A stretch of 64,000 nt of DNA from Cornus controversa (Eukaryota > Streptophyta > Magnoliopsida > Cornales > Cornaceae): positions 4,712,001 to 4,776,000 of the forward strand of contig CM048850.1 of the NCBI GenBank assembly GCA_026545225.1, read 5' to 3'. Numbering within the stretch: position 1 is the first letter of the stretch; each line of letters begins with the position of its first letter. The notes under the pieces were generated by a model. The model made no database searches and was not told the DNA's origin. It saw nothing but the letters and a program-made list of their open reading frames with translations. The position numbers and the translations under genes were made by a program. This document shows positions 1-64,000 of the stretch, one piece after another.

Positions 1-105
1 ATGTTTTCCACACTCAAAACACGTTAAACACCACTCAAAATGCATTTATGGCAATTATAATGCGAAAGATGCCAAAACCGGCCAAAATTGGTCACGGTCT
101 CTACA
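1..105 (-). repeat. T1 3' LTR, partial (cut by window edge)
   Basis: These bases align without gaps to 24556-24660, the outer end of the T1 5' LTR, with 5 mismatches. The LTR boundary is the trinucleotide ACA at 103-105, which reads TGT on the minus strand. The rest of this LTR lies left of the window, so its target-site duplication cannot be checked. Confidence 0.92.
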
Positions 106-120
106 ACCTCCCCCCCTTAA
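106..120 (-). other. T1 polypurine tract
   Basis: A pyrimidine run on the plus strand (ACCTCCCCCCCCTTAA), purine on the minus strand, directly abutting the LTR boundary. This is where plus-strand DNA synthesis is primed in LTR retrotransposons. The same arrangement is seen in T3 (47742) and T2 (52382). Confidence 0.85.
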
Positions 121-152
121 GGGAATTTCGTCCCCGAAATTAGAAACATACC

Positions 153-1689
153 TCAAGTAGAAAATAACTCAAGATATTTCGAGAGGACTTCTTGCTCTCG
201 CTCCCACGTAGCCTCCTCGACTCCGTGATGCCTCCAAAGGACTTTAACCAATGGAATAGTCTTGCCCCGAAGCACTTGCTCCCTAGCATCCAAAACATGT
301 ATAGGTCTCTCCTCGTAAGACACATCCTCCTCCACCTCAAGATCTGTCCAATCTAACAAATGTGAAGGATCCGGCCCATACTTTCTCAACATCGAAACAT
401 GGAAAGTATTGTGCACACTTGACAATTGCGGTGGCAATGCCAAGCGGTATGCAACCTCACCCACATGATCCAATATCTCGAATGGATCGATAAACCATGG
501 GGCTAGCTTTATGCTACGCCCAAACCTCATCAAACCCTGTCGTGGCGAGACCTTCAAGAAGACATGGTCCCCCACCTCAAATGCTAAAGGCGTAGCTTTT
601 CTGACGACTATAAGCCGTAAGCAAACGCTGCCGTATAATCTTAATCTTTTTCGTAGTCTCTCTGACTATATCTGGCCCCAAAGCCACTGTCTCACCAACC
701 TCTGTCCAACAAACTGGTGACCTACAAGGTCTACCATACAAGGCCTCAAATGGAGCCATCTTAATACTAGTTTAGTAGCTATTATTGTATGCAAACTCCA
801 CTAATGGAAGGTGATCCTCCCAATTGCCTCAAAAATCAAGTGAACATGCTCTAAGCATATCCTCCAAAATCTGTATAGTACGCTCCGACTGACCATCTGT
901 CTGGGGATGGAAAGGTGTACTGAAATGGAGGTCCGTATCAAGTGCAGCCTGAAAACTCTACCAAAACTGTGACGTGAATCTTGGAACTCTATCAGACACA
1001 ATGGAAACTAGCAATCCGTGCAGCCTCACAATCTGATCAATATACAACTGACTAAGAGTATCCACATCATCTGTCACTCGAATAGGGAGAAAATGAGCCA
1101 CCTTGGTCAACTTATCCACAATGACCCAAACTGCATCATGACTCTTCCTTGTCCTAGGTAACCTCATCACAAAGTCCATAGTGACGTGTTCCCACTTCCA
1201 CATAGCTACCAGTAAAGGCTGTAACAAACCTGCCGGTCTTTGATGCTCGGCCTTCACTTGTTGACAAGTGAGGCATCTAGCCACAAACCGTGCGACGTCC
1301 CTTTTCATGCCCTTCCACCAATACTGTCTACGAAGGTTGTGGTACATCTTTGTACCACCGGAATGTACTGCAAGTCTGGAGCTATGAAACTCCCTCAGGA
1401 CCTCATCCCTACAAGCCAATGGAACCACCATTCTGCCTCTGAACCTCAGACCTCCGTCTAAATGGATAACCCAATCCTCCACTGCCTCGCCACTCGTAAT
1501 CCGAGTGCGAATGCTCTCTAACTCTGTGTCATGCCTCTGCTCCTCAACCACCCTACTCACTAGAGTTGGTTGCGCTATGAGTGTGAACAAAGTGGCATGT
1601 CCATCACTCTCACTAAAGCACAATCCCATTTCTGAGATGTCTTCCATCATCTTCCATTCACGAATGACAATACTAGCCAAAGTGCCATG
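153..1689 (-). pseudogene. T1 pol, integrase and chromodomain part (broken)
   Basis: Integrase joins the reverse-transcribed element into host DNA; the chromodomain tail of this lineage is thought to steer it to heterochromatin. Reading leftwards from 1689: a zinc-binding region with HSGGTKMYHNLRRQYWW and CLTCQQVKAEHQ; a core beginning DFVMRLPRTRKSHD (first catalytic Asp); the second Asp in VSIVSDRVPRF; the Glu in a GQSER motif near 880; a GPF-like stretch KLAPWFIDPFEIL; and a chromodomain with VLWRHHGVEEATWERE. In-frame stops lie at 958-960 (TAG), 829-831 (TGA) and 772-774 (TAA), and a small deletion shifts the frame near 590. The gene is cut at 1689 by E1 and resumes at 12867. The terminal stop is at 153-155. 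Confidence 0.93.
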
Positions 1690-3198
1690 TGATAGGCGTT
1701 GAATGTTACGCATTCTAGCCTCTTAACTTATGTATTTTATTCTCTTAGTGATAGATTATTTTGTGATTTTACTTTGTTTTAGTGTTTTCTATATTTTCAG
1801 GGCCTTAATGATTATTTCAGTTAAAACCAGGATTTTGGGCTTTTAAAGAAGACATCCAAGATGGTGAGATGAAGCCTACATCAAGGAGATTCACTCAACT
1901 ATTTATTTCAACTCCAATCAGCCCAATAAAGAGGTCCAAGAGAATTACAGCTGCTTAAGAAGGTTTCGGGCCTGAAGCCCAAATCTGTGCATAATGCAGT
2001 CTTAGTCCCATTTTGGAAAATGGACCAGAAGTCTTATTTCTAAGCCTCAAATCGACATTATTTTCGCGAAGGGTTGAACGAAATTTGATTCTGCACACTT
2101 TTGTATTTCATGAAAATTCCGTAAATCGGACTTCTAGTGGGTCAAAAGTCGGGCCAAAGTCAGCAGGAAAAACCCACCTGATTAGTGTTGCGGGAAACCC
2201 TAATTAATTCCTAATTGGATTAGGACTTTGGTATATTCTCTTGGAGAATAAAGTGAAGACTTGGAGGCTGAATTGGGAGAGCTTACACACAGAGATTAGA
2301 GAGTCTGAGAGGGCTGAAGAGAACAGAAATATATTGCAGAGCCATTGGAGAACAAAGTCATACGCGTAATTCAGAAAGATGATGTCTTCTTCCTCAACAG
2401 TTGAAGCTTCTTCTTCTACCATGAGCGGCTAGTTCATCCACTAGGGTTTTGATGTAGCCCTAACAAAGCATCAATGGTTTGATTGTTTTAATTATTGGGG
2501 ACCTTTATATACATGCATAGATTATGTAATTGTGAGGATTCTTATTAAGGAATTGAGCAATAAAAGTCTTGTAAATTCAATCTCAATGATTTCTTATCTT
2601 GTCTTAGATATTTAGTTGTTGTTATTGAACTCAATCTCTTTTGTTTTCTGTGATCATGAGAGAGATTATTACACAATGGTAATCACTGAATATATTGTTA
2701 TGAGCTTTGATGGATTATGCCTAGAGAAGATGAACCATACTGCACCCTAGATTAGAGTAGTTAGGCAGATGGCCCATGCCAATCGAAGATAGTCCATGGC
2801 TTAGCCTTAATCATATGTTATCTTCTTGACGGATGAAGGTGAGCTTGTAGCCACCGACACCACTTATGCATGATGTAATTCCCCTATAGTTGATTCAATT
2901 GACCATTGATTGTGGAGTTAGTGGTGAAGTCAAACACCCTAGATTTCTCTCCTATTATCTTCACTATCTTGTTTACTTTGATTTATTTTATTTTACTTTT
3001 TAATTAGTTTAGTTTAAAAATCAGAATTCTTTTCTTATAAATTTAATTAGAATTAATTCCGTAATCCAACTCGTCAGAACATAATCCCTAAGGTACGATA
3101 CCCCTTTCGATAGCCCTATTCTGCAAGGAATTCGTTCTATTGCGAAGTGTGGAAATTTTTAATTGATATATTTTTGAGTCACACTCACATACGAATCA
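1690..3198 (+). repeat. E1 5' LTR
   Basis: Starts TGATAGGCGTTGAATG and ends CGAATCA; the same ends occur at 11353 and 12861. A block around 2423 (ATGAGCGGCTA, then ATGTAGCCCTAA) has a close counterpart in the E2 LTR near 14109, although most of the two LTR sequences differ. A TATA-like stretch (CTTTATATAC) near 2503 is a possible promoter, low confidence. Confidence 0.95.
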
Positions 3199-3203
3199 AT
3201 TTT

Positions 3204-3220
3204 TGGCGCCGTTGCCGGGG
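3204..3220 (+). other. E1 primer-binding site (tRNA-Asp type)
   Basis: TGGCGCCGTTGCCGGGG lies 5 bp after the LTR end. It is complementary to the 3' end of plant tRNA-Asp as I know it, the usual Athila primer. The identical 17-mer occurs in E2 at 14920-14936. Confidence 0.9.
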
Positions 3221-3343
3221 ATTATCTATTTGATTGATTGGATTTTACAGAATTAGGTTTAATTGGATTTTTAGTTTAGGAAATTTTTATATTTTATTTT
3301 TAATTTTGTTTTTGTTTTCTTTTCTGGTGCTTTCGGTAAATAT

Positions 3344-4741
3344 ATGCAAGGTCGTCGTTCTGTGGCTGATCCTTTGATACCTCTTGATCCTGAGCCTGAA
3401 CGTACTCTTAGACAACAAAGGAACATCCCTGTTGACACCATTGTGCAAGAGGAAGAATTAATTGAAGACATGGCAGAAGAGAGGAATAACAACCTTGTTC
3501 CTAATGCTGATGGAGAAAGAGCTAGATTGCTTAGGGACTACTATGTTCCTGAGACATATACCTCGCCAGCAGATTTTCAATTGCCCAATGTCACAGCACA
3601 GAATTATGAGATCAAGTCCAGCATTATTCAGATGCTACCATCTTATTTTGGGCTGACTCAAGAAGACCCTTACAAGCATCTGGATGACTTCATTGAAGTG
3701 TGCTCAACTACAAAAATTCACAACTTCTCTGAAGATGCTTTCAGAATGATACTTTTTCCATTCTCTCTGAAAGACAAAGCAAAGTATTGGTTCAACTCTC
3801 TACCGGCTGGTTCTATCACAACTTGGACTCAGATGCAACATGAGTTTCTCAAGAAGTATTTTCCGATAGGGAAGACCAATCAGTTCAGACGTGCTATCAC
3901 TGGTTTCTCCCAACATGAGGGGGAACAATTTTATGAGACATGGGAAAGATTCAAGGACCTTCTTAGGAAGTGTCCCCATCATCAAGTTCCTAAGTGGCAA
4001 CTAGTGCAGAGTTTTCATGAAGGGCTCACAGAAGCCAACAGACAGATGGTTGATGCGTCATGTGGAGGTACTTTTATGTTGAAGAGTGAAGAAGAGGCAT
4101 GAACCTTATTTGAAAATCTTAGTGACAACTCTCTACAACATGTGTCCTCTACTCGTTCTAGCAGACCTGCCACTACCAGGAAGACTGATGGGATTTTTGA
4201 GGTTGGTGCTTCAGAAGCTATGCCAACTGATATTGATTTAATTGCACAGAAGGTAGCAGCAATTATGGCTGCCAATCAAACTCCTTCTGCTTCAAATTCT
4301 ACATTGCTAGGCCCTTGTGAATTTTGCTCTAGTCCTATGCATAACGTGAGCAATTGTCCTTCAATAGGGCAATTTTCTGATATTCAACATGAGCAAGTTC
4401 AAGCTGCTTTCACTGGACCAATGAATCCTCCACGAGGTAATACTTACAATCCCACATGGAGGAATCATCCTGGTTTTTCTTACAGTAACCAAGGGGCAGC
4501 AATGCAACCATCATATCAACCTAGGACTTTTGTGCCTCAACAGCAATATCAAACACAAAGTCCTATGGCCCAAAGAATTTCTGCTATTGAAGACAAGCTG
4601 ACTCTTACCTTGTCTAAATTTGACAAGCTTGATTCTCTCATAGAGACAGTGCAAGCTACTGCAGCAACAGTACAATCTACAGTTCAGCTAGTGCACTCGC
4701 ATTCTCAATCCATTGCCAAACTGGAATCTCAGTTTGGATAA
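3344..4741 (+). pseudogene. E1 gag (Athila-type capsid/nucleocapsid), interrupted
   Basis: Gag forms the cytoplasmic particle that packages element RNA. The ATG at 3344 opens a frame that continues through all of gag-pol to 7609. The first ~250 codons hold the capsid-like domain, with KAKYWFNSLPAGSITTW and KLFLKKYFP-like helices (seen as EFLKKYFPIG). The nucleocapsid part carries a zinc-knuckle-like CEFCSSPMHNVSNCP near 4313. The end is predicted coiled coil with SHSQSIAKLESQFG. In-frame stops at 4100-4102 (TGA) and 4739-4741 (TAA) break it without changing frame. Both are compatible with single G:C to A:T changes. The knuckle and the SHSQSIA motif recur in the E2 ORF at 15220. Confidence 0.92.
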
Positions 4742-7609
4742 CTTGCTACTTCATTGAGTAGAAGAGAAGAAGGGAAGCTCCCTAGTCAACCAATTGCTAA
4801 TCCAAGAGGGATGCAAGCTTCCACAAGCAACCCACACCATGAGCAAGTTCAAGCCATTACCACTTTGAGAAGTGGGAAAATAATTGACAATAAGGTGGGT
4901 GAAAAGAAATAAGAAGAAAAAGTGACCACAAGTCCAAGTGCTGAAATTCCTTATGAGCCCAAGGCTCATTTCCCACAACGTTTTCTTGAAGCATCTAAAT
5001 TGGGAAAGCAAGGGGACAAGCTGCATGACATGATGGAGGTGTTTCGCCAAGTGAAGATTAATTTGCCACTCCTTGATGCCATCAAGCAAATTCCACCTTA
5101 TGCAAAATTTTTGAAGGACTTGTGCACTCAGAAAAGGCGTTCTAAAAGCCATGTGCCAAAGAAAGTAATGCTGCCACAACAAGTAAGTTCAATAATTCAG
5201 CAGTGTACTCCTCCCAAGTACAAAGATCCTGGTGCTCCAACTATCTCATGCATTATTGGGGAGCACCATGTGGATAAAGCTCTTCTTGATTTGGGTGCAA
5301 GTGTGAATTTGCTACCCTATTCAGTTTACTTACAATTGGGCTTGGGAGAATTAAAGCCTACCTCGGTGGTATTACAATTTGCAGACAGATCAACAAAGCA
5401 ACCCTGAGGAATCATAGAAGATGTGCTCATTAAAGTGGACAAGTTCTACTTTCCTGTTGATTTCATTGTACTTGACACTGAGCCGGTTCACAATTCGAAG
5501 AGGCACATTCCTGTGATCCTTGGTAGACCTTTCTTAGCTACTGCTGATGCTTGCATAAATTGTAGGTCGGGGATCATGGATATTTCCTTTGGCAACATGA
5601 ATGTCAAGCTCAATGTGTTCAATGCTATCCAACACCCCCCAGATCAGAGTGATGTATTCTGCATGGATGATATTGATGAATGTGTGGAGGAATTTGTTTC
5701 ATCCTCTATATCTCGAAACTCCCTGGAGGTATGTAAGTCTTTTTATGACTTTGAGAACATTAATGATGAAGGGTTGTGTGAAGAAGTGCATGCTATGCTG
5801 GAAGTGGATGCTATTCAGAATACTCCACCATGGAGAATTCCAATTGAGCCACTACCTTTTCTCTCTAGCACTCCCTTAGTGCCTTCATTGGAGTCCCCCC
5901 CAGAATTAGAGTTGAAGCCTTTGCCTGACAAATTGAAGTATGTATTCTTGGGGGCACAGAAAACTCTTCCTGTTATAATTGCCTCTGATCTGACAGAAAT
6001 TCAAGAGAAGAGCTTAGTAGAGGTTTTATACCAACATCGTGAAGCAATTGGATGGAGTGTTGCTGATCTTAAGGGCATTGATCCCTCAGTTTGCATGCAC
6101 AAAATCCATTTGGAAGAAGGATGTAAGCCAACTAGAGAGGCACAAAGGCGATTGAACCCCAACATGAAGGAGGTGGTAAAGAAAGAGGTTGTCAAGTTAC
6201 TTGATGCAGGAATCATTTATCCAATTTCTGACAGCACATGGGTGAGTCCGACACAAGTGGTTCCAAAGAAATCTGGTCTTACCATTGTCCCTAACTCCAT
6301 GGGAGAGCTTGTTCCACAACGTACTGCCACAGGTTGGCGTGTTTGCATTGATTACAGAAAGCTCAATTCTATGACAAGGAAGGATCACTTCCCTCTTCCA
6401 TTCATTGATCAAATACTTGAAAGGTTAGCTGGTCAGAGCTATTATTGCTTTCTGGATGGCTACTCTGGTTATAACCAAGTAGCTATGGATCCAGAAGATC
6501 AAGAGAAGACCACTTTCACTTGTCCCTTTGGTACTTTTGCGTATCGTCGTATGCCTTTTGGATTATGTAATGCTCCGGCTACATTCCAAAGGTGTATGAT
6601 GGCCATCTTTTCTGACATGGTGGAAAAATTCTTGGAGGTGTTTATGGATGACTTCTCTATTTTTGGATCATCTTTTGAACATTGTTTGAGCAATTTATCA
6701 CTTGTGCTTCAAAGGTGCTGAGAACGGAATCTGGTACTTAGTTGGGAGAAGAGCCACTTTATGGTGAAAGAAGGTATTGTATTGGGCCATATTGTTTCAG
6801 AAAGGGGCATTGAAGTTGATAAAGCAAAGATCGATCTAATTGCAACTCTGCCTCATCCAACTTCGGTAAGGCAAGTTCGATCTTTCTTAGGCCATGCCGG
6901 GTTCTATAGAAGATTCATCAAGGATTTCAGTAAAGTGGCTCGACCATTGTGCCATTTGTTATCTAAAGATGTTCCCTTTATCTTTGATGAAGATTGTGTG
7001 AAAGCTTTTGAAAAGCTTCGGTCTCTGTTATCCTCTGCACCAATTATGCAGTCTCCAAAATGGGCTATACCTTTTGAAATCATGTGTGATGCCTCTGATT
7101 ATGCAGTGGGAGCCGTGTTGGGACAGAGAGAAGAGAAACGACCACATGTCATCTACTACGCTAGTAAGACTCTCTCTGATGTCCAACTCAATTATACAAC
7201 CACAGAGAAATAGCTTCTAGCTGTAGTGTTTGCCTTGGACAAGTTTCATTCTTATTTATTGGGGTCCAAGGTGGTTATCTACTCTGATCATGCAGCATTG
7301 AGACACTTATTGGCAAAGAAAGAAACCAAACCGCGTCTTATTCGGTGGATTTTATTGCTGCAAGAATTTGATTTGGAGATAAAAGACAAAAAGGGGACGG
7401 AGAATGTGGTTGCGGATCATTTATCTCGAATCGAGTTTGAGCCAGTGATCGATGCACTACCTATTCGAGACTCATTCCCGGATGAGCAATTGTTTGAAAT
7501 CAATTTGATGAAAGTTAATGGCCAAAGGTTGAAACATTGTGTGGAAGGATATGTGCCAAGAAGAGACGTGGAGTCCGTCGACTTGACGGATCCCGTCTAT
7601 CCGACTTAA
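4742..7609 (+). pseudogene. E1 pol: protease, reverse transcriptase, RNase H and integrase tail
   Basis: The gag frame continues with no frameshift. The protease motif is LLDLGASVNLLP near 5285. Reverse transcriptase spans about 5930-6780, with [27 protein letters not shown] and the catalytic box VFMDDFSIFG (FMDD, as is usual for Athila). RNase H spans about 6990-7440, with [26 protein letters not shown] and NVVADHLSR. Right after the RNase H linker (SFPDEQLF, near 7480) the sequence reads [14 protein letters not shown], which resembles the very C-terminus of Athila integrase. The whole zinc-binding and DDE core is absent, yet the frame is kept to a stop at 7607-7609. In-frame stops: 4910 TAA, 5405 TGA, 6719 TGA, 7211 TAG. 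Confidence 0.92.
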
Positions 7610-8498
7610 TCCCTTCGGAGAGTCAATCGTCTCCTACGGACGTTAAATTGTAGGTTTTGTATGTATTTCTATCCTTTAATTTCTTTAGTTTTCTTTGATT
7701 CTAAGTTTTAGTTTTAGTTTTCTTACTTTTTCTTTCAATTCTAGTTGCATTTTAATGTTTTTTCTTTGAGTTTTTGATGTATAAGTTGCTTCCGGAGGAT
7801 GCCAAGAGGTGTACCGAGGTATTTGGACTCAAGACGGGTGAAAAATCGTGCTCTCGGTCGACCTTGGGCGATGGAGACTCAAAATTATCAAGGTTCGATC
7901 GACCTTGGGCGATGGAGGGTCCAACAGGCATCCAGGAGGGGGATCGATCGCCCCATTTGAGGGGGATCGATCGCCCCATGTTATTTCTTGAAGATCACCA
8001 CCATCAGGTGGGAGATCGATCGCCCATCCTTGGGGGGATCGATCGCCCAAGGCTAAATGTGGGCTGCCCGAATTTTCTTGGTATTTAAAGCTTCCTTATC
8101 CTCCTATGTTGCTACCACTTGCATCCTAGACCTCTTTGAACTCCAATTCAAGTCCTACATCATCCGGAAAACTAATTTCTTCAATTAGTGATTATTATAC
8201 AAGAATTCAACATTGGTCAACATCAACTTCAACATCAAATTGGATCAAAAATCACTAGTTCTCAAAGGAAGCTCACACTTTTTCAAGTTCAACATCAAAG
8301 TAAGTGAAGTTTTTCCTTGAAGAAATTGTTCAAATCTTTTTGAGGGCTTTTGAAGACCAAGTTTGGGGGATCAATTTGGTGCAATTACTTGTTCGATTTG
8401 GGTGGAAAAATTGCCGAAAAAAAGAGGTTGAAGAATACAAAAGAATTGTGCACACCAAGTGTTCGATTTAATTCCTCAACCACACTTTTTCTACTTCT
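7610..8498 (+). other. E1 spacer between pol and ORF3
   Basis: No coding signal beyond chance ORFs. A T-rich stretch (7650-7770) is followed by the GATCGATC palindrome cluster at 7856-8044. A polypurine-tract-like AAGTTTGGGGG at 8359-8369 precedes the ORF3 start. Long leaders before the third ORF are common in Athila elements. Confidence 0.7.
7856..8044 (+). repeat. GATCGATC palindrome cluster in E1
   Basis: Four perfect 8-bp palindromes GATCGATC lie at 7942, 7965, 8014 and 8037, each followed by GCCC. The intervals are 23, 49 and 23 bp. Upstream, GGTCGACC (7856) and TTCGATCGACC (near 7894) are each followed by TTGGGCGATGG. The layout resembles the palindrome clusters in the Tekay LTRs and in S, but with another core. 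Confidence 0.85.
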
Positions 8499-9722
8499 AT
8501 GGCACCAAAGAGAGCAAGTCACCAAGCTGCTTCAAGTTCACGTAATCCTCGCCGAGCGAGGCATGATCCGACCACAGGTTCTTCACGATCTCGCCGAGAC
8601 GGTATTCAAGAGAGATGGCATCCAAGGGCGTTGAATTATGAAACAACGTTTGACATAACCGAACTTTATGGTATGTTTCCCGAGACACGGTGGGGGATTT
8701 TCGACATCCGTCGTCGTCGGTCGGCATCCATTTTTGTTCCACTCTCATCTACCATTTACCCGAGGCTTGTCAAGGTATTTTATCAGAACTTAATGCCGAA
8801 ACCTGATGAGCGGGATGTGCTTACTTCTTCCATAGATGGAACAATAGTTCGAGTGGACATGTCATCCATTGCCATTGCCATGGGTTGTCCTCATGAATGC
8901 CCAGCTGATTTATCTCATATCTATACTCCTTTACCCGACGAGTTATCGGTGGGCAATGTGGTTGCACGATTGTGTGCCAACCAATTTTTTGGGCCGAAAA
9001 GGAATGCAGCTTCAAAGTCTTCAATGCCAAATCATTTATGGTTCCTTGACGCTGTGCTACTCAAGAATGTATGTCCAATTGGACATAAAATCGAAAGACG
9101 TCAAGAGTTCCTTAGAGCCTTATATGCTATACATTTTGGGCATTGGTTGTCATTCCCACAGATTGTCTGGGGCCAGATGGAGAAATTCTATTCCAAAGTT
9201 GTGGCCAAGGCACCAGACAGTGCAAGTGACTGGGAGTTTCCATTCCCTACTATTATTCACCAGTTGCTTGTAGCACAGGGGTATGCAGTCCATGAGGACG
9301 AGCTTGCCTTTCCACGTGATCTTCATTATGGCACGCATGACTGGAACCTGAGTCGATCTCATATGCACCAGAGAGTCATAGCGGCGCCTGGTGAGGTATC
9401 TCGGTTGGCCCAGGGAGGAGAGCATGTAGATATACCACCACCGGTGGAAGGTCCAGAAGAGATGGAGGCAGAGGAAGAGGAAGTGCATGCACAGGCTGGT
9501 GGCCATGATTATTAATATTTAGAAGGGCAGATTGCTGGGTTGACAACCCAGTTTGGCACCTTACAGACAGAGGTCTCCACATAGTTTGGTGCAATGAGAA
9601 TAGAGATGGCGGATCACTTTCGTGACACTCGCCAAGAGCAACTCGAGATGAGGAGGATGATGCGTGCACTGATGCGCCAAGCAAACTTGGATCCAGATGC
9701 TCAATCACCACCACATCCTTGA
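8499..9722 (+). pseudogene. E1 third ORF (Athila post-pol ORF), two stops
   Basis: Athila elements carry an extra ORF between pol and the 3' LTR, sometimes called env-like from its position; a role in the element cycle is not established. The ATG at 8499 (MAPKRASHQAASSS) begins a basic Ser/Arg-rich N-terminus. A conserved-looking central region follows, with TIYPRLVKVFYQNL and a C-terminal half ending in an acidic stretch (EEMEAEEEEVHAQ). The frame is open for 338 codons to TAA at 9513-9515. It then continues in the same frame past TAG at 9582-9584 to TGA at 9720-9722, adding a heptad-like segment (EMRRMMRALMRQA). I see no signal peptide or membrane segment, so the sequence does not support an envelope role. 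It resembles what databases call a putative plant transposon protein. Confidence 0.75.
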
Positions 9723-11352
9723 CAGAAAGGTAACCATCTTTTGTATTTTATTTTATTTTTAGCTTTTATTCTTCTCTTTATTTTTATTTTTATAGTTAGA
9801 TTTTTATTATGAAAAAAAAAATGGAAAAATGAAAAAATATTTTATTTTAGGATTTTTCTCTTTCATATTTATTTTCACCCATACTATTTTCACTTGATCT
9901 TTGGGGTATAGTGGCTTGTTTTAACAGGTTTTAACATCCAAGTTTGGGGGTGTGCTTGCATTGCCTTCGTACTCGTGATGTACTCTATTTCTTTCCGCTA
10001 CTCCATGATCCCGGTAATATCGTTCTTACTCTTCTCTATGCTTTAATTGGGTGTCCATTGAGGACAATGTACAGTTTAAGTTTGGGGGTGAGGCGATGCC
10101 TATTTATGTGCTTTATTGCATATGGGGGAAATTTGGGTGAAATTCTTTTGTATTAGGATTTTATTTTATTTTATTTTCTTAGTTTGTTTATTTTATTTTA
10201 TTTTATTTTGTTTTTAGATAGAATGTTTTGACATGATTCAAAGGATTAATACCTTATGTAGGTGCATAACTTGCAATTTTTGAGTATGTTTTAAATCTTT
10301 GAAAACTATGGTTTGAATTATGTGATTTTAATCATAGTTTGCAATAACATGCTTTGGAGTGATTAATTTTAGTTTCCTTAAATGCACAGACACAATAGCA
10401 TAATCTTATGGGGTATAGACTGTGGTTTTGAGTTACATATGCTTGATATTAATTAGTATCTCTTGAGAATGAGTACCGATGATGTGTTATACTTGACTTC
10501 AATGAAAAAAAAAAAGAAAAAAAAGAAAGAAAAAAAATGATGAATAAGCAATCAATTTGATCCTTTTCATGAGTAACCAGGCCTCTATGCCTCAGGAAGC
10601 ACGGAGTGTTCGCGTCAAAAGTGAAAAGGTGAGAAAAGATGAGCATTGGTTGTCTTGATTTGTAGCCTGACTGATTCGAGTAATTAGGTCTTCGGGGTAT
10701 CTTAAAGCCTAGTGCCCTAAAGCCATCTGGTTTGGGAGTCACTGACTGAAAGCTTGCTACATGGATATTTCAGAAAGCTTAATAGATCAAGACATTGCAC
10801 AACCAATAAAGCAATGAAAAAAAAAGGAATGATGAAAAAAAAATGAAAAGTCATGTATTCATGTTTGGAAGTATGATTTCAATAAGGGGAGCTAGTGAGT
10901 AGAAGGGGTATGTGCCTTAATATATTCAGAGCTTGGTTATGCCACATGAGATGACTGCTAGTTCACTTTACACGAGGGAGCTAGAGTTGATTATTTTGAG
11001 ATATGTTGATGTGAATTATGCATGGGGACCATTGATTTGAATTGTGGAATTTGAAAGTTTGAAATTATTCTTGAATGCAAGTTTGTAACTATGTATTGTA
11101 ATCTTCTTCTTGAATTAATGTTGAAACAGAATTTTGAATGTTTGTGGGTAACATTTCTGGAAACCCTCACGAGACTATACTCGTCCACTAGGGGGAACCT
11201 AGGGGTTTAAAGGCTTGTTGCATATGCTAAATGCAATCGTTTCTCCCACGAAAGTGGAGTTTGGATAGTTTAGTTAGTGTTTAGTAGTTTCTTTGTTTTA
11301 GTTTTGTTTTATTCTATTGCTAAGGGACTAGCAATATGTAAGTTTGGGGGTG
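9723..11352 (+). other. E1 3' noncoding region with repeated polypurine-like motifs
   Basis: No ORF of substance. AAGTTTGGGGG occurs at 9940, 10078 and 11340; the last, followed by GTG and the LTR, is the working polypurine tract. Shared blocks with E2 include GAGGACAATGT just before the second motif, a segment around 10680-10760 (GTGCCCTAAAGCC), and a strongly conserved ~120-bp block at 11145-11262. Poly-A/G runs at 10504-10540 and 10816-10846 are low complexity. Confidence 0.8.
11145..11262 (+). other. Conserved two-hairpin block before the E1 3' LTR
   Basis: About 92% identical by hand count to 17487-17604 in E2, far more alike than the two LTRs. It can form two small stems: CTAGG/CCTAG around a 5-nt loop, and TTGCAT (11218-11223) with ATGCAA (11231-11236) around a 7-nt loop. 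Conservation in two Athila families suggests a cis function such as packaging or priming. That is inference. Confidence 0.65.
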
Positions 11353-12861
11353 TGATAGGCGTTGAATGTTACGCATTCTAGCCTCTTAAATTATGTATTT
11401 TATTCTCTTAGTGATAGATTATTTTGTGATTTTACTTTGTTTTAGTGTTTTCTGTATTTTCAGGGCCTTAATGATTATTTCAGTTAAAACCAAGATTTTG
11501 GGCTTTTAAAGAAGACATCCAAGATGGTGAGATGAAGCCTACATCAAGGAGATTCACTCAACCATTTATTTCAAATCAAATCAGCCCAAGAAAGAGGTCC
11601 AAGAGAATTACAGCTGCTTAAGAATGTTTCGGGCCTGAAGCCCAAATCTGTGCATAATGCAGTCTTAGTCCCATTTTGGAAAACGGACCAGAAGTCTTAT
11701 TTTCGAGCCTCAAATCGACATTATTTTCACATAAGGTTGAACGAAATTTGATTCTGCACACTTTTGTATTTCACAAAAATTCTGTAAATCGGACTTCTAG
11801 TGGGTCAAAAGTCAGGCTGAAGTCAGCAGGAAAAACCCACCTGATTAGTGCTGCGGGAAACCCTAATTAATTCCTAATTGGATTAGGACTTTGGTATATT
11901 CTCTTGGAGAATAAAGTGAAGACTTGGAGGCTGAATTGGGAGAGCTTACACACAGAGATTGGAGAGTCTGAGAGGGCTGAAGAGAACAGAAACATATTGC
12001 AGAGCCATTGGAGAACAAAGTCATACGCGTAATTCAGAAAGATGATGTCTTCTTCCTCAACAGTTGAAACTTCTTCTTCTACCATGAGCGGCTAGTTCAT
12101 CCACTAGGGTTTTGATGTAGCCCTAACAAAGCATCAATGGTTTGATTATTTTAATTATTGGGGACCTTTATATACATGCATAGATTGTGTAATTGTGAGG
12201 ATTCTTATTAAGGAATTGAGCAATAAAAGTCTTGTAAATTCAATCTCAATGATTTCTTATCTTGTCTTAGATATTTAGTTGTTGTTATTGAACTCAATCT
12301 CTTTTATTTTCTGTGATCATGAGAGAGATTATTACACAATGGTAATCACTGAATATATTGTTATGAGCTTTGATGGATTATGCCTAGAGAAGATGAACCA
12401 TACTGCACCCTAGATTAGAGTAGTTAGGCAGATGGCCCATACCAATCGAAGATAGTCCATGGCTTAGCCTTAATCATATGTTATCTTCTTGACGGATGAA
12501 GGTGAGCTTGTAGCCACCGACACCACTTATGCATGATGTAATTCCCCTATAGTTGATTCAATTGACCATTGATTGTGGAGTTAGTGGTGAAGTCAAACAC
12601 CCTAGATTTCGCTCCTATTATCTTCACTATCTTGTTTACTTTGATTTATTTTATTTTACTTTTTAATTAGTTTAGTTTAAAAATCAGAATTCTTTTCTTA
12701 TAAATTTAATTAGAATTAATTCCGTAATCCAACTCGTCAGAACATAATCCCTGAGGTACGATACCCCTTTCGATAGCCCTATTCTGCAAGGAATTCGTTC
12801 TATTGCGAAGTGTGAAAATTTTTAATTGATATATTTTTGAGTCACACTGACACACGAATCA
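11353..12861 (+). repeat. E1 3' LTR
   Basis: Same length as the 5' LTR (1509 bp), same TGATAGG...GAATCA ends, about 35 substitutions. It is followed by the CCATG duplication and then T1 sequence. Many of the differences are C/T or G/A. Confidence 0.95.
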
Positions 12862-13589
12862 CCATGTGATTTCCTGCTCAATGCATCGACAACCACATTA
12901 GCCTTCCCCGGGTGATACTGAAGATCAAAGTTGTAGTCTTCCATGTATTCAACCCATCTCCTCTGTCTCATATTCAAGTCCTTTTATGTAAAAAGTTACT
13001 TCAAGCTTTTATGATAGGAGAAAATCTCAAATTTTTCTCTGTAGAGATAATGCCTCCACGTTTTCAAAGCAAAAATTACCACCGCTAACTCCAAGTCATG
13101 AGTCGGGTAATTCTGCTTGTGGATCTTTAACTGTCGGGAACCATATGCAACAACCCTCTCAGTCTGTATTAACACATATCCCAAACTATCCCGTGAAGCG
13201 TCACAGTAGATGACATAACCCAAACCACGCTTGGGAATAATCAATATTGGAGCACTAGTCAATCTATGCTTCAATTCCATAAAGGAATGCTCACAAGCTT
13301 TGTTCCACTCAAACTTAACTCCTTTACGAGTAAGCTTGGTCATTGGTGCTGCTAACTTCGAAAAGTCTTTCATAAAACGCCGATAATATCCTGCCAATCC
13401 CAAGAAGCTACGTATCTCGAATACATTCTTAGGCCTCTCCCAATCCATTACCACTTCAATCTTATAAGGGTCTACCGATACTCCTCCTTCCGACACCACG
13501 TGTCCTAGGAACTTCACCTCCGTTACCCAAAATTCACATTTTTCGAATTTGGCATACAAACGGTGCTCTCTCAATGCCTGTAACACTGT
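12862..13589 (-). pseudogene. T1 pol, RNase H part between the two insertions
   Basis: The middle slice of T1 pol. Reading leftwards: end of the RT thumb ([19 protein letters not shown]), the linker ([20 protein letters not shown]), then RNase H with [35 protein letters not shown] and, past a stop, [20 protein letters not shown] and [12 protein letters not shown]. RNase H removes the RNA strand after reverse transcription. The expected catalytic Asp (CDAS) and Glu (DLELA) are visible, but FSYHKSLK replaces the usual FSDHKSLK. Its left side joins E1 at the CCATG duplication and its right side joins E2 at ACTGT. Confidence 0.92.
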
Positions 13590-14916
13590 TGATAGGTAAT
13601 GAATATTGCATATTCAATGCCCTTAAAATTATATGAATTAGTGTCTTAGTAATATTTATTTCATAATTTTATTAATAATTTTAATCTTTTCAGAATTTCA
13701 GGTGATTAAAGGTAATTCTAATTAATAATGGTGCAATCGGGCTACAGATGGTGTTAGGCCTATTCACATTGAAGATTGGGCCAATTCAGGCCTAAAAAGT
13801 CTTGGACCCGTTTTGGTATTCAGACCATATCTCCGTACACGATTGTCAAAACGACCCAAACTCCGCCTGCCACTTTTTGGGAGCAAATGCCACTTTGTGA
13901 GGAGCAAGTGCCATTTTCTTATGCGCACTTGCCACTTTGGGAAGGCCAGGTGTCCCGTTGGTTTGTTTTCGCAAAGTAAAAACGACGAAACGAAGAAAAA
14001 CTAGGGATTCTGGAGGGGGGAAGCAGAGAGAGATATACAGAGGTGATTCGTAACGATACGGGCAAGACGACGGTGACTTCATCATCGTTCAAGCCTGGAC
14101 CTCCGATCATGAGTGGCTAAACACCATTTCGAGGAAGTGATGTAACCCTAACCTGTCTTTCAATGTTTTAGTCTGTATATTAATTTGAGGATTATTTATT
14201 TTGTGCATTGATTGTATAACCGAGACATAAACAATAGCTGTGCTATTGCTTTCAATTTGAATGTATTATTTCATTGCATATTTACTTTTGTTCTTGTAGA
14301 ATGAATGCAAGTTTGCAGTGATTAGGGTTTAGTTCTTTTCAATTTCTGTGATTTTGTTAAGACAGGTTATACAATAGTTTTCATAGATCATTCAATTTAG
14401 GGTTTTTATAATTCGTACTAAACGAAGATGGGTTATCATATCATTAGTTAGTCTGATGTATAGGCCATGCTAAGCGAAGACGAGTTATGCTTAATTATAT
14501 GTTGAATGAATCCTCTTGATAGAACTGAATTTGGCTTGTAGCCATTCTTTTCTGAATGCATAGATTAAACATCCCAAATTAATACAACTGTCATTGTTAG
14601 AAGGTTAGTGGTGAAGTCAATTCCCAGGACCCTCTCTCCAGTGTCTACCATTTATTTATGTTGTATTTCTTTTCATTTAATTTCAGCACCTTAGAATTAA
14701 AACTGAAACAAATTTTCTTTCAATTAAATTAGACAAGATCTTGATAGCTTAACAACACAACCAATGCAGTCTCTGTGGGTTTGACCCCTACTCACCACTT
14801 TACTAATTCTAGTAGAGTATTTGTAGGGTTTTATAAATTCTTTTTTTTTTTTGTCGAGGTGTAAAACAACAACGACATTATTCCATATTATTTTATCACG
14901 TTTTGCACGTCGAACA
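13590..14916 (+). repeat. E2 5' LTR
   Basis: Starts TGATAGGTAATGAATATTG and ends CACGTCGAACA. A three-fold GCCACTTT/GTGCCATTTT-like motif lies at 13868-13935, and a block ATGAGTGGCTA near 14109 resembles one in the E1 LTR. A poly-T run at 14841-14852 differs in length from the 3' copy. Confidence 0.94.
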
Positions 14917-14919
14917 AAA

Positions 14920-14936
14920 TGGCGCCGTTGCCGGGG
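14920..14936 (+). other. E2 primer-binding site (tRNA-Asp type)
   Basis: TGGCGCCGTTGCCGGGG, 3 bp after the LTR end, identical to the E1 site. Confidence 0.9.
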
Positions 14937-15219
14937 ACTGCGGTCATGATTGCGTTGTTAAGTTTAAAGATTAAGTCTTATTTAATTATAATTTAGGATT
15001 TGTATATATTCTATTTTTAATTTGTTTTAGGTGTTTTGTGTGTTTGAATATAGGTACAAGAGTTACTACACAAGTGGAAAGAAATTGAAATTTTAGGACC
15101 TCTTGTGAGTTTTTGTATTTTAATTCATGCACTTATGATTAGGGTTGTTAGTTTCTTTCAATTTTGAATTTTATTTTTATTTTTTTATTTTTTTTATTTT
15201 TTGTTGTTTTTTTTTAAAA

Positions 15220-16104
15220 ATGTCATTTGAGTATGAGTATCCTTCGGAGGCATGTTTTGATCAATTTGGTTGTGATGTGGATTTTGGATATCAAATTTCA
15301 ATGGATTTGTCCATCCAATTGGATGAATTATCATGGAAGTTGGAACAATTTGTGATCGTTGGTCATGTTCCTACTCCTACTTACTTTTCCAAACCACATG
15401 AGTTCTGTGTATGTTGTTATAGTCCTTATCATCATGTGAGAGATTGTCCTATTACGGGACAATGTTCTAATCTTTCTCAAGGACAAACAAATATAAATTT
15501 CTCTATACCGGGGAATGACTCTTATTCAAATACTTATAGCCCGGGATTTGAGGACAAAGTTTTGGCTGCACTTGGTAAACTTGAGGAACGAATTAGCAAC
15601 TTTGAGAAACAAAATAAATTGTTAAATTCACATTCACAATCCATAGCTAGGCTAGAAGTTCAAATCAAGGAAATAACCAATGCTTTGAATTGTGAAGATC
15701 AAGAGGAACTTCCAAGTCAGCCCGTGACTAATATTGAACTCACACAACCAAATGAGTTAGACCATGCCCCCTTTGTGGAATCATTACTCATACCGAACTC
15801 CAAAAATTTACATAAAGAACTTAAGTGTGATCACTTAAGTCATAATGAGAGTCCACCTTTTACCTTTGTTTTTGACTTGAGTAGTGACAAATTAGATATC
15901 AATGAGAAAATTAGTCAAGAACAAGTTAAAGGGTCATGTTTTCCTGAATTAGTCGAATTTTATTCGATTGATTCATTTTTCTTAAAACCTCACATTGATA
16001 TATATAAGAGGTGCCTAAAAATTGTTTGGATTCTGGCACAAGAAAGTGAGGAAAAAATAGGGGGGACACTCTTAGAGCTCCTCAAGAGATGTGGTATAGG
16101 GTGA
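15220..16104 (+). CDS. E2 gag-like ORF, uninterrupted, 294 aa
   Basis: The start at 15220 (MSFEYEYPSEACFD) is preferred to the upstream in-frame ATG at 15145, which would add 25 residues encoded by low-complexity T-rich leader. The protein has an N-terminal acidic segment, a zinc-knuckle-like CVCCYSPYHHVRDCP near residues 67-81, and a coiled-coil stretch with KLEERISNFEKQNK and SHSQSIARLEVQIKEI. A novel C-terminus then ends at TGA 16102-16104. The knuckle and the SHSQSIA motif match the nucleocapsid end of E1 gag, so this is the C-terminal part of an Athila gag joined to other sequence; the capsid domain is absent. Unlike every other coding region in the window it has no stop or frameshift. 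It may bind element RNA, or merely be young. Function is inferred. Confidence 0.7.
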   Translation: MSFEYEYPSEACFDQFGCDVDFGYQISMDLSIQLDELSWKLEQFVIVGHVPTPTYFSKPHEFCVCCYSPYHHVRDCPITGQCSNLSQGQTNINFSIPGNDSYSNTYSPGFEDKVLAALGKLEERISNFEKQNKLLNSHSQSIARLEVQIKEITNALNCEDQEELPSQPVTNIELTQPNELDHAPFVESLLIPNSKNLHKELKCDHLSHNESPPFTFVFDLSSDKLDINEKISQEQVKGSCFPELVEFYSIDSFFLKPHIDIYKRCLKIVWILAQESEEKIGGTLLELLKRCGIG

Positions 16105-16858
16105 ACCTTCCATCAAAAGTAGTAGTTAGGAAGTGTGTGTTTTTCTTTTCATTTATTTTTATTTATTTTTGCTTTTGTTTGAGTTAATTTTTCTTTGTTT
16201 TAATTATTATTTGTGTTTGTTTTTCATTTTGTTGCATTCTTTTTTATTTTATTTTATTTTTATTATTATTTTTTCTTTTAATATGCGTGGTGTGTAGTTG
16301 CATTTTTTATGACAGGTTCTTGCATCCAAGTTTGGGGGGATGGCCAACCCTTATTCATGTGAATGCTGTGCCAAATTTTTACATTTCTACCACTACGGTA
16401 ATATTGTTCTATCACTTACCATACACTTTATATTTTGTTACACATTGAGGACAATGTGTGATTCAAGTTTGGGGGTAAGGAAGAACACTTTTGTTTGTTT
16501 ATTTATTTTTTTATTTTAGGTTGTTTTGTTTTCAGTTTAGATATATTAACACCAATCAAGAGTTTAATACTTTATGTAGGTTCTTGATTTGGAATTGTAG
16601 AGTATGTGTAAAATTTCTAGAAACTATGGTTTGAATGCAGTGGGTTAAGTCGTTATTTGCATTGACATGACTTGGAGTGGTTGACTCTAGTTCTTTTCAC
16701 AATTCACATGCACACTAGTTGAGTTAGTGGGGTTTGTACTTGGCTTTGAGTATCAATTATGTGTGCTGAATATAAGTTGGTATCCCTTGAGATTAAACAT
16801 TCTAAACATGCTACACTTGTAAAAAAACAAAAAACAAAAAAATTAAAACAATAATCCT

Positions 16859-17165
16859 ATGGTTTGTGGCCGTTTTGGTTCGAGTTATTAGGTCCCTCGA
16901 GGTATCTTGAAACCTGGTGCCCTAAAGCCATTTGGTTTGGGAGTCATAGGCTGAAAGCTCGCTACATGGACCAATTCGAAAGCCTAATAAACCTAGGCAT
17001 TGCATTATTGGTTAGTCTATGGTTTGTGGCCGTTTTGATTCGAGTTATTAGGTCCCTCGAGGTATCTTGAAACCTGGTGCCCTAAAGCCATTTGGTTTGG
17101 GAGTCACAGGCTGAAAGCTTGCTACATGGATCAATTCGAAAGCCTAATAAACCTGGACATTGTAC
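16859..17165 (+). repeat. Tandem duplication (160-bp period) in E2
   Basis: ATGGTTTGTGGCCGTTTTG begins at 16859 and again at 17019, and the two copies then run in parallel (GGTGCCCTAAAGCCATTTGG in both) with a few mismatches. E1 has a single copy of the same block near 10680. Confidence 0.92.
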
Positions 17166-17170
17166 AACCA

Positions 17171-17194
17171 TATATATATATATATATATATATA
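17171..17194. repeat. (TA)12 microsatellite
   Basis: Uninterrupted TA dinucleotides directly after the second copy of the 160-bp duplication. Confidence 0.95.
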
Positions 17195-17680
17195 AATTGC
17201 ATATGTTCATGTTTTGAGTGATACATTCAATAAGGGGATCCAATAAATTGAAGGGACTTATAATTGCTCACTCAGGGTCGGGTTAAACCACACTAATGAA
17301 TGCTAGTTCACTTTTCACGAGGGGGCTAGAGTTGGTTTCTTTGAGTTGTGTTGTTGTAAAATTTGTATGAGAACCATTATTTTGAATTATGGGATTTAGG
17401 GATTTGAAAGTATTCTTGAAAGCAAGTCTTTTAACTGCATTTTGTAGTCTTCGTCTTGATTAATGTTTGAAATAGGAATTTTGGCATGTTTGTGGGTAAC
17501 ATCTCTGGAAACCCTCACGAGACTTCACTCATCCACTAGGGGTAACCTAGGGGTTTAAAAGGCTTGTTGCATATGCTAAATGCAATCGGATCTCCCACGA
17601 AAGAGGAAGTAGTTTAGTTGTTTTATTTCATTTTTAGTTGTGTATTGCTAAGAGACTAGCAATATGTAAGTTTGGGGGTG

Positions 17681-19003
17681 TGATAGGTAATGAATATTGC
17701 ATATTCAATGCCTTTAAAATTATATGAATTAGTGTCTTAGTAATATTTATTTCATAATTTTATTAATAATTTTAATCTTTTCAGAATTTCAGGTGATTAA
17801 CGGTAATTCTAATTAATAATGGTGCAATCGGGCTACAGATGGTGTTAGGCCTATTCACATTGAAGATTGGGCCAATTCAGGCCTAAAAAGTCTTGGACCC
17901 ATTTTGGTATTCAGACCATATCTCCGTACACGATTGTCAAAACGACCCAAACTCCACCTGCCACTTTTTGGGAGCAAATGCCACTTTGTGAGGAGCAAGT
18001 GCCATTTTCTTATGCGCACTTGCCACTTTGGGAAGGCCAGGTGTCCCGTTGGTTAGTTTTCGCAAAGTAAAAACGATGAAACGAAGAAAAACTAGGGATT
18101 CTGGAGGGGGGAAGCAGAGAGAGATATACAGAGGCGATTCGTAACGATACGGGCAAGACGACGGTGACTTCATCATCGTTCAAGCCTGGACCTCCGATCA
18201 TGAGTGGCTAAACACCATTCCAGGGAAGTGATGTAACCCTAACCTGTCTTTCAATGTTTTAGTCTGTATATTAATTTGAGGATTATTTATTTTGTGCATT
18301 GATTGTATAACCGAGACATAAACAATAGTTGTGCTATTGCTTTCAATTTGAATGTATTATTTCATTGCATATTTACTTTTGTTCTTGTATAATGAATGCA
18401 AGTTTGCAGTGATTAGGGTTTAGTTCTTTTCAATTTCTGTGATTTTGTTAAGACAGGTTATACAATAGTTTTCATAGATCATTCAATTTAGGGTTTTTAT
18501 AATTCGTACTAAACGAAGATGGGTTATCATATCATTAGTTAGTCTGATGTATAGGCCATGCTAAGCGAAGACGAGTTATGCTTAATTGTATGTTGAATGA
18601 ATCCTCTTGATAGAACTGAATTTGGCTTGTAGCCATTCTTTTCTGAATGCATAGATTAAACATCCCAAATTAATACAACTGTCATTGTCAGAAGGTTAGT
18701 GGTGAAGTCAATTCCAAGGACCCTCTCTCCAGTGTCTACCATTTATTTATGTTGTATTTCTTTTCATTTAATTTCAGCACCTTAGAATTAAAACTAAAAC
18801 AAATTCTCTTTCAATTAAATTAGACAAGATCTTGATAGCTTAACAACACAACCAATGCAGTCTCTGTGGGTTCGACCACTACTCACCACTTTACTAATTC
18901 TAGTAGAGTATTTGTAGGGTTTTATAAATTCTTTTTTTTGTCGAGGTGTAAAACAACAACGACATTATTCCATATTATTTTATCACGTTTTGCACGTCGA
19001 ACA
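17681..19003 (+). repeat. E2 3' LTR
   Basis: Same ends as the 5' LTR, about 19 substitutions, poly-T shorter by 4. It is followed by ACTAT and then T1 reverse transcriptase sequence. Confidence 0.94.
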
Positions 19004-20157
19004 ACTATCCTCAAATGGATCTCATGCTCTTCCATAGAAGAAGAATACACAAGAATGTCGTCCATGAAGACCACCACAAACCTATCCAAGTACACCCTGA
19101 ATATCCAGTTCATCAAATCCATGAATGCTGCTGGTGCATTCGTCAATCCAAATGGCATCACTAGAAACTCATAGTGACCATATCTAGTCCGAAAAGCTGT
19201 CTTCGGAATGTCCTCTTCCGTTACCCTCAACTGGAAATACCCCGACCTCAAGTCAATATTTGAAAAACAAGTCGAACCCTTAAGCTGATCAAACAAGTCA
19301 TCTATCCTTGGCAAATGATACTTGTTTTTAATCGTTACTTGGTTCAACTTACGATAGTCTATGCATAACCGTAAAGATCCGTCCTTCTTTTTAGCAAATA
19401 GGACCGGAGCTCCCCAAGGTGATGTACTAGGTCGTACAAATCCCTTATCCAATAATTCCTACAATTGATCTTTCAACTCGATCAACTCTACCTGTGCCAT
19501 TCGGTACGGTGCTATAGAGATAAGCGCGGTACCAGGATCAAGATCAATGCTAAACACAACATCTCTCATTGAAGGTAACTCTGTCAAGTCCTCCGGAAAC
19601 ACATCCACAAACTCTCTAACCACCGGTGGAAATCCTCCACTAGTCACAGTCTCAACCTCCTCGGCTAATAAGCTAGCTAGGAAGTATCTAACCCTGTCCC
19701 TCATACTGGAACCAAGAAGAGACGGAACATAGAAATCATCCCGTTCTCCCACAAAATGAAAGCAATCACCCTCGAGTGTGCACACTGTCACTCTCCTACG
19801 GAGACAATCAATCGTGGCTTTAAATGTAGATAGCCAGTCCATACCTAGAATGACATCAAAAGTGTTCATGTCTAGTAACACAAAGTCGAACACTAGTCGA
19901 CACCCAGCAACCTTGATCTCGTAAGACCGACACACTCTATCCAGGGTAACCTTACCCCCAACTGGTGTATCAATGGATAATGGTGACTCTAGTGATGACA
20001 CCCACAGCCCCAAGACACAAGCAAATGCAACAGATATGAATGAATGTGATGCACCTGAATCTATCAACACCCTAGCCCACGAGCTAAAAACTAGGAAAAT
20101 ACCTCTGACCACTGACGGTCCCGGTACATCCTCTGTCGGAGCAAGCGTGAACACCAA
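19004..20157 (-). pseudogene. T1 pol, protease and reverse transcriptase part
   Basis: Minus strand, read leftwards from 20157. The protease has ARVLIDSGASHSFISVAF (DSGA catalytic box) and FDVILGMDWLS. A linker PEDLTELPSMRDVVFSIDL follows, then a TAG stop at 19459-19461 in the same frame. Reverse transcriptase then reads [65 protein letters not shown] and the catalytic box [14 protein letters not shown]. The frame is cut by E2 at 19004 and continues at 13589. Protease matures the particle and RT copies the RNA. Confidence 0.94.
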
Positions 20158-20255
20158 CCCCGTGACTGCTGACCAATCCCCTGTAACCCTGACTACTGAC
20201 TAGAAGCAGGCGTGGGACCCCTCGCTACTCGCGATCCCTGTACTGGCTGTGCTGG

Positions 20256-21342
20256 CTATGGTGATGGTAATGCCCTAAAGCCAGACTGAACTGCAGCTAT
20301 CTGCCTAGCCCTCTGCTGAGACCCTGCACCACTCTGCGTTCCCTGCCTCTGTGGGCAGTTAGCCCTAACGTGTCTTGGCTGCTTGCAATAGAAGCATACC
20401 ATTCCCTTCACTGCCCCAGCTGGCACTGATGTCACAGTCTGTCCCTGAGGGCAATCCCTACTAAAATGGCCAATCTGATGGCAATTGTAGCACTCCATAG
20501 AAGATCGTAGAGATCCAGTTGGCAAGGCCAATGAAGGTACTAGGCGAGCTTGCTGTTGTACCCGAAAACTTGACCTGCTTTCCCTATGCCTCTTCCGTCC
20601 CTGGCTACCCGAAGATGCCCCCGCACTCTTCACTTGCTATTTAGACTCCCATATTCTCTGGGTGTCTCTGTCATCTTCTTCAACCACTAAGGCTCTGTCA
20701 ACCATTTCATTGTAGGCCCTTAGACCTAAAATGGATACCCTCCTTCTGATAGAGGTTTTGAGTCCCTTCACGAACCTTTTCACTTTTAGCTCCTAGTTCA
20801 TTACCATCTCCGGGGCAAAACGAGCCAATGATGTGAATTTGGTCTCGTACCCCATCACATCCAAGTCCCCTTGGACTAAGTCTATGAACTCTTGCCTCAT
20901 CTGGTCTCTCACCGAAGTCGGAAAGAATTTGTCAAAGAATAAACCCTTAAAGGTTTCCCAGTCCATAGTCTCGGTATTGTGGACATTCCCGATGAATTGC
21001 CACCACCGATCAGCTTCTCCTTGTAAGTGAAGCGCCACTACTCCCACTTTCAAATCCTCATCGATTGCAAGAGAAACCATGAGTTTGTGAGTTTGGTCTA
21101 TCTAACTCTCTGCCACAAGCGGATCACGCGCCATCAAAGGTAGGTGGCTTAAATTTCACATATTCCTTCATTGCCACCATTTGGCTGCTCAAGGCAACCT
21201 TAGGCAATGCTTGAACCTCCTCTTCTCTAGCTTCCCTAGCCATTCTTCTCATAGTATCCGCCATGTCACACATAAATTGCATTCCATTAGTTGGCTCCTG
21301 AGGAGCATCAGCGCCAATGTCCCGCGCTCTTCTTGGAGGCAT
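20256..21342 (-). pseudogene. T1 gag, frameshifted
   Basis: The likely start is ATG at 21342 (MPPRRARDIGADAP), leading to KYVKFKPPTFDGA. After a frame change comes the capsid region with ADRWWQFIGNVHN, DWETFKGLFFDKFFP and VMGYETKFTSLARFAPEMV (20793-21080). The nucleocapsid follows with two CCHC knuckles, CYNCHQIGHFSRDCP and CFYCKQPRHVRANCP (20340-20510), in a basic Ser-rich context. At least two frameshifts and several stops separate the pieces. Two knuckles are typical of this chromovirus gag; T2 has the same pair. Confidence 0.9.
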
Positions 21343-21601
21343 TTCTTTCTATATGCACAACAAGAAAAATTTTAAGTCCAACAAATTTGCACTTCTTACA
21401 CATATCCATCATGCTTACATATGTCATGTCAATTTAGTCCATATAGGCATGTTATGAAAATGTAAGCATATATCAAGTTCCACATAAGTAATTTACAATC
21501 TCAAGTCCAAATCCTTATGTTCCAATCCTTACTCTCAAGTGATCACTAAATCAAGTCTCACCCTTGGTCCCTAGGTGTTCCAGCCTAGCGCTCTGATACC
21601 A
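21343..21601 (-). other. T1 leader and tRNA-iMet-type primer-binding site
   Basis: 21590-21601 reads TGGTATCAGAGC on the minus strand, the standard plant iMet primer site, 4 bp from the LTR end at 21606. The rest, up to the gag ATG, is untranslated leader with no ORF I can support. Confidence 0.88.
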
Positions 21602-21605
21602 TTCC

Positions 21606-21873
21606 TGTCACGTCTCGAAACCTGGACCGTCGGGACTCCCCCGGACCAACCCCGAATCCCGAGTGTGAACCCGTTCACTTAACCTCATGAACAATCTCAA
21701 TTACACTCAATGCATTAGTATCAAGGTTTAATACCATGCTATAACGCCCCGATTTCCAACTCTCGGAGAACCGGAGGTTAAACCGTCCATTTAGCCCAAT
21801 AGGCCCTCATTACCCTCATTCACCGCAGAAGCTTAACTAAATTCTTGCATATGAATGAACCCAAATCCACCTT
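21606..21873 (-). repeat. Tandemly duplicated LTR end with trapped primer-site remnant (T1)
   Basis: A second LTR-like start (TATAACGCCCCGATTTCC, 21740) lies 134 bp inside the true boundary at 21606. It is preceded by TTTAATACCATGC, a decayed match to the primer-site edge CTCTGATACCA. T3 and T4 show the same layout with periods of 101 and 104 bp. Confidence 0.6.
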
Positions 21874-22116
21874 AACTAATTCCCATGGGCCCTACATCAA
21901 ATCACACACCTTAGTGAACATTTACTTGTCCACACTTTTAAGAATCACTCACTTTCGAGCCTCAAAACTTCTATGTTTGGAATCTGAAACTGAAACTTAT
22001 ACCATTGGATATAGAGTTCAAAAATACTCAAGTTCAAAAAAAACCACACTCAATTCCGATCTAGAACGAATAAATTACGTCGAAATGAAGTTTTGGAAAA
22101 AGCTGTGAATAGTAAT

Positions 22117-22335
22117 TTCGATTAATCGAGATTAAATCTCGATAAATCGAAATGCTTGCGAGATTTTCACCCTTTCGGGACCCCAGACTTGCAATATCTC
22201 GATTGATTGAGATGGGGGTTTCAATTGATCGAAATTCCTCCTATCTGGACTCTAAAAATCACCATAAATCATCGCCCCTTCGATCAATCGAAATGGGGTT
22301 TCGATTGATCGAAATAGGCATCTCGATTGATCGAA
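22117..22335. repeat. Variable-core palindrome cluster in T1 LTR
   Basis: Seven 14-bp inverted repeats of the form TTCGAT-NN-ATCGAA (arms with at most a few changes) start at 22117, 22138, 22198, 22220, 22279, 22300 and 22322. Spacings are 21, 60, 22, 59, 21 and 22 bp. The central pair varies: TA, AA, TG, TG, CA, TG, TG. Confidence 0.9.
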
Positions 22336-23127
22336 ATGCACCTCCCGGGACTTCCAACAACCCTATACATGATCCATATGAAGCCCAATCAACATCCTAT
22401 CATCCTAGAACCCCTCATATATGATTAAAAACATAAATGAAAGGTCCCAACATCAATCTCACTCTCAAGATCACATTCATAATTGAATTGATACACCAAA
22501 ATGAATCATTTCTTTCACGAACACAACCCATTCATAATGGAAACATCATCAAAATGAATTAAGTGCCGCCATGGGCATTACATAAATTAAACCGTTGTCT
22601 TTTCACACCCAACAAGTTTGTAATCCAATACATACATCAAGAGTACATATGTCCCAAGTACAACCACTACTAAAAAGGAAGTCAAATGCCACAAGCCGGC
22701 ATGGATAGCCACAAAAATGCACAAATCCAAAAGATAGCAAACCCACCACTAGAGTTCCACTTGGACACTGATGTCCCATCCGTCATCGGCGCTTTATCTA
22801 TAAAATATTTAGAATAAAGGGGTGAGCACCACTGCGGCTCAGTAAAGGTTCCCCAACCCTCCTAAGTGCCGACCCGACACGACCTACATGAATGCATGCC
22901 ACTACATTACATGTATGCATGTCACTACATTACATGTATCATCAAACATATACCATGTTCATTCGCAAGCAATGCATATATATAAGAATGCATTAAACAC
23001 ATAGCATGCTTCATAATTTAGAATGGAAGCATTAACCACACTCTTGTCTCTCTCTCGGACTCAACCCGAGACCCTGGAATGATTCTTGACCAACCACACA
23101 ACCTAGGCTATTTTCCACCCAAGTTTA

Positions 23128-23425
23128 GAATTTTCATCACCGAGAACATCGGTCCTACCAAGTAATGAAATTGTTTTAACACGCACCACCGAGAACATCG
23201 ATCCTACCAGCTGATTAGCTCATTTTAATACACACCACCGAGAACATCGGTCCTACCAGGTGATGAGATCATTTTTTTGGAATGCACCACTGAGAACATC
23301 GGTCCTATTAAGTGATGAGATATTTTTGGAATGCACCACTGAGAACATCGGTCCTACCAAGTGATGAGATATTTTCGGACTACACCACCAAGAACATCGG
23401 TCCTACCAAGTGATGAGACCCTTAC
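23128..23425. repeat. 49-bp tandem array in T1 LTR
   Basis: Six units, each with CACCACCGAGAACATCGG and then TCCTACCAAGTGATGAGAT (with variants), start at intervals of 49, 49, 52, 49 and 49 bp. A like-placed array of 40-54-bp units is found in solo LTR X. Confidence 0.92.
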
Positions 23426-24660
23426 AAGATTTTCGCCTAGAACTCCTACCTCCAAGGTGGTCTAAACACCCCAACGCCCTCACCGAGTATCCACCTACTC
23501 TAGGCAATTCGACCACTTTTTCCCATTTCCTCCCAACGGTCCCATATATGTATTTCGAACATATTGTACTCAAGCACTCAATATTCATGCTTCATAATGA
23601 ATTATCTAGTTATAAAGGAACATATCATGCATTTCATCTTCACAAAACCACATATGCATACAACTTCAAAATTAGCATACTTTACTCATGCCACACTAAA
23701 TGCATAATTTTAGCATATGGAACTAACATGCATTCAACCACCACATATTCTACATATAATCACATATATGACACAAGGTTAGGCATTTGCACATAAAGCC
23801 CAAATTGAGCACAAAAGACCTATATACCCAATTTCTTCATTTCACACATTTTAACTCACATACTAAAACCAACACAAGGATACCAAATGTGCAAAGATAG
23901 GACTCAAGAGAAGGAGAAAACACAACTTTTCACACCCCTCACCATCCTAAAGCATGTGATACACAACCTACACATCTCCTCTCCACCCGAAACCCTAGAA
24001 TCGACAATTAGGAGAGAAGAAGAACCCCTACCTCAAAAATGAAGACCTTCCAAGCACTTCACCAAAATTCCAGCGATGTCTATCTTGCCGAACCACCACT
24101 TTGATCGGTTCAAAGGAAGCCCTAACTGTCCCCTACGTATCTCCCTCATTCGGCAAGCCTTGAATCTAAGCCGAACGGGTCTGAAATGTAGAGAGAAGGG
24201 AAAGCTATGAAGATGGAGAGCTTTAGAGAGAGAAATAGGCGTGAGATATGGCTGAATATCTCTGCCACTGATATTTAAAATATTTAGGGCTTGCAAAAAG
24301 ACCAAAATGCCCCTTGGCCACTTAACGTACCCTCCCGGACTCCTTTTTCGATTCCGAAAACTCCTACGGTCTCGAAATCACTTCCTTTACTCTCTAAACA
24401 TTTCATCTCAGCCATTCCCAAAAATAAATATTTTCGAGAATTTTTCGGATTCGCGGGCCCACTTAAGTCGCATCCCGGGTTCCGGTTTGACCAAAAAGTC
24501 AAACTTCTCCAAATCTCCCGAAAAGTTTCCAAAACCTTAAAAACACTTCCCAAACATGTTTTCCACACTCAAAACACGTTAAACACAACTCAAAATGCAT
24601 TTTTGACAATTATAATGCGAAAAATGCCAAAACCGGCCAAAATTGGTCACGATCTCTACA

Positions 24661-27600
24661 CTAAAAAATGTGAATATAAAGTTTTATGATTTTTTTGTGC
24701 AAATATATCCTTCAATATGCCTAAGAGTTCCTAAAAAAATTGGAATGAAAAAAATAAAAAAAAGTATTTGTTTCAAGTGTGTGTAAAGTATTTTAAAAGT
24801 GTGGAAAGCTAAAAAAAATGAGATTAAAAAATATGAATATAAATTTTTTTGAATTTTTTGTGCAACAATGTCCTTCATATATGCCTAAAAGTTCCTAAAA
24901 AAAATGGAAAGAAAAAACATAAAAAAGTATTTATTTTAGGTGTGAGGAAAACTGCTTTAAATGTGTGGAAAAGTATTTTAAAAGTGTGGAAAGTATTTTA
25001 AAAGTGTGGAAAGTGAGAAAACAATTAGCCCAAAAAATTTGAATATAAAGTTTTATGATTTTTTTGTGCAAATATATCCTTCAATATGCCTAAGAGTTCC
25101 TAAAAAAATTGGAATGAAAAAAATAAAAAAAAAGTATTTGTTTCAAGTGTGTGTAAAGTATTTTAAAAGTGTGGAAAACTAAAAAAAATGAGATTAAAAA
25201 ATATGAATATAAATTTTTTTGAATTTTTTGTGCAACAATGTCCTTCATATATGCCTAAGAGTTCCTAAAAAAAATGGAAAGAAAAAACATAAAAAAGTAT
25301 TTATTTTAGGTGTGAGGAAAACTGCTTTAAATGTGTGGAAAAGTATTTTAAAAGTGTGGAAAGTATTTTAAAAGTGTGGAAAGTGAGAAAACAATTAGCC
25401 CAAAAAATTTGAATATAAAGTTTTATGATTTTTTTTTTGTGCAAATACATCCTTCAATATGCTTAAGAGTTCTTAAAGAAATAGGAAAGAAAAAAAATCA
25501 AAAAAAGTATTTGGTTTAAGTGTGTGGAAAGTATTTTGAAAGTATGGAAAGTGAAAAAAAAAATGAGATTAAAAAATGTGAATATAAATTTTTTTGAATT
25601 TTTTGTGCAAAAACATCTTTCATATATGCCTAAGAGTTCCAAAAAGAATTGGAAAGAAAAAACATAAAAAGTATTTGTTTTCTGTGTGTGGAAAACTACT
25701 TTAAATATGTGGAAAAATATTTTAAAAGTGTGGAAAGTACTTTAAAAGTGTGGAAAGTGAGAAAAAAATTAGCCTAAAAAATGTGATTATAAATGTTTAT
25801 GATTTTTTGTGCAAATATATCCTTCAATATGCCTAAGAGTTCCAAAAAAAATTGGAAAGAAAAAAATATAAAAAAAGTATTTGTTTTAAGTGCGTGTAAA
25901 GTACTTTAAAAGTGTGGAAAGTGAAAAAAAATGAGATTAAAAAATGTGAATATAAATTTTTATGAATTTTTTGTGCAAAAACGTCTTTCATATATGCCTA
26001 AGAGTTCCAAAAAAAATTGAAAAGAAAAAACTTAAAAAAGTATTCGTTTTAGTTGTGTGGAAAACTACGTTATATGTGTGGAAAAATACACTTAAAGTGT
26101 GGAAAGTAATTTAAAAGTGTGGAAAATGAGAAAAAAAATTAGCCTAAAAAATGTGAATATAAAGTTTTATGATTTTTTTGTGCAAATATATCCTTCAATA
26201 TGCCTAAGAGTTCCTAAAAAAATTGGAAAGAAAAAAATAAAAAAAAGTATTTGTTTCAAGTGTGTGTAAAGCATTTTAAAAGTGTGGAAAGCTAAAAAAA
26301 ATGAGATTAAAAAATATGAATATAAATTTTTTTGAATTTTTTGTGCAAAAATATCCTTCATATATGCCTCAGAGTTCCTAAAAAAATTGGAAAGAAAAAA
26401 CATAAAAAAGTATTTGTTTTAGGTGTGAGGAAAACTGCTTTAAATGTGTGGAAAAGTATTATAAAAGTGTGGAAAGTATTTTAAAAGTGTGGAAAGTGAG
26501 AAAACAATTAGCCCAAAAAATTTGAATAGAAAGTTTTATGATTTTTTTTGTGTGCAAATACATCCTTCAAAATGCTTAAGAGTTCTTAAAGAGATAGGAA
26601 AGAAAAAAAAATCAAAAGAAGTATTTGGTTTAAGTGTGTGGAAAGTATTTTAAAAGTATGGAAAGTGAAAAAAAAATGAGATTAGAAAATGTGAATATAA
26701 ATTTTTTTGAATTTTTTGTGCAAAAACATCTTTCATATATGGCTAAGAGTTCCTAAAAAAATTGGAAAGAAAAAACTTAAAAAAATATTTGTTTTAGGTG
26801 TGTGTAATGTACTTTAAAAGTGTGGAAAGTGAAAAAAAATGAGATTAAAAAATGTGAATATAAATTTTTATGCATTTTTTGTGCAAAAACATCTTTCATA
26901 TATGCCTAAAAGTTCCAAAAAGAATTGGAAAGAAAAAACATAAAAAGGAATTTGTTTTCTGTGTGTGGAAAACTACTTTAAATGTGTGGAAAAATATTTT
27001 AAAAGTGTGGAAAGTACTTTAAAAGTGTGGAAAGGGAGAAAAAAATTAGCCTAAAAAATGTGATTATAAAGTTTTATGATTTTTTGTGCAAATATATCCT
27101 TCAATATGCCTAAGAGTTCCAAAAAAAATTGGAAAGAAAAAAATATAAAAAAAGTATTTGTTTTAAGTGTGTGTAAAGTACTTTAAAAGTGTGGAAAGTG
27201 AAAAAAAATGAGATTAAAAAATGTGAATATAATTTTTTATGAATTTTTTGTGCAAAAACATCTTTCATATATGCCTAAGAGTTCCTAAAAAAATTGGAAA
27301 GAAAAAACTTTAAAAAGTATTTGTTTTAGGTGTGGGGAAAAGTACTTTAAATGTGTGGAAAGTAATTAAAAGTGTGGAAAGTGAGATAAAAATTGGTCTA
27401 AAAAATATGAATACAAATTTTTATATTTTTTGTGCAAAAACATCATTCAAATATGCTTAAGAGTTCTAAAATAATTAGAAATAAAAAATATAAAAAAATA
27501 TTTGTTTTAAGTATGTTGAAATGTACTTTCAAAGTGTGGAAAAGTATTTTAAATGTGTGAAAAATGACTAAAAATGAGACTAAAAAGTGTGAATATAAAT

Positions 27601-27950
27601 TTTTATGATTTATTTGTTAAAAAAAATCTTTCAAACATGTCTAAAAGTTGTTAAAAAAATTATAAAAAAAACATAAAAATTTTAAGTGTGTGGAAAGTGT
27701 GTAAAAATGGGATAAAAAAATGTGAATATAAATTTTTACTCCATGATTTATTTCTGGAAAAACATCTTTTAAATTTTTTAAGCACAATTTTTTTTTTTTA
27801 TGTTTTCATACATTTAAACACAATTTTTTTTATAAATATTTTAAAAAATATATTAAAATGTATATATTTTATGTGTGAGAAAGACTTTAAAGTTGTCAAA
27901 AATTACTCAAATGTGTAGATATGAATTGGAAAAATGATAACTTTTTTGTC
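24661..27950. repeat. AT-rich satellite-like array with dimeric higher-order repeat
   Basis: About 17 monomers, each opening with AAAAAATGTGAATATAAA (variants), start at 24663, 24826, 25032, 25196, 25402, 25571, 25776, 25939, 26146, 26309, 26515, 26684, 26847, 27053, 27216, 27400, 27581 and ~27714. Lengths alternate ~164 and ~206 bp, giving a ~370-bp dimer. The alternation slips once at 26515-26847 (169 then 163), and the right end decays from about 27400. The long monomer contains extra copies of a sub-repeat AAGTGTGGAAAGTATTTT (about 19 bp). It directly abuts the T1 LTR. Monomers near nucleosome length resemble plant satellites, but identity with any named satellite is unknown. Confidence 0.9.
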
Positions 27951-28750
27951 TTAAGTTAAAATATAGTCTAAGTTATATTCAAATTGAAGCTCTTGAAATA
28001 TTCTATTTAACAAAATTAGTTTAATCAAAAAATATTATTTGTAGTAAAAGTTATGAACTTTTAAGTGAAAAGGAAAAAAATTGTAAAGCATATATACATA
28101 CATACATATATATAGAGACAGAAGCTAGTATGCATTGTTACAATAAAATATAATTATATTGTGTCAGAAGAAGAGAGGCAAAGTTGTGTTTGTACTGTTA
28201 TAATATAACGGAAAGAAAACGGGGCAAATTAAATAAAAACGAAGATAGCAACTTACTAAAAGAAATGTCACCGTTTTCGGGTCCTGCATGGGTACAGCAG
28301 TACCCATTTACAGCAGAGGATCCCGTTCCATGTGGTATCTAGCCATCTAGGAATATAATTGTAATTTTTTATATTCGAACGTGTTGGATGCCAAGAAAAA
28401 GTCAAGCAAATATTGTGCACCTGTGAATGCGTGTGGGTTTGTGTGTGTTTAATCTGACCCAGAATTGATAAGAGTAAGAATGACCCTCTCTAACATTGTT
28501 TTACTTTGGTCTTAACAGAAGGTTATGTTAAGTCTGAAATGAATTGAACGAATGTAATGACCGTTAACCCAAGCAAAAGAAACAAAATACTTTTAAAAAA
28601 ATGTAATCATTTTCATTAACTTTTGTTAGTAGAATGAAGATCAATTATAAATCCTTTGACGGTATGATGTATGAGAATCTAATTACATTTTTACTCTAAA
28701 GGATTCACTAAATGAATCATTGCCTACAAGTTACTAGCTTTGAATGTAAT
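27951..28750. other. Unassigned DNA between the satellite array and O1
   Basis: No ORF, LTR end or terminal repeat that I can recognise. It contains a perfect hairpin, ATGGGTAC/GTACCCAT around AGCA (28288-28307), and short TA-rich runs near 28090. Its last 5 bp (GTAAT, 28746-28750) are the O1 target duplication, so it continues after O1 at 42391. Confidence 0.6.
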
Positions 28751-29094
28751 TGATAGAGTGTTTGACTAGAATTTGACATGGAATGACGGTTGAATTTAAG
28801 GTAACGTGGATAAGAGGTCTATTGCAATTTGGACTTTTCCATCTCTAAAGAGTTAGTCTCCTACTATGATACAGTCTCATTTGACCATTATAAATATAGT
28901 GACGGTCCATATACCAGGTACGCAACTAATACGCCCTTAATCCCTTTACATCTTTGAGTGCCCTTTCGATTTTTGACTTGATCGTCAGAGCATAGTCGGC
29001 CGGCATCGTGCTGGTGCCCTTTCGATCACCCTTCTCTTGTCCATTTTTACAGGTTGGCATTTGACCAATTCGGGGTGAATTTATTGCTTCATTA
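28751..29094 (+). repeat. O1 5' LTR
   Basis: Starts TGATAGAGTGTTTGACTAG; ends TTGCTTCATTA, where the 3' copy has TTGCTTCATCA, so the terminal CA has mutated. A TATA-like TATAAATATAG lies near 28889. Confidence 0.9.
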
Positions 29095-29095
29095 G

Positions 29096-29112
29096 TTGGC
29101 GCCGTCTATGGG
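29096..29112 (+). other. O1 primer-binding site
   Basis: TTGGCGCCGTCTATGGG begins 1 bp after the LTR. TGGCGCCGTC is the form common in Tat-type elements. I do not assign the tRNA with certainty. Confidence 0.75.
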
Positions 29113-29126
29113 AAACGTCACAAAAT

Positions 29127-30428
29127 TTGACTGTCCTATTCGAATCATACACGAAACATGATGCACCTTCGACTGGATTGGAGACCACGACCATACAGGA
29201 TCCCCCTGTTGGCCAAGGTCCTCCGATACGTGACCTACCTGGCCAAAACGACCCCTCGGCCGCACAAGATCTTCCCATTGGTGCTGACCCCCCAAATGCA
29301 CGGGACCCGATAGCCAATCCTCCCACAGGTCATGGAGGTACGCAGCCCCTTGGACAGACGGACTTCTTGGGGACACACCCTGAAGTCCCAAATGATCAGG
29401 GGCATATCGCAGCATTGGAGCACCAGGTCCAGAACTTAAATCAAAGTCTGGTCCAGTTGCTCCAACAAAATGCGACGATTCTGCAACGCCTCTCCCCTGT
29501 GGCACCGATACCGTCGCCAAGTTACGTAAGGACCATTGATCCTGAGGAGGACAACATTAGGAGAGAAAGTGGAGTCCCGATAGATGACGCGGCTCAGAGT
29601 CACGTAAAGGTGGGACGAATCATAGCCGTTTGGTCCCTCCCGAGAGGAGCCAACCCCATGGGGATTCCGCATCTCTTGTTTATCACGATATAGAGATACA
29701 GGACCTAAGAGCCAGGGTAGAAAACATGGCCCATGCCATAAAAGAGAAAGGTCCTGCCACGATAGAGGATTTGGTCCAGCAAACCAACCTCCCTTTCTTT
29801 GCAGGGGTAATGAATTGTCCCCTGCCCCAGGTTCAAGATGCCCACAGTGGAAAGCTTTGACGGGACTAAGGACCCGCTAGATCACCTGGAAACTTACAAG
29901 GCCTTGATGCATCTTCAGGCGGTACCCGACGAGATCATGTGTAGAGCCTTTCCCACTACATTAAAGGGCTCTGCTAGGTCCTGGTTTAATTGTTTAAAGC
30001 CATCAACTGTTCGTTCTTTTAATGAGCTGAGCCAACTATTTGTTGGCAATTTCATTGCTGCCCGGAGACACAGGAAACCCGCTACCTTTCTCCTGAATAT
30101 AAGGCAAACTAAGGGAGAATCGTTGCAGGATTATATCAATCGATTCAACAGAGAAATGTTACAAGTAGATGCCTTGGATGACAAGGTGGACGTTATAACG
30201 TTCATGGGAGGGCTATTACCCTCTAAATTCCTATACTCTGTTTCTAAGCATCCCCCTGAAAGCATGTCCGAATTACTTGTGAAAGCCCAAAAATACATTA
30301 ATGCCGAGGATGCCCTTGATGCCCGAAGGGAAAAAGGTGATAGCGACAAAAAGGTGGACAGGAAGAGGGGAGGGCAACCTAGCAAAGAGGAACGGAGCCC
30401 CAAGTACAACAGAGTATCACAGGAATAG
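29127..30428 (+). pseudogene. O1 gag, two frameshifts
   Basis: The N-terminal 150-180 codons from ATG 29127 are Pro/Asp-rich and low in structure, then form a short coiled coil (GHIAALEHQVQNLNQSLVQL). Near 29640 the real reading moves to another frame (DLRARVENMAHAIKEKG, up to ~29835) and then returns for the capsid domain: VESFDGTKDPLDHLETYKAL, CRAFPTTLKGSARSWFNCL, GESLQDYINRFNREML and MSELLVKAQKYINAEDAL. This pattern is the classic gag domain of Tat-type elements. A TAG at 30426-30428 ends this part; the frame then continues into the CCHC region. The particle protein would act in the cytoplasm. Confidence 0.9.
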
Positions 30429-30521
30429 AATGACAGGACCGTGCACCGTGAAAGGGGGTTCAGTTTCACCCCATTGAACGCTCCTATAAGCTAGATCCTC
30501 CTCCACATCCAGGATGACCCG

Positions 30522-31170
30522 GTGGTGTCATGGCCTCAGAAGTTGAGAACTGATCTGGCCAGGAGATCTCGTGATAAGTATTGTAGGTTCCATCGCGATC
30601 ATGGCCATGATACCAATGAATGCGTGAATTTGAAAAGACAGATTGAGAATTTAATTCAAAGGGGCCAATTGCGGAGATTTGTGGCCGGCGGGGGGCAGAG
30701 AGCGCAGAATCAGACACAGGATATAAATGAGGGTACGACTCACAAGAACCCTCCAATAGGGGAAATTAGAGTCATCTCAGGAGGAGTCGGGGGCGACGAG
30801 GAGTCTAATGCCGCTCGCAAAGCACATGCTAGGAAAGTCAAAAATTTCTTTGAAGTCGGCGAGGTGAGCCAGTCACCAGCCAAGTGCCCTCGGTTGAACG
30901 ACCAAGTCATAAATTTTTCAGAGGATGACGCCAAAAAAGTTCAGCAACCCCACGATGATGCCCTCATTGTCACATTAATCATCGCCAACTTCACAATTGG
31001 GCGGGTTTTAATCGACAATGGTAGCTCCGCAGATATCCTCTTTATAGATGCATTTGATCAGATGAAGATTGGAAGGAACAGACTCAAGATCACTCAATCT
31101 CCTCTTGTGGGCTTCTCCGGAGAGAAACTCTTTCCCTTGGGTACAATCGACCTCCCGGTTACAGCTGGTT
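30522..31170 (+). pseudogene. O1 nucleocapsid zinc finger and first half of protease
   Basis: A zinc finger KYCRFHRDHGHDTNEC is followed by LKRQIENLIQRGQL, a standard Tat gag/protease boundary. The aspartic protease box is VLIDNGSSADILFIDAF (DNGS rather than DSGA, as is usual in this clade). The frame is open to VTAG at 31170, where X enters after the duplicated TGGTT. The protease continues at 35381 with MSPRQVTKMVTFFVVD. Confidence 0.9.
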
Positions 31171-31261
31171 TGTAAGGACCGGAATAATTTTTGACCGGTT
31201 CCGGGTGATTTTGGACCGGACCGATTTTTTTTTTCTCGAATAAATAAAAATTCGGAAATAT

Positions 31262-31600
31262 GTTATATATATATATATGTGGAATTATATATATATATAT
31301 ATGAAGTTGGAGGATATAGATATATATATATATGGGAATATATATATATATATATATGCACATGGTGGGCTTATATGCAAATATGAAGAAGTGTGGGTGC
31401 ACATGCATAATTACATGTATTGTGTAGCATATATCATATATATATATTTATATATGAGTAATATGTGGACCAAAAAGAAAGAAAAGAAGATAAGAAATGG
31501 GTCGTCTCGGCTGAAGGAGAAAAATAAGAAAAGAAGAAAGAAAAAGAAAAGAAAAGAAAAAAAAAAGAAGAGAGAGAAGGAGAAGTCGGGGAGAGAGAGA
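31262..31600. repeat. TA microsatellites and purine-rich run in X
   Basis: Repeated (TA)5-8 blocks at 31262-31370 and near 31436, then an almost pure A/G stretch from about 31474 to 31600. The translations of these stretches are low complexity on both strands and are not called genes. Confidence 0.9.
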
Positions 31601-33005
31601 GGGGCCGAAATCGTGAGATCGGGGGAGAGAAACCGAGAAGGGGGAGGAGCTCGACGGCTCTCCGGCGGCTCGTGGGCCCGTTCGGCGGTAGCTGCTCCGG
31701 CGTGAGCACCGCTGGGTTCGGCCGTGACGTTCGGACGGATGGTCCGTGGTGGCGTGACCGAAGGAAGATGGTGGGGTTCGGTGGCTGGTTCGTGGGTTCG
31801 CCGGCGGTGGCCGTGGCTGGAGCGGCTGTTCGCGACGGCTGGAGGAGGCCGAGGTTGATCCGATTTTGTGTTTGGTTCGCTGGTTCGATGGGTGGTTCCG
31901 GTGAGTTTCGGCGATCGTTTGAGGTTGCTATAGTGGCTGTATGGTCTATTTTGGGTCCTCTTCCGGTGGGATTGGCTCGGCTCTAGGTGCTGGCATCGTG
32001 GCTGGTTTCGGGTGAACTCGCGGGCCTGCCATGGGAGAAGCTGGGTTGGTCTCGGCCGTTTGTAGCTGATGCTCACGGTTTGAGTGTGGCGGCTGTCCGA
32101 CGGTTGATGGAGGGGCTGGGTTCGGTCGCTAGCTGATTTATATTGGGTCACCAAAGGATTTCTCATGGCTGGGTGTGCAGGTGGTGACTGTGTTGAGGTG
32201 GTTGCTAGTTCGGCTTTGGGTGATTCTCGGCTGGGATGGCTGAGGCTAATTTATAATTGGGTTTATGGTTTGGCTGTGTTCGCTTCCATAGTTGTTGATT
32301 GGGAGGTGGTCCGGCAGTGTAAGGTTCAGCTGGGACAATGACATAGATGGTGGTCGAAAATTGATGTCGGGCCATGGTAATGGAGGAGCGTGGCTCACAG
32401 GTCTGTGGAGTTATGGCTTCACGGCTGTGGTGAATTTGGATAAGGGTTGTAGTTGATGGGCTTTGCTTGGGCAGCCACATTTTTGGGCTGTTATGTGGGT
32501 TGTGCATTGTTGTTGGATTGTTAATTTGGGTTTGGTATGGATTTGTTTATGGGTTTAACAGAGGAGGATTTAGTTAGTTAGATGTTTGGAGTGACATGGG
32601 CTCCCAGTTGTATATATTGGGCTTGAAAGTAATGGTTTGTGATTTGGGCCCTCATTAATAGCGGGCTTGGACCTTGGAGTTGGGTTGGTTCACTTTATTT
32701 GGGTTGGACTGAAAATTAAAAAGGAAACGAAGTGGCCCGATGGATGGTTCGGGTGGGTTTTGACACAAGACTGGACCGGACCGGACTTGGTAGAGGCCGA
32801 CCTGCAGGCACGGAACGGTTGGGAGCTGGACCTAAGGCAAGTTGATTCTTGCCTCTATCTCTTACAAATACTTTTCTTAAATTGAGTAGTTTACATATGT
32901 TATTAATTTGATCATATGTGATATGTGTATATACATATATATGTAGGCGCTTATATATATATGTGTATAGGGGGATGTGGTATATACATGGGATGTGAGA
33001 GAATG

Positions 33006-33036
<31 letters not shown>

Positions 33037-33934
33037 GTGGGGTTTGGGAAGCGATAACATATTAGATTTATCGCCTGTTTGCATCGTGATATGCATGTGC
33101 AGTATTGATTGAAATCATGTAAAAAACATGCTAAATTACGTACATGTTTAGCTATGTATTGTCTTGTATGCATATGTGGCTCTTATGCATGATGTTCAGT
33201 AAATATATATATAGGTGATTATATATATATGGTTGCAGTGGTAGGAATGCATGCTAAGTTGAATATAACTTTTGACGAGCATTTGAAAAGCATGAAACGT
33301 GCTAAGTGTTTTATATGTTCTTGATACATATGTGGGTGATGTAATATATATGTGTATATATATATTGTGTTTGGAATGCATGCTAGCTACTTGTAGTGAA
33401 TACATACATTGAATGAGAGCATGACTGTATTTATGCTAGCGCAGGTGCATATGTGACTTATATGCATGATTTGACATATACGTGACTATATGTGGGAATG
33501 TGGATATGAGATGCATGCTAGCTATATTTACATATATCAAAAGTATGCATTGGTTATAGCATGACAAAAATGTGCTAAGTTGAAGTGTTTGCATATGTGA
33601 GGTATTATGCGGGTTTTGAACATATATGTACTATATGTGTTGGAACGTGATGAGAGGCATGCTAAATACTTCTTTTTAGTATTCATAAGCATGGGTTGAA
33701 GCATGAAAGTATTATGCTGTGTATATATGCATCCATATTGCATGTATAGGAGGGAAATGACACATATGTGGTTATATGTGGGTTTATGTGGAGATGAAAT
33801 GCATGCTGTGTACTTTTAACTAGCTTAGGCATTGTGAGGCATGAACATTGAAATGTTTAGTTTTAATATGTTCGAAATGCATATATGGGGCCGTTGTGAG
33901 GAAACGGGGAAGTGTGGTTAAATCACCCAGAGTA

Positions 33935-34215
33935 GGTCAATACTCGGTCACGGTGAGGGCGTTTGAGCGGTTACGTCACCTTGGAGTAGGTAAATACTCG
34001 GTGACAGTGGTCTATCCACCTTGGAGTAGGTAAATACTCGGTGGCGGTGCTGATATGGTCTAACCACCTTTAACCATTTAAGACTCGGTGACGGTGCTGA
34101 TATGGTCTAATCATCTTGAGTCAAAATAAGCTTAGTGGCGGTGCTGATATGGTCTAACCACTTTGAGCCACCTAATACTCGGTGACGGTGCTGATATGGT
34201 CTAATCACCAATAGG
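33935..34215. repeat. 40-54-bp tandem array in solo LTR X
   Basis: Six units with ACTCGGTGACGGTGCTGATA and GGTCTAACCACC-like text. TACTCGGT or its variants start at 33941, 33995, 34035, 34082, 34131 and 34176. It sits at the same relative LTR position as the 49-bp array in T1, and both contain CACCGAG on one strand. Confidence 0.88.
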
Positions 34216-35375
34216 CAAACCAAAATATTGCCCCAGAAGTATGACATTGGCGGAGTAGGTCAAGGTCGTGAGATGGTTGTGGGAGGCGTTCCAGGTCACA
34301 TGATCGGTTGAGAATCATGTTAGGATATCGGGTTGAGCCCGAGAGAGAGACAAGTGTGTGAACTTGCTTACATTATCGATTGTGAGGCATGTTATGTGTT
34401 AAACGCATTCTTATATATGCGTTGCTTGGGACAGAACATGATATATGTTGGATATCTATTGCTTTTGAGCATGTTATATGGTTTGAATGCATCTTTATTG
34501 CATTTGAGATGTGCTACTTGACGAGTAGGAGATGTGGTAGTTAATTTACATCGTTTATGTAAATGTGTTGATATATATGTTCTATATACATATTGATGCC
34601 TAAATGTTTACTGCTTTCAAGCATGTTGAAAATGATTTCTAAAATCATGTATAGTGGATTTTGTAGGTTCATATGTGCTAGAGTAGCCATATACATCATT
34701 GGTTCATGCATGCTAGGTAGAGCATGGTCTTAAATATGGTGATATATTTAAGTGCATGTATATTTTTGAGAATATGTGAGGATCGACCTGCTGTAGCGGT
34801 GATAGTATGGTTCTACTTACCTTGTTGGGCCTTAGAGCTCACCCCCTCCCAGGTTTTGCAGGTATTGCTGGTTTTGGAGTTAGTTAGGGGACTGACAGCA
34901 CCGGTTGCAGAGGTAGTAAGTAGATTCCTTAGAATCTAATGTATGTCCAGGATAGTGGATAGATAGATGCTTTACATTTGGATTAAATGTATAAAGCGGT
35001 TGTGTAGATTCAGTTCCTTCAGTTGTATTTTATTTATGTGATGTATGTAATTAATACGGACATTCAAGGACTGAGGCATGTATAATTATGATTGTATTAT
35101 GCATGTTGTAGAAATATTGGGGGGACACGGGCCCAGAAGTGTCCATTTTTATTGTTTAGATATAAATGCTGGGGGGACACGTGCCCAGAAGTGTCCATAT
35201 AAATTGTGAAGCAGGTATATCGTGCCAGGAGCTGATTATTTAGAATGGGTCATGCCCGATTTTCGTGAAAATAATAGGAAATTGAGGTGGCATGATCAGG
35301 TGATGGTTAGGTCGTGAGGGCGATCTCACAGGGTTCACACCTCGGTTTTCGGGCCTCGGGAATCTGGGCGTGACA

Positions 35376-36108
35376 TGGTTTGAGTCCTAGACAAGTCACC
35401 AAGATGGTAACTTTCTTTGTGGTGGATTGTCCAACCACGTATAATGTCATTCTGGGAAGGGCCACGTTGAATGCTATGAGAGCTGTGACCTCCACTTACC
35501 ACCTCCTCGTTCGGTTCCTCACGGAGCATGGTGTTGGGGAACTAAGAGGAGATCAGGTCACTGCCAGAGAATGTTATGCCACCTTCCTAAGAGAGAGGAA
35601 GATGATAAAAACCCTAAATATTGAGGGACAAGAGGTGGAGGAGAAAGAAGAGGTCCGTCATGCAGAGCCAATGGAAGAACTAATTGAAGTCAACTTGAAT
35701 GAACAAGGCACAAGGAAGAAGGTGAGCTTGGGATCGTCACTCTCACCCACCTCTCGAGAAGAGATGGTGCGGTTCCTCAGAATGAATGAGGATGTGTTCG
35801 CATTGTCCCACGAAGATATGCCTAGGATCGATCCAACCATTGCTGTACATCGACTAAATATCGACCCAACTGCCAAGCCAGTGAGACAAAAAAGGAGAAT
35901 CTTTGCCCCAGAAAGAAACGCGGCAATTTTCGAGGAGGTAGAGAAGTTATTGAAGGCCAATTTTGTGCGGGAAACCAATTACCCAGACTGGTTGGCAAAT
36001 GTAGTGCTGATTAAAAAATCTAACGGCAAGTGGCGCATGTGTGTCGACTTTACCGACCTAAACAAAGCCTGTCCGAAAGACAGCTTTCCCCTCCCCGGAT
36101 TGACATGA
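35376..36108 (+). pseudogene. O1 pol: end of protease and first part of reverse transcriptase
   Basis: After the duplicated TGGTT the protease resumes (TTYNVILGRATLNAMRAVTS), followed by a variable linker and the RT start: FAPERNAAIFEEVEKLLKA, NVVLIKKSNGKWRMCVDF and NKACPKDSFPLP. A one-base loss at about 36100 ends the frame (TGA at 36106). A second one-base loss near 36140 restores the frame used from 36146. Confidence 0.92.
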
Positions 36109-36145
36109 TCGTGGAAGGGATGGTAGGGTACGACAGCTCAGCTTC

Positions 36146-37153
36146 ATGGATGCCTACTCAGGATATAATCAAATTCTGATATGGCCATCAGACCAGGAAA
36201 GGACATCCTTCATAACAGAAAGGAGATTGTATTGCTACACGGTAATGCCATTCGGTCTAAAGAATGCCGGCGCAACCTATCAAATGCTGGTAAATAGAAT
36301 GTTCAAAGAGCAAATTGGTAGGAATATGGAAGTGTATGTTGATGATATGCTTGTCAAAAGTCAGGAGGCTGCCAACCACTTGGTTAATTTACAGGAAGCC
36401 TTTGATGTCCTCCGAAAGTACAGAATGAAGCTCAATCCAAGCAAGTGTGCATTTGAAGTGTCTTCCGAGAAGTTCTTGGGCTATCTAGTCAGCAAGAGGG
36501 GGATAGAAGCCAACCCACGGAAGGTGCAAGCCATCCTGGATACAAGATCGCCCAAGACTGTTAAAGAAGTCCAAAAGTTGACAGGTAAGGTTGCAGCGCT
36601 AAGCCGGTTGATTTCCCGCGCTATAAACAGGTGTTTCCCGTTCTTTGAAGTTGTCAAGCAGGCCTTTGAGTGGACTCCAGAATGTGAGCAGGCCTTAAAT
36701 GAGCTAAAACAGTACCTCAACTCGCCTTCACTTTTGTCATGCGCGCGCGTAGGAGAGGAGTTGTATTTGTACTTGGCTGTCTCCCTTGCAGCAGTCAGTT
36801 CTGCGCTAGTACGGGAAGAAGAAGGAGTGCAAAGGCCAATTTATTATACCAGTAGGGTTCTCCGGGGGGCTGAAGAAAGGTATCCCTCCATAGAAAAACT
36901 AGCATTGGCCTTGGTCATGATGGCCAGGAAACTCAGGCCATATTTCCAAGCGCACACCATTGTAGTGCTAATCGATCAACCGCTTCGGCAAGTCCTCTTC
37001 AATCCCGAAACCTCAGCGCGGCTTGTGAAGTGGTCTATAGAGCTAGGAGAATTTGACATCCGGTACAAGCCATGGACAGCAGTCAAAGGCCAAGTGCTGA
37101 CGGATTTTATAGCAGAATTTACATACCCCCGGGAAGATAAAAAGGTTCAGTAG
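36146..37153 (+). pseudogene. O1 reverse transcriptase (palm/thumb) and RNase H
   Basis: Begins MDAYSGYNQI. The catalytic box is EVYVDDMLVKS, preceded by MPFGLKNAGATYQMLVNRMF. The connection domain (VQKLTGKVAALSRLISRA) and an RNase H follow, with YYTSRVLRGAEERYPSIEKL and FNPETSARLVKWSIELGEFD. TAG at 37151-37153 interrupts the frame, which continues into the second RNase H. Confidence 0.93.
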
Positions 37154-37159
37154 GAAGAA

Positions 37160-37519
37160 GTGGAAGATACAGTCCACCAAAACAGGGAGGACCTAATGGA
37201 CCCTAGGTGCACGTGGCAATTATTTATCGATGGGTCATCGAATGCACAAGCCAGCGGTGCAAGGATACTAATTAGATCTCCAGTTGGAGAAACATTCAAG
37301 TACGCCCTACAATTTGGATTCAAGGCAACAAACAATGAAACTGAATATGAAGCTTTGATTGCAGGGTTGAAACTAGCTGATACCCTCAAGGTTAGACAAC
37401 TGAAAGCTTATACCGACTCCCAATTAATTGCTCGGCAGGTCAGTGCAGAATACGAGGCAAATGGAGCAAGGATGAAATCTTACTTGCAAAAACTACAAGA
37501 ACTGGTTACCCATTTCTAG
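37160..37519 (+). pseudogene. O1 second (archaeal-type) RNase H
   Basis: WQLFIDGSSN, NNETEYEALIAGLKLAD and KAYTDSQLIARQVSAEY show the Asp-Glu-Asp pattern of a type I RNase H of the group acquired by Tat-lineage elements. It lies in the same frame as RT, after a stop at 37151 and before TAG 37517-37519. The presence of two RNase H domains in one pol is diagnostic of this clade. Confidence 0.9.
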
Positions 37520-37579
37520 AAGTGTTCAATCACGCGGATCCCCTGCAGTGAAAACTCCAATGCCGATGCTCTCGGTCGA

Positions 37580-38932
37580 TTGGCTACGGCACAAGAGGCC
37601 GCCCAAGGGGGGGTGTTTGTAGAGCGCATGGACCACCCGAGTATGACAGAAGCAACATCATGTGAAGTAAACCAAGTCACACAGGGCATGGAATGGGCGG
37701 ACCCGATAGTTAAATACATAAGCAATGGTGAATTGCCGCCAGATAAAGCAGAAACGCACAGAACGAGGGTCAGGGCATCCAGGTACACCCTGATCGACGG
37801 AATCCTCTACAAAAAGGGAGTCTCCTTACCATACCTACGATGCGTGTAAACAGAAGAAGCGCAGAATGTCATGAGGGAAATTCACGAAGGGGAATGTGGA
37901 AACCATACGGGAGGCAGGTCCTTGGCTCACAAGGCCATTAGGCAGGGATACTACTGGCCTTCTATGCAACAGGACACAATGAACTTTGTCAAGAGGTGCG
38001 AAAAGTGCCAACGCTTCGCTAACATCCCGAGACAGCCTCTGGAAGAGCTGACACCAATAATGGCCCTGTGGCTTTTTGCCCAATGGGGAATGGATTTTGT
38101 TGGCCCTCTACCCATGGGAAAGGGGCAGACAAAATTCACAATTGTAGCGGTTGACTACTTCACCAAATAGGTGGAGGCCGAGCCCGTAGCTACAATAGGG
38201 GAAAGGAATGTCATCAGTTTCGTGTGGAAATCAATCACATGTAGGTTTGGTGTTCCTAAAGTCATAATTATGGATAACGCAAAGCAGTTTGAAAGCCGAC
38301 GGTTCCAAGATTTTTGCACAGAGCATGGCATAAATTATCGGTACTCCTCACCAGGCCACCCACAGGCCAATGGGCAGGCTGAAGTAGCCAACAGAACCAT
38401 ATTTAAAATGATTAAAAAATGCCTGGATGACTCCAAAGGAGCATGGCCAGAGTTGCTGCCGAGCATTTTATGGGCCTACAGAACCACAATCAGAGTCCCC
38501 ACAGGAGAGATGCCCTACTTCTTAGCTTTCAGAAGCAAGGCAGTTCTGCCTGTCGAAATGGGGACGGTGGTAAGCCATCGTGCCAAGCATTATGATCCAG
38601 TTCACAATGAGAAGGAACTAAGGGCCAGTGTCGACTTCATCGACGAGAGAAGGGACCAAGTGTAGGTACGACTGGCCGTATATCAATAGGCCATGTCCCG
38701 GTATTACAACACCAGAGTCAAGCATAGGAGTTTTCAGCTTGGTGATCTAGTCTTGCGAGAAGTTACTCAAGCCACCAAACCTCACGGTACTGGAAAGCTG
38801 GCCCCTAATTGGGAGGGCCCGTATAAAGTGATTAGGACTCAAAGGTGAGGCACTTACTGGCTGAAAACATTAGAAGGAAGGCAGTTGGCCTATCATTGGA
38901 ATGCCAAGCATTTAAGGAAGTTCTATCAGTAA
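37580..38932 (+). pseudogene. O1 integrase
   Basis: Same frame as RT. The linker is followed by the zinc-binding domain, HTGGRSLAHKAIRQGYYW and CEKCQRF. The catalytic core has GMDFVGPLPMGKGQTKF (first Asp), PKVIIMDNAKQFES (second Asp) and GQAEVANRTIFKMIKK (Glu), so all three acidic residues are present. The C-terminus reads FQLGDLVLREVTQATKPHGT and NWEGPYKVIRTQR, ending near 38932. Stops at 37847 (TAA), 38168 (TAG) and 38663 (TAG), and more after that, break it without frameshift. No chromodomain follows. Confidence 0.92.
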
Positions 38933-39525
38933 GGTTTTTCCTTGACTTGTTAATTTTTTGTCCCATCCTCTTTAGGTTTTAGCTTGCATTCGCTTTTAGT
39001 AAGTATTATTGTAAAGGTTGGCTATGTTGCAGGACCTTAAGTATCATTTTAGAGGTTGGTGTTAATGCCCAAGACCTCAGGATAAGATTCCTATCCAGTT
39101 CCAGTTTGTCTTTTGTAAGTTTTTATTATGAAATAAAAGGTGTTATTCCCTAAAACGTGTTGTTGCAAAACCCTACGGGGACACACCTCTATGGAGGGAT
39201 TTTGAAGAAAAAGGTGGGATTCATAAACCTCGAAAAAAGATATTCCCTGCGGGGACAAAACCCTACGGGGACACACCTCCACGGAGGGCCTTTTAAAGCA
39301 GAATGAATCAAAACTTCAAAAATGTAAAAGTTACCTTTACACAACGACCCATGTTCAATAAAGAAAGAGAGAAGAAGAAATATACGATCCTTCATTGATT
39401 AACAACGGAAAAAATACATGGGCCCTTTACAAAGGAGGAACATTACATAGGTACCAAAAGAAAAAAACTCCAGCTCAGGGGTCAGGATCTCCAAGTTGCA
39501 GACCAGAGAAGTTCATATCAGGCCA
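38933..39525 (+). other. O1 post-pol spacer with a 90-bp direct repeat
   Basis: No sense ORF. AAACCCTACGGGGACACACC followed by TC.A.GGAGGG occurs at 39170 and 39260, one 90-bp period apart. The region then runs into the 3' end of the antisense gene. Confidence 0.75.
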
Positions 39526-41453
39526 TTAATCCTGCGCCACTTCGCGAAAATACTCAAACCCATCAATATATAACTGGTTGAGGGCCCTGTCCAAATCAGG
39601 CGAATCCTTGAAATGCTCGACAGCCAGTTCTTTAATTCTAGGCAGGCCGGCATTCCACCAAGCAATCTCCTCCCGTTCATGGCTAAGCTGAGAGTTGAGG
39701 GTATTTATTTCCTCACCATGAGAAGCGCGAAGGGCCTCAAGTTGTGAGTTAAAGGTGGTACGTTCACTAGCAAAGGAGGCACGTTCCTTGGCAAAGGCTA
39801 TTTTCTGCTTCCCCAGCTCCTCCTCTGCACATAAGAGACGGTTGGAGAGACCATAGGCAATCGTCAGGCCCTATTAAACACACAAGGAAAACACACGGCT
39901 AAGAGAAAAGAAATATTAGAATTTCACTCAAGCAGGATAAGGAGGCTAGGGGCACACCTGAGCCATACTGGCCAACAAATATCCGGTGGAGGAAACAGAA
40001 TCGATAGCGTCCACCTTTTCCAGATTGCGTGGGTGAACAAACTCCCCAGCCCTTTTTATAGCAATGTATGTGTTAGACAGCAACGATCCAGTATGGCTGG
40101 TCACCGGGGTTAATAGCCCGGTGTGGCTAGTAGCCGGAGAGAGGGATACATGCGAGCTGCCTCCACCAAAGAGTTGAGTCGCTGGCACCCCAAAGGCGCT
40201 TGGGTCCGCTAGGCTACCACCCGCGAATAGAGGAGTATGAGGTATCCCAAAGGGACTAGGGCCAGGGGTTGGAGTACTCATAGTGGTAGGGAGGGGAGAA
40301 TTCCCAATAGAGGGAGGAGAAGATAAGCCCCCACCTGTAGGTACACCGGTGCTCCTGATAACCACAAGTTGACGTCGTCTCTTTTGAGCAGGGGACGAGG
40401 ATCCCGCGACACCTTTTCCTTTCGCCAACATGAGAATGTCTCGATCAGGCCTTCTCTGAGATCCTGTACGAGTTTACGGTAAACTTATATTTCTCAACTC
40501 CAGGAAGAAAAGGGAATGGAGAATAAGAAGTATAAAAGTATACCTCGCATGTCTCCAATCATGCGAGGAGGATAACCCAGTGTACTCAATCCCGCGTCGG
40601 AGGTCAAGGCCACCGCATCCCGAGATCATAAATTATGTCTAGCCTGTCTTCCTCTTCTTGACTCACATTGGGCTCTACTCTAACCGCTGGTTTATTAAAA
40701 TACATAAATTTTTGTAAGCATACGTAAAGAAGGTGAAAGTAGCCTAAAAGAAGGAAAGAATAGAAAAAGCTCACCACTTACGACCCCATCAGTCCAAGTG
40801 TGGGGAATGCACTGAGGGGGAAGCTCCCAGTCTCCTGAGACGAAAAAGAATCATTCCTTCTAGTTTTTTATCCGCTGACTGTTGTCAAGAACCACCAGTC
40901 CTTTGGTAAGACTCCCTGCCTTGCGAGACCGGCCTTGAATATGACGCCAGTCCTTGCTTTTTAAAAGAGTATAACAAGAAAGGAACTTATTAATAGTTGG
41001 TTGAGGGGTGAGCTTGCTAGACCTCCAAAGGACCAAGGTGGCCATGATAATACGCCAAGAGTTAGGCGTAAGTTGAGAAAGATAGAGGTTGATATACCAG
41101 AGCAGCTCTTTTGCAAAGTCCGGGATTGGAAAGAGTAGGCCCGAAAGAAAGTGGCCTTCACAGAAGCACGTTTCTTTGGGACAAATGGAGAAAGCCCTCT
41201 CCGCGGGCAAAGAAGCTCTAGCCACAACCCCATCAGGAAAAGAAAATAAAGTTGCCAGCTCTTCCACCTCGGCATTGGTCATGGTAGAGCTGATATCCTG
41301 GCATTCGTTATAGTCTGCCATTGTAGAATAAAAAAAATCGAATACTTGGACAAGGGGAGAACCGGGGGCAAAGAGCTCTGGGCTGGGCTTGTCGAAGCTA
41401 TGATCGACGATATATAGACAACGAGAAAGAGAAAGTAGAATAGTGTAGGGCAT
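39526..41453 (-). pseudogene. O1 antisense gene (Tat antisense ORF), apparently multi-exon
   Basis: Read leftwards. Exon 1 runs from ATG 41321 (MADYNECQD; an in-frame ATG also lies at 41453) to about 40782. It carries GLLFPIPDFAKELLW and SQLTPNSWRIIMATLVLW, the signature of the Pfam family called putative gypsy-type transposon/Transposase_28. It has stops at 40860 and just after, then FFFVSGDWELPPQCIPHTW. Candidate exon 2 is 40686-40544 (one frameshift). Exon 3 is 40463-39958 (DRDILMLAKGKGVAGSSS, Pro/Gly-rich). Exon 4 is 39870-39526 (SNRLLCAEEELGKQKIAF, coiled coil, to TAA). The junctions have GT...AG ends: GTAAGT at 40781, GTATAC at 40543, and a clean in-phase 87-bp intron at 39957-39871. 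Tat elements are known to carry antisense ORFs here; the function is unknown. Confidence 0.75.
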
Positions 41454-41534
41454 GGACTAGTGAAACAAATTATAAATGGGGAGAGACCTAGTAATAAGAT
41501 GTGTTGGAGTGAAGGGTAAATAAAGGTGGGATTA

Positions 41535-41543
41535 CTTATATAG
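41535..41543 (-). promoter_or_regulatory. Candidate TATA box of the antisense gene
   Basis: CTATATAAG on the minus strand, 214 bp upstream of ATG 41321, inside O1 and pointing away from the 3' LTR. Its match to the plant TATA consensus is strong; its use is inferred. Confidence 0.5.
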
Positions 41544-41639
41544 GCAAAGGAAGCCAACCGTTGTAAACCCTCCAATGGCTCTCTCCCAACGGTACTTAAG
41601 CAACGTTTAGAAGGCACTTTTGTAACGTTCACAAGCCAA

Positions 41640-41950
41640 GTGGTCACAAGGAAAGCCAGCACAGAGCTTGGACGAGCGTGGCCAAATCGTCGGGCGTGGA
41701 CGGGCCCACCTAACCGAAGCCAAAGCAGAGCCGGGCGCGGCTGGAAGGTAACTTGGCCAGGCGCAGCCGGGCCAGCTTGGCAGGGCGCGACCGGGCGTTG
41801 CCTGGCCGGGCTTGCCTAGCGCGTGCCACACTAGGGAAAAAGAAAAAAGAAAAAGAAAAAAAGAAAAAAAGGAAAGGCAAAGGAAAAGAAAATAAAAAGA
41901 AAAAGAAAAAAAAGGAAAGGAAAAGGAAAAGAAAAGAAAAGGAAAAAAAG
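41640..41950. repeat. GC-rich degenerate repeat followed by A/G-rich low complexity
   Basis: 41680-41825 contains GGGCGCGGCTGG, GGCGCAGCCGGG and GGGCGCGACCGG variants, GC-rich unlike the AT-rich surroundings. 41833-41950 is nearly pure A/G (AAAAGAAAAAGAAAAAAAGG type). Confidence 0.85.
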
Positions 41951-42025
41951 TATTTATCTATATGACAAGATGAAGCCCAGTAAGCTATCCAAAGTGTTCA
42001 TAAGGCCCAACAATTGACCCTTATA

Positions 42026-42385
42026 AACAGGGGGCAACCGATAGAGTGTTTGACTAGAATTTTGAAACATGCAATGATGGTTGAATTCAAGGTAACATGG
42101 ATAGGAGGTCTATTGCAATTTGGACTTTTCCATCTCTAAAGAGCCAGTCTCCTACTATGATACAGTCTCATTTGACCATTATAAATATAGTGACGGTTCG
42201 TATACCAGGTATACAACTAATACGCCCTTAGTCCCTTTACATCTTTGAGTGCCCTTTCAATTTCTGACTTGATCGTCGGAGCATAGTCGGCCAGTATCGC
42301 GCCGGTGCCCTTTCGATCACCCTTTTCTTGTCCTTTTTTACTGGTTGGCGTTTGACCAGTTCGAGGTGAATTTATTGCTTCATCA
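42026..42385 (+). repeat. O1 polypurine tract and 3' LTR
   Basis: AAACAGGGGGCAA (42026-42038) precedes the LTR, which starts CGATAGAGTG (TG mutated to CG) at 42039 and ends TTGCTTCATCA at 42385. It is followed by the GTAAT duplication. Confidence 0.9.
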
Positions 42386-42390
42386 GTAAT

Positions 42391-44023
42391 ATTGGTAAAA
42401 TGATTCTAATAAATCAAGAAAATTACTTACACTTACAAATATGGTGAACTAAAATATTCAAAAAATACGAACCATAGCTTGGAGGCGCGTAAATGCTTCT
42501 TGAAGATAGTTGAAGCCTTCCACAAGGTGTAAGAGATCATGGCAGCTCTATCTCCGGGATTCAACCAAATCTGGACTCAATCCAACCACAGTGTATTTAC
42601 ACGATATACTATCAAGTGCAACACTTAATCTCTTTTCAGAATTTCCAAATATGAAAAATATAAGGGAAAACTTCTTAAACTTTAAGTTAAGATTGAACTT
42701 GACCCATCCTAAATTAAGGAGAGTGTGATCCTTATAGAGACCTCTCAAGATAAGTTTTATAAATGTGTACAATCTCCAAATACATAAATTAAGAAGATTC
42801 ATGTTCCAAAGCAATGAATTTGCATAAATTCCTTCATGTATCACACTAATCAAAATGTATTTCATAAATGTGTGTTATTTTCAAAGTTCATAAATTAATA
42901 AGATACATATTCCAAATTAATGAACTTGATTAAATTCATGTATAGTTCACAATAATCAATAAACTTGATTTTACATGAATAAAGTTAAATAAATTCATCC
43001 TAAAAGAAAGTAAATTCATTGAAAATACCAAAAGTCAAATGTAAAAACATATGAAAATGTATTTATTTAAGATACATTCATATATGTAGATAATATGACC
43101 TTACTTTGATATTAGAAAAGTTAATTCATATATTTTAATAAAATTTAGTGAAAATAATTTTGAAACATATTTCAATAATCCCCCACTTGTTTCAAAATAT
43201 AATTTGAAAATAAAATCTCATTAATTGGGCATTCAAGAAAGTCACATGCATAAATAAAGGTATCTTGGGGACTTGATCATTTACTTAGTGCAAACAAATC
43301 AAAGTTTGCCTGAGAACGTTAGTGGACGAAACCTTGAACTAACAAACTCATATGGACAAACCGGACTTGTCACACACATTTCTTTCAGAGATTGTTGTGC
43401 ATCTGGCTCAACACTTTAAAGTATGTGCCTCATCCCATTTTCTCATTTAGAGCTTTAGAGATTGCCTGAAAAGTCTAATAGAAAGTGACCAGCTTTCACT
43501 CTCAACTAGGTGAATCTATCAAGAGTGTCTTGTAGTCACCCCGACAAAAAATGTCCATAGATTCCTTAAGAGATAACAGTTCATCCTCCCATTATTAGAA
43601 CACTTTGCACTATTTACACCATAGGAAGGAACTCTCAAATCTCATAATGTAGTGCACCAACAACAACTGTCAACTTGGTTTGTTTTTTCCATTGAACCTA
43701 AGAAACTCATCTTGGGTATCCCCAATTACAGTTTAGTTTCAGGCAAAGTCACATTCCCTTCGATGTATTTAAAATCAGTTTTCATCCAATAAATACTTTG
43801 GCAATGGGTCTACCAAAATTTTAAATTATTTTATAGCCTTAATACCTTAAAAAATTAGACCCCACAAATGATGATCTTCCAAATGAATTTCTTTGAGTTC
43901 ATCATTCTCGATGTATACATATAGTAACACGGCCTTATTATCTTAATAAATTGAATGATATTCTTGTTAGCTCACATTGGTACGTCTAGTAATATCAAAA
44001 TGACTTATTCGTCCCTACTCCAT
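42391..44023 (-). other. Possible decayed copia-type 3' end, minus strand
   Basis: An AT-rich region with no usable ORF. The minus strand shows a purine tract, AACAAGTGGGGGATTATTG, at about 43177-43195, which looks like a polypurine tract next to an LTR. To its left, 42440-43180 would be the LTR; to its right, a long untranslated tail. No RT or integrase motif survives, so the class is a guess. The first bases continue the target DNA left of O1. Confidence 0.3.
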
Positions 44024-44599
44024 TGTCACGCCCCAACTCCTCATACCTAGGACGGTATAGGGACTCAAGGGTGAGAAAATTACACGTCAACCCATTCATC
44101 ATTGATCACGCACTAATACGATGTTGTCACGCTCCGAATTCCTATACCCAAATTGATATAGGGAATGGGGGTGAACAATCCCAACGTTATCTCACATCAT
44201 CACTCCTAATTTCTAAACCATATTTACACTCCTATACAACCCTATCATGCTTGCATTTCTACTACTGGGGCCTTCACGGGACAACCAGCCAAAGCCAACA
44301 ACTCAACCCAACTCAATCAGCACTTCAAGTACTTCGATTAATCGAAGGTAGAGCTTCAATTAATCACACTTCTTGCGAAACTTCTATCGAAACACATGGG
44401 TTTTTGACCCGTAAATGTTGTTAGGTCTCCAATTAATCAAAAATTAGGGTTCGATTAATCGAAATCCTAGTTTTAATTGATCACAACCCCATCTGTAGGA
44501 GTTCTCATTCCCTTGTCATTCCAACTTCAAACACCAATTTAAGTACATCAAATCCTTCTATAACATAACATACATCTATACAAGTTTATACATAACCAC
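44024..44599 (-). repeat. T3 3' LTR, part left of S
   Basis: Starts TGTCACGCCCC at 44024. A second start, TGTCACGCTCCG, occurs at 44125, preceded by CTAATACGATGT, a decayed primer-site edge (compare CTCTGATACCATGT in T4), so the LTR end is tandemly duplicated (101-bp period). It ends with ACCAC, the S target duplication. A palindrome cluster lies at 44333-44486. Confidence 0.75.
44333..44486. repeat. Variable-core palindrome cluster in T3 LTR
   Basis: CTTCGATTAATCGAAG (44332-44347) is a perfect 16-bp palindrome. Relatives start at 44355, 44428, 44450 (TTCGATTAATCGAA, perfect) and 44472. Adjacent intervals are 22, 73, 22 and 22 bp. The 44355, 44428 and 44472 copies have decayed arms. Confidence 0.85.
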
Positions 44600-45966
44600 T
44601 GTTACCCAAGAGTTGACCTTAGAGGGGGGTGAATAGGGTCAATGGCAATCAATGACAATTTTCTACAAATTTAAATTTCAAGAACAAATCTAAATGAAAG
44701 CAATAGTGAAATGAGGAAAATGAATTTGATGCACAAAAATTAAGAGAGAGAGTTAGAGAGAATCAAACACAAATGACGCAAGATGTAGCGTGGTTCAGAA
44801 TCTCCTACTCCACGATTCAAGATTCCTCTTGAGATTTTCCCAAATCCACTAAGGCTTCTCCTTTCGGGTGGAAAGCAAACATTTACAATGAAGCTTATAA
44901 GCTTCTTCCTTTCTCTTGCTAAGTGAAATCCTTCACCTAGTCTTCTAGGGTTCAACCAACCTTTACAATAAATGAGGAGAAGGTTTACAGCTCAAAGAAT
45001 ATATTTCTTAAAGATAAAATCTCAAATGAAAGCTCACAAGACTATTAGATATATATGAATCACAAGATGAAGCTCAAGTCTAATAAATGAGAATGATTGA
45101 GTGTTGTTTGCAATGAATATAGCTCAAATAAAATAGCTCAAGTGTTGGTTAATGAAATAAATGCAGAGCCATCAATATATATAGAGCCCCTTTGAAATAT
45201 AGTTGTTGGAAGGTAGTTGAGGGCATTAAATGCACTGAACTATCCCTTGGATTTGAATTCAGAATGTTTGAGGTGACTCAAAATGAGTTTGAGGCACCTC
45301 ATAAACTTTGAGGTGGCTTAAAGTGTATTTTGAGGTGGCTCAAAGTGCAGTTTTAGGTGCCTCAATAATTCTGAGGTGCCTCAAAGTGAGTTTAAGGTGG
45401 CTCAAAGTCAATTTGAGGCACCTCAAAAAGCCTTCTCAAAATTTCAATTTCTTCTTATAACTTTGATATGGCTCAAACTAAAGTTTGAGGCACCTCAAAG
45501 TCCTTTAACCTTTAAAGAGTCAAAATTCAAAGAAGGTTAGGACAATGAGCTTGTTTAGTCTTAGAAAATCATTAAATTGATATCAAGACCTATTTCAAGT
45601 AAATTAGAGACCAAGAAATGATATGATTGTGAATGCATGGTTCTATCATAGAAATGAGCTTCAATCATGTTATTTATAAATAACTTTGACAATGAAATCC
45701 TAGCTCTCACCAACTTATTTATACCCCATTTCTTCAAAAATGGCATTTGTCTTTAAATCTTGGGACAACACCTTCTTCTTCAATGGAATGCTTTCTTTGA
45801 CACTGTCCTCTTCATGACATCATCCTCAATGTGAATGCTTTTTTGAATAAACATCATTACTTCAAAATCAATCACTCAAATTGGGAATTAGTACAAAACA
45901 TCATTAATGATTTGTTATCATCAAAATTATAAGATTGCCCTTAGGTTAAAAACCTTTGGGTCAACA
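44600..45966. mobile_element. S: 1.37-kb solo LTR of an unclassified element
   Basis: Starts TGTTACCCAAGAGTTGACC and ends CTTTGGGTCAACA: TG...CA ends with an extended imperfect inverted terminus. ACCAC is duplicated at 44595-44599 and 45967-45971. Removing it joins the T3 LTR. There is no primer site, polypurine tract or ORF. A MITE or other TIR element with a 5-bp duplication is an alternative. The opening AGGGGGGTGAATAGGGTCAA text recalls a repeat widespread in dicots, but I cannot name it. It contains the palindrome array at 45267-45499. Confidence 0.72.
45267..45499. repeat. Ten-copy palindrome array (TTTGAGG-NN-CCTCAAA) in S
   Basis: 16-bp units start at 45267, 45288, 45307, 45329, 45351, 45370, 45391, 45412, 45462 and 45484. 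Two (45412 and 45484) are TTTGAGGCACCTCAAA with perfect 7-bp arms; the others have one to four changes. The first eight starts average 20.7 bp apart. Confidence 0.93.
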
Positions 45967-45971
45967 ACCAC

Positions 45972-47741
45972 AACATGCATAAACATCAACTAGATAATGA
46001 AAACACTCGCCAATTAAAAACATACTGTATTTATACATAATTGTCATGTCCAAACATCAACATTTAAGGCATAAGCGCCTATATACAATAAGTCAAAACG
46101 TAAATCTCCTTACACATTTCTAATTGCACTATGTCTGCATCTCAGATGTGCATAACACCAAAACAACCAAAAATAGAGTATTTCTATCTTTATAACCTAT
46201 TCATGGTTGATCACCATCGACAACCTCCTTGCCATGCCTTGAAATTGTTAATGTAGGGGGATGAGCAAAATTCAACAAGCTCAAGGTCATATGTTGTACA
46301 ATTCACCCAAGTTTTCAGATTTCATATCAATACATAAATCAATCAAAATACATAGCCTAACTACGTGTCATACTTCCTAAAATTCTAGTCAAACGTCACA
46401 ATTCGTGTTTTCATATGGCATATACATCAATATACTTGACAACAAAAAAGCTCAGTTCATTCCATGCTTTAATGCATAACTTCATCATATCTATAACATG
46501 TGACAAAAATGAATTCGGACTTAAAGTTCAACACAAAATAATCACATAACTCACATTGTTCACATTATTCTTGGAATTGTGCTCACACTCACACACCAAA
46601 ATTGAATACGTGTCGAAGCCTCATACCCCATATCCTTAGTTATTTTTGGGCTACTAACCCACCGGTAACCAAAACTCTTGCGTAAGTTTGAGGCCTTTCA
46701 ACCTTGGAGGATCTATTCCCCCTTTACTTTGTACATGAGTCATTTTTGAAATATCACTCCACACACCAAACATGTCATGTTTAGCATAGATATACACAAC
46801 TCTCAATGCATTTTCACCCATTCCATGTCCTATATTCATTTTTAGTATGTCACACATTCAACCTTTTTAACAAAATTTTTATTGAAACTAGGGTTTCAAC
46901 ACATGTCACGAAAACCTCATATATGCAATATATGTCACATGAAGTACACACTAGCAATTCATGCATTCTAAATTACATTTCAATCATTTTTTATCCAAGA
47001 AAACATAAGTACATCAATTTAAATTAAGAGCCTTATCTCAAAAGTTCATATAATCATATATAACATGAAGACATCAATTTTATGCTCATAATATGAAATT
47101 AAACTTATATTGAAAGACACAACACACACCCCCTACCTCAAGAGATAAAATCTCAAGCTACACCTCAAATCCACCAACTTAAAATTTGCCCAAACCTAGC
47201 TTTGTTCAGTTCAAAATAACACTCTCACCATGTATAACGAACTTTCCTTCTTTAGCACCTTCCAAATCAAGCCCTGAGGCCTCCAAAATCTACAGAGAAG
47301 TTAAAAAACTTAAAAGGGAAGAGAGAAAAGAGAGATACAACTTTTTAGAGAAAGAGAGATGGCTAAAATATATGAGATTTGGATATTTATAACCCCTAGG
47401 GCATAATATGACCAAAACACACCTAGTTAACTTAACGTACCTTCCTAACCTCCGTTTTTGAATCTGAAAGTAGTTATGGCCTCGAAATCAACTCTACATC
47501 TCTTCTAATATTATAATTGGTTTAAACTAAAAATTAAATTTTTCAAAAAAAATATTCGATATTCCGGGCCTACCCGACCCCTATCCCAGGTCCCGATGAC
47601 CCAAAATGAGCCGAATGGCTTATAAAACTCTTCGGACCTCTAAACAAGTCCCCACATATGCAAATCACATTTATAACATGTGCAAATTATTTTAAAATTC
47701 TATTTCAGAAAATAAATAAATAAATAATTCAGATATCTACA
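45972..47741 (-). repeat. T3 3' LTR, part right of S
   Basis: Aligns with the T2 LTRs (for example GGATCTATTCCCCC near 46708 and 51320, and CTACTAACCCACCGGTAACC at 46651). Ends AGATATCTACA at 47741. Confidence 0.88.
47384..47391 (-). promoter_or_regulatory. Candidate TATA box in T3 LTR
   Basis: TATAAATA on the minus strand, with CCTAGGG a few bases upstream. The same pair occurs in the T2 LTR at 52034-52041, so this is a plausible LTR promoter. Confidence 0.45.
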
Positions 47742-50132
47742 ACCTCCCCACCTTAGGAGATTTCATCCCCGAAATTGGACATACCTTATGAAACAAATAA
47801 ATCCGGGTACTTGGAGCGAACTTGTTGTTCCCATTCCCAAATAGCCTATTCTAATCCATTGTGCCACCACAAAACCTTAACTAAAGGAATGGTCTTACCC
47901 CTCAACACTTAATCCGTAGTGTCAAGAATTTTCACTAGTCGCTCGTCATACGACACATCTTTCTCAACCTCAATGTCTATCCAACTTAGCACATATGACA
48001 GATCCGGTTCATATTTCCTCAACATGAAAACATAAAAGACATTGTGAACACCTTCTAACTATGGTGGCAAGGCTAACCGATAAGTAACCTCACCAATGCA
48101 CTGTAGAATCTCAAAGGGTCTAATAAACCACGGTGACAACTTGCCACTTTTTTTAAATATCATCAGCCTTTTGCGTGGAGAAACCTTGGGAAACACATAG
48201 TCTCCAACCTTAAATGACAAAGATCTCTTCCTCCAATCGACATAGTTCTTCTGTATACTCTGTGTCATGACCAACCGTTTTTAAATCAACTTGATCTTCT
48301 CCGTAGCCACGTGGACTATATCCGGTCCCAAGGTAACAAACTGGTGACCTACACAACCTAACATATAATGCCTTAAAAGGAGCCATCTCAATACTAGTTT
48401 GATAACTATTATTGTAGGTAAACTCCACCAATGGCAAATGGTCTTCCTAATTTTCTCTAAAATCTATGATACAAGCTCTCAACATATCCTCCAATATCTG
48501 AATGGTACACTCCAACTGACCATCAGTTTAAGGATGAAATGTTGTACTGAAGTATAACCCTGTATCAAGTGCTAGTTGAAATACCTACCAAAATCGTAAA
48601 GTAAACCTAGGATCCTTATACGAAACAATAGATACTAGGACACCATGAAGCTTCACAATCTGTTCCATATACAACTTATCGAATTTCTCTGCGCCATCCC
48701 TGATTCGAATAGGCACAAAATGAGCTGTCTTAGTCAACCTATCGACTATAACCCAAATGACATCATGTCCTTTCTGTGATCTCGAAGGCCTCATCATAAA
48801 ATCCATGGTGATATGCTCCTATTTTCACTCTGCCACTGACAATGGTTGTAACAAACCAGCCGATCTTTGATGTTCAGCCTTAACACTTAGCCATAAATTA
48901 AGCCACATCATTTTTCATTCCCTTCCACTAATATTGGCATTTCAAGTTATGATATATTTTTGTCCCACCGGGATGTGCCGCAAGTCGAGAACAATGATAT
49001 TCCCAAAGGGCATCCTCCCTACAAGGAATAGGCACATACATATTTCCCCTAAATCATAAACCTCCATCCGAATGCAAGGTCCAATCCTTTAGAATTTCAC
49101 CACTTAAAATCCGAGTGTGAATAGCCTTTATTTCCTCATCTTGTCTTTATGCCTCAATAACCCACTAACTAGAGTTGGTTTAGCAACAAGACTAAACAAG
49201 GTAGCTGGTTCACTATCATCACTAAAGTACAAGCCCAATTTTGCTATGTCATCCATCATTTTCCATTATCGAATGGCAATGCTAGCCAAAGTCCCACGTG
49301 ATTTTCTATTCTAGGCATCAACTACTACATTGGTATTCCCCAAGTGATACTATAGATCAAAATAATAATCTTTTATGTATTCCACCTATCTCCATTACCC
49401 CAAGTTCAAATCCTTTTGAGATAAGAGATATTTAAGACTCTTGTGATCGGAAAAGACTTCAATTTTTTTTCTATACAAGTAGTGTCTCCACCCCTTCAAA
49501 GCAAAGAAAACCACCACCAATTCTAAATCATGAGTTGGATAGTTTTGCTTATCAGTGTTTAATTGTTGAGACCCATAATTAACAACCCTCTCTATTTGCA
49601 TCAACATGCAACCTAACCCATCACATGAAGCATCACAACCCCTTCTCCCGAAACCACGTTCTGGAATCACTAAACCTAGAGTGGTAGTCAACCTCTTTTT
49701 CAATTAATAGAAAGCAAGATCACAAGCTTCATTCCACATGAATTTGACTCCCTTACGAGTGAGTTTTGTCATAGGTGTCACTAACTGAGAGAAATCCTTC
49801 ACAAATCTCTAGTAATAGCTAACTAACCCCAAGAAACTCTAAATTTTAAACACATTTTTTGGACATTCCCAATCCATCATGGCTTTAATTTTGGAAGATC
49901 CACCAAAACTCGTCCTCCCGAAACCACATGTCCAAGAAACTTTACTTTCGATAGCCAAAACTCACATTTCTTGTACTTAGCATACAATTGGTTTTTCCTT
50001 AGAATTTGCAACACTGTTCTCAAGTGATTCTCATGTTCCTCCTCTGATGAAGAGTACATGAGAATGTCGTCAACAAATACTATGATGTAACTGTCAAGGA
50101 ATGCACTAAACACACGGTTCATTAAGTTCATA
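47742..50132 (-). pseudogene. T3 pol: chromodomain, integrase, RNase H and RT fragment
   Basis: Read leftwards from 50132: RT with the catalytic box [14 protein letters not shown] and the thumb ([19 protein letters not shown]), a broken RNase H ([37 protein letters not shown]), a damaged zinc-binding region, and an integrase core with SQKGHDVIWVIVDRLTKTAH. At the second catalytic site it reads VSIVSYKDPRF, where T2 has VSIVSD-type sequence, so Asp is replaced by Tyr. The C-terminus (SGKLSPWFIRPFEIL) and a chromodomain with stops (TIPLVKVLWW) end near 47780. Many stops and frameshifts show long decay. Confidence 0.9.
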
Positions 50133-50510
50133 CTTAAAGAACATGTTTATATGTTACGTGGTTAAGTGATAACATGTTTCTATGTTGCATAATAATTTGG
50201 TTATGATAAGTGCTTAGCATGAGATAATCGATTGTTGTTAACCTATCTCTTGGCTATATAACACTTTGCCACCTAGATGCCGTAGATGAGTAGTTGGGAC
50301 TGGAGTTCCTTAGGTAAACCGTTTGGTCATAGATATGACCGCGTCCCTTAGAGATTCTGTGAGGATAGCTATTGCTTAGGTACAACAACAGATTATACAA
50401 CCGAAAGAACTAAAAGTGAGAGGTGCTTTAAGTACATCATAAGATTCAAAAAGTTAAAGCCTCCTACTTTTAAGGGAAGCTCAGATCTGTTAATAGTGGA
50501 TAATTGGCTT
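50133..50510 (+). pseudogene. T5 gag, first fragment, with upstream unassigned bases
   Basis: About 50420-50510 reads IRFKKLKPPTFKGSSD then LLIVDNWL, the standard start of a Tekay gag capsid domain. GGCTT at 50506-50510 is the T2 target duplication, and the next codons continue at 59405 (LEQVTKHLRV). 50133-50400 has no feature I recognise; it may be leader. Confidence 0.75.
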
Positions 50511-52381
50511 TGTCAGGCCTTGAATTTTATACCTAGAACGGTACAAAAACTCAAGGGTGAAAAACTAAAACATCACATCTTAACGTACTTCACAACATAA
50601 CCTTAACATATATAAATATCAACTAATACATGGAATACTCATCAAGTGAACACATACCCCATCTATACATAGTTGTTCTTGTCCAAAACCAACATTTAAG
50701 ACATAGATGTCTATATACAATATCTCAAAATAAAGTTTTTCTTATACATGTCTAAATGCACCATGTCCACATCCCAAATGTGTATAACACAAAATAACCA
50801 AAAGGAGTTCTTCTAAATAATAAATCCAACTCATGGTTGGTTACCCTAGGTGACCTCCGTGCCATTTCCTAAAATTATTAATGTAAGGGGGTGAGCAAAA
50901 TCAACAGCTCGTAGTCATAAGTTATGCAATCCACTCAAGTCCTCACGTTTTATATTAATATATAAATCAATCAAAATGCATAGCATAGTTACGTGTCATG
51001 CTTCCTAACATTCTAGTCAATGGCACAATTGATTCATTCATATGGCATACACTTCAATACATATGATAATTCATAAAGCCCAATCTAGTTTCATGCATTA
51101 ATGTACAACTTTATCAGACTTGTAACATATAACAAACAAAAGAATTCAAACATAGAGTCCAACAAAAAATCAAATTGCTCTCAAAATTGTGCTCACACTC
51201 ACACACCCATACCGGATACGTACCAAAGCCCCATATCCTATGTCCATAGTTATTTTTGGGCTACTAACTCATCGATAACAAACCCTCTTGTGCAAGTTTA
51301 AGGTCTTTTCAACCCCGGAGGATCTATTCCCCCTCTACTTTATACATGAGTCCTTTCTGAGATGTCATTCCATACACCCCAAACATGTCACGTTTAGCAA
51401 ATACACACACAAGTCCTCGATGCATAAGCACCTATTTCATATCCTAGGTTCAATTTCTAGCATGTCATGCAATGAGACGTTAATGACATATACAAAATTC
51501 ATTTATTTCAAAACAATTCACATTAAGCCATAAGCTTAACACATAACACCACATCACTAGAAATCCTACATAACCTCATATATGTCAAACATTTATCACA
51601 TATGGCCTATAATCACAAGGCATGCATTTTAGGCATTCTACATCATAATTTTAGTCATTTTCATCAAAGAAAAGAAAAAAATAGCAACATAATTTCTCAT
51701 ATTTTCAATAATAATATGAAAACCTAACATTTTATGCATATAATATGAAATCAAGCTTGAATTGAAATACATAACACACGCACCCTACCTTAAAAGATTA
51801 AATCTCTAACACCCCTCAAATTTAGCAACTCAAAAATTACCCAAACCTATCTTTGTTCAGTTCAAAATGACACCCTCGCCACATAGAACAAACTTTCCTT
51901 CACTGACACCTTTCAAATCTCACCCTAAAGCCTTCAAAACTTAGAGAGGAGGAAGAAAAATGAAGAGAAAAGAGAGAACAGAAGTTCACGATTGTTTAGA
52001 AAGAAAGAAATGACTAGAAATATCTAAATTTGATATTTATAAACTCTAGGGCGTAAAATGACCAAAACACCCATAGTTCATTTAATGTACTTCCTGATCT
52101 CCGTTTTTGAATCGAAAAGTGACTATGGCCTCAAAATCAATTATACATCTCTTCTAACATTCTATTTGGTCTAAAACAAAAAATAAAATTTTTCAAAAAA
52201 ATCTCTAGTTTCTTAGGCCCCACCAACCCAAAAATTTCAAATTGAGCCAAATGGCTTAGAAAACTCCCCAGACCTTTAAACAAGTTCCTACATATGTAAA
52301 TCACATTGAAAACATATACAAATCTATTTATAATCCTATTTCAGAAAATAAATAAATAAAAGAAAATTTTGAATCTCTACA
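50511..52381 (-). repeat. T2 3' LTR
   Basis: Starts TGTCAGGCCTTG and ends GAATCTCTACA. A candidate TATA box (TATAAATA, minus strand) lies at 52034-52041 with CCCTAGAG just upstream. There is no palindrome cluster and no duplicated LTR end, unlike T1, T3 and T4. Confidence 0.92.
52034..52041 (-). promoter_or_regulatory. Candidate TATA box in T2 3' LTR
   Basis: TATAAATA on the minus strand in the same LTR position as in T3 (47384). The right LTR of T2 has TTTAAATA there. Confidence 0.45.
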
Positions 52382-52399
52382 ACCTTCCCCACCATAGGA

Positions 52400-54000
52400 G
52401 ATTTTGTCCCCAAAATCGGACATACCTTGTGAAACAAACAAATATAGGTATTTGGAGCGAACTTCTTGTTCTCGTTCCCAAGTAGCCTCTTTCACACCGT
52501 GGTGTCTCCACAAAACTTTTACCAAAGGAATGGTCTTACCCGTCAACACTTGGTCTCTAGTGTCAAGAATTTTCACCGGTCGCTCCTCATATGAAATTTC
52601 TTTCTCAATCTCAATGTCTGTCCAAATCAACACATATGATAGATCTGATTCATATTTCCTCAATATGGAAACATAAAAGACATTGTGAATACCTTCCAAT
52701 TGTGGTGGCAACGCTAACGGATAAGCAGCCTCACTAATGCACTCTAAAATCTCAAAGGGTCCAATAAACTATGGTGACAACTTGCCACTTTTTCCAAACC
52801 TCATCAACCCTTTGTGTAGAGAAACCTTGAGAAACACATGGTCTCCCACCTTAAATGACAATAGTCTCTTCCTCTGATCGGCGTAGATCTTTTGTCTACT
52901 CTGTGTCGTGACCAACCGTTATCGAATCAACTTGATTTTCTCCGTAGTTTTGTGGACTATATCCGGTCCCAAGGCAGCTGTCTCTCCCACCTCAGTCTAA
53001 TAAACTAGCGACCTAAATGGTCTACTATACAATGCCTTAAAAAGAGCCATCTCAATACTAGCTTGGTAGCTATTATTGTAGTCAAACTCCATTGATGGCA
53101 AATGTTCTTCTCAATTTTCTCTGAAATCTAAGATGCAAGCTCTCAGCATATCCTCCAATATCTGAATGGTATGCTCCAACTGACCATCAGTTTGAGGATG
53201 AAAATATGTACTAAAGTGTAATCTTGTATCAAGAGATAACTGGAAACCTGCCAAAATTTTGAAGTAGATCTGGGATCCGTATCTGAAACAATAGATATCG
53301 GGACACCATGAAGCTTCACAATCTGTTCCACATACAACTTACTGAGTTTTTTAGCACCATCTGTGACCCGAATAGGTAGAAAATGAGCTGTCTTAGTTAT
53401 CCTATCAATTATAATCCAAACGACACCATGTCCTTTCTGTGACCTCAAAAGCACTATCACAAAATTCATAGTGATATGCTCCCATTTTCACTCCGTCACT
53501 GGCAATGGTTGTAACAACCTAGCCGGTCTCTGATGTTCGGCTTTAACTTGTTGGCAAGTAAAACACTTAGCCACAAATGGAGCCACATCCTTTTTCATTC
53601 CCTTCCACCAGTATTGGCATCTCAAGTTGTGATACATTTTTGTCCCACCAAGAGGTACCGCAAGTCGAGAATAATGAAATTCTCAAAGAACATCCTCCCT
53701 ATAAGGAATAGGCACATACATCTTCCCCTTAAATTGTAGACCCCCATCCGAATGTAAGGTCCAATCTTCCACCACTTCACCTTTCAAAATTCAACTGTTA
53801 ACTTTCATTTCCTCATCTTGTCTTTGTACCTCAATTACGCCACTAACTAAAGTTGGTTGAGCAACAAGACTAAACAAAATAGCTAATTCACCATCATTGT
53901 TGAAGTACAAGCCTAATTTTGCTATGTCCTCCATCATCTTTCATTCCCGAATGACAATACTAGCTAAAGTCCCACGTGATTTTCTACTCAAGGCATCGGC
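52400..54000 (-). pseudogene. T2 integrase and chromodomain
   Basis: Read leftwards: a zinc-binding region with stops (about 53530-53680); a core with SQKGHGVVWIIIDRITKTAH and VPISIVSDTDPRSTSKFW (second catalytic Asp kept), followed by a frameshift at about 53250; then decayed text through 52740. The last 127-codon frame (52711 downward) holds the C-terminus and an intact-looking chromodomain: YEERPVKILDTRDQVL, then TIPLVKVLWRHHGVKEATWE. The usual stop is lost, so this frame runs through the polypurine tract into the LTR as far as 52328. Confidence 0.9.
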
Positions 54001-54136
54001 TACTACATTGGCCTTTCTCGAGTGATACTGTAGATCAAAATCATAATCTTTCATGTATTCCACTCATCTCCGTTGCCTTAAATTCAAATTCTTTTGAGAG
54101 AAGAGATATTTGAGACTCTTGTGATTGAAAAAGACT

Positions 54137-55900
54137 TCAAATTCTTTTTTGTACAAGTAGTGTCTCCACCCCTTCAAAGCAAAGATTACCGCTGCCAACT
54201 TCATCATGAGTTGGATAGTTTTGCTCGTGAGTCTTTAATTGTCGAGACCCATAAGCAACAACCTTCTCTCTTTGCATTAACACGCAACCTAACCCATCAC
54301 GTGAAACATCACAATATATCACATATCCTAACCCACATTCTGGAATCACCAAAACTAGAACAGTAATCAATCTTTCTTTTAACTCCAGAAAAGCAAGCTT
54401 ACAAACCTCATTCCACACGAACTTGGCTCCCTTACGAGTGAGTCGTGTCATAGGTGCTACTATTCGAGAGAAATCTTTCACAAACCTCCAGTAATAGCCA
54501 GCTAACCCCAAGAAACTCTGAATTTCAAACACATTTTTCAAACATTCCCAATTCATCACGACTTCAATTTTAGAAGGATCTATAGAAACTCCTCCTCCCG
54601 ATACCACATGTCTAAGAAATATTACTTATAGTAGCCAAAACTCACATTTCTCATACTTGGCATACAACCGATTTTCTCTTAGAATTTGCAAGACCGTTCT
54701 CAAGTGATTCTCATGTTTCTCCTTTGACGAAGAATACATGAGAATATCATCAACGAACACCACAATATATATGTCAAGGAATGCATTAAACACACGATTC
54801 ATTAAGTCCATAAATGTCGCCGGTGCATTTGTTAGCCCAAAAGGCATCACAAGGAACTCGTAATGACCATACCGTGCACGGAAAATATTTTAGAAACATC
54901 TTCCTCCTTGACTCTCAACTGATGATACCCTGACCTTAAGTCAATTTTGGAGAAACACTTTGCTCCTTTGAGTTGATCAAACGAATCATCTATCCTTGGC
55001 AAATGATATTTGTTCGTGATCATCACACGATTTAACTTCTGATAGTCAATACATAACTGTAATGACCCATCCTTCTTCTTAGCAAAAAGAACTAACACTC
55101 CCCAAGGTGAAACACTAGGACATATAAAACCCCTCACCCTCAAGTCCTCTAATTGTTATTTCATGTCCTGCAATTTTGTCGGTGTCATATGATACGGTGC
55201 CATAGAAATGAGCGTTATACTGGGTATAACAATGGAAAACTCCACATCCTGCTTAAGAGGTAATTCTGTTAACTCTTCTGGAAACACAACCACAAAATCA
55301 TAAACAACTTCGAGAAAATTTTTAAAGTTTCCCCCTCCTTCTTCGGTCACAAGACTAACTAAGAAAAAGCCATAATTACTTCGACCATACAATCCATAAA
55401 ATGACGAAGAATGAAATTCACTTTGTTCACCTACGAGGCAAAAGTAATCTTCTTCAGGTGTACACACTGATACTCTTACTCGGTAGCAATCAATATTGGC
55501 TCGAAATGCAGATAACCATTCCATCCCGAGAATGATGTCAAAACCTGTAATTTTTAGAAGAACAAAATCAAACACCAATCTATGATCTACAATTTATATC
55601 TCGCATACTTGACAAACCATGTCTAGGTTTACCCTACCCCCAACTAGCATATCAATACACAAGACTCTATCTAGAGTCGTCACCTCTAACCCTAAGGCAG
55701 ATGCAAAAGTAGATGATATAAATGAATGGGATCCGCCTGAGTCAATCAAGACTCTAGCCCACAAACTAGATACCAGAAATATACCTCAAACTATAGAAAA
55801 ACCTGCTGAAGTTTCAGCTAAAGTAATCGCACAAGCATGGCCCTGTATCTCCTGTCCAGACTGATCATTCCCCTGATGGCCGGATTATTGAGTAGAAGCA
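54137..55900 (-). pseudogene. T2 protease, reverse transcriptase and RNase H
   Basis: Read leftwards: protease ARVLIDSGGSHSFISSTF near 55740-55820 (DSGG), then FDIILGMEWLSAFRANID. RT reads [47 protein letters not shown], then a frameshift at 54850, [17 protein letters not shown] and [14 protein letters not shown]. The thumb and linker ([19 protein letters not shown]) follow, then RNase H with [18 protein letters not shown] (an Asp-Val change beside the catalytic Asp) and a frameshift near 54205. A few stops or shifts separate otherwise long frames. Confidence 0.92.
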
Positions 55901-56029
55901 TTAGGGGTCGATTCCCTCGCCAGTGGCGAACTCTGAATTGATTGTGCAGGCTATGGTGGCTGAGGAACTCTAAATAATCCCGACTATACTCCAGAAGTCT
56001 GAGAATAAGATTGTTGTGACCCTGCAGTA

Positions 56030-57031
56030 TCATAAATACTACCTTTCTTCTGTGGGCAATCTCTCACAACATGTCCCACCTGACCACATCTATAACACTT
56101 TCTCGAATCCCCCTCAGGTGTAGGCTATAGCTGTGGGCATTCTTACCTATAATGCCCCACTTGTTGACACTGAAAACACTTTACCTTATCCCGAGAGGAC
56201 CCCGTGGGCATAAAAATTATGGAAAATGATTGTGTTTGTTGTGGCCCTCGTGAGTATAAACTGTTTCCCTTATGTTTCTTATTCGGATTACCCTCCGAAT
56301 GAGAACCCATATTCTAAGACTAATTCTTTGAATCCCTTATCCTCTGAATATCATTATTGTTAGCCTTAACTAAAAATACTTGCCTAACCACCTCCTCATA
56401 AATCAGCAACTCCAAGATAGTGACCTTGGCCCTTAGCTCAAACCGAAGTCCCTTCAAAAATCTTCTTGCCTTTGTTTGTTCATTTCCCACCATCTTCGGC
56501 ACAAATTGAGATAATTCTATAAACTTAATCTCATAGTCCATCACACTCATTCCCCCCTGAATTAAGCTTATGAACTCATCTTATAGTGCTTCCTTTACTG
56601 TATCCGAAAAGTATGTCACAAGGAATAACCTCTGAAAAGTTTCCCATTCCATGTTCCTTGCTTCATAAATATGGGTCATCGACTTCCACGACAAGTCCAC
56701 CACCCCCGTAAGTTGAATAGGAACCATAGAAATCCTTAGGTCATCTTCATCAATCCTTAGCACATCAAATGCCTAAGATATTTGTTCAAGCCAATCATCT
56801 ACAGCCATAGGATTTGATCTCCCATCAAACATAGGAGGATTCATTTTTTTTAAATTATTATAGAGCGTTCATCGCTTTATCTCCACCTCATTGTGCCTGA
56901 TTTTACAGTCCATCATTGGTCGTTCTTACCAACAACTGTATGATAGCAATCATATCTCTAACCAACGGAGCCCCATCAATTAGCGATGGTGCAGGAGCCA
57001 TTCCCTTACCACGACCTCTCCATAGTGGCAT
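56030..57031 (-). pseudogene. T2 gag
   Basis: The likely start is ATG at 57031 (MPLWRGRGKGMAPAP). The capsid segments are IQLTGVVDLSWKSMTHI and EWETFQRLFLVTYF (56581-56763), and VMDYEIKFIELSQFVPKMV (56320-56550). The nucleocapsid at about 56047-56190 has two CCHC knuckles, KCFQCQQVGHYR (with a stop just after) and KCYRCGQVGHVVRDCP. Stops separate the pieces. Confidence 0.9.
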
Positions 57032-57247
57032 GATTATAATACACATAAGCAAGAGATATTTATCACAAATGCATATCAACTAATCAATTTTAAATACTTA
57101 TAAAATCATGTTATTCCACTTAACACAAATCCAAAACATAAAACATAAAAGTTTTTTAACCCCAATCCTTAGGTATCTAAACCTAATACCGAACAATCAA
57201 CCATTAACCTTCATCCTTAGGTGTTCAAACCTATAGCTCTGATACCA
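57032..57247 (-). other. T2 leader and tRNA-iMet-type primer-binding site
   Basis: 57236-57247 reads TGGTATCAGAGC on the minus strand, 3 bp from the LTR at 57251. The remaining leader has no ORF. Confidence 0.88.
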
Positions 57248-57250
57248 CGC

Positions 57251-59399
57251 TGTCACACCCTGAATGTCCATACCCAGAATGGTACAAAAACTCAAGGGTG
57301 AAGAAGTGAAACATCACTTCTTAACATACATCACAACACAACCTTAACATATATAAATATCAACTAACACATGTAATACTCATCAAGTGAACACCTACCC
57401 CATTTATACATAGTTGTTCTTATCCAAAACCAACATTTAAGGCATAAATGACTATATACAATATCTCAAAATAAAAGTCTCCTTATACATGTCTAAATGC
57501 ATCATGTCCACATCTCGGACGTGCATAACACAAAATAACCAAAAGGAGTTCTTCTAAACTCTAAATCCAACTTATGGTTGGTTACCCTCAGTGACCTCAA
57601 TGCCATTTCCTAAAATTGTTAATGTAGCGGCAGTGAGCAAAGTCAACGGCTCATGGTCATATGTTGTGCAATCCACTTAAGTCCTCATATTTCATATTAA
57701 TACATAAATCAATCAAAATGCATAGCAGAGCTACGTGCCATGCTTCCTAGCATTCTAGTCAATGCCATAATTGATTTATTCACATGGTATACAAGTCAAT
57801 ACACATGACAATTCATAAAGCTCAATCTAGTTCCATGCATTAATGCACAACTTCATCATACTTATAACATATGACAAACAAAAAAACTCAAATATAGAGT
57901 CCAACACAAAATCACACTGCTCTCGAAATTTGAAGCCCCATACCCCACGTTCATAGTTATTTTTAGGCTACTAACCCACTGGTAACCAACCCTCTTGTAT
58001 ATGTTTGAGGTCTTTCAACCCCGGAGGATATATTTCTCCTCTACTTTATACATGAGTCATTTCCGAGATGTCATTCCATACACCCCAAACATGTCACGTT
58101 TAACATATACACACGCAAGTCCTCGATGAACCGTTAATGACATATACAAAATCCATTTATTTCAAAACAACTCACATTAAGCTTTAAGCTTAACCCATAA
58201 CACCACATCACTAGAAATCCCACATAACCTCATATATGCCAAACATTTATCATATATGGCCTATAATCACAAGGCATGCATTCTAGGCATTCTACATCAC
58301 AATTTTAGTCATTTTCATTAAAGTAAATAAAAAAACAACAACATAATTTCTCATATTTTCAAAAATAATATGAAAACCTAACATTTTATGCATATAATAT
58401 GAAATTAAACTTTAATTGAAAGACACAACACACACCCCCTACTTTAAGAGATTAAATTTGAATTTCATGTCATAGGTTCAATTTCTAGCATGTCAAGCAA
58501 TAAATCGTTAATGACATATACAAAATCTATTTATTTTAAAACAATTCACATTATGCCCTAAGACTAACCCATAACACCACATCACTAGAAATCCCACATA
58601 ACCTCATGTATGCCAAACATTTATCACATATGGCTTATAATCACAAGGCATGCATTCTACATCATAATTTTAGTCATTTTCATTAAAGTAAAGAAAAAAA
58701 CAACAACATAATTTCTCATATTTTCAAAAATAACATGAAAACCTAACATTTTATGCATATAATATGAAATTAAGCTTGAATTGAAAGACACAACACACAC
58801 CCCTACCTTAAGAGATTAAATCTCTAACACCACTCAAATTTAGAAACTCAAAAATACCCAAGCCTATCTTTGTTCGGATCAAAACGATGCCCTCACCACA
58901 TAAAACAAACTTCCTTTCATCAGCACATTTCAAATCTCACCCTAAAGTCTCCAAAACTTAGAGAGAAGGAAGAAAATTGAAGAAAGAAGAGAGAACAGAA
59001 GTTCACGGCTACTTAGGAAGAAAGAAATGGCTAGAAATATCTAAAATATGATATTTAAAAGCCCTAGGGCATAAAATGACCAAAACGCCCTTAGTTGACT
59101 TAACGTATTTCCCGACCTCCGTTTTTGAATCTGAAAGCGGCTATGACCTCGAAATCAATTATACATCTCTTCTAAAATTCTATTTGGTGTCAAACAAAAA
59201 ATAAAATTTTCTTAAAAAATCTCAGGTTTCCCAGGTCCCATCAACCCAAAAAATTTAAATTGAGCCAAATGACTTAGAAAACTCCTCGGACCTTTACACA
59301 AGTCCCTACATATGTAAATCACATTGAAAATATATGCAAATCTATTTATAATCTTATTTTAAAAAATAAATAAATAAAAGAAAATTTTGAATCTCTACA
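57251..59399 (-). repeat. T2 5' LTR with internal duplication
   Basis: Starts TGTCACACCCTG and ends GAATCTCTACA. A block starting near 58138 (ATGACATATACAAAATC) is repeated from about 58511, making this LTR 278 bp longer than its partner; part of the first copy is also deleted near 58128. Confidence 0.9.
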
Positions 59400-59463
59400 G
59401 GCTTGAACAAGTGACGAAACATCTAAGGGTAATGTCTACACCCGATGATGGAATGAAGGTGAT
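59400..59463 (+). pseudogene. T5 gag, middle fragment
   Basis: Reads LEQVTKHLRVMSTPDDGMKV, lying between the GGCTT duplication of T2 and the GTGAT duplication of T4. Continues at 61900 with ILATYSFLRGVDI. Confidence 0.85.
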
Positions 59464-61894
59464 TATCACGCCCTGATTTCTGTTCTCCAAAAACCAAGGG
59501 TGACTGAATTTTCACTCATTGAATCACCTCATGAATCTCGCTATGGTATCTTACTCTGATACCATGTTGTCGCGCCCTGATTTCCATTATTCGAAAACTG
59601 AAGGTGAACTCATCCATTAATGACTAATGAACTTTATTTACTCTTAAATATTGCAGAAGCTTAACTATTTTCTTACACATAGACATGCTAACTCAACCTC
59701 AACCGCAACAAATCTAAAAAAGCCCCAAATCAAGCCACAATTACATAACTCCTAAATTTTTAGAACTCAACTCCCCTTGTAACTGGAACTTGAAATTGAA
59801 ACGCTCAAAATTGGATAGAGGATTCAAAAATACTCAATTTCAGAAAAATCACACTCAATTTTGATTTAAAATGAAAAAGTTATACCCGATTGAAGTTTGA
59901 GCTAATTTCGGATAATGCTGTGAATAGTGACTTCGATCCATCGAAATGGCAACTTCAATCCATCGAAGTTTTGATGCATCGAACATGTATCGACTTAATT
60001 ATCAAAACCTGCTATCTAGTAGTCGAAATTCCCAACTTATAGGCTCCAAAACTTCTCTAAAAAGCCTAAAAATCATCAAACGTCATCCACAACATGTACA
60101 AATGATAAAAACATCATCATACACCATTCTAATCATGAATCTACATCTCCAACAATCATATCCAAGAACTTATACATAATGGAATCAAAACCAACATTCT
60201 TCCATTCAAAACCCACAAATCACATATGATCCATTTATGATCATTACATTTGAAACTATAGTGCATCAACATGAATCAAATGTAAATATAACATCATTAA
60301 CATAGTCCACATGCCACAAACTGGCATCAACATCTATTTACATCTTAAAAGGTTAAAAGTCCAAAAATGGAACTCAACAAGTTCCATTGAGTTATTCATG
60401 CTTCATCCTCCATTGGTGCCTTATCTGAAAAGTTTATATAAATAGGGGGTGAGCTTATTCTCTCTCGCTCAGTAGGAATGATCCACCCAACTCTACTCTA
60501 AATCAGGCAGCTATGCTTGGATGCATTGAAATCATTACATGTCTACATGACAAATATCCATACTTTTTACCCATAACAATCACGTTTTATAAATCATGTA
60601 TGATGCTTCACATTCCAATATATACATACAAGTAGAAAATTGAGCAAGTCACAATTCAATGTATAAATCAAGCCACATAAGTCCAAAAATCAATTCAAAG
60701 GGACACTTTTATCAAATCAATAGTAAAGGTCCCATTGGCACCTAAACAGTGCTTACGCTTCTTGGTTCACTATTCTAACGGATGTGACACTGCTCGGCCA
60801 AGTTTTGGGTCTTTCACCCTAGGGGTCCATTCCCTTATCTTAATTCTTACACTCTTGCCCCAAAACTCGTCACATAGTGCATTTTATCACATAATGCACA
60901 TATCCTACACAATGAAATGCATTTTGTCAAATCAACACATTTTCTTCCTCAAATCAAACATGTCACAATGTTATTTCACTCACATCATGAAAATCATCAT
61001 GTTTATGCAATTTTTAAGAAAATCGTATCTTTTATGGATCATTCTATATAAAAACTCAGATTTATACATTTTCATTAAATGAACACAGTTTCAACAATTA
61101 GCATACATAGTCTTAATATCACATATGTGACGTATATAAGCCCTAAATAACATGTTAGAAATATATATGCATAAATCACATTTTCATATATATAAATACT
61201 TACACCAAACCCTAACCCAAGAAATCTGAACCTATCTTTTATGGCACAATAAAAAGGACCTATAGAATCAAAGTAAAGATGAGTCTAGCACCCCTACCTC
61301 AAATCTTAAGCTTTGAATCCAAATTTGAGAAATCCTAACTTTCTCAACTTCATGAAACACGGACTTTGTTCAGTTCAAATTGAAGCCCTCGACACCCTCT
61401 ACATACTTTCCTTCTTCGGGATCCTATAAATCACACCTCAAGTGACCTAAAATCTAGAGAGAATGGAGAGAGATGAAGTGGTGACTTTTATAGAGAAAGT
61501 GAGATATTTAAATATGAAATATCCCAGACCTTGGGATATTTATTTCACTCCTAGGGCGCAAAAAGACCGTTTTGCCCCTCCCGGCCTCCGTTTTCAATTT
61601 CAAAAACTCTGTTGGACTCAAAATTTCTTCCTTAATACTCTAAAATTTTCATTTAATTCATAGTTAAAAATAAAAATTTTCAAATTTTTCGGACCCACTT
61701 AACCCCATCCCGGGGCTCCTGTTGACCAAAAAGTCAAACTTTTTCAAAAGTTGTCAAAACTTTCCAAAACCATCATCTAACCCTCTTAACATGTTCTCCA
61801 CATTCAAAACATGTTAAATATCATTTTAAATGAGTTTAAAGCAATAAATGATGAAAAATTAAAAAATCGGTCAAAATTGGGCACGGTCTCTACA
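59464..61894 (-). mobile_element. T4: Tekay-type solo LTR inserted in T5 gag
   Basis: On the plus strand it starts TATCACGCCCTG (TG mutated to TA) and ends GCACGGTCTCTACA. GTGAT is duplicated at 59459-59463 and 61895-61899, and removal restores the T5 gag frame. It aligns along its length with the T1 LTR. A second LTR start, TGTCGCGCCCTG, lies at 59568, preceded by ACTCTGATACCATGT, a nearly perfect primer-site match inside the LTR. A palindrome cluster lies at 59932-59983. No internal domain is present, so it is a solo LTR of about 2.43 kb. Confidence 0.92.
59932..59983. repeat. Variable-core palindrome cluster in T4
   Basis: TTCGAT-CC-ATCGAA (59932), TTCAAT-CC-ATCGAA (59954) and TTTGAT-GC-ATCGAA (59970). 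Intervals are 22 and 16 bp. The position in the LTR matches the T1 cluster, just after GCTGTGAATAGT. Confidence 0.88.
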
Positions 61895-62640
61895 GTGATA
61901 TTAGCCACTTATTCATTCTTGAGGGGTGTTGATATATAGTGAAAATTGGTGAGTGACCGACATGATGTGGAAACCATAGGATGGGAGGCGTTTAAGACTT
62001 TTCCTTGAGCACTACTTTCCAATGCTTAAGAGGAGGGAACTAAAGAAGGAATTCAATGAGCTAACACATAAGGGCATGGTGGTGATTGAGTATGAGAACA
62101 AGTTCACCTTTCTCTCACATTTTTCTCCTGAAGTGGTGGGGTATGAAGAGGAAAAGACGTGGAGGTTTGTTAATGGCCTTCACCATTCCATTAGGCCCAT
62201 TGTGTATATTTTGGGCTTGAAGGTGTATGCTCAAGTGGTGGAAAATGCTTTGATGGCAGAAGCTGAGGCCAAGGATAGGCAAAGAAAATGAGAGGCTTAG
62301 AGACAGAATAAGAACTTGACTATCGCCTCAGAGGAGCATGCAAGGAAGAAATTCAAGAGTGATCTTTCATAATCAGTAGGGTCAGTGGGATAGCCCATGG
62401 CACGTTGTACGCCTTTCAGTCTTATGCCTTTGGGATCTACTTGGGTAGATGTAGTGTGCTACAAATGTAGCAACCTAGGCAGTACAAGGCGGACTATCCT
62501 ATGAGGCAACCTATGAGTCAACCTAACATGGTAACTTATTTCGAGTGTGGTCAGCCCAAGCACATGGTAAGGTATTGTCCATAGTAAGGTAAAGGTGCCA
62601 AGGGTGGTCAGAGTTCACAGTAGAGGCCAGCTTAGACTGT
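61895..62640 (+). pseudogene. T5 gag, last fragment
   Basis: After two stops, DVETIGWEAFKTF and, in another frame, MLKRRELKKEFNELTHKG and VVIEYENKFTFLSHFSPEVV (62022-62291) make up the rest of the capsid domain. Near 62540 a single zinc knuckle survives as TYFECGQPKHMVRYCP, with the first Cys replaced by Tyr. Confidence 0.88.
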
Positions 62641-62849
62641 GACTATGCAGATAGGCTATAGAGCATTACTACCACCATAGCCAGCTTTATCTGCTCAGAG
62701 TGCACGACCAGTGAGGAGGTATACCCCTAGTGTGTCCACATAGCATTCTCGTTTTCAGGGTAGTGGTTCATATGAGCAGAGGACTTAGGGCAGGGTGTAT
62801 GTTGTGAAACCTATAGACTCTTTAGCTAAACCTTCAGTGGTTAGAAGTA

Positions 62850-64000
62850 TATTTCTGGTGTATAGTTTTTAGGTTTGTGTATTAGTTGATTCGGGTGTGT
62901 CATACTTATTCATTTTTACATCATTTGCACACGCATTGGGGCTAGAGGTTAGTCTATTTGATAGAATTATTTGTGTTGATACACCAATGGGCGGTACAAT
63001 GATTCTTGACAGAGTGTTCCGGGGACATGCTATTGAGATAGTCGAACAGGCGCTTGATTTTGATTTTATTCTCCTCGATGTGAGTAGTTTTGATATTATC
63101 ATTGGGATGGACTGGTTATCATAATTCTATTTGACGATAGATTGTTTTAGAAGGCGAGTGACAATTTATATGCTCGAAGGAGATTATTTTTATTTTGTGG
63201 GAGATCAGACATATTCATATACTTCTCTATGTTATGGTATTAGTGGTCGGGAGTGATATAGTTTCATCTTGGCTAGTCTTTTGGCCAAGGGAGAGGAGAT
63301 TCTGAGGGAGATATATCCAACAGTTGTCTGTGACTTCTTGGATGTCTTTCTAGAGGATTTGATGAAATTACCTCCCAAGAGAGAGGTAAAGTTTGCTATT
63401 GACCTTATACCCAGTACATTACCTATCTCTATGGCACTGTATCGAATGACACTGGCAAATTTGGTAGAACTAAAGCGTCAATTGGATGATTTAAAAGTTA
63501 AGGGATTTATTAGACCAAGTGCATCACTATAAGAAGCACTGGTGTTATTTTATAAGAAGAAAGATGATTCTTTGAGATTGTGCATTGATTATCAAAAATT
63601 GAATCATGTAACAATCAAGAACAAGTATTTGTTACCGAGGATATATGACCTATTCGATTAGTTGAAGGGAGCTCACTGCTTCTCAAAAATTGATTTAAGG
63701 TCAGGATATTACCAATTGAGGGTAAAGGATGAGGATATTCATAAGATGACTTTTCGTACTCGGTATGGACATTATAAATTCATCGTAATGCCATTTGGTT
63801 TGATAAATGCATCGGTGTCATTTATAGATTTGATGAACCGAGCATTTCATGAGTATCTAGATTCTTTTGTGGTAGTGTTTGTAGATGACATACTTGTGTA
63901 CTCATCTTTAGAGGACAAACATGAGTTACATTTGAGGATTATTTACAAATTCTTAGAGAGCACTGATTGTATGCTAAATACAAAAAATGTGAGTTTTGGC
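62850..64000 (+). pseudogene. T5 protease and reverse transcriptase, partial (window edge)
   Basis: One frame runs from about 62850 to the end. The protease has VLVDSGVSYLFIFTSFAHAL (DSGV; Ala of the DSGA box replaced) and FDIIIGMDWLS, then a TAA. A linker follows ([19 protein letters not shown]). RT has [10 protein letters not shown], a stop at 63530, [18 protein letters not shown], a TAG at 63659, [36 protein letters not shown] and [16 protein letters not shown] continues past the window edge. Confidence 0.93.

Follow-up and report, generated by a model that had tools for sequence, protein, structure and literature searches.

Foamy-virus Tas/Bel-1 is a self-encoded DNA-binding regulator of the LTR and an internal promoter, although its sites are not known to be uniform palindrome arrays. 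The ONSEN heat-shock elements and the Tnt1 BII boxes form clusters of homotypic factor sites that precede the TATA box of the LTR; neither ONSEN nor Tnt1 is known to carry a further array at an internal ORF. No settled function is known for the third ORF found in env-like plant retrotransposons. Heat-shock factors activate ONSEN, as stated in the part of the literature at hand. For the Arabidopsis Mutator-like VANDAL elements, the available sections of two reports describe a short tandem motif in noncoding DNA that varies among related families, with repeats gained and lost, and an element-encoded protein, VANC (PMC5735166, PMC10398659). For Retand elements, the accessible text describes antisense TRP28 (PF04195) ORFs, belonging to a 'transposase' family predicted to bind DNA, and tandem repeats between pol and the 3' LTR with a proposed regulatory role; neither PF20167 nor 'putative plant transposon' occurs in the main text (PMC11963269).

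The window considered here is the whole 64-kb stretch of DNA that was analysed. As a new finding, Athila elements (most copies read) and the copia family S carry arrays of short palindromes 5' of the putative LTR TATA box and 5' of a third ORF (ORF3) with predicted relationship to PF20167 (Transposase_32).

Palindrome arrays in the window

The preliminary description of the window had listed five clusters of dyads with fixed arms and a free two-base centre. Clusters with conserved arms were confirmed at all five places (T1, T3, S, T4 and E1), but the centre is not free, being mostly TG, CA, TA or CG: TG, CA or TA is found in 11 of the 12 T1 and T3 dyads and TG or CA in 10 of 10 S dyads, with T4 deviating (CC, CC and GC). 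The T1 array (22117..22335, minus strand; seven dyads TTCGAT-NN-ATCGAA, two exact) is located inside a Tekay-like 5' LTR (21607..24660, minus strand, then the PBS at 21590-21601), probably in the leader, as the putative TATA region, near 24280, lies a long way upstream of it; no TATA-like word follows it. The T3 array (44333..44485, minus strand; five dyads, two exact) resides in the 3' LTR of element Ta (about 44024-47740), which is split by the solo LTR S, while the T4 array (59932..59983, minus strand; three dyads) belongs to an LTR at about 59566-61894 (PBS 59553-59564) and has TTTAAA at 62 bp past its end. A relative of Ta, the Tb 5' LTR (57251..59399, minus strand), is without an array. 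Ten dyads TTTGAG-NNNN-CTCAAA form the S array (45267..45499, minus strand), and four dyads GGGNGATCGATCGCCC the E1 array (7938..8048, plus strand), which is accompanied by lone half-sites GGGCGAT at 7866 and 7907. Since their LTRs are related, the shared arms of T1, T3 and T4 represent one case and not three separate instances. The claim of an origin in unrelated families is supported, with Athila belonging to Ty3/gypsy and S to Ty1/copia.

Same-arm dyad pairs at most 400 bp apart, which fall in T1, T3 and S, number nine in the window; in 100 dinucleotide shuffles they average 0.08 and never exceed 1. In a family-free map of the window, S, T1, E1 and T3 rank among the top blocks, interspersed with AT-repeat blocks. 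Pairwise identity in the window arrays is 0.78-0.89 for arms versus 0.25-0.51 for spacers, and arms exceed spacers in all four of the arrays T1, T3, T4 and S (column permutation p 0.0001-0.008), a comparison biased in favour of arms by the selection of units through arm match. Support free of this bias comes from tandem-repeat detection, which recovers the E1 dyad pair at 7936-7979 as an exact 23-bp duplication, and from symmetric flanks outside the search pattern.

The dyad number has been raised via tandem duplication, and the arrays might even be neutral minisatellites, in which a palindromic unit is copied by slippage, aided by hairpins that form in the DNA or in the course of reverse transcription, with no binder involved. 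The spacers of S and T1 retain some similarity, and those arrays therefore grew by tandem duplication; the window is also rich in dyad-free tandem repeats with a period of 20-23 bp (26 of 65 rows versus 13 rows in 20 shuffles, counting all rows with that period), and a report on beet minisatellites puts forward slippage linked to palindromes (PMC2820488). Such neutral growth is nevertheless disfavoured and improbable, as arms are conserved and spacers diverged, and as it does not lead one to expect paired same-arm arrays per element, a fixed placement before the TATA box in Athila and copia, or symmetric flanks.

Serial RNA hairpins in the transcript had been offered as another reading; they might act in packaging, dimerisation or as small-RNA precursors. 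Folding of the arrays is indeed more stable than that of shuffles (z -1.7 to -10.9), but the reading is unsupported: it is about equal on the two strands, and arm pairs in T1, T3, T4 and S are altered one-sidedly in 22 cases versus compensated in 2. In addition, S-type and Athila LTR arrays are upstream of the TATA box and therefore outside the 5' part of the transcript, and no Rfam match was found at the arrays, which makes hairpins a highly unlikely explanation. The one-sided changes in the window also argue weakly against strict symmetry; each of the four E1 dyads has one imperfect arm.

Spacing of the dyads

A spacing of about 21 bp that would align the sites on one face of the DNA had been proposed. 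Successive distances are 21, 60, 22, 59, 21 and 22 bp in T1; 22, 73, 22 and 22 bp in T3; 22 and 16 bp in T4; 21, 19, 22, 22, 19, 21, 21, 50 and 22 bp in S; and 23, 49 and 23 bp in E1. The excess at 20-23 bp is borne out for T1, T3 and S (p about 0.001-0.003) and for E1 (p 0.03), and is absent from T4. Coherence at 10.5 bp is high in S (0.68; 99% level 0.66) and T3 (0.87; 95% level 0.76) but not in T1 (0.19), T4 (0.37) and E1 (0.74; 95% level 0.84). Among steps of at most 30 bp in Athila and Tekay copies of the genome, 116 of 171 measure 20-22 bp, 4 measure 18-19 bp and 51 measure 16-17 bp, so that a general phasing on one face does not hold.

Form of the sites in the genome

In the 772-Mb host genome, TTCGATNNATCGAA occurs 21,656 times versus 49 times for the reversed control, TTTGAGGNNCCTCAAA 1,409 times versus once, and the E1 motif 4,771+4,825 times versus 8+6. 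Genome copies reveal an extended symmetric site AT-Y-TCGAT-YR-ATCGA-R-AT, the outer pair of which co-varies (C..G 42 versus 28.1 expected; Fisher p 7e-5 with relatedness of the copies ignored), and a copia-type counterpart A-N-TTTGAG-N4-CTCAAA-N-T. The E1 form GGG-CGAT-CG-ATCG-CCC, of which other copies have some perfect units, has the inner CGAT..ATCG in common with TT-CGAT-NN-ATCG-AA. With respect to compensatory arm change, the outer-pair co-variation and the both-arm change from TTTGAG to TTTCAG between copia copies are in favour, while changes within the window are mostly one-sided.

Conserved symmetric arms, diverged spacers and symmetric extended flanks occur together, as in homotypic clusters for dimeric factors, in units chosen by their arms but not by their flanks. 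The dyads are apparently symmetric sites of about 16-20 bp for a predicted dimeric protein. The suggestion of the preliminary description that the arrays are sites for a dimeric DNA-binding protein is thus strengthened by the extended sites, the co-varying outer pairs and, for Athila and copia S, the positions ahead of TATA-like boxes, the protein being putative.

Arrays ahead of a third ORF

E1 (1688..12861, plus strand; LTRs 1688-3198 and 11351-12861; PBS 3204-3216) possesses a Ty3/gypsy RT, the PBS TGGCGCC and a third ORF 3' of pol. Athila is the lineage name that we assume for E1 and most TTCGAT loci read; the fetched loci were assigned by homology to E1 pieces, and a PBS was seen in L013, L019, L025, L027 and L028 only. 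The E1 array is located outside the LTRs, neither of which contains GATCGATC. Instead, it precedes ORF3 (8472..9512, plus strand), a frame of 347 aa, with TATTTAA (8082..8088, plus strand), the putative internal ORF3 promoter, 37 bp past the last GATCGATC core. In most Athila copies read, with a PBS found in L019, L027 and L028 among them, same-arm arrays are located in the LTR and in the spacer ahead of ORF3. TATTTAA follows at 34 bp in seven of ten internal arrays examined, where the chance rate in the next 100 bp of random window positions is 1.4% for this word and 21% for any TATA-like word, and TATATA is located 110-130 bp downstream in six of six Athila LTR arrays examined.

PF20167 scores in Athila stay below the curated cut-off of 45 bits (E1 38.7, L012 36.2, L028 28.9, L011 25.6, L019 19.7), and the L027 piece lacks a match. 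Of the 28 window ORFs that reach 150 aa, 20 were scanned against Pfam together with ORF3, which yielded only retroelement domains, PF20167 and PF04195. The predicted structure of E1 ORF3 (pLDDT 36) is useless for judging a DNA-binding fold.

The solo LTR S (44600..45966, minus strand; 5-bp target duplication GTGGT) is 87% identical to the LTR of element L053, which carries the copia domains PF14223, rve and PF07727 and so places the S family, presumably of the SIRE lineage, in Ty1/copia. In S, a TATATA box (45178..45183, minus strand) is located 83 bp beyond the array end, as in the L053 LTR. L053 and L054 have arrays with matching arms in the LTR and in the spacer between pol and ORF3; the internal array of L053, in which five of eight units have a change in one arm only, is followed by TTTAAA at 11 bp. 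Their ORF3 proteins match PF20167 above the cut-off (79.5 and 78.4 bits) and are barely alignable to those of Athila (E 2e-4 for E1, 0.012 for L012).

The third ORF after internal arrays and the internal array of the S family were absent from the preliminary description; the latter is invisible in the window.

PF20167 candidates number 4,447. Eight PF20167 matches were picked by frame length, blind to dyads, and their upstream pieces searched. Arrays were found in five of the eight, three de novo (L058, L062, L060) and two via the arms learnt there (L059 with nine and L056 with seven units versus a shuffle maximum of 2); L060 has just four units, where shuffles reached up to 3 when arrays were sought de novo. 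The five loci form two arm groups, and both arm sets are new. No TATA-like word was present within 200 bp past the array in L058 and L062. A clear array is missing upstream in the mutually related L057, L061 and L063, with three AT-rich units in L061 versus a shuffle maximum of 2.

L054 and L053 are 96% identical in ORF3 and have identical arms. Comparing L060 with L053, RT/RNase H are 94% identical over 214 aa, the ORF3 N-terminus, covering the part before the PF20167 domain only, is 52% identical over 87 aa, and the arms are changed on both sides (TTTCAG..CTGAAA versus TTTGAG..CTCAAA). Judged from these sequences, arms and ORF3 have changed together in one copia lineage.

A possible regulator with its operators

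These observations lead us to favour, by a narrow measure, a self-encoded dimeric regulator with its operators, with ORF3 as putative binder. The dyads would be operators for a sequence-specific dimeric protein, multiplied by tandem duplication and with arms kept by selection. In Athila and copia S, each element would have them ahead of two of its own promoters, one in the LTR and one internal, the latter driving ORF3. The PF20167-like ORF3 may bind the dyads of its own family, switch on or keep open both promoters, and drift together with its dyads.

Tekay-type elements require a separate consideration, as the T1, T3 and T4 LTRs carry the same arms as Athila. T1 encodes RVP_2, RT, RNase H, an IN zinc domain and a Tf2-1 SH3 domain and was compared with Tekay in the chromovirus integrase C-terminus, the PBS TGGTATCAGAG and the long LTR; no chromodomain was matched in the T1 ORF scanned. 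Neither ORF3 nor an extra ORF of at least 150 aa was found in T1's own segments, and at L022, a locus of Tekay type, an ORF3-like match lies on the opposite strand at 0.5 kb distance from the PBS. YR-centred arms are common to L018, L020, T1, T3 and most Athila copies read, and GC-centred arms to L021 and the Athila loci L025 and L026. Such Tekay LTRs would be hitch-hikers on the Athila factor.

This sharing in both centre forms by elements where ORF3 was not found speaks for host transcription factors, in which case homotypic host-site clusters, typical enhancers near promoters, were recruited as LTR or internal enhancers, comparable to the ONSEN heat-shock sites, and ORF3 would have another, for example env-like, role. 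Host binding is nevertheless the less likely reading, though one to be taken seriously: arms are lineage-specific and changed in one copia lineage despite nearly identical RT/RNase H, the five observed arm sets would require several host factors, and arrays adjoin one protein family in two superfamilies.

The Tekay arrays, without clear promoter proximity, could also suggest insertion targets or docking sites for integrase or chromatin rather than promoter operators. We regard this as very improbable, as the mapped insertion points of S, E1, the element at 13590-19004 and Tb are all outside arrays and the placement before the TATA box in Athila and copia suits promoters better. Plant LTR elements are reported to favour palindromes weakly (PMC6911290), which would speak for this reading, but the reported effect is small.

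Extending the self-encoded regulator to the whole family is more tentative and falls somewhat short of an even chance: PF20167 proteins would be palindrome-specific regulators in Ty1/copia and Ty3/gypsy, each controlling the two promoters of its own element via dyad arrays and co-evolving with the arms, with Tekay acquiring Athila sites. As the candidate module is present in both superfamilies and arms change with the protein in one lineage, binding of ORF3 to the arrays is directly testable. It would bear on the question of how plant LTR elements overcome silencing. If ORF3 binds, plant LTR retrotransposons would own a VANC-like lineage-specific regulation, and the arrays would serve as address tags that reveal, from the raw sequence, what each protein targets. 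Should the binder be a host factor, the genome would contain over 21,000 perfect copies of one of its sites, which would be relevant to host gene regulation.

Comparison with known systems

Pairs of TTCGATNNATCGAA are also found in three viral and two bacterial contigs, adjoining a HxlR winged-helix gene in L003; bacterial dimeric operator pairs have a similar site design only, the organisms being unrelated. ONSEN and Tnt1 likewise have homotypic sites clustered ahead of the TATA box in the LTR, but use a host factor. Retand, as far as its available description goes, is alike in an extra uncharacterised 'transposase'-family ORF and tandem repeats and differs in the protein family, the antisense ORF and repeats undescribed as dyads. 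The arrangement of foamy-virus Tas/Bel-1 equals the one proposed here, in an animal retrovirus with no sequence relation claimed.

The VANC analogy of the preliminary description holds as a likeness of working, in that a short motif in noncoding tandem repeats differs among families, and the protein is element-encoded, putatively so in the present case. However, VANDALs are DNA transposons and the present hosts LTR retrotransposons; the VANC21 motifs YAGTATTAY are, in the accessible account, arrayed in one orientation, whereas the present sites are palindromic; and anti-silencing, the role of VANC, is a putative function in the present system.

Results

Five clusters of dyads (short inverted repeats of two arms around a short centre) lie in LTR retrotransposons of the window, and such arrays exceed chance. 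Among named proteins, those most similar to a window ORF come from Camellia, Cornus and Actinidia, which makes an asterid near Ericales or Cornales the probable host. Nine same-arm dyad pairs occur in the window against 0.08 expected, and in the host genome (772 Mb), where each motif was counted against its reversed control, TTCGATNNATCGAA is found 21,656 times (control 49), TTTGAGGNNCCTCAAA 1,409 times (control 1) and GATCGATCGCCC 4,771 times (control 8; 4,825 versus 6 on the other strand); AAAGTCGACTTT and TTTCAGNNNNCTGAAA are further arm motifs besides these three. Under a strict de novo search demanding three exact dyads that share one arm, 26 of the 44 loci fetched gave arrays and none of 450 shuffles did; as the loci were preselected for these motifs, this is a test against shuffles and not a discovery rate. 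Within the window, the solo LTR S alone passes. Tandem repeats of 20-23 bp without dyads are also abundant in the window (for example at 13868, 24941 and 39751), above shuffles, and the 20-23 bp period itself seems common in its elements.

Design of the site

The TTCGAT site was collected from 20 places (C1, 0.76-2.29 Mb) picked for presence of the exact motif, with units that are not independent as several represent LTR pairs or close relatives. Its consensus is AT-Y-TCGAT-YR-ATCGA-R-AT (211 units in 40 arrays, 177 of them distinct with flanks), with at most 0.21 bits in each column outside. As units were searched for with the inner TCGATNNATCGA, the symmetry of the flanking AT-Y and R-AT does not come from the search itself. 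For the outer pair, T..A and C..G exceed the expectation for independent change (C..G 42 versus 28.1), with some LTR arrays mostly C..G and others mostly T..A. Among 205 units (28 arrays), 150 have TG or CA as the centre, and TA, GC and CG account for 16, 16 and 14. In the copia S family (15 overlapping loci, 7 distinct arrays), the site reads A-N-TTTGAG-N4-CTCAAA-N-T, and 27 of 42 steps measure 21-22 bp and seven 49-50 bp.

Identical spacers, which the preliminary description had set as evidence against its reading, are present in the E1 pair at 7936-7979; in the other arrays the arms are kept and the spacers have diverged, a comparison that is to be read with the selection of units by arm match. 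Residual spacer similarity in S and in the Tekay-type T1 indicates that the arrays arose by tandem duplication. A symmetric site with kept arms would be the mark of a site bound by a dimer. The proposal that the sites face one side of the helix is retained for S and for T3 (the 3' LTR array of the Tekay-type element Ta), which are coherent at 10.5 bp, and is abandoned as a general rule, because the 16-bp class of steps corresponds to about one and a half turns: among 171 steps of up to 30 bp in TTCGAT loci, 116 are of 20-22 bp, 51 of 16-17 bp and 4 of 18-19 bp, with longer jumps of about 41 and 82-84 bp. Serial RNA hairpins, also suggested initially, are not favoured by the pattern of arm changes, the folding of the strands and Rfam. 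The centre as a product of CpG decay of perfect palindromes was rejected for Tekay and Athila elements, as L012, one of the TTCGAT loci, has intact arm CpGs yet TG/CA centres; this reading fits the S type, where CG centres are frequent among the listed genome sites and the CpG observed/expected ratio of the S LTR is 0.10.

Athila and copia elements

By homology to window pieces, 16 of the 20 TTCGAT loci were placed, 12 as Athila and 4 as Tekay; the promoter and lineage comparison leaves out L010, L014, L017 and L024. In E1, the window's Athila-type element, the array separates pol from a third ORF (ORF3) and stands 37 bp upstream of TATTTAA; E1 has no LTR array, an exception to the two-array plan. 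Athila copies with both arrays in the fetched piece mostly possess 5-7 LTR dyads and 11-16 dyads between the pol region and ORF3; the GC-centred copies have 3 in the LTR and 4 before ORF3 (L025) and 6 before ORF3 (L026). Seven of 10 Athila internal arrays have TATTTAA 34 bp past their last core, with a variant of it in L029 and CACTTAAA in L025 and L026, and TATATA follows 110-130 bp downstream of all six Athila LTR arrays examined. ORF3 of E1 and of the Athila copies matches PF20167 (Transposase_32) below the model cut-off; with E1 and L012 ORF3 as queries, the protein database returned no homologue at E<=1e-3, and the predicted fold of E1 ORF3 alone was useless. In four Athila copies (L011, L016, L019 and L027), homology to the RT piece of E1 breaks off around residue 172-174, short of the internal array, which suggests a shared deletion and non-autonomous copies. 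Antisense in the E1 gag region, 3882-3987 (-) matches the Rfam plant snoRNA R71 with 47 bits (gathering threshold 40), either as a retrotransposon-borne snoRNA or as a family seeded from such elements.

S, a solo LTR inside the Ta LTR with the target duplication GTGGT, belongs to a Ty1/copia family; 83 bp separate the end of its array from the TATATA downstream. Two elements close to each other, L053 and L054, were used to check the architecture of this family; they have 12 and 11 LTR dyads (the L054 LTRs are cut by piece ends) and 8 dyads directly upstream of the third ORF, a PF20167 protein (79.5 and 78.4 bits); a third place has a gypsy pol and no ORF3. One arm is changed in five of the eight internal L053 units, and L054 has the same arms and an ORF3 96% identical to that of L053. 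From the Athila (Ty3/gypsy) and copia arrangements it follows that two unrelated superfamilies have the same plan of array, TATA-like box, leader and PF20167-like ORF, most of the copies examined having another array at their LTR promoter.

Dyads upstream of PF20167 matches

If the arrays belong to ORF3, sequences upstream of PF20167 matches should carry dyads with new arms. The family gave 4,447 first-look candidates and 150 scored matches, and none in 14 control genomes; from the scored matches 20 were picked, and 8 upstream pieces of 1.2 kb each were inspected. Two pieces, L058 and L062, hold AAAGTCGACTTT arrays found de novo (shuffle maxima 2 and 2), each of 15 units at up to 3 mismatches with 22 bp as the commonest step, and no TATA-like word within the next 200 bp after the array. 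In L060, four TTTCAG-N4-CTGAAA units were found de novo (shuffle maximum 3), exactly 22 bp apart and ending 10 bp before TATATA. With arms learnt from the de novo pieces, L059 and L056 show 9 and 7 units (shuffle maximum 2), and the upstream pieces L057, L061 and L063, related to each other, show no clear array.

L060 and the copia element L053 are 94% identical over 214 residues of RT/RNase H and 52% identical over the first ~85 residues of ORF3; a G-to-C change in one arm, with the partner change in the other, separates their arm sets. Comparison of L060, L053 and L054 thus gives the pattern expected if ORF3 were to read the arms, in few families, with the compared part of ORF3 lying outside the PF20167 domain and with one-sided arm changes already present in five of the eight internal units of L053.

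Tekay elements

T1, a Ty3/gypsy element with a 3-kb LTR (5' LTR 21607-24660 (-); PBS TGGTATCAGAGC), encodes protease, RT, RNase H, integrase zinc and Tf2-1 SH3 domains, and T4 and Ta are related to it. The 3' portion of the LTR holds the array in all three; in T1 a long stretch separates the array from the putative TATA region upstream of it, so that the T1 array is probably in the leader. T1 dyads recur at ~81 bp (22117, 22198, 22279), a higher-order unit within 22117-22335, and a satellite with ~164/205/370-bp higher-order units (24662-27679) ends beside the T1 LTR start. Tb, nearer to Ta, is without the TTCGAT array; it has another inverted repeat, AAGAAGTGATGTTTCACTTCTT, near the LTR end (57301-57322), degenerate in the second Tb LTR.

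YR-centred arms are common to T1, T3 and most Athila copies examined, and the Tekay-type L021 has GC-centred arms as in L025 and L026; the T4 centres are CC, CC and GC. Inter-dyad sequence of T1 and T3 gave no match to that of Athila above shuffles, and homology of a T1 inter-dyad block to Athila arrays was rejected (best z 3.5 in 16 comparisons, beaten by a shuffle). No ORF3 could be seen in T1; near the PBS of the Tekay-assigned L022, the opposite strand gives an ORF3-like match that perhaps belongs to a neighbouring element. Either Tekay elements would have acquired binding sites of the Athila factor, or one host factor would serve both. It is mainly because Tekay has the Athila arms, with no ORF3 seen in T1, that binding of the dyads by a host transcription factor is kept as an explanation, which we consider rather unlikely.

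Discussion

Symmetric sites, kept arms, two arrays per element before TATA-like boxes (in those copies of Athila and copia that were examined), a PF20167-like ORF next to them and lineage-specific arms are the features visible at the sequence level. They are best explained by a dimeric protein that would bind the dyads and may be ORF3 itself, acting on both promoters, whereby activation, chromatin opening or repression are alike possible. That ORF3 is such a self-encoded regulator we regard as narrowly probable; that PF20167 proteins in general are palindrome-specific retrotransposon regulators co-evolving with the arms, with Tekay hitch-hiking, is put forward tentatively, at somewhat less than even chances. 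Three points move these two gradings slightly down and that of the host factor slightly up: L058 and L062 lack a TATA-like word after the array, L060 has few units, and L022 gives an ORF3-like match.

The foamy-virus transactivator Tas acts on the LTR plus an internal promoter, and the action proposed for ORF3 at the LTR and internal promoter can be likened to it. A search of viral contigs by RT found no plant relatives. Two TTCGATCTATCGAA dyads, 20 bp apart, lie beside an HxlR winged-helix gene on a phage-like contig (L003:3579-3612). The six full motif strings are absent from a literature text search; shorter motif cores matched three papers, whose titles do not point to a plant transposon. 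Titles and abstract starts of papers on LTRs with palindromes or tandem repeats, from a search that did not extend to PF20167, and passages of PMC11963269, PMC6911290, PMC5735166, PMC10398659, PMC12859917 and PMC2820488 contain no description of dyad arrays. Retand, with TRP28 and tandem repeats, is the nearest plant LTR precedent seen, with a different protein (PMC11963269). A Retand-like Ty3/gypsy element with LTRs of ~346 bp occupies 28752-42387 of the window and has an antisense Transposase_28 ORF at 40863-41456 (-), Transposase_28 being the accessory family that the same passages report for Retand (PMC11963269). There is also a likeness of working with VANC, whose targets in Arabidopsis elements, as described in passages of two reports, are motifs repeated in tandem within the noncoding DNA of the element and varying by family (PMC5735166, PMC10398659); the dyad system may work like VANC, and we do not assign it to the VANC system.
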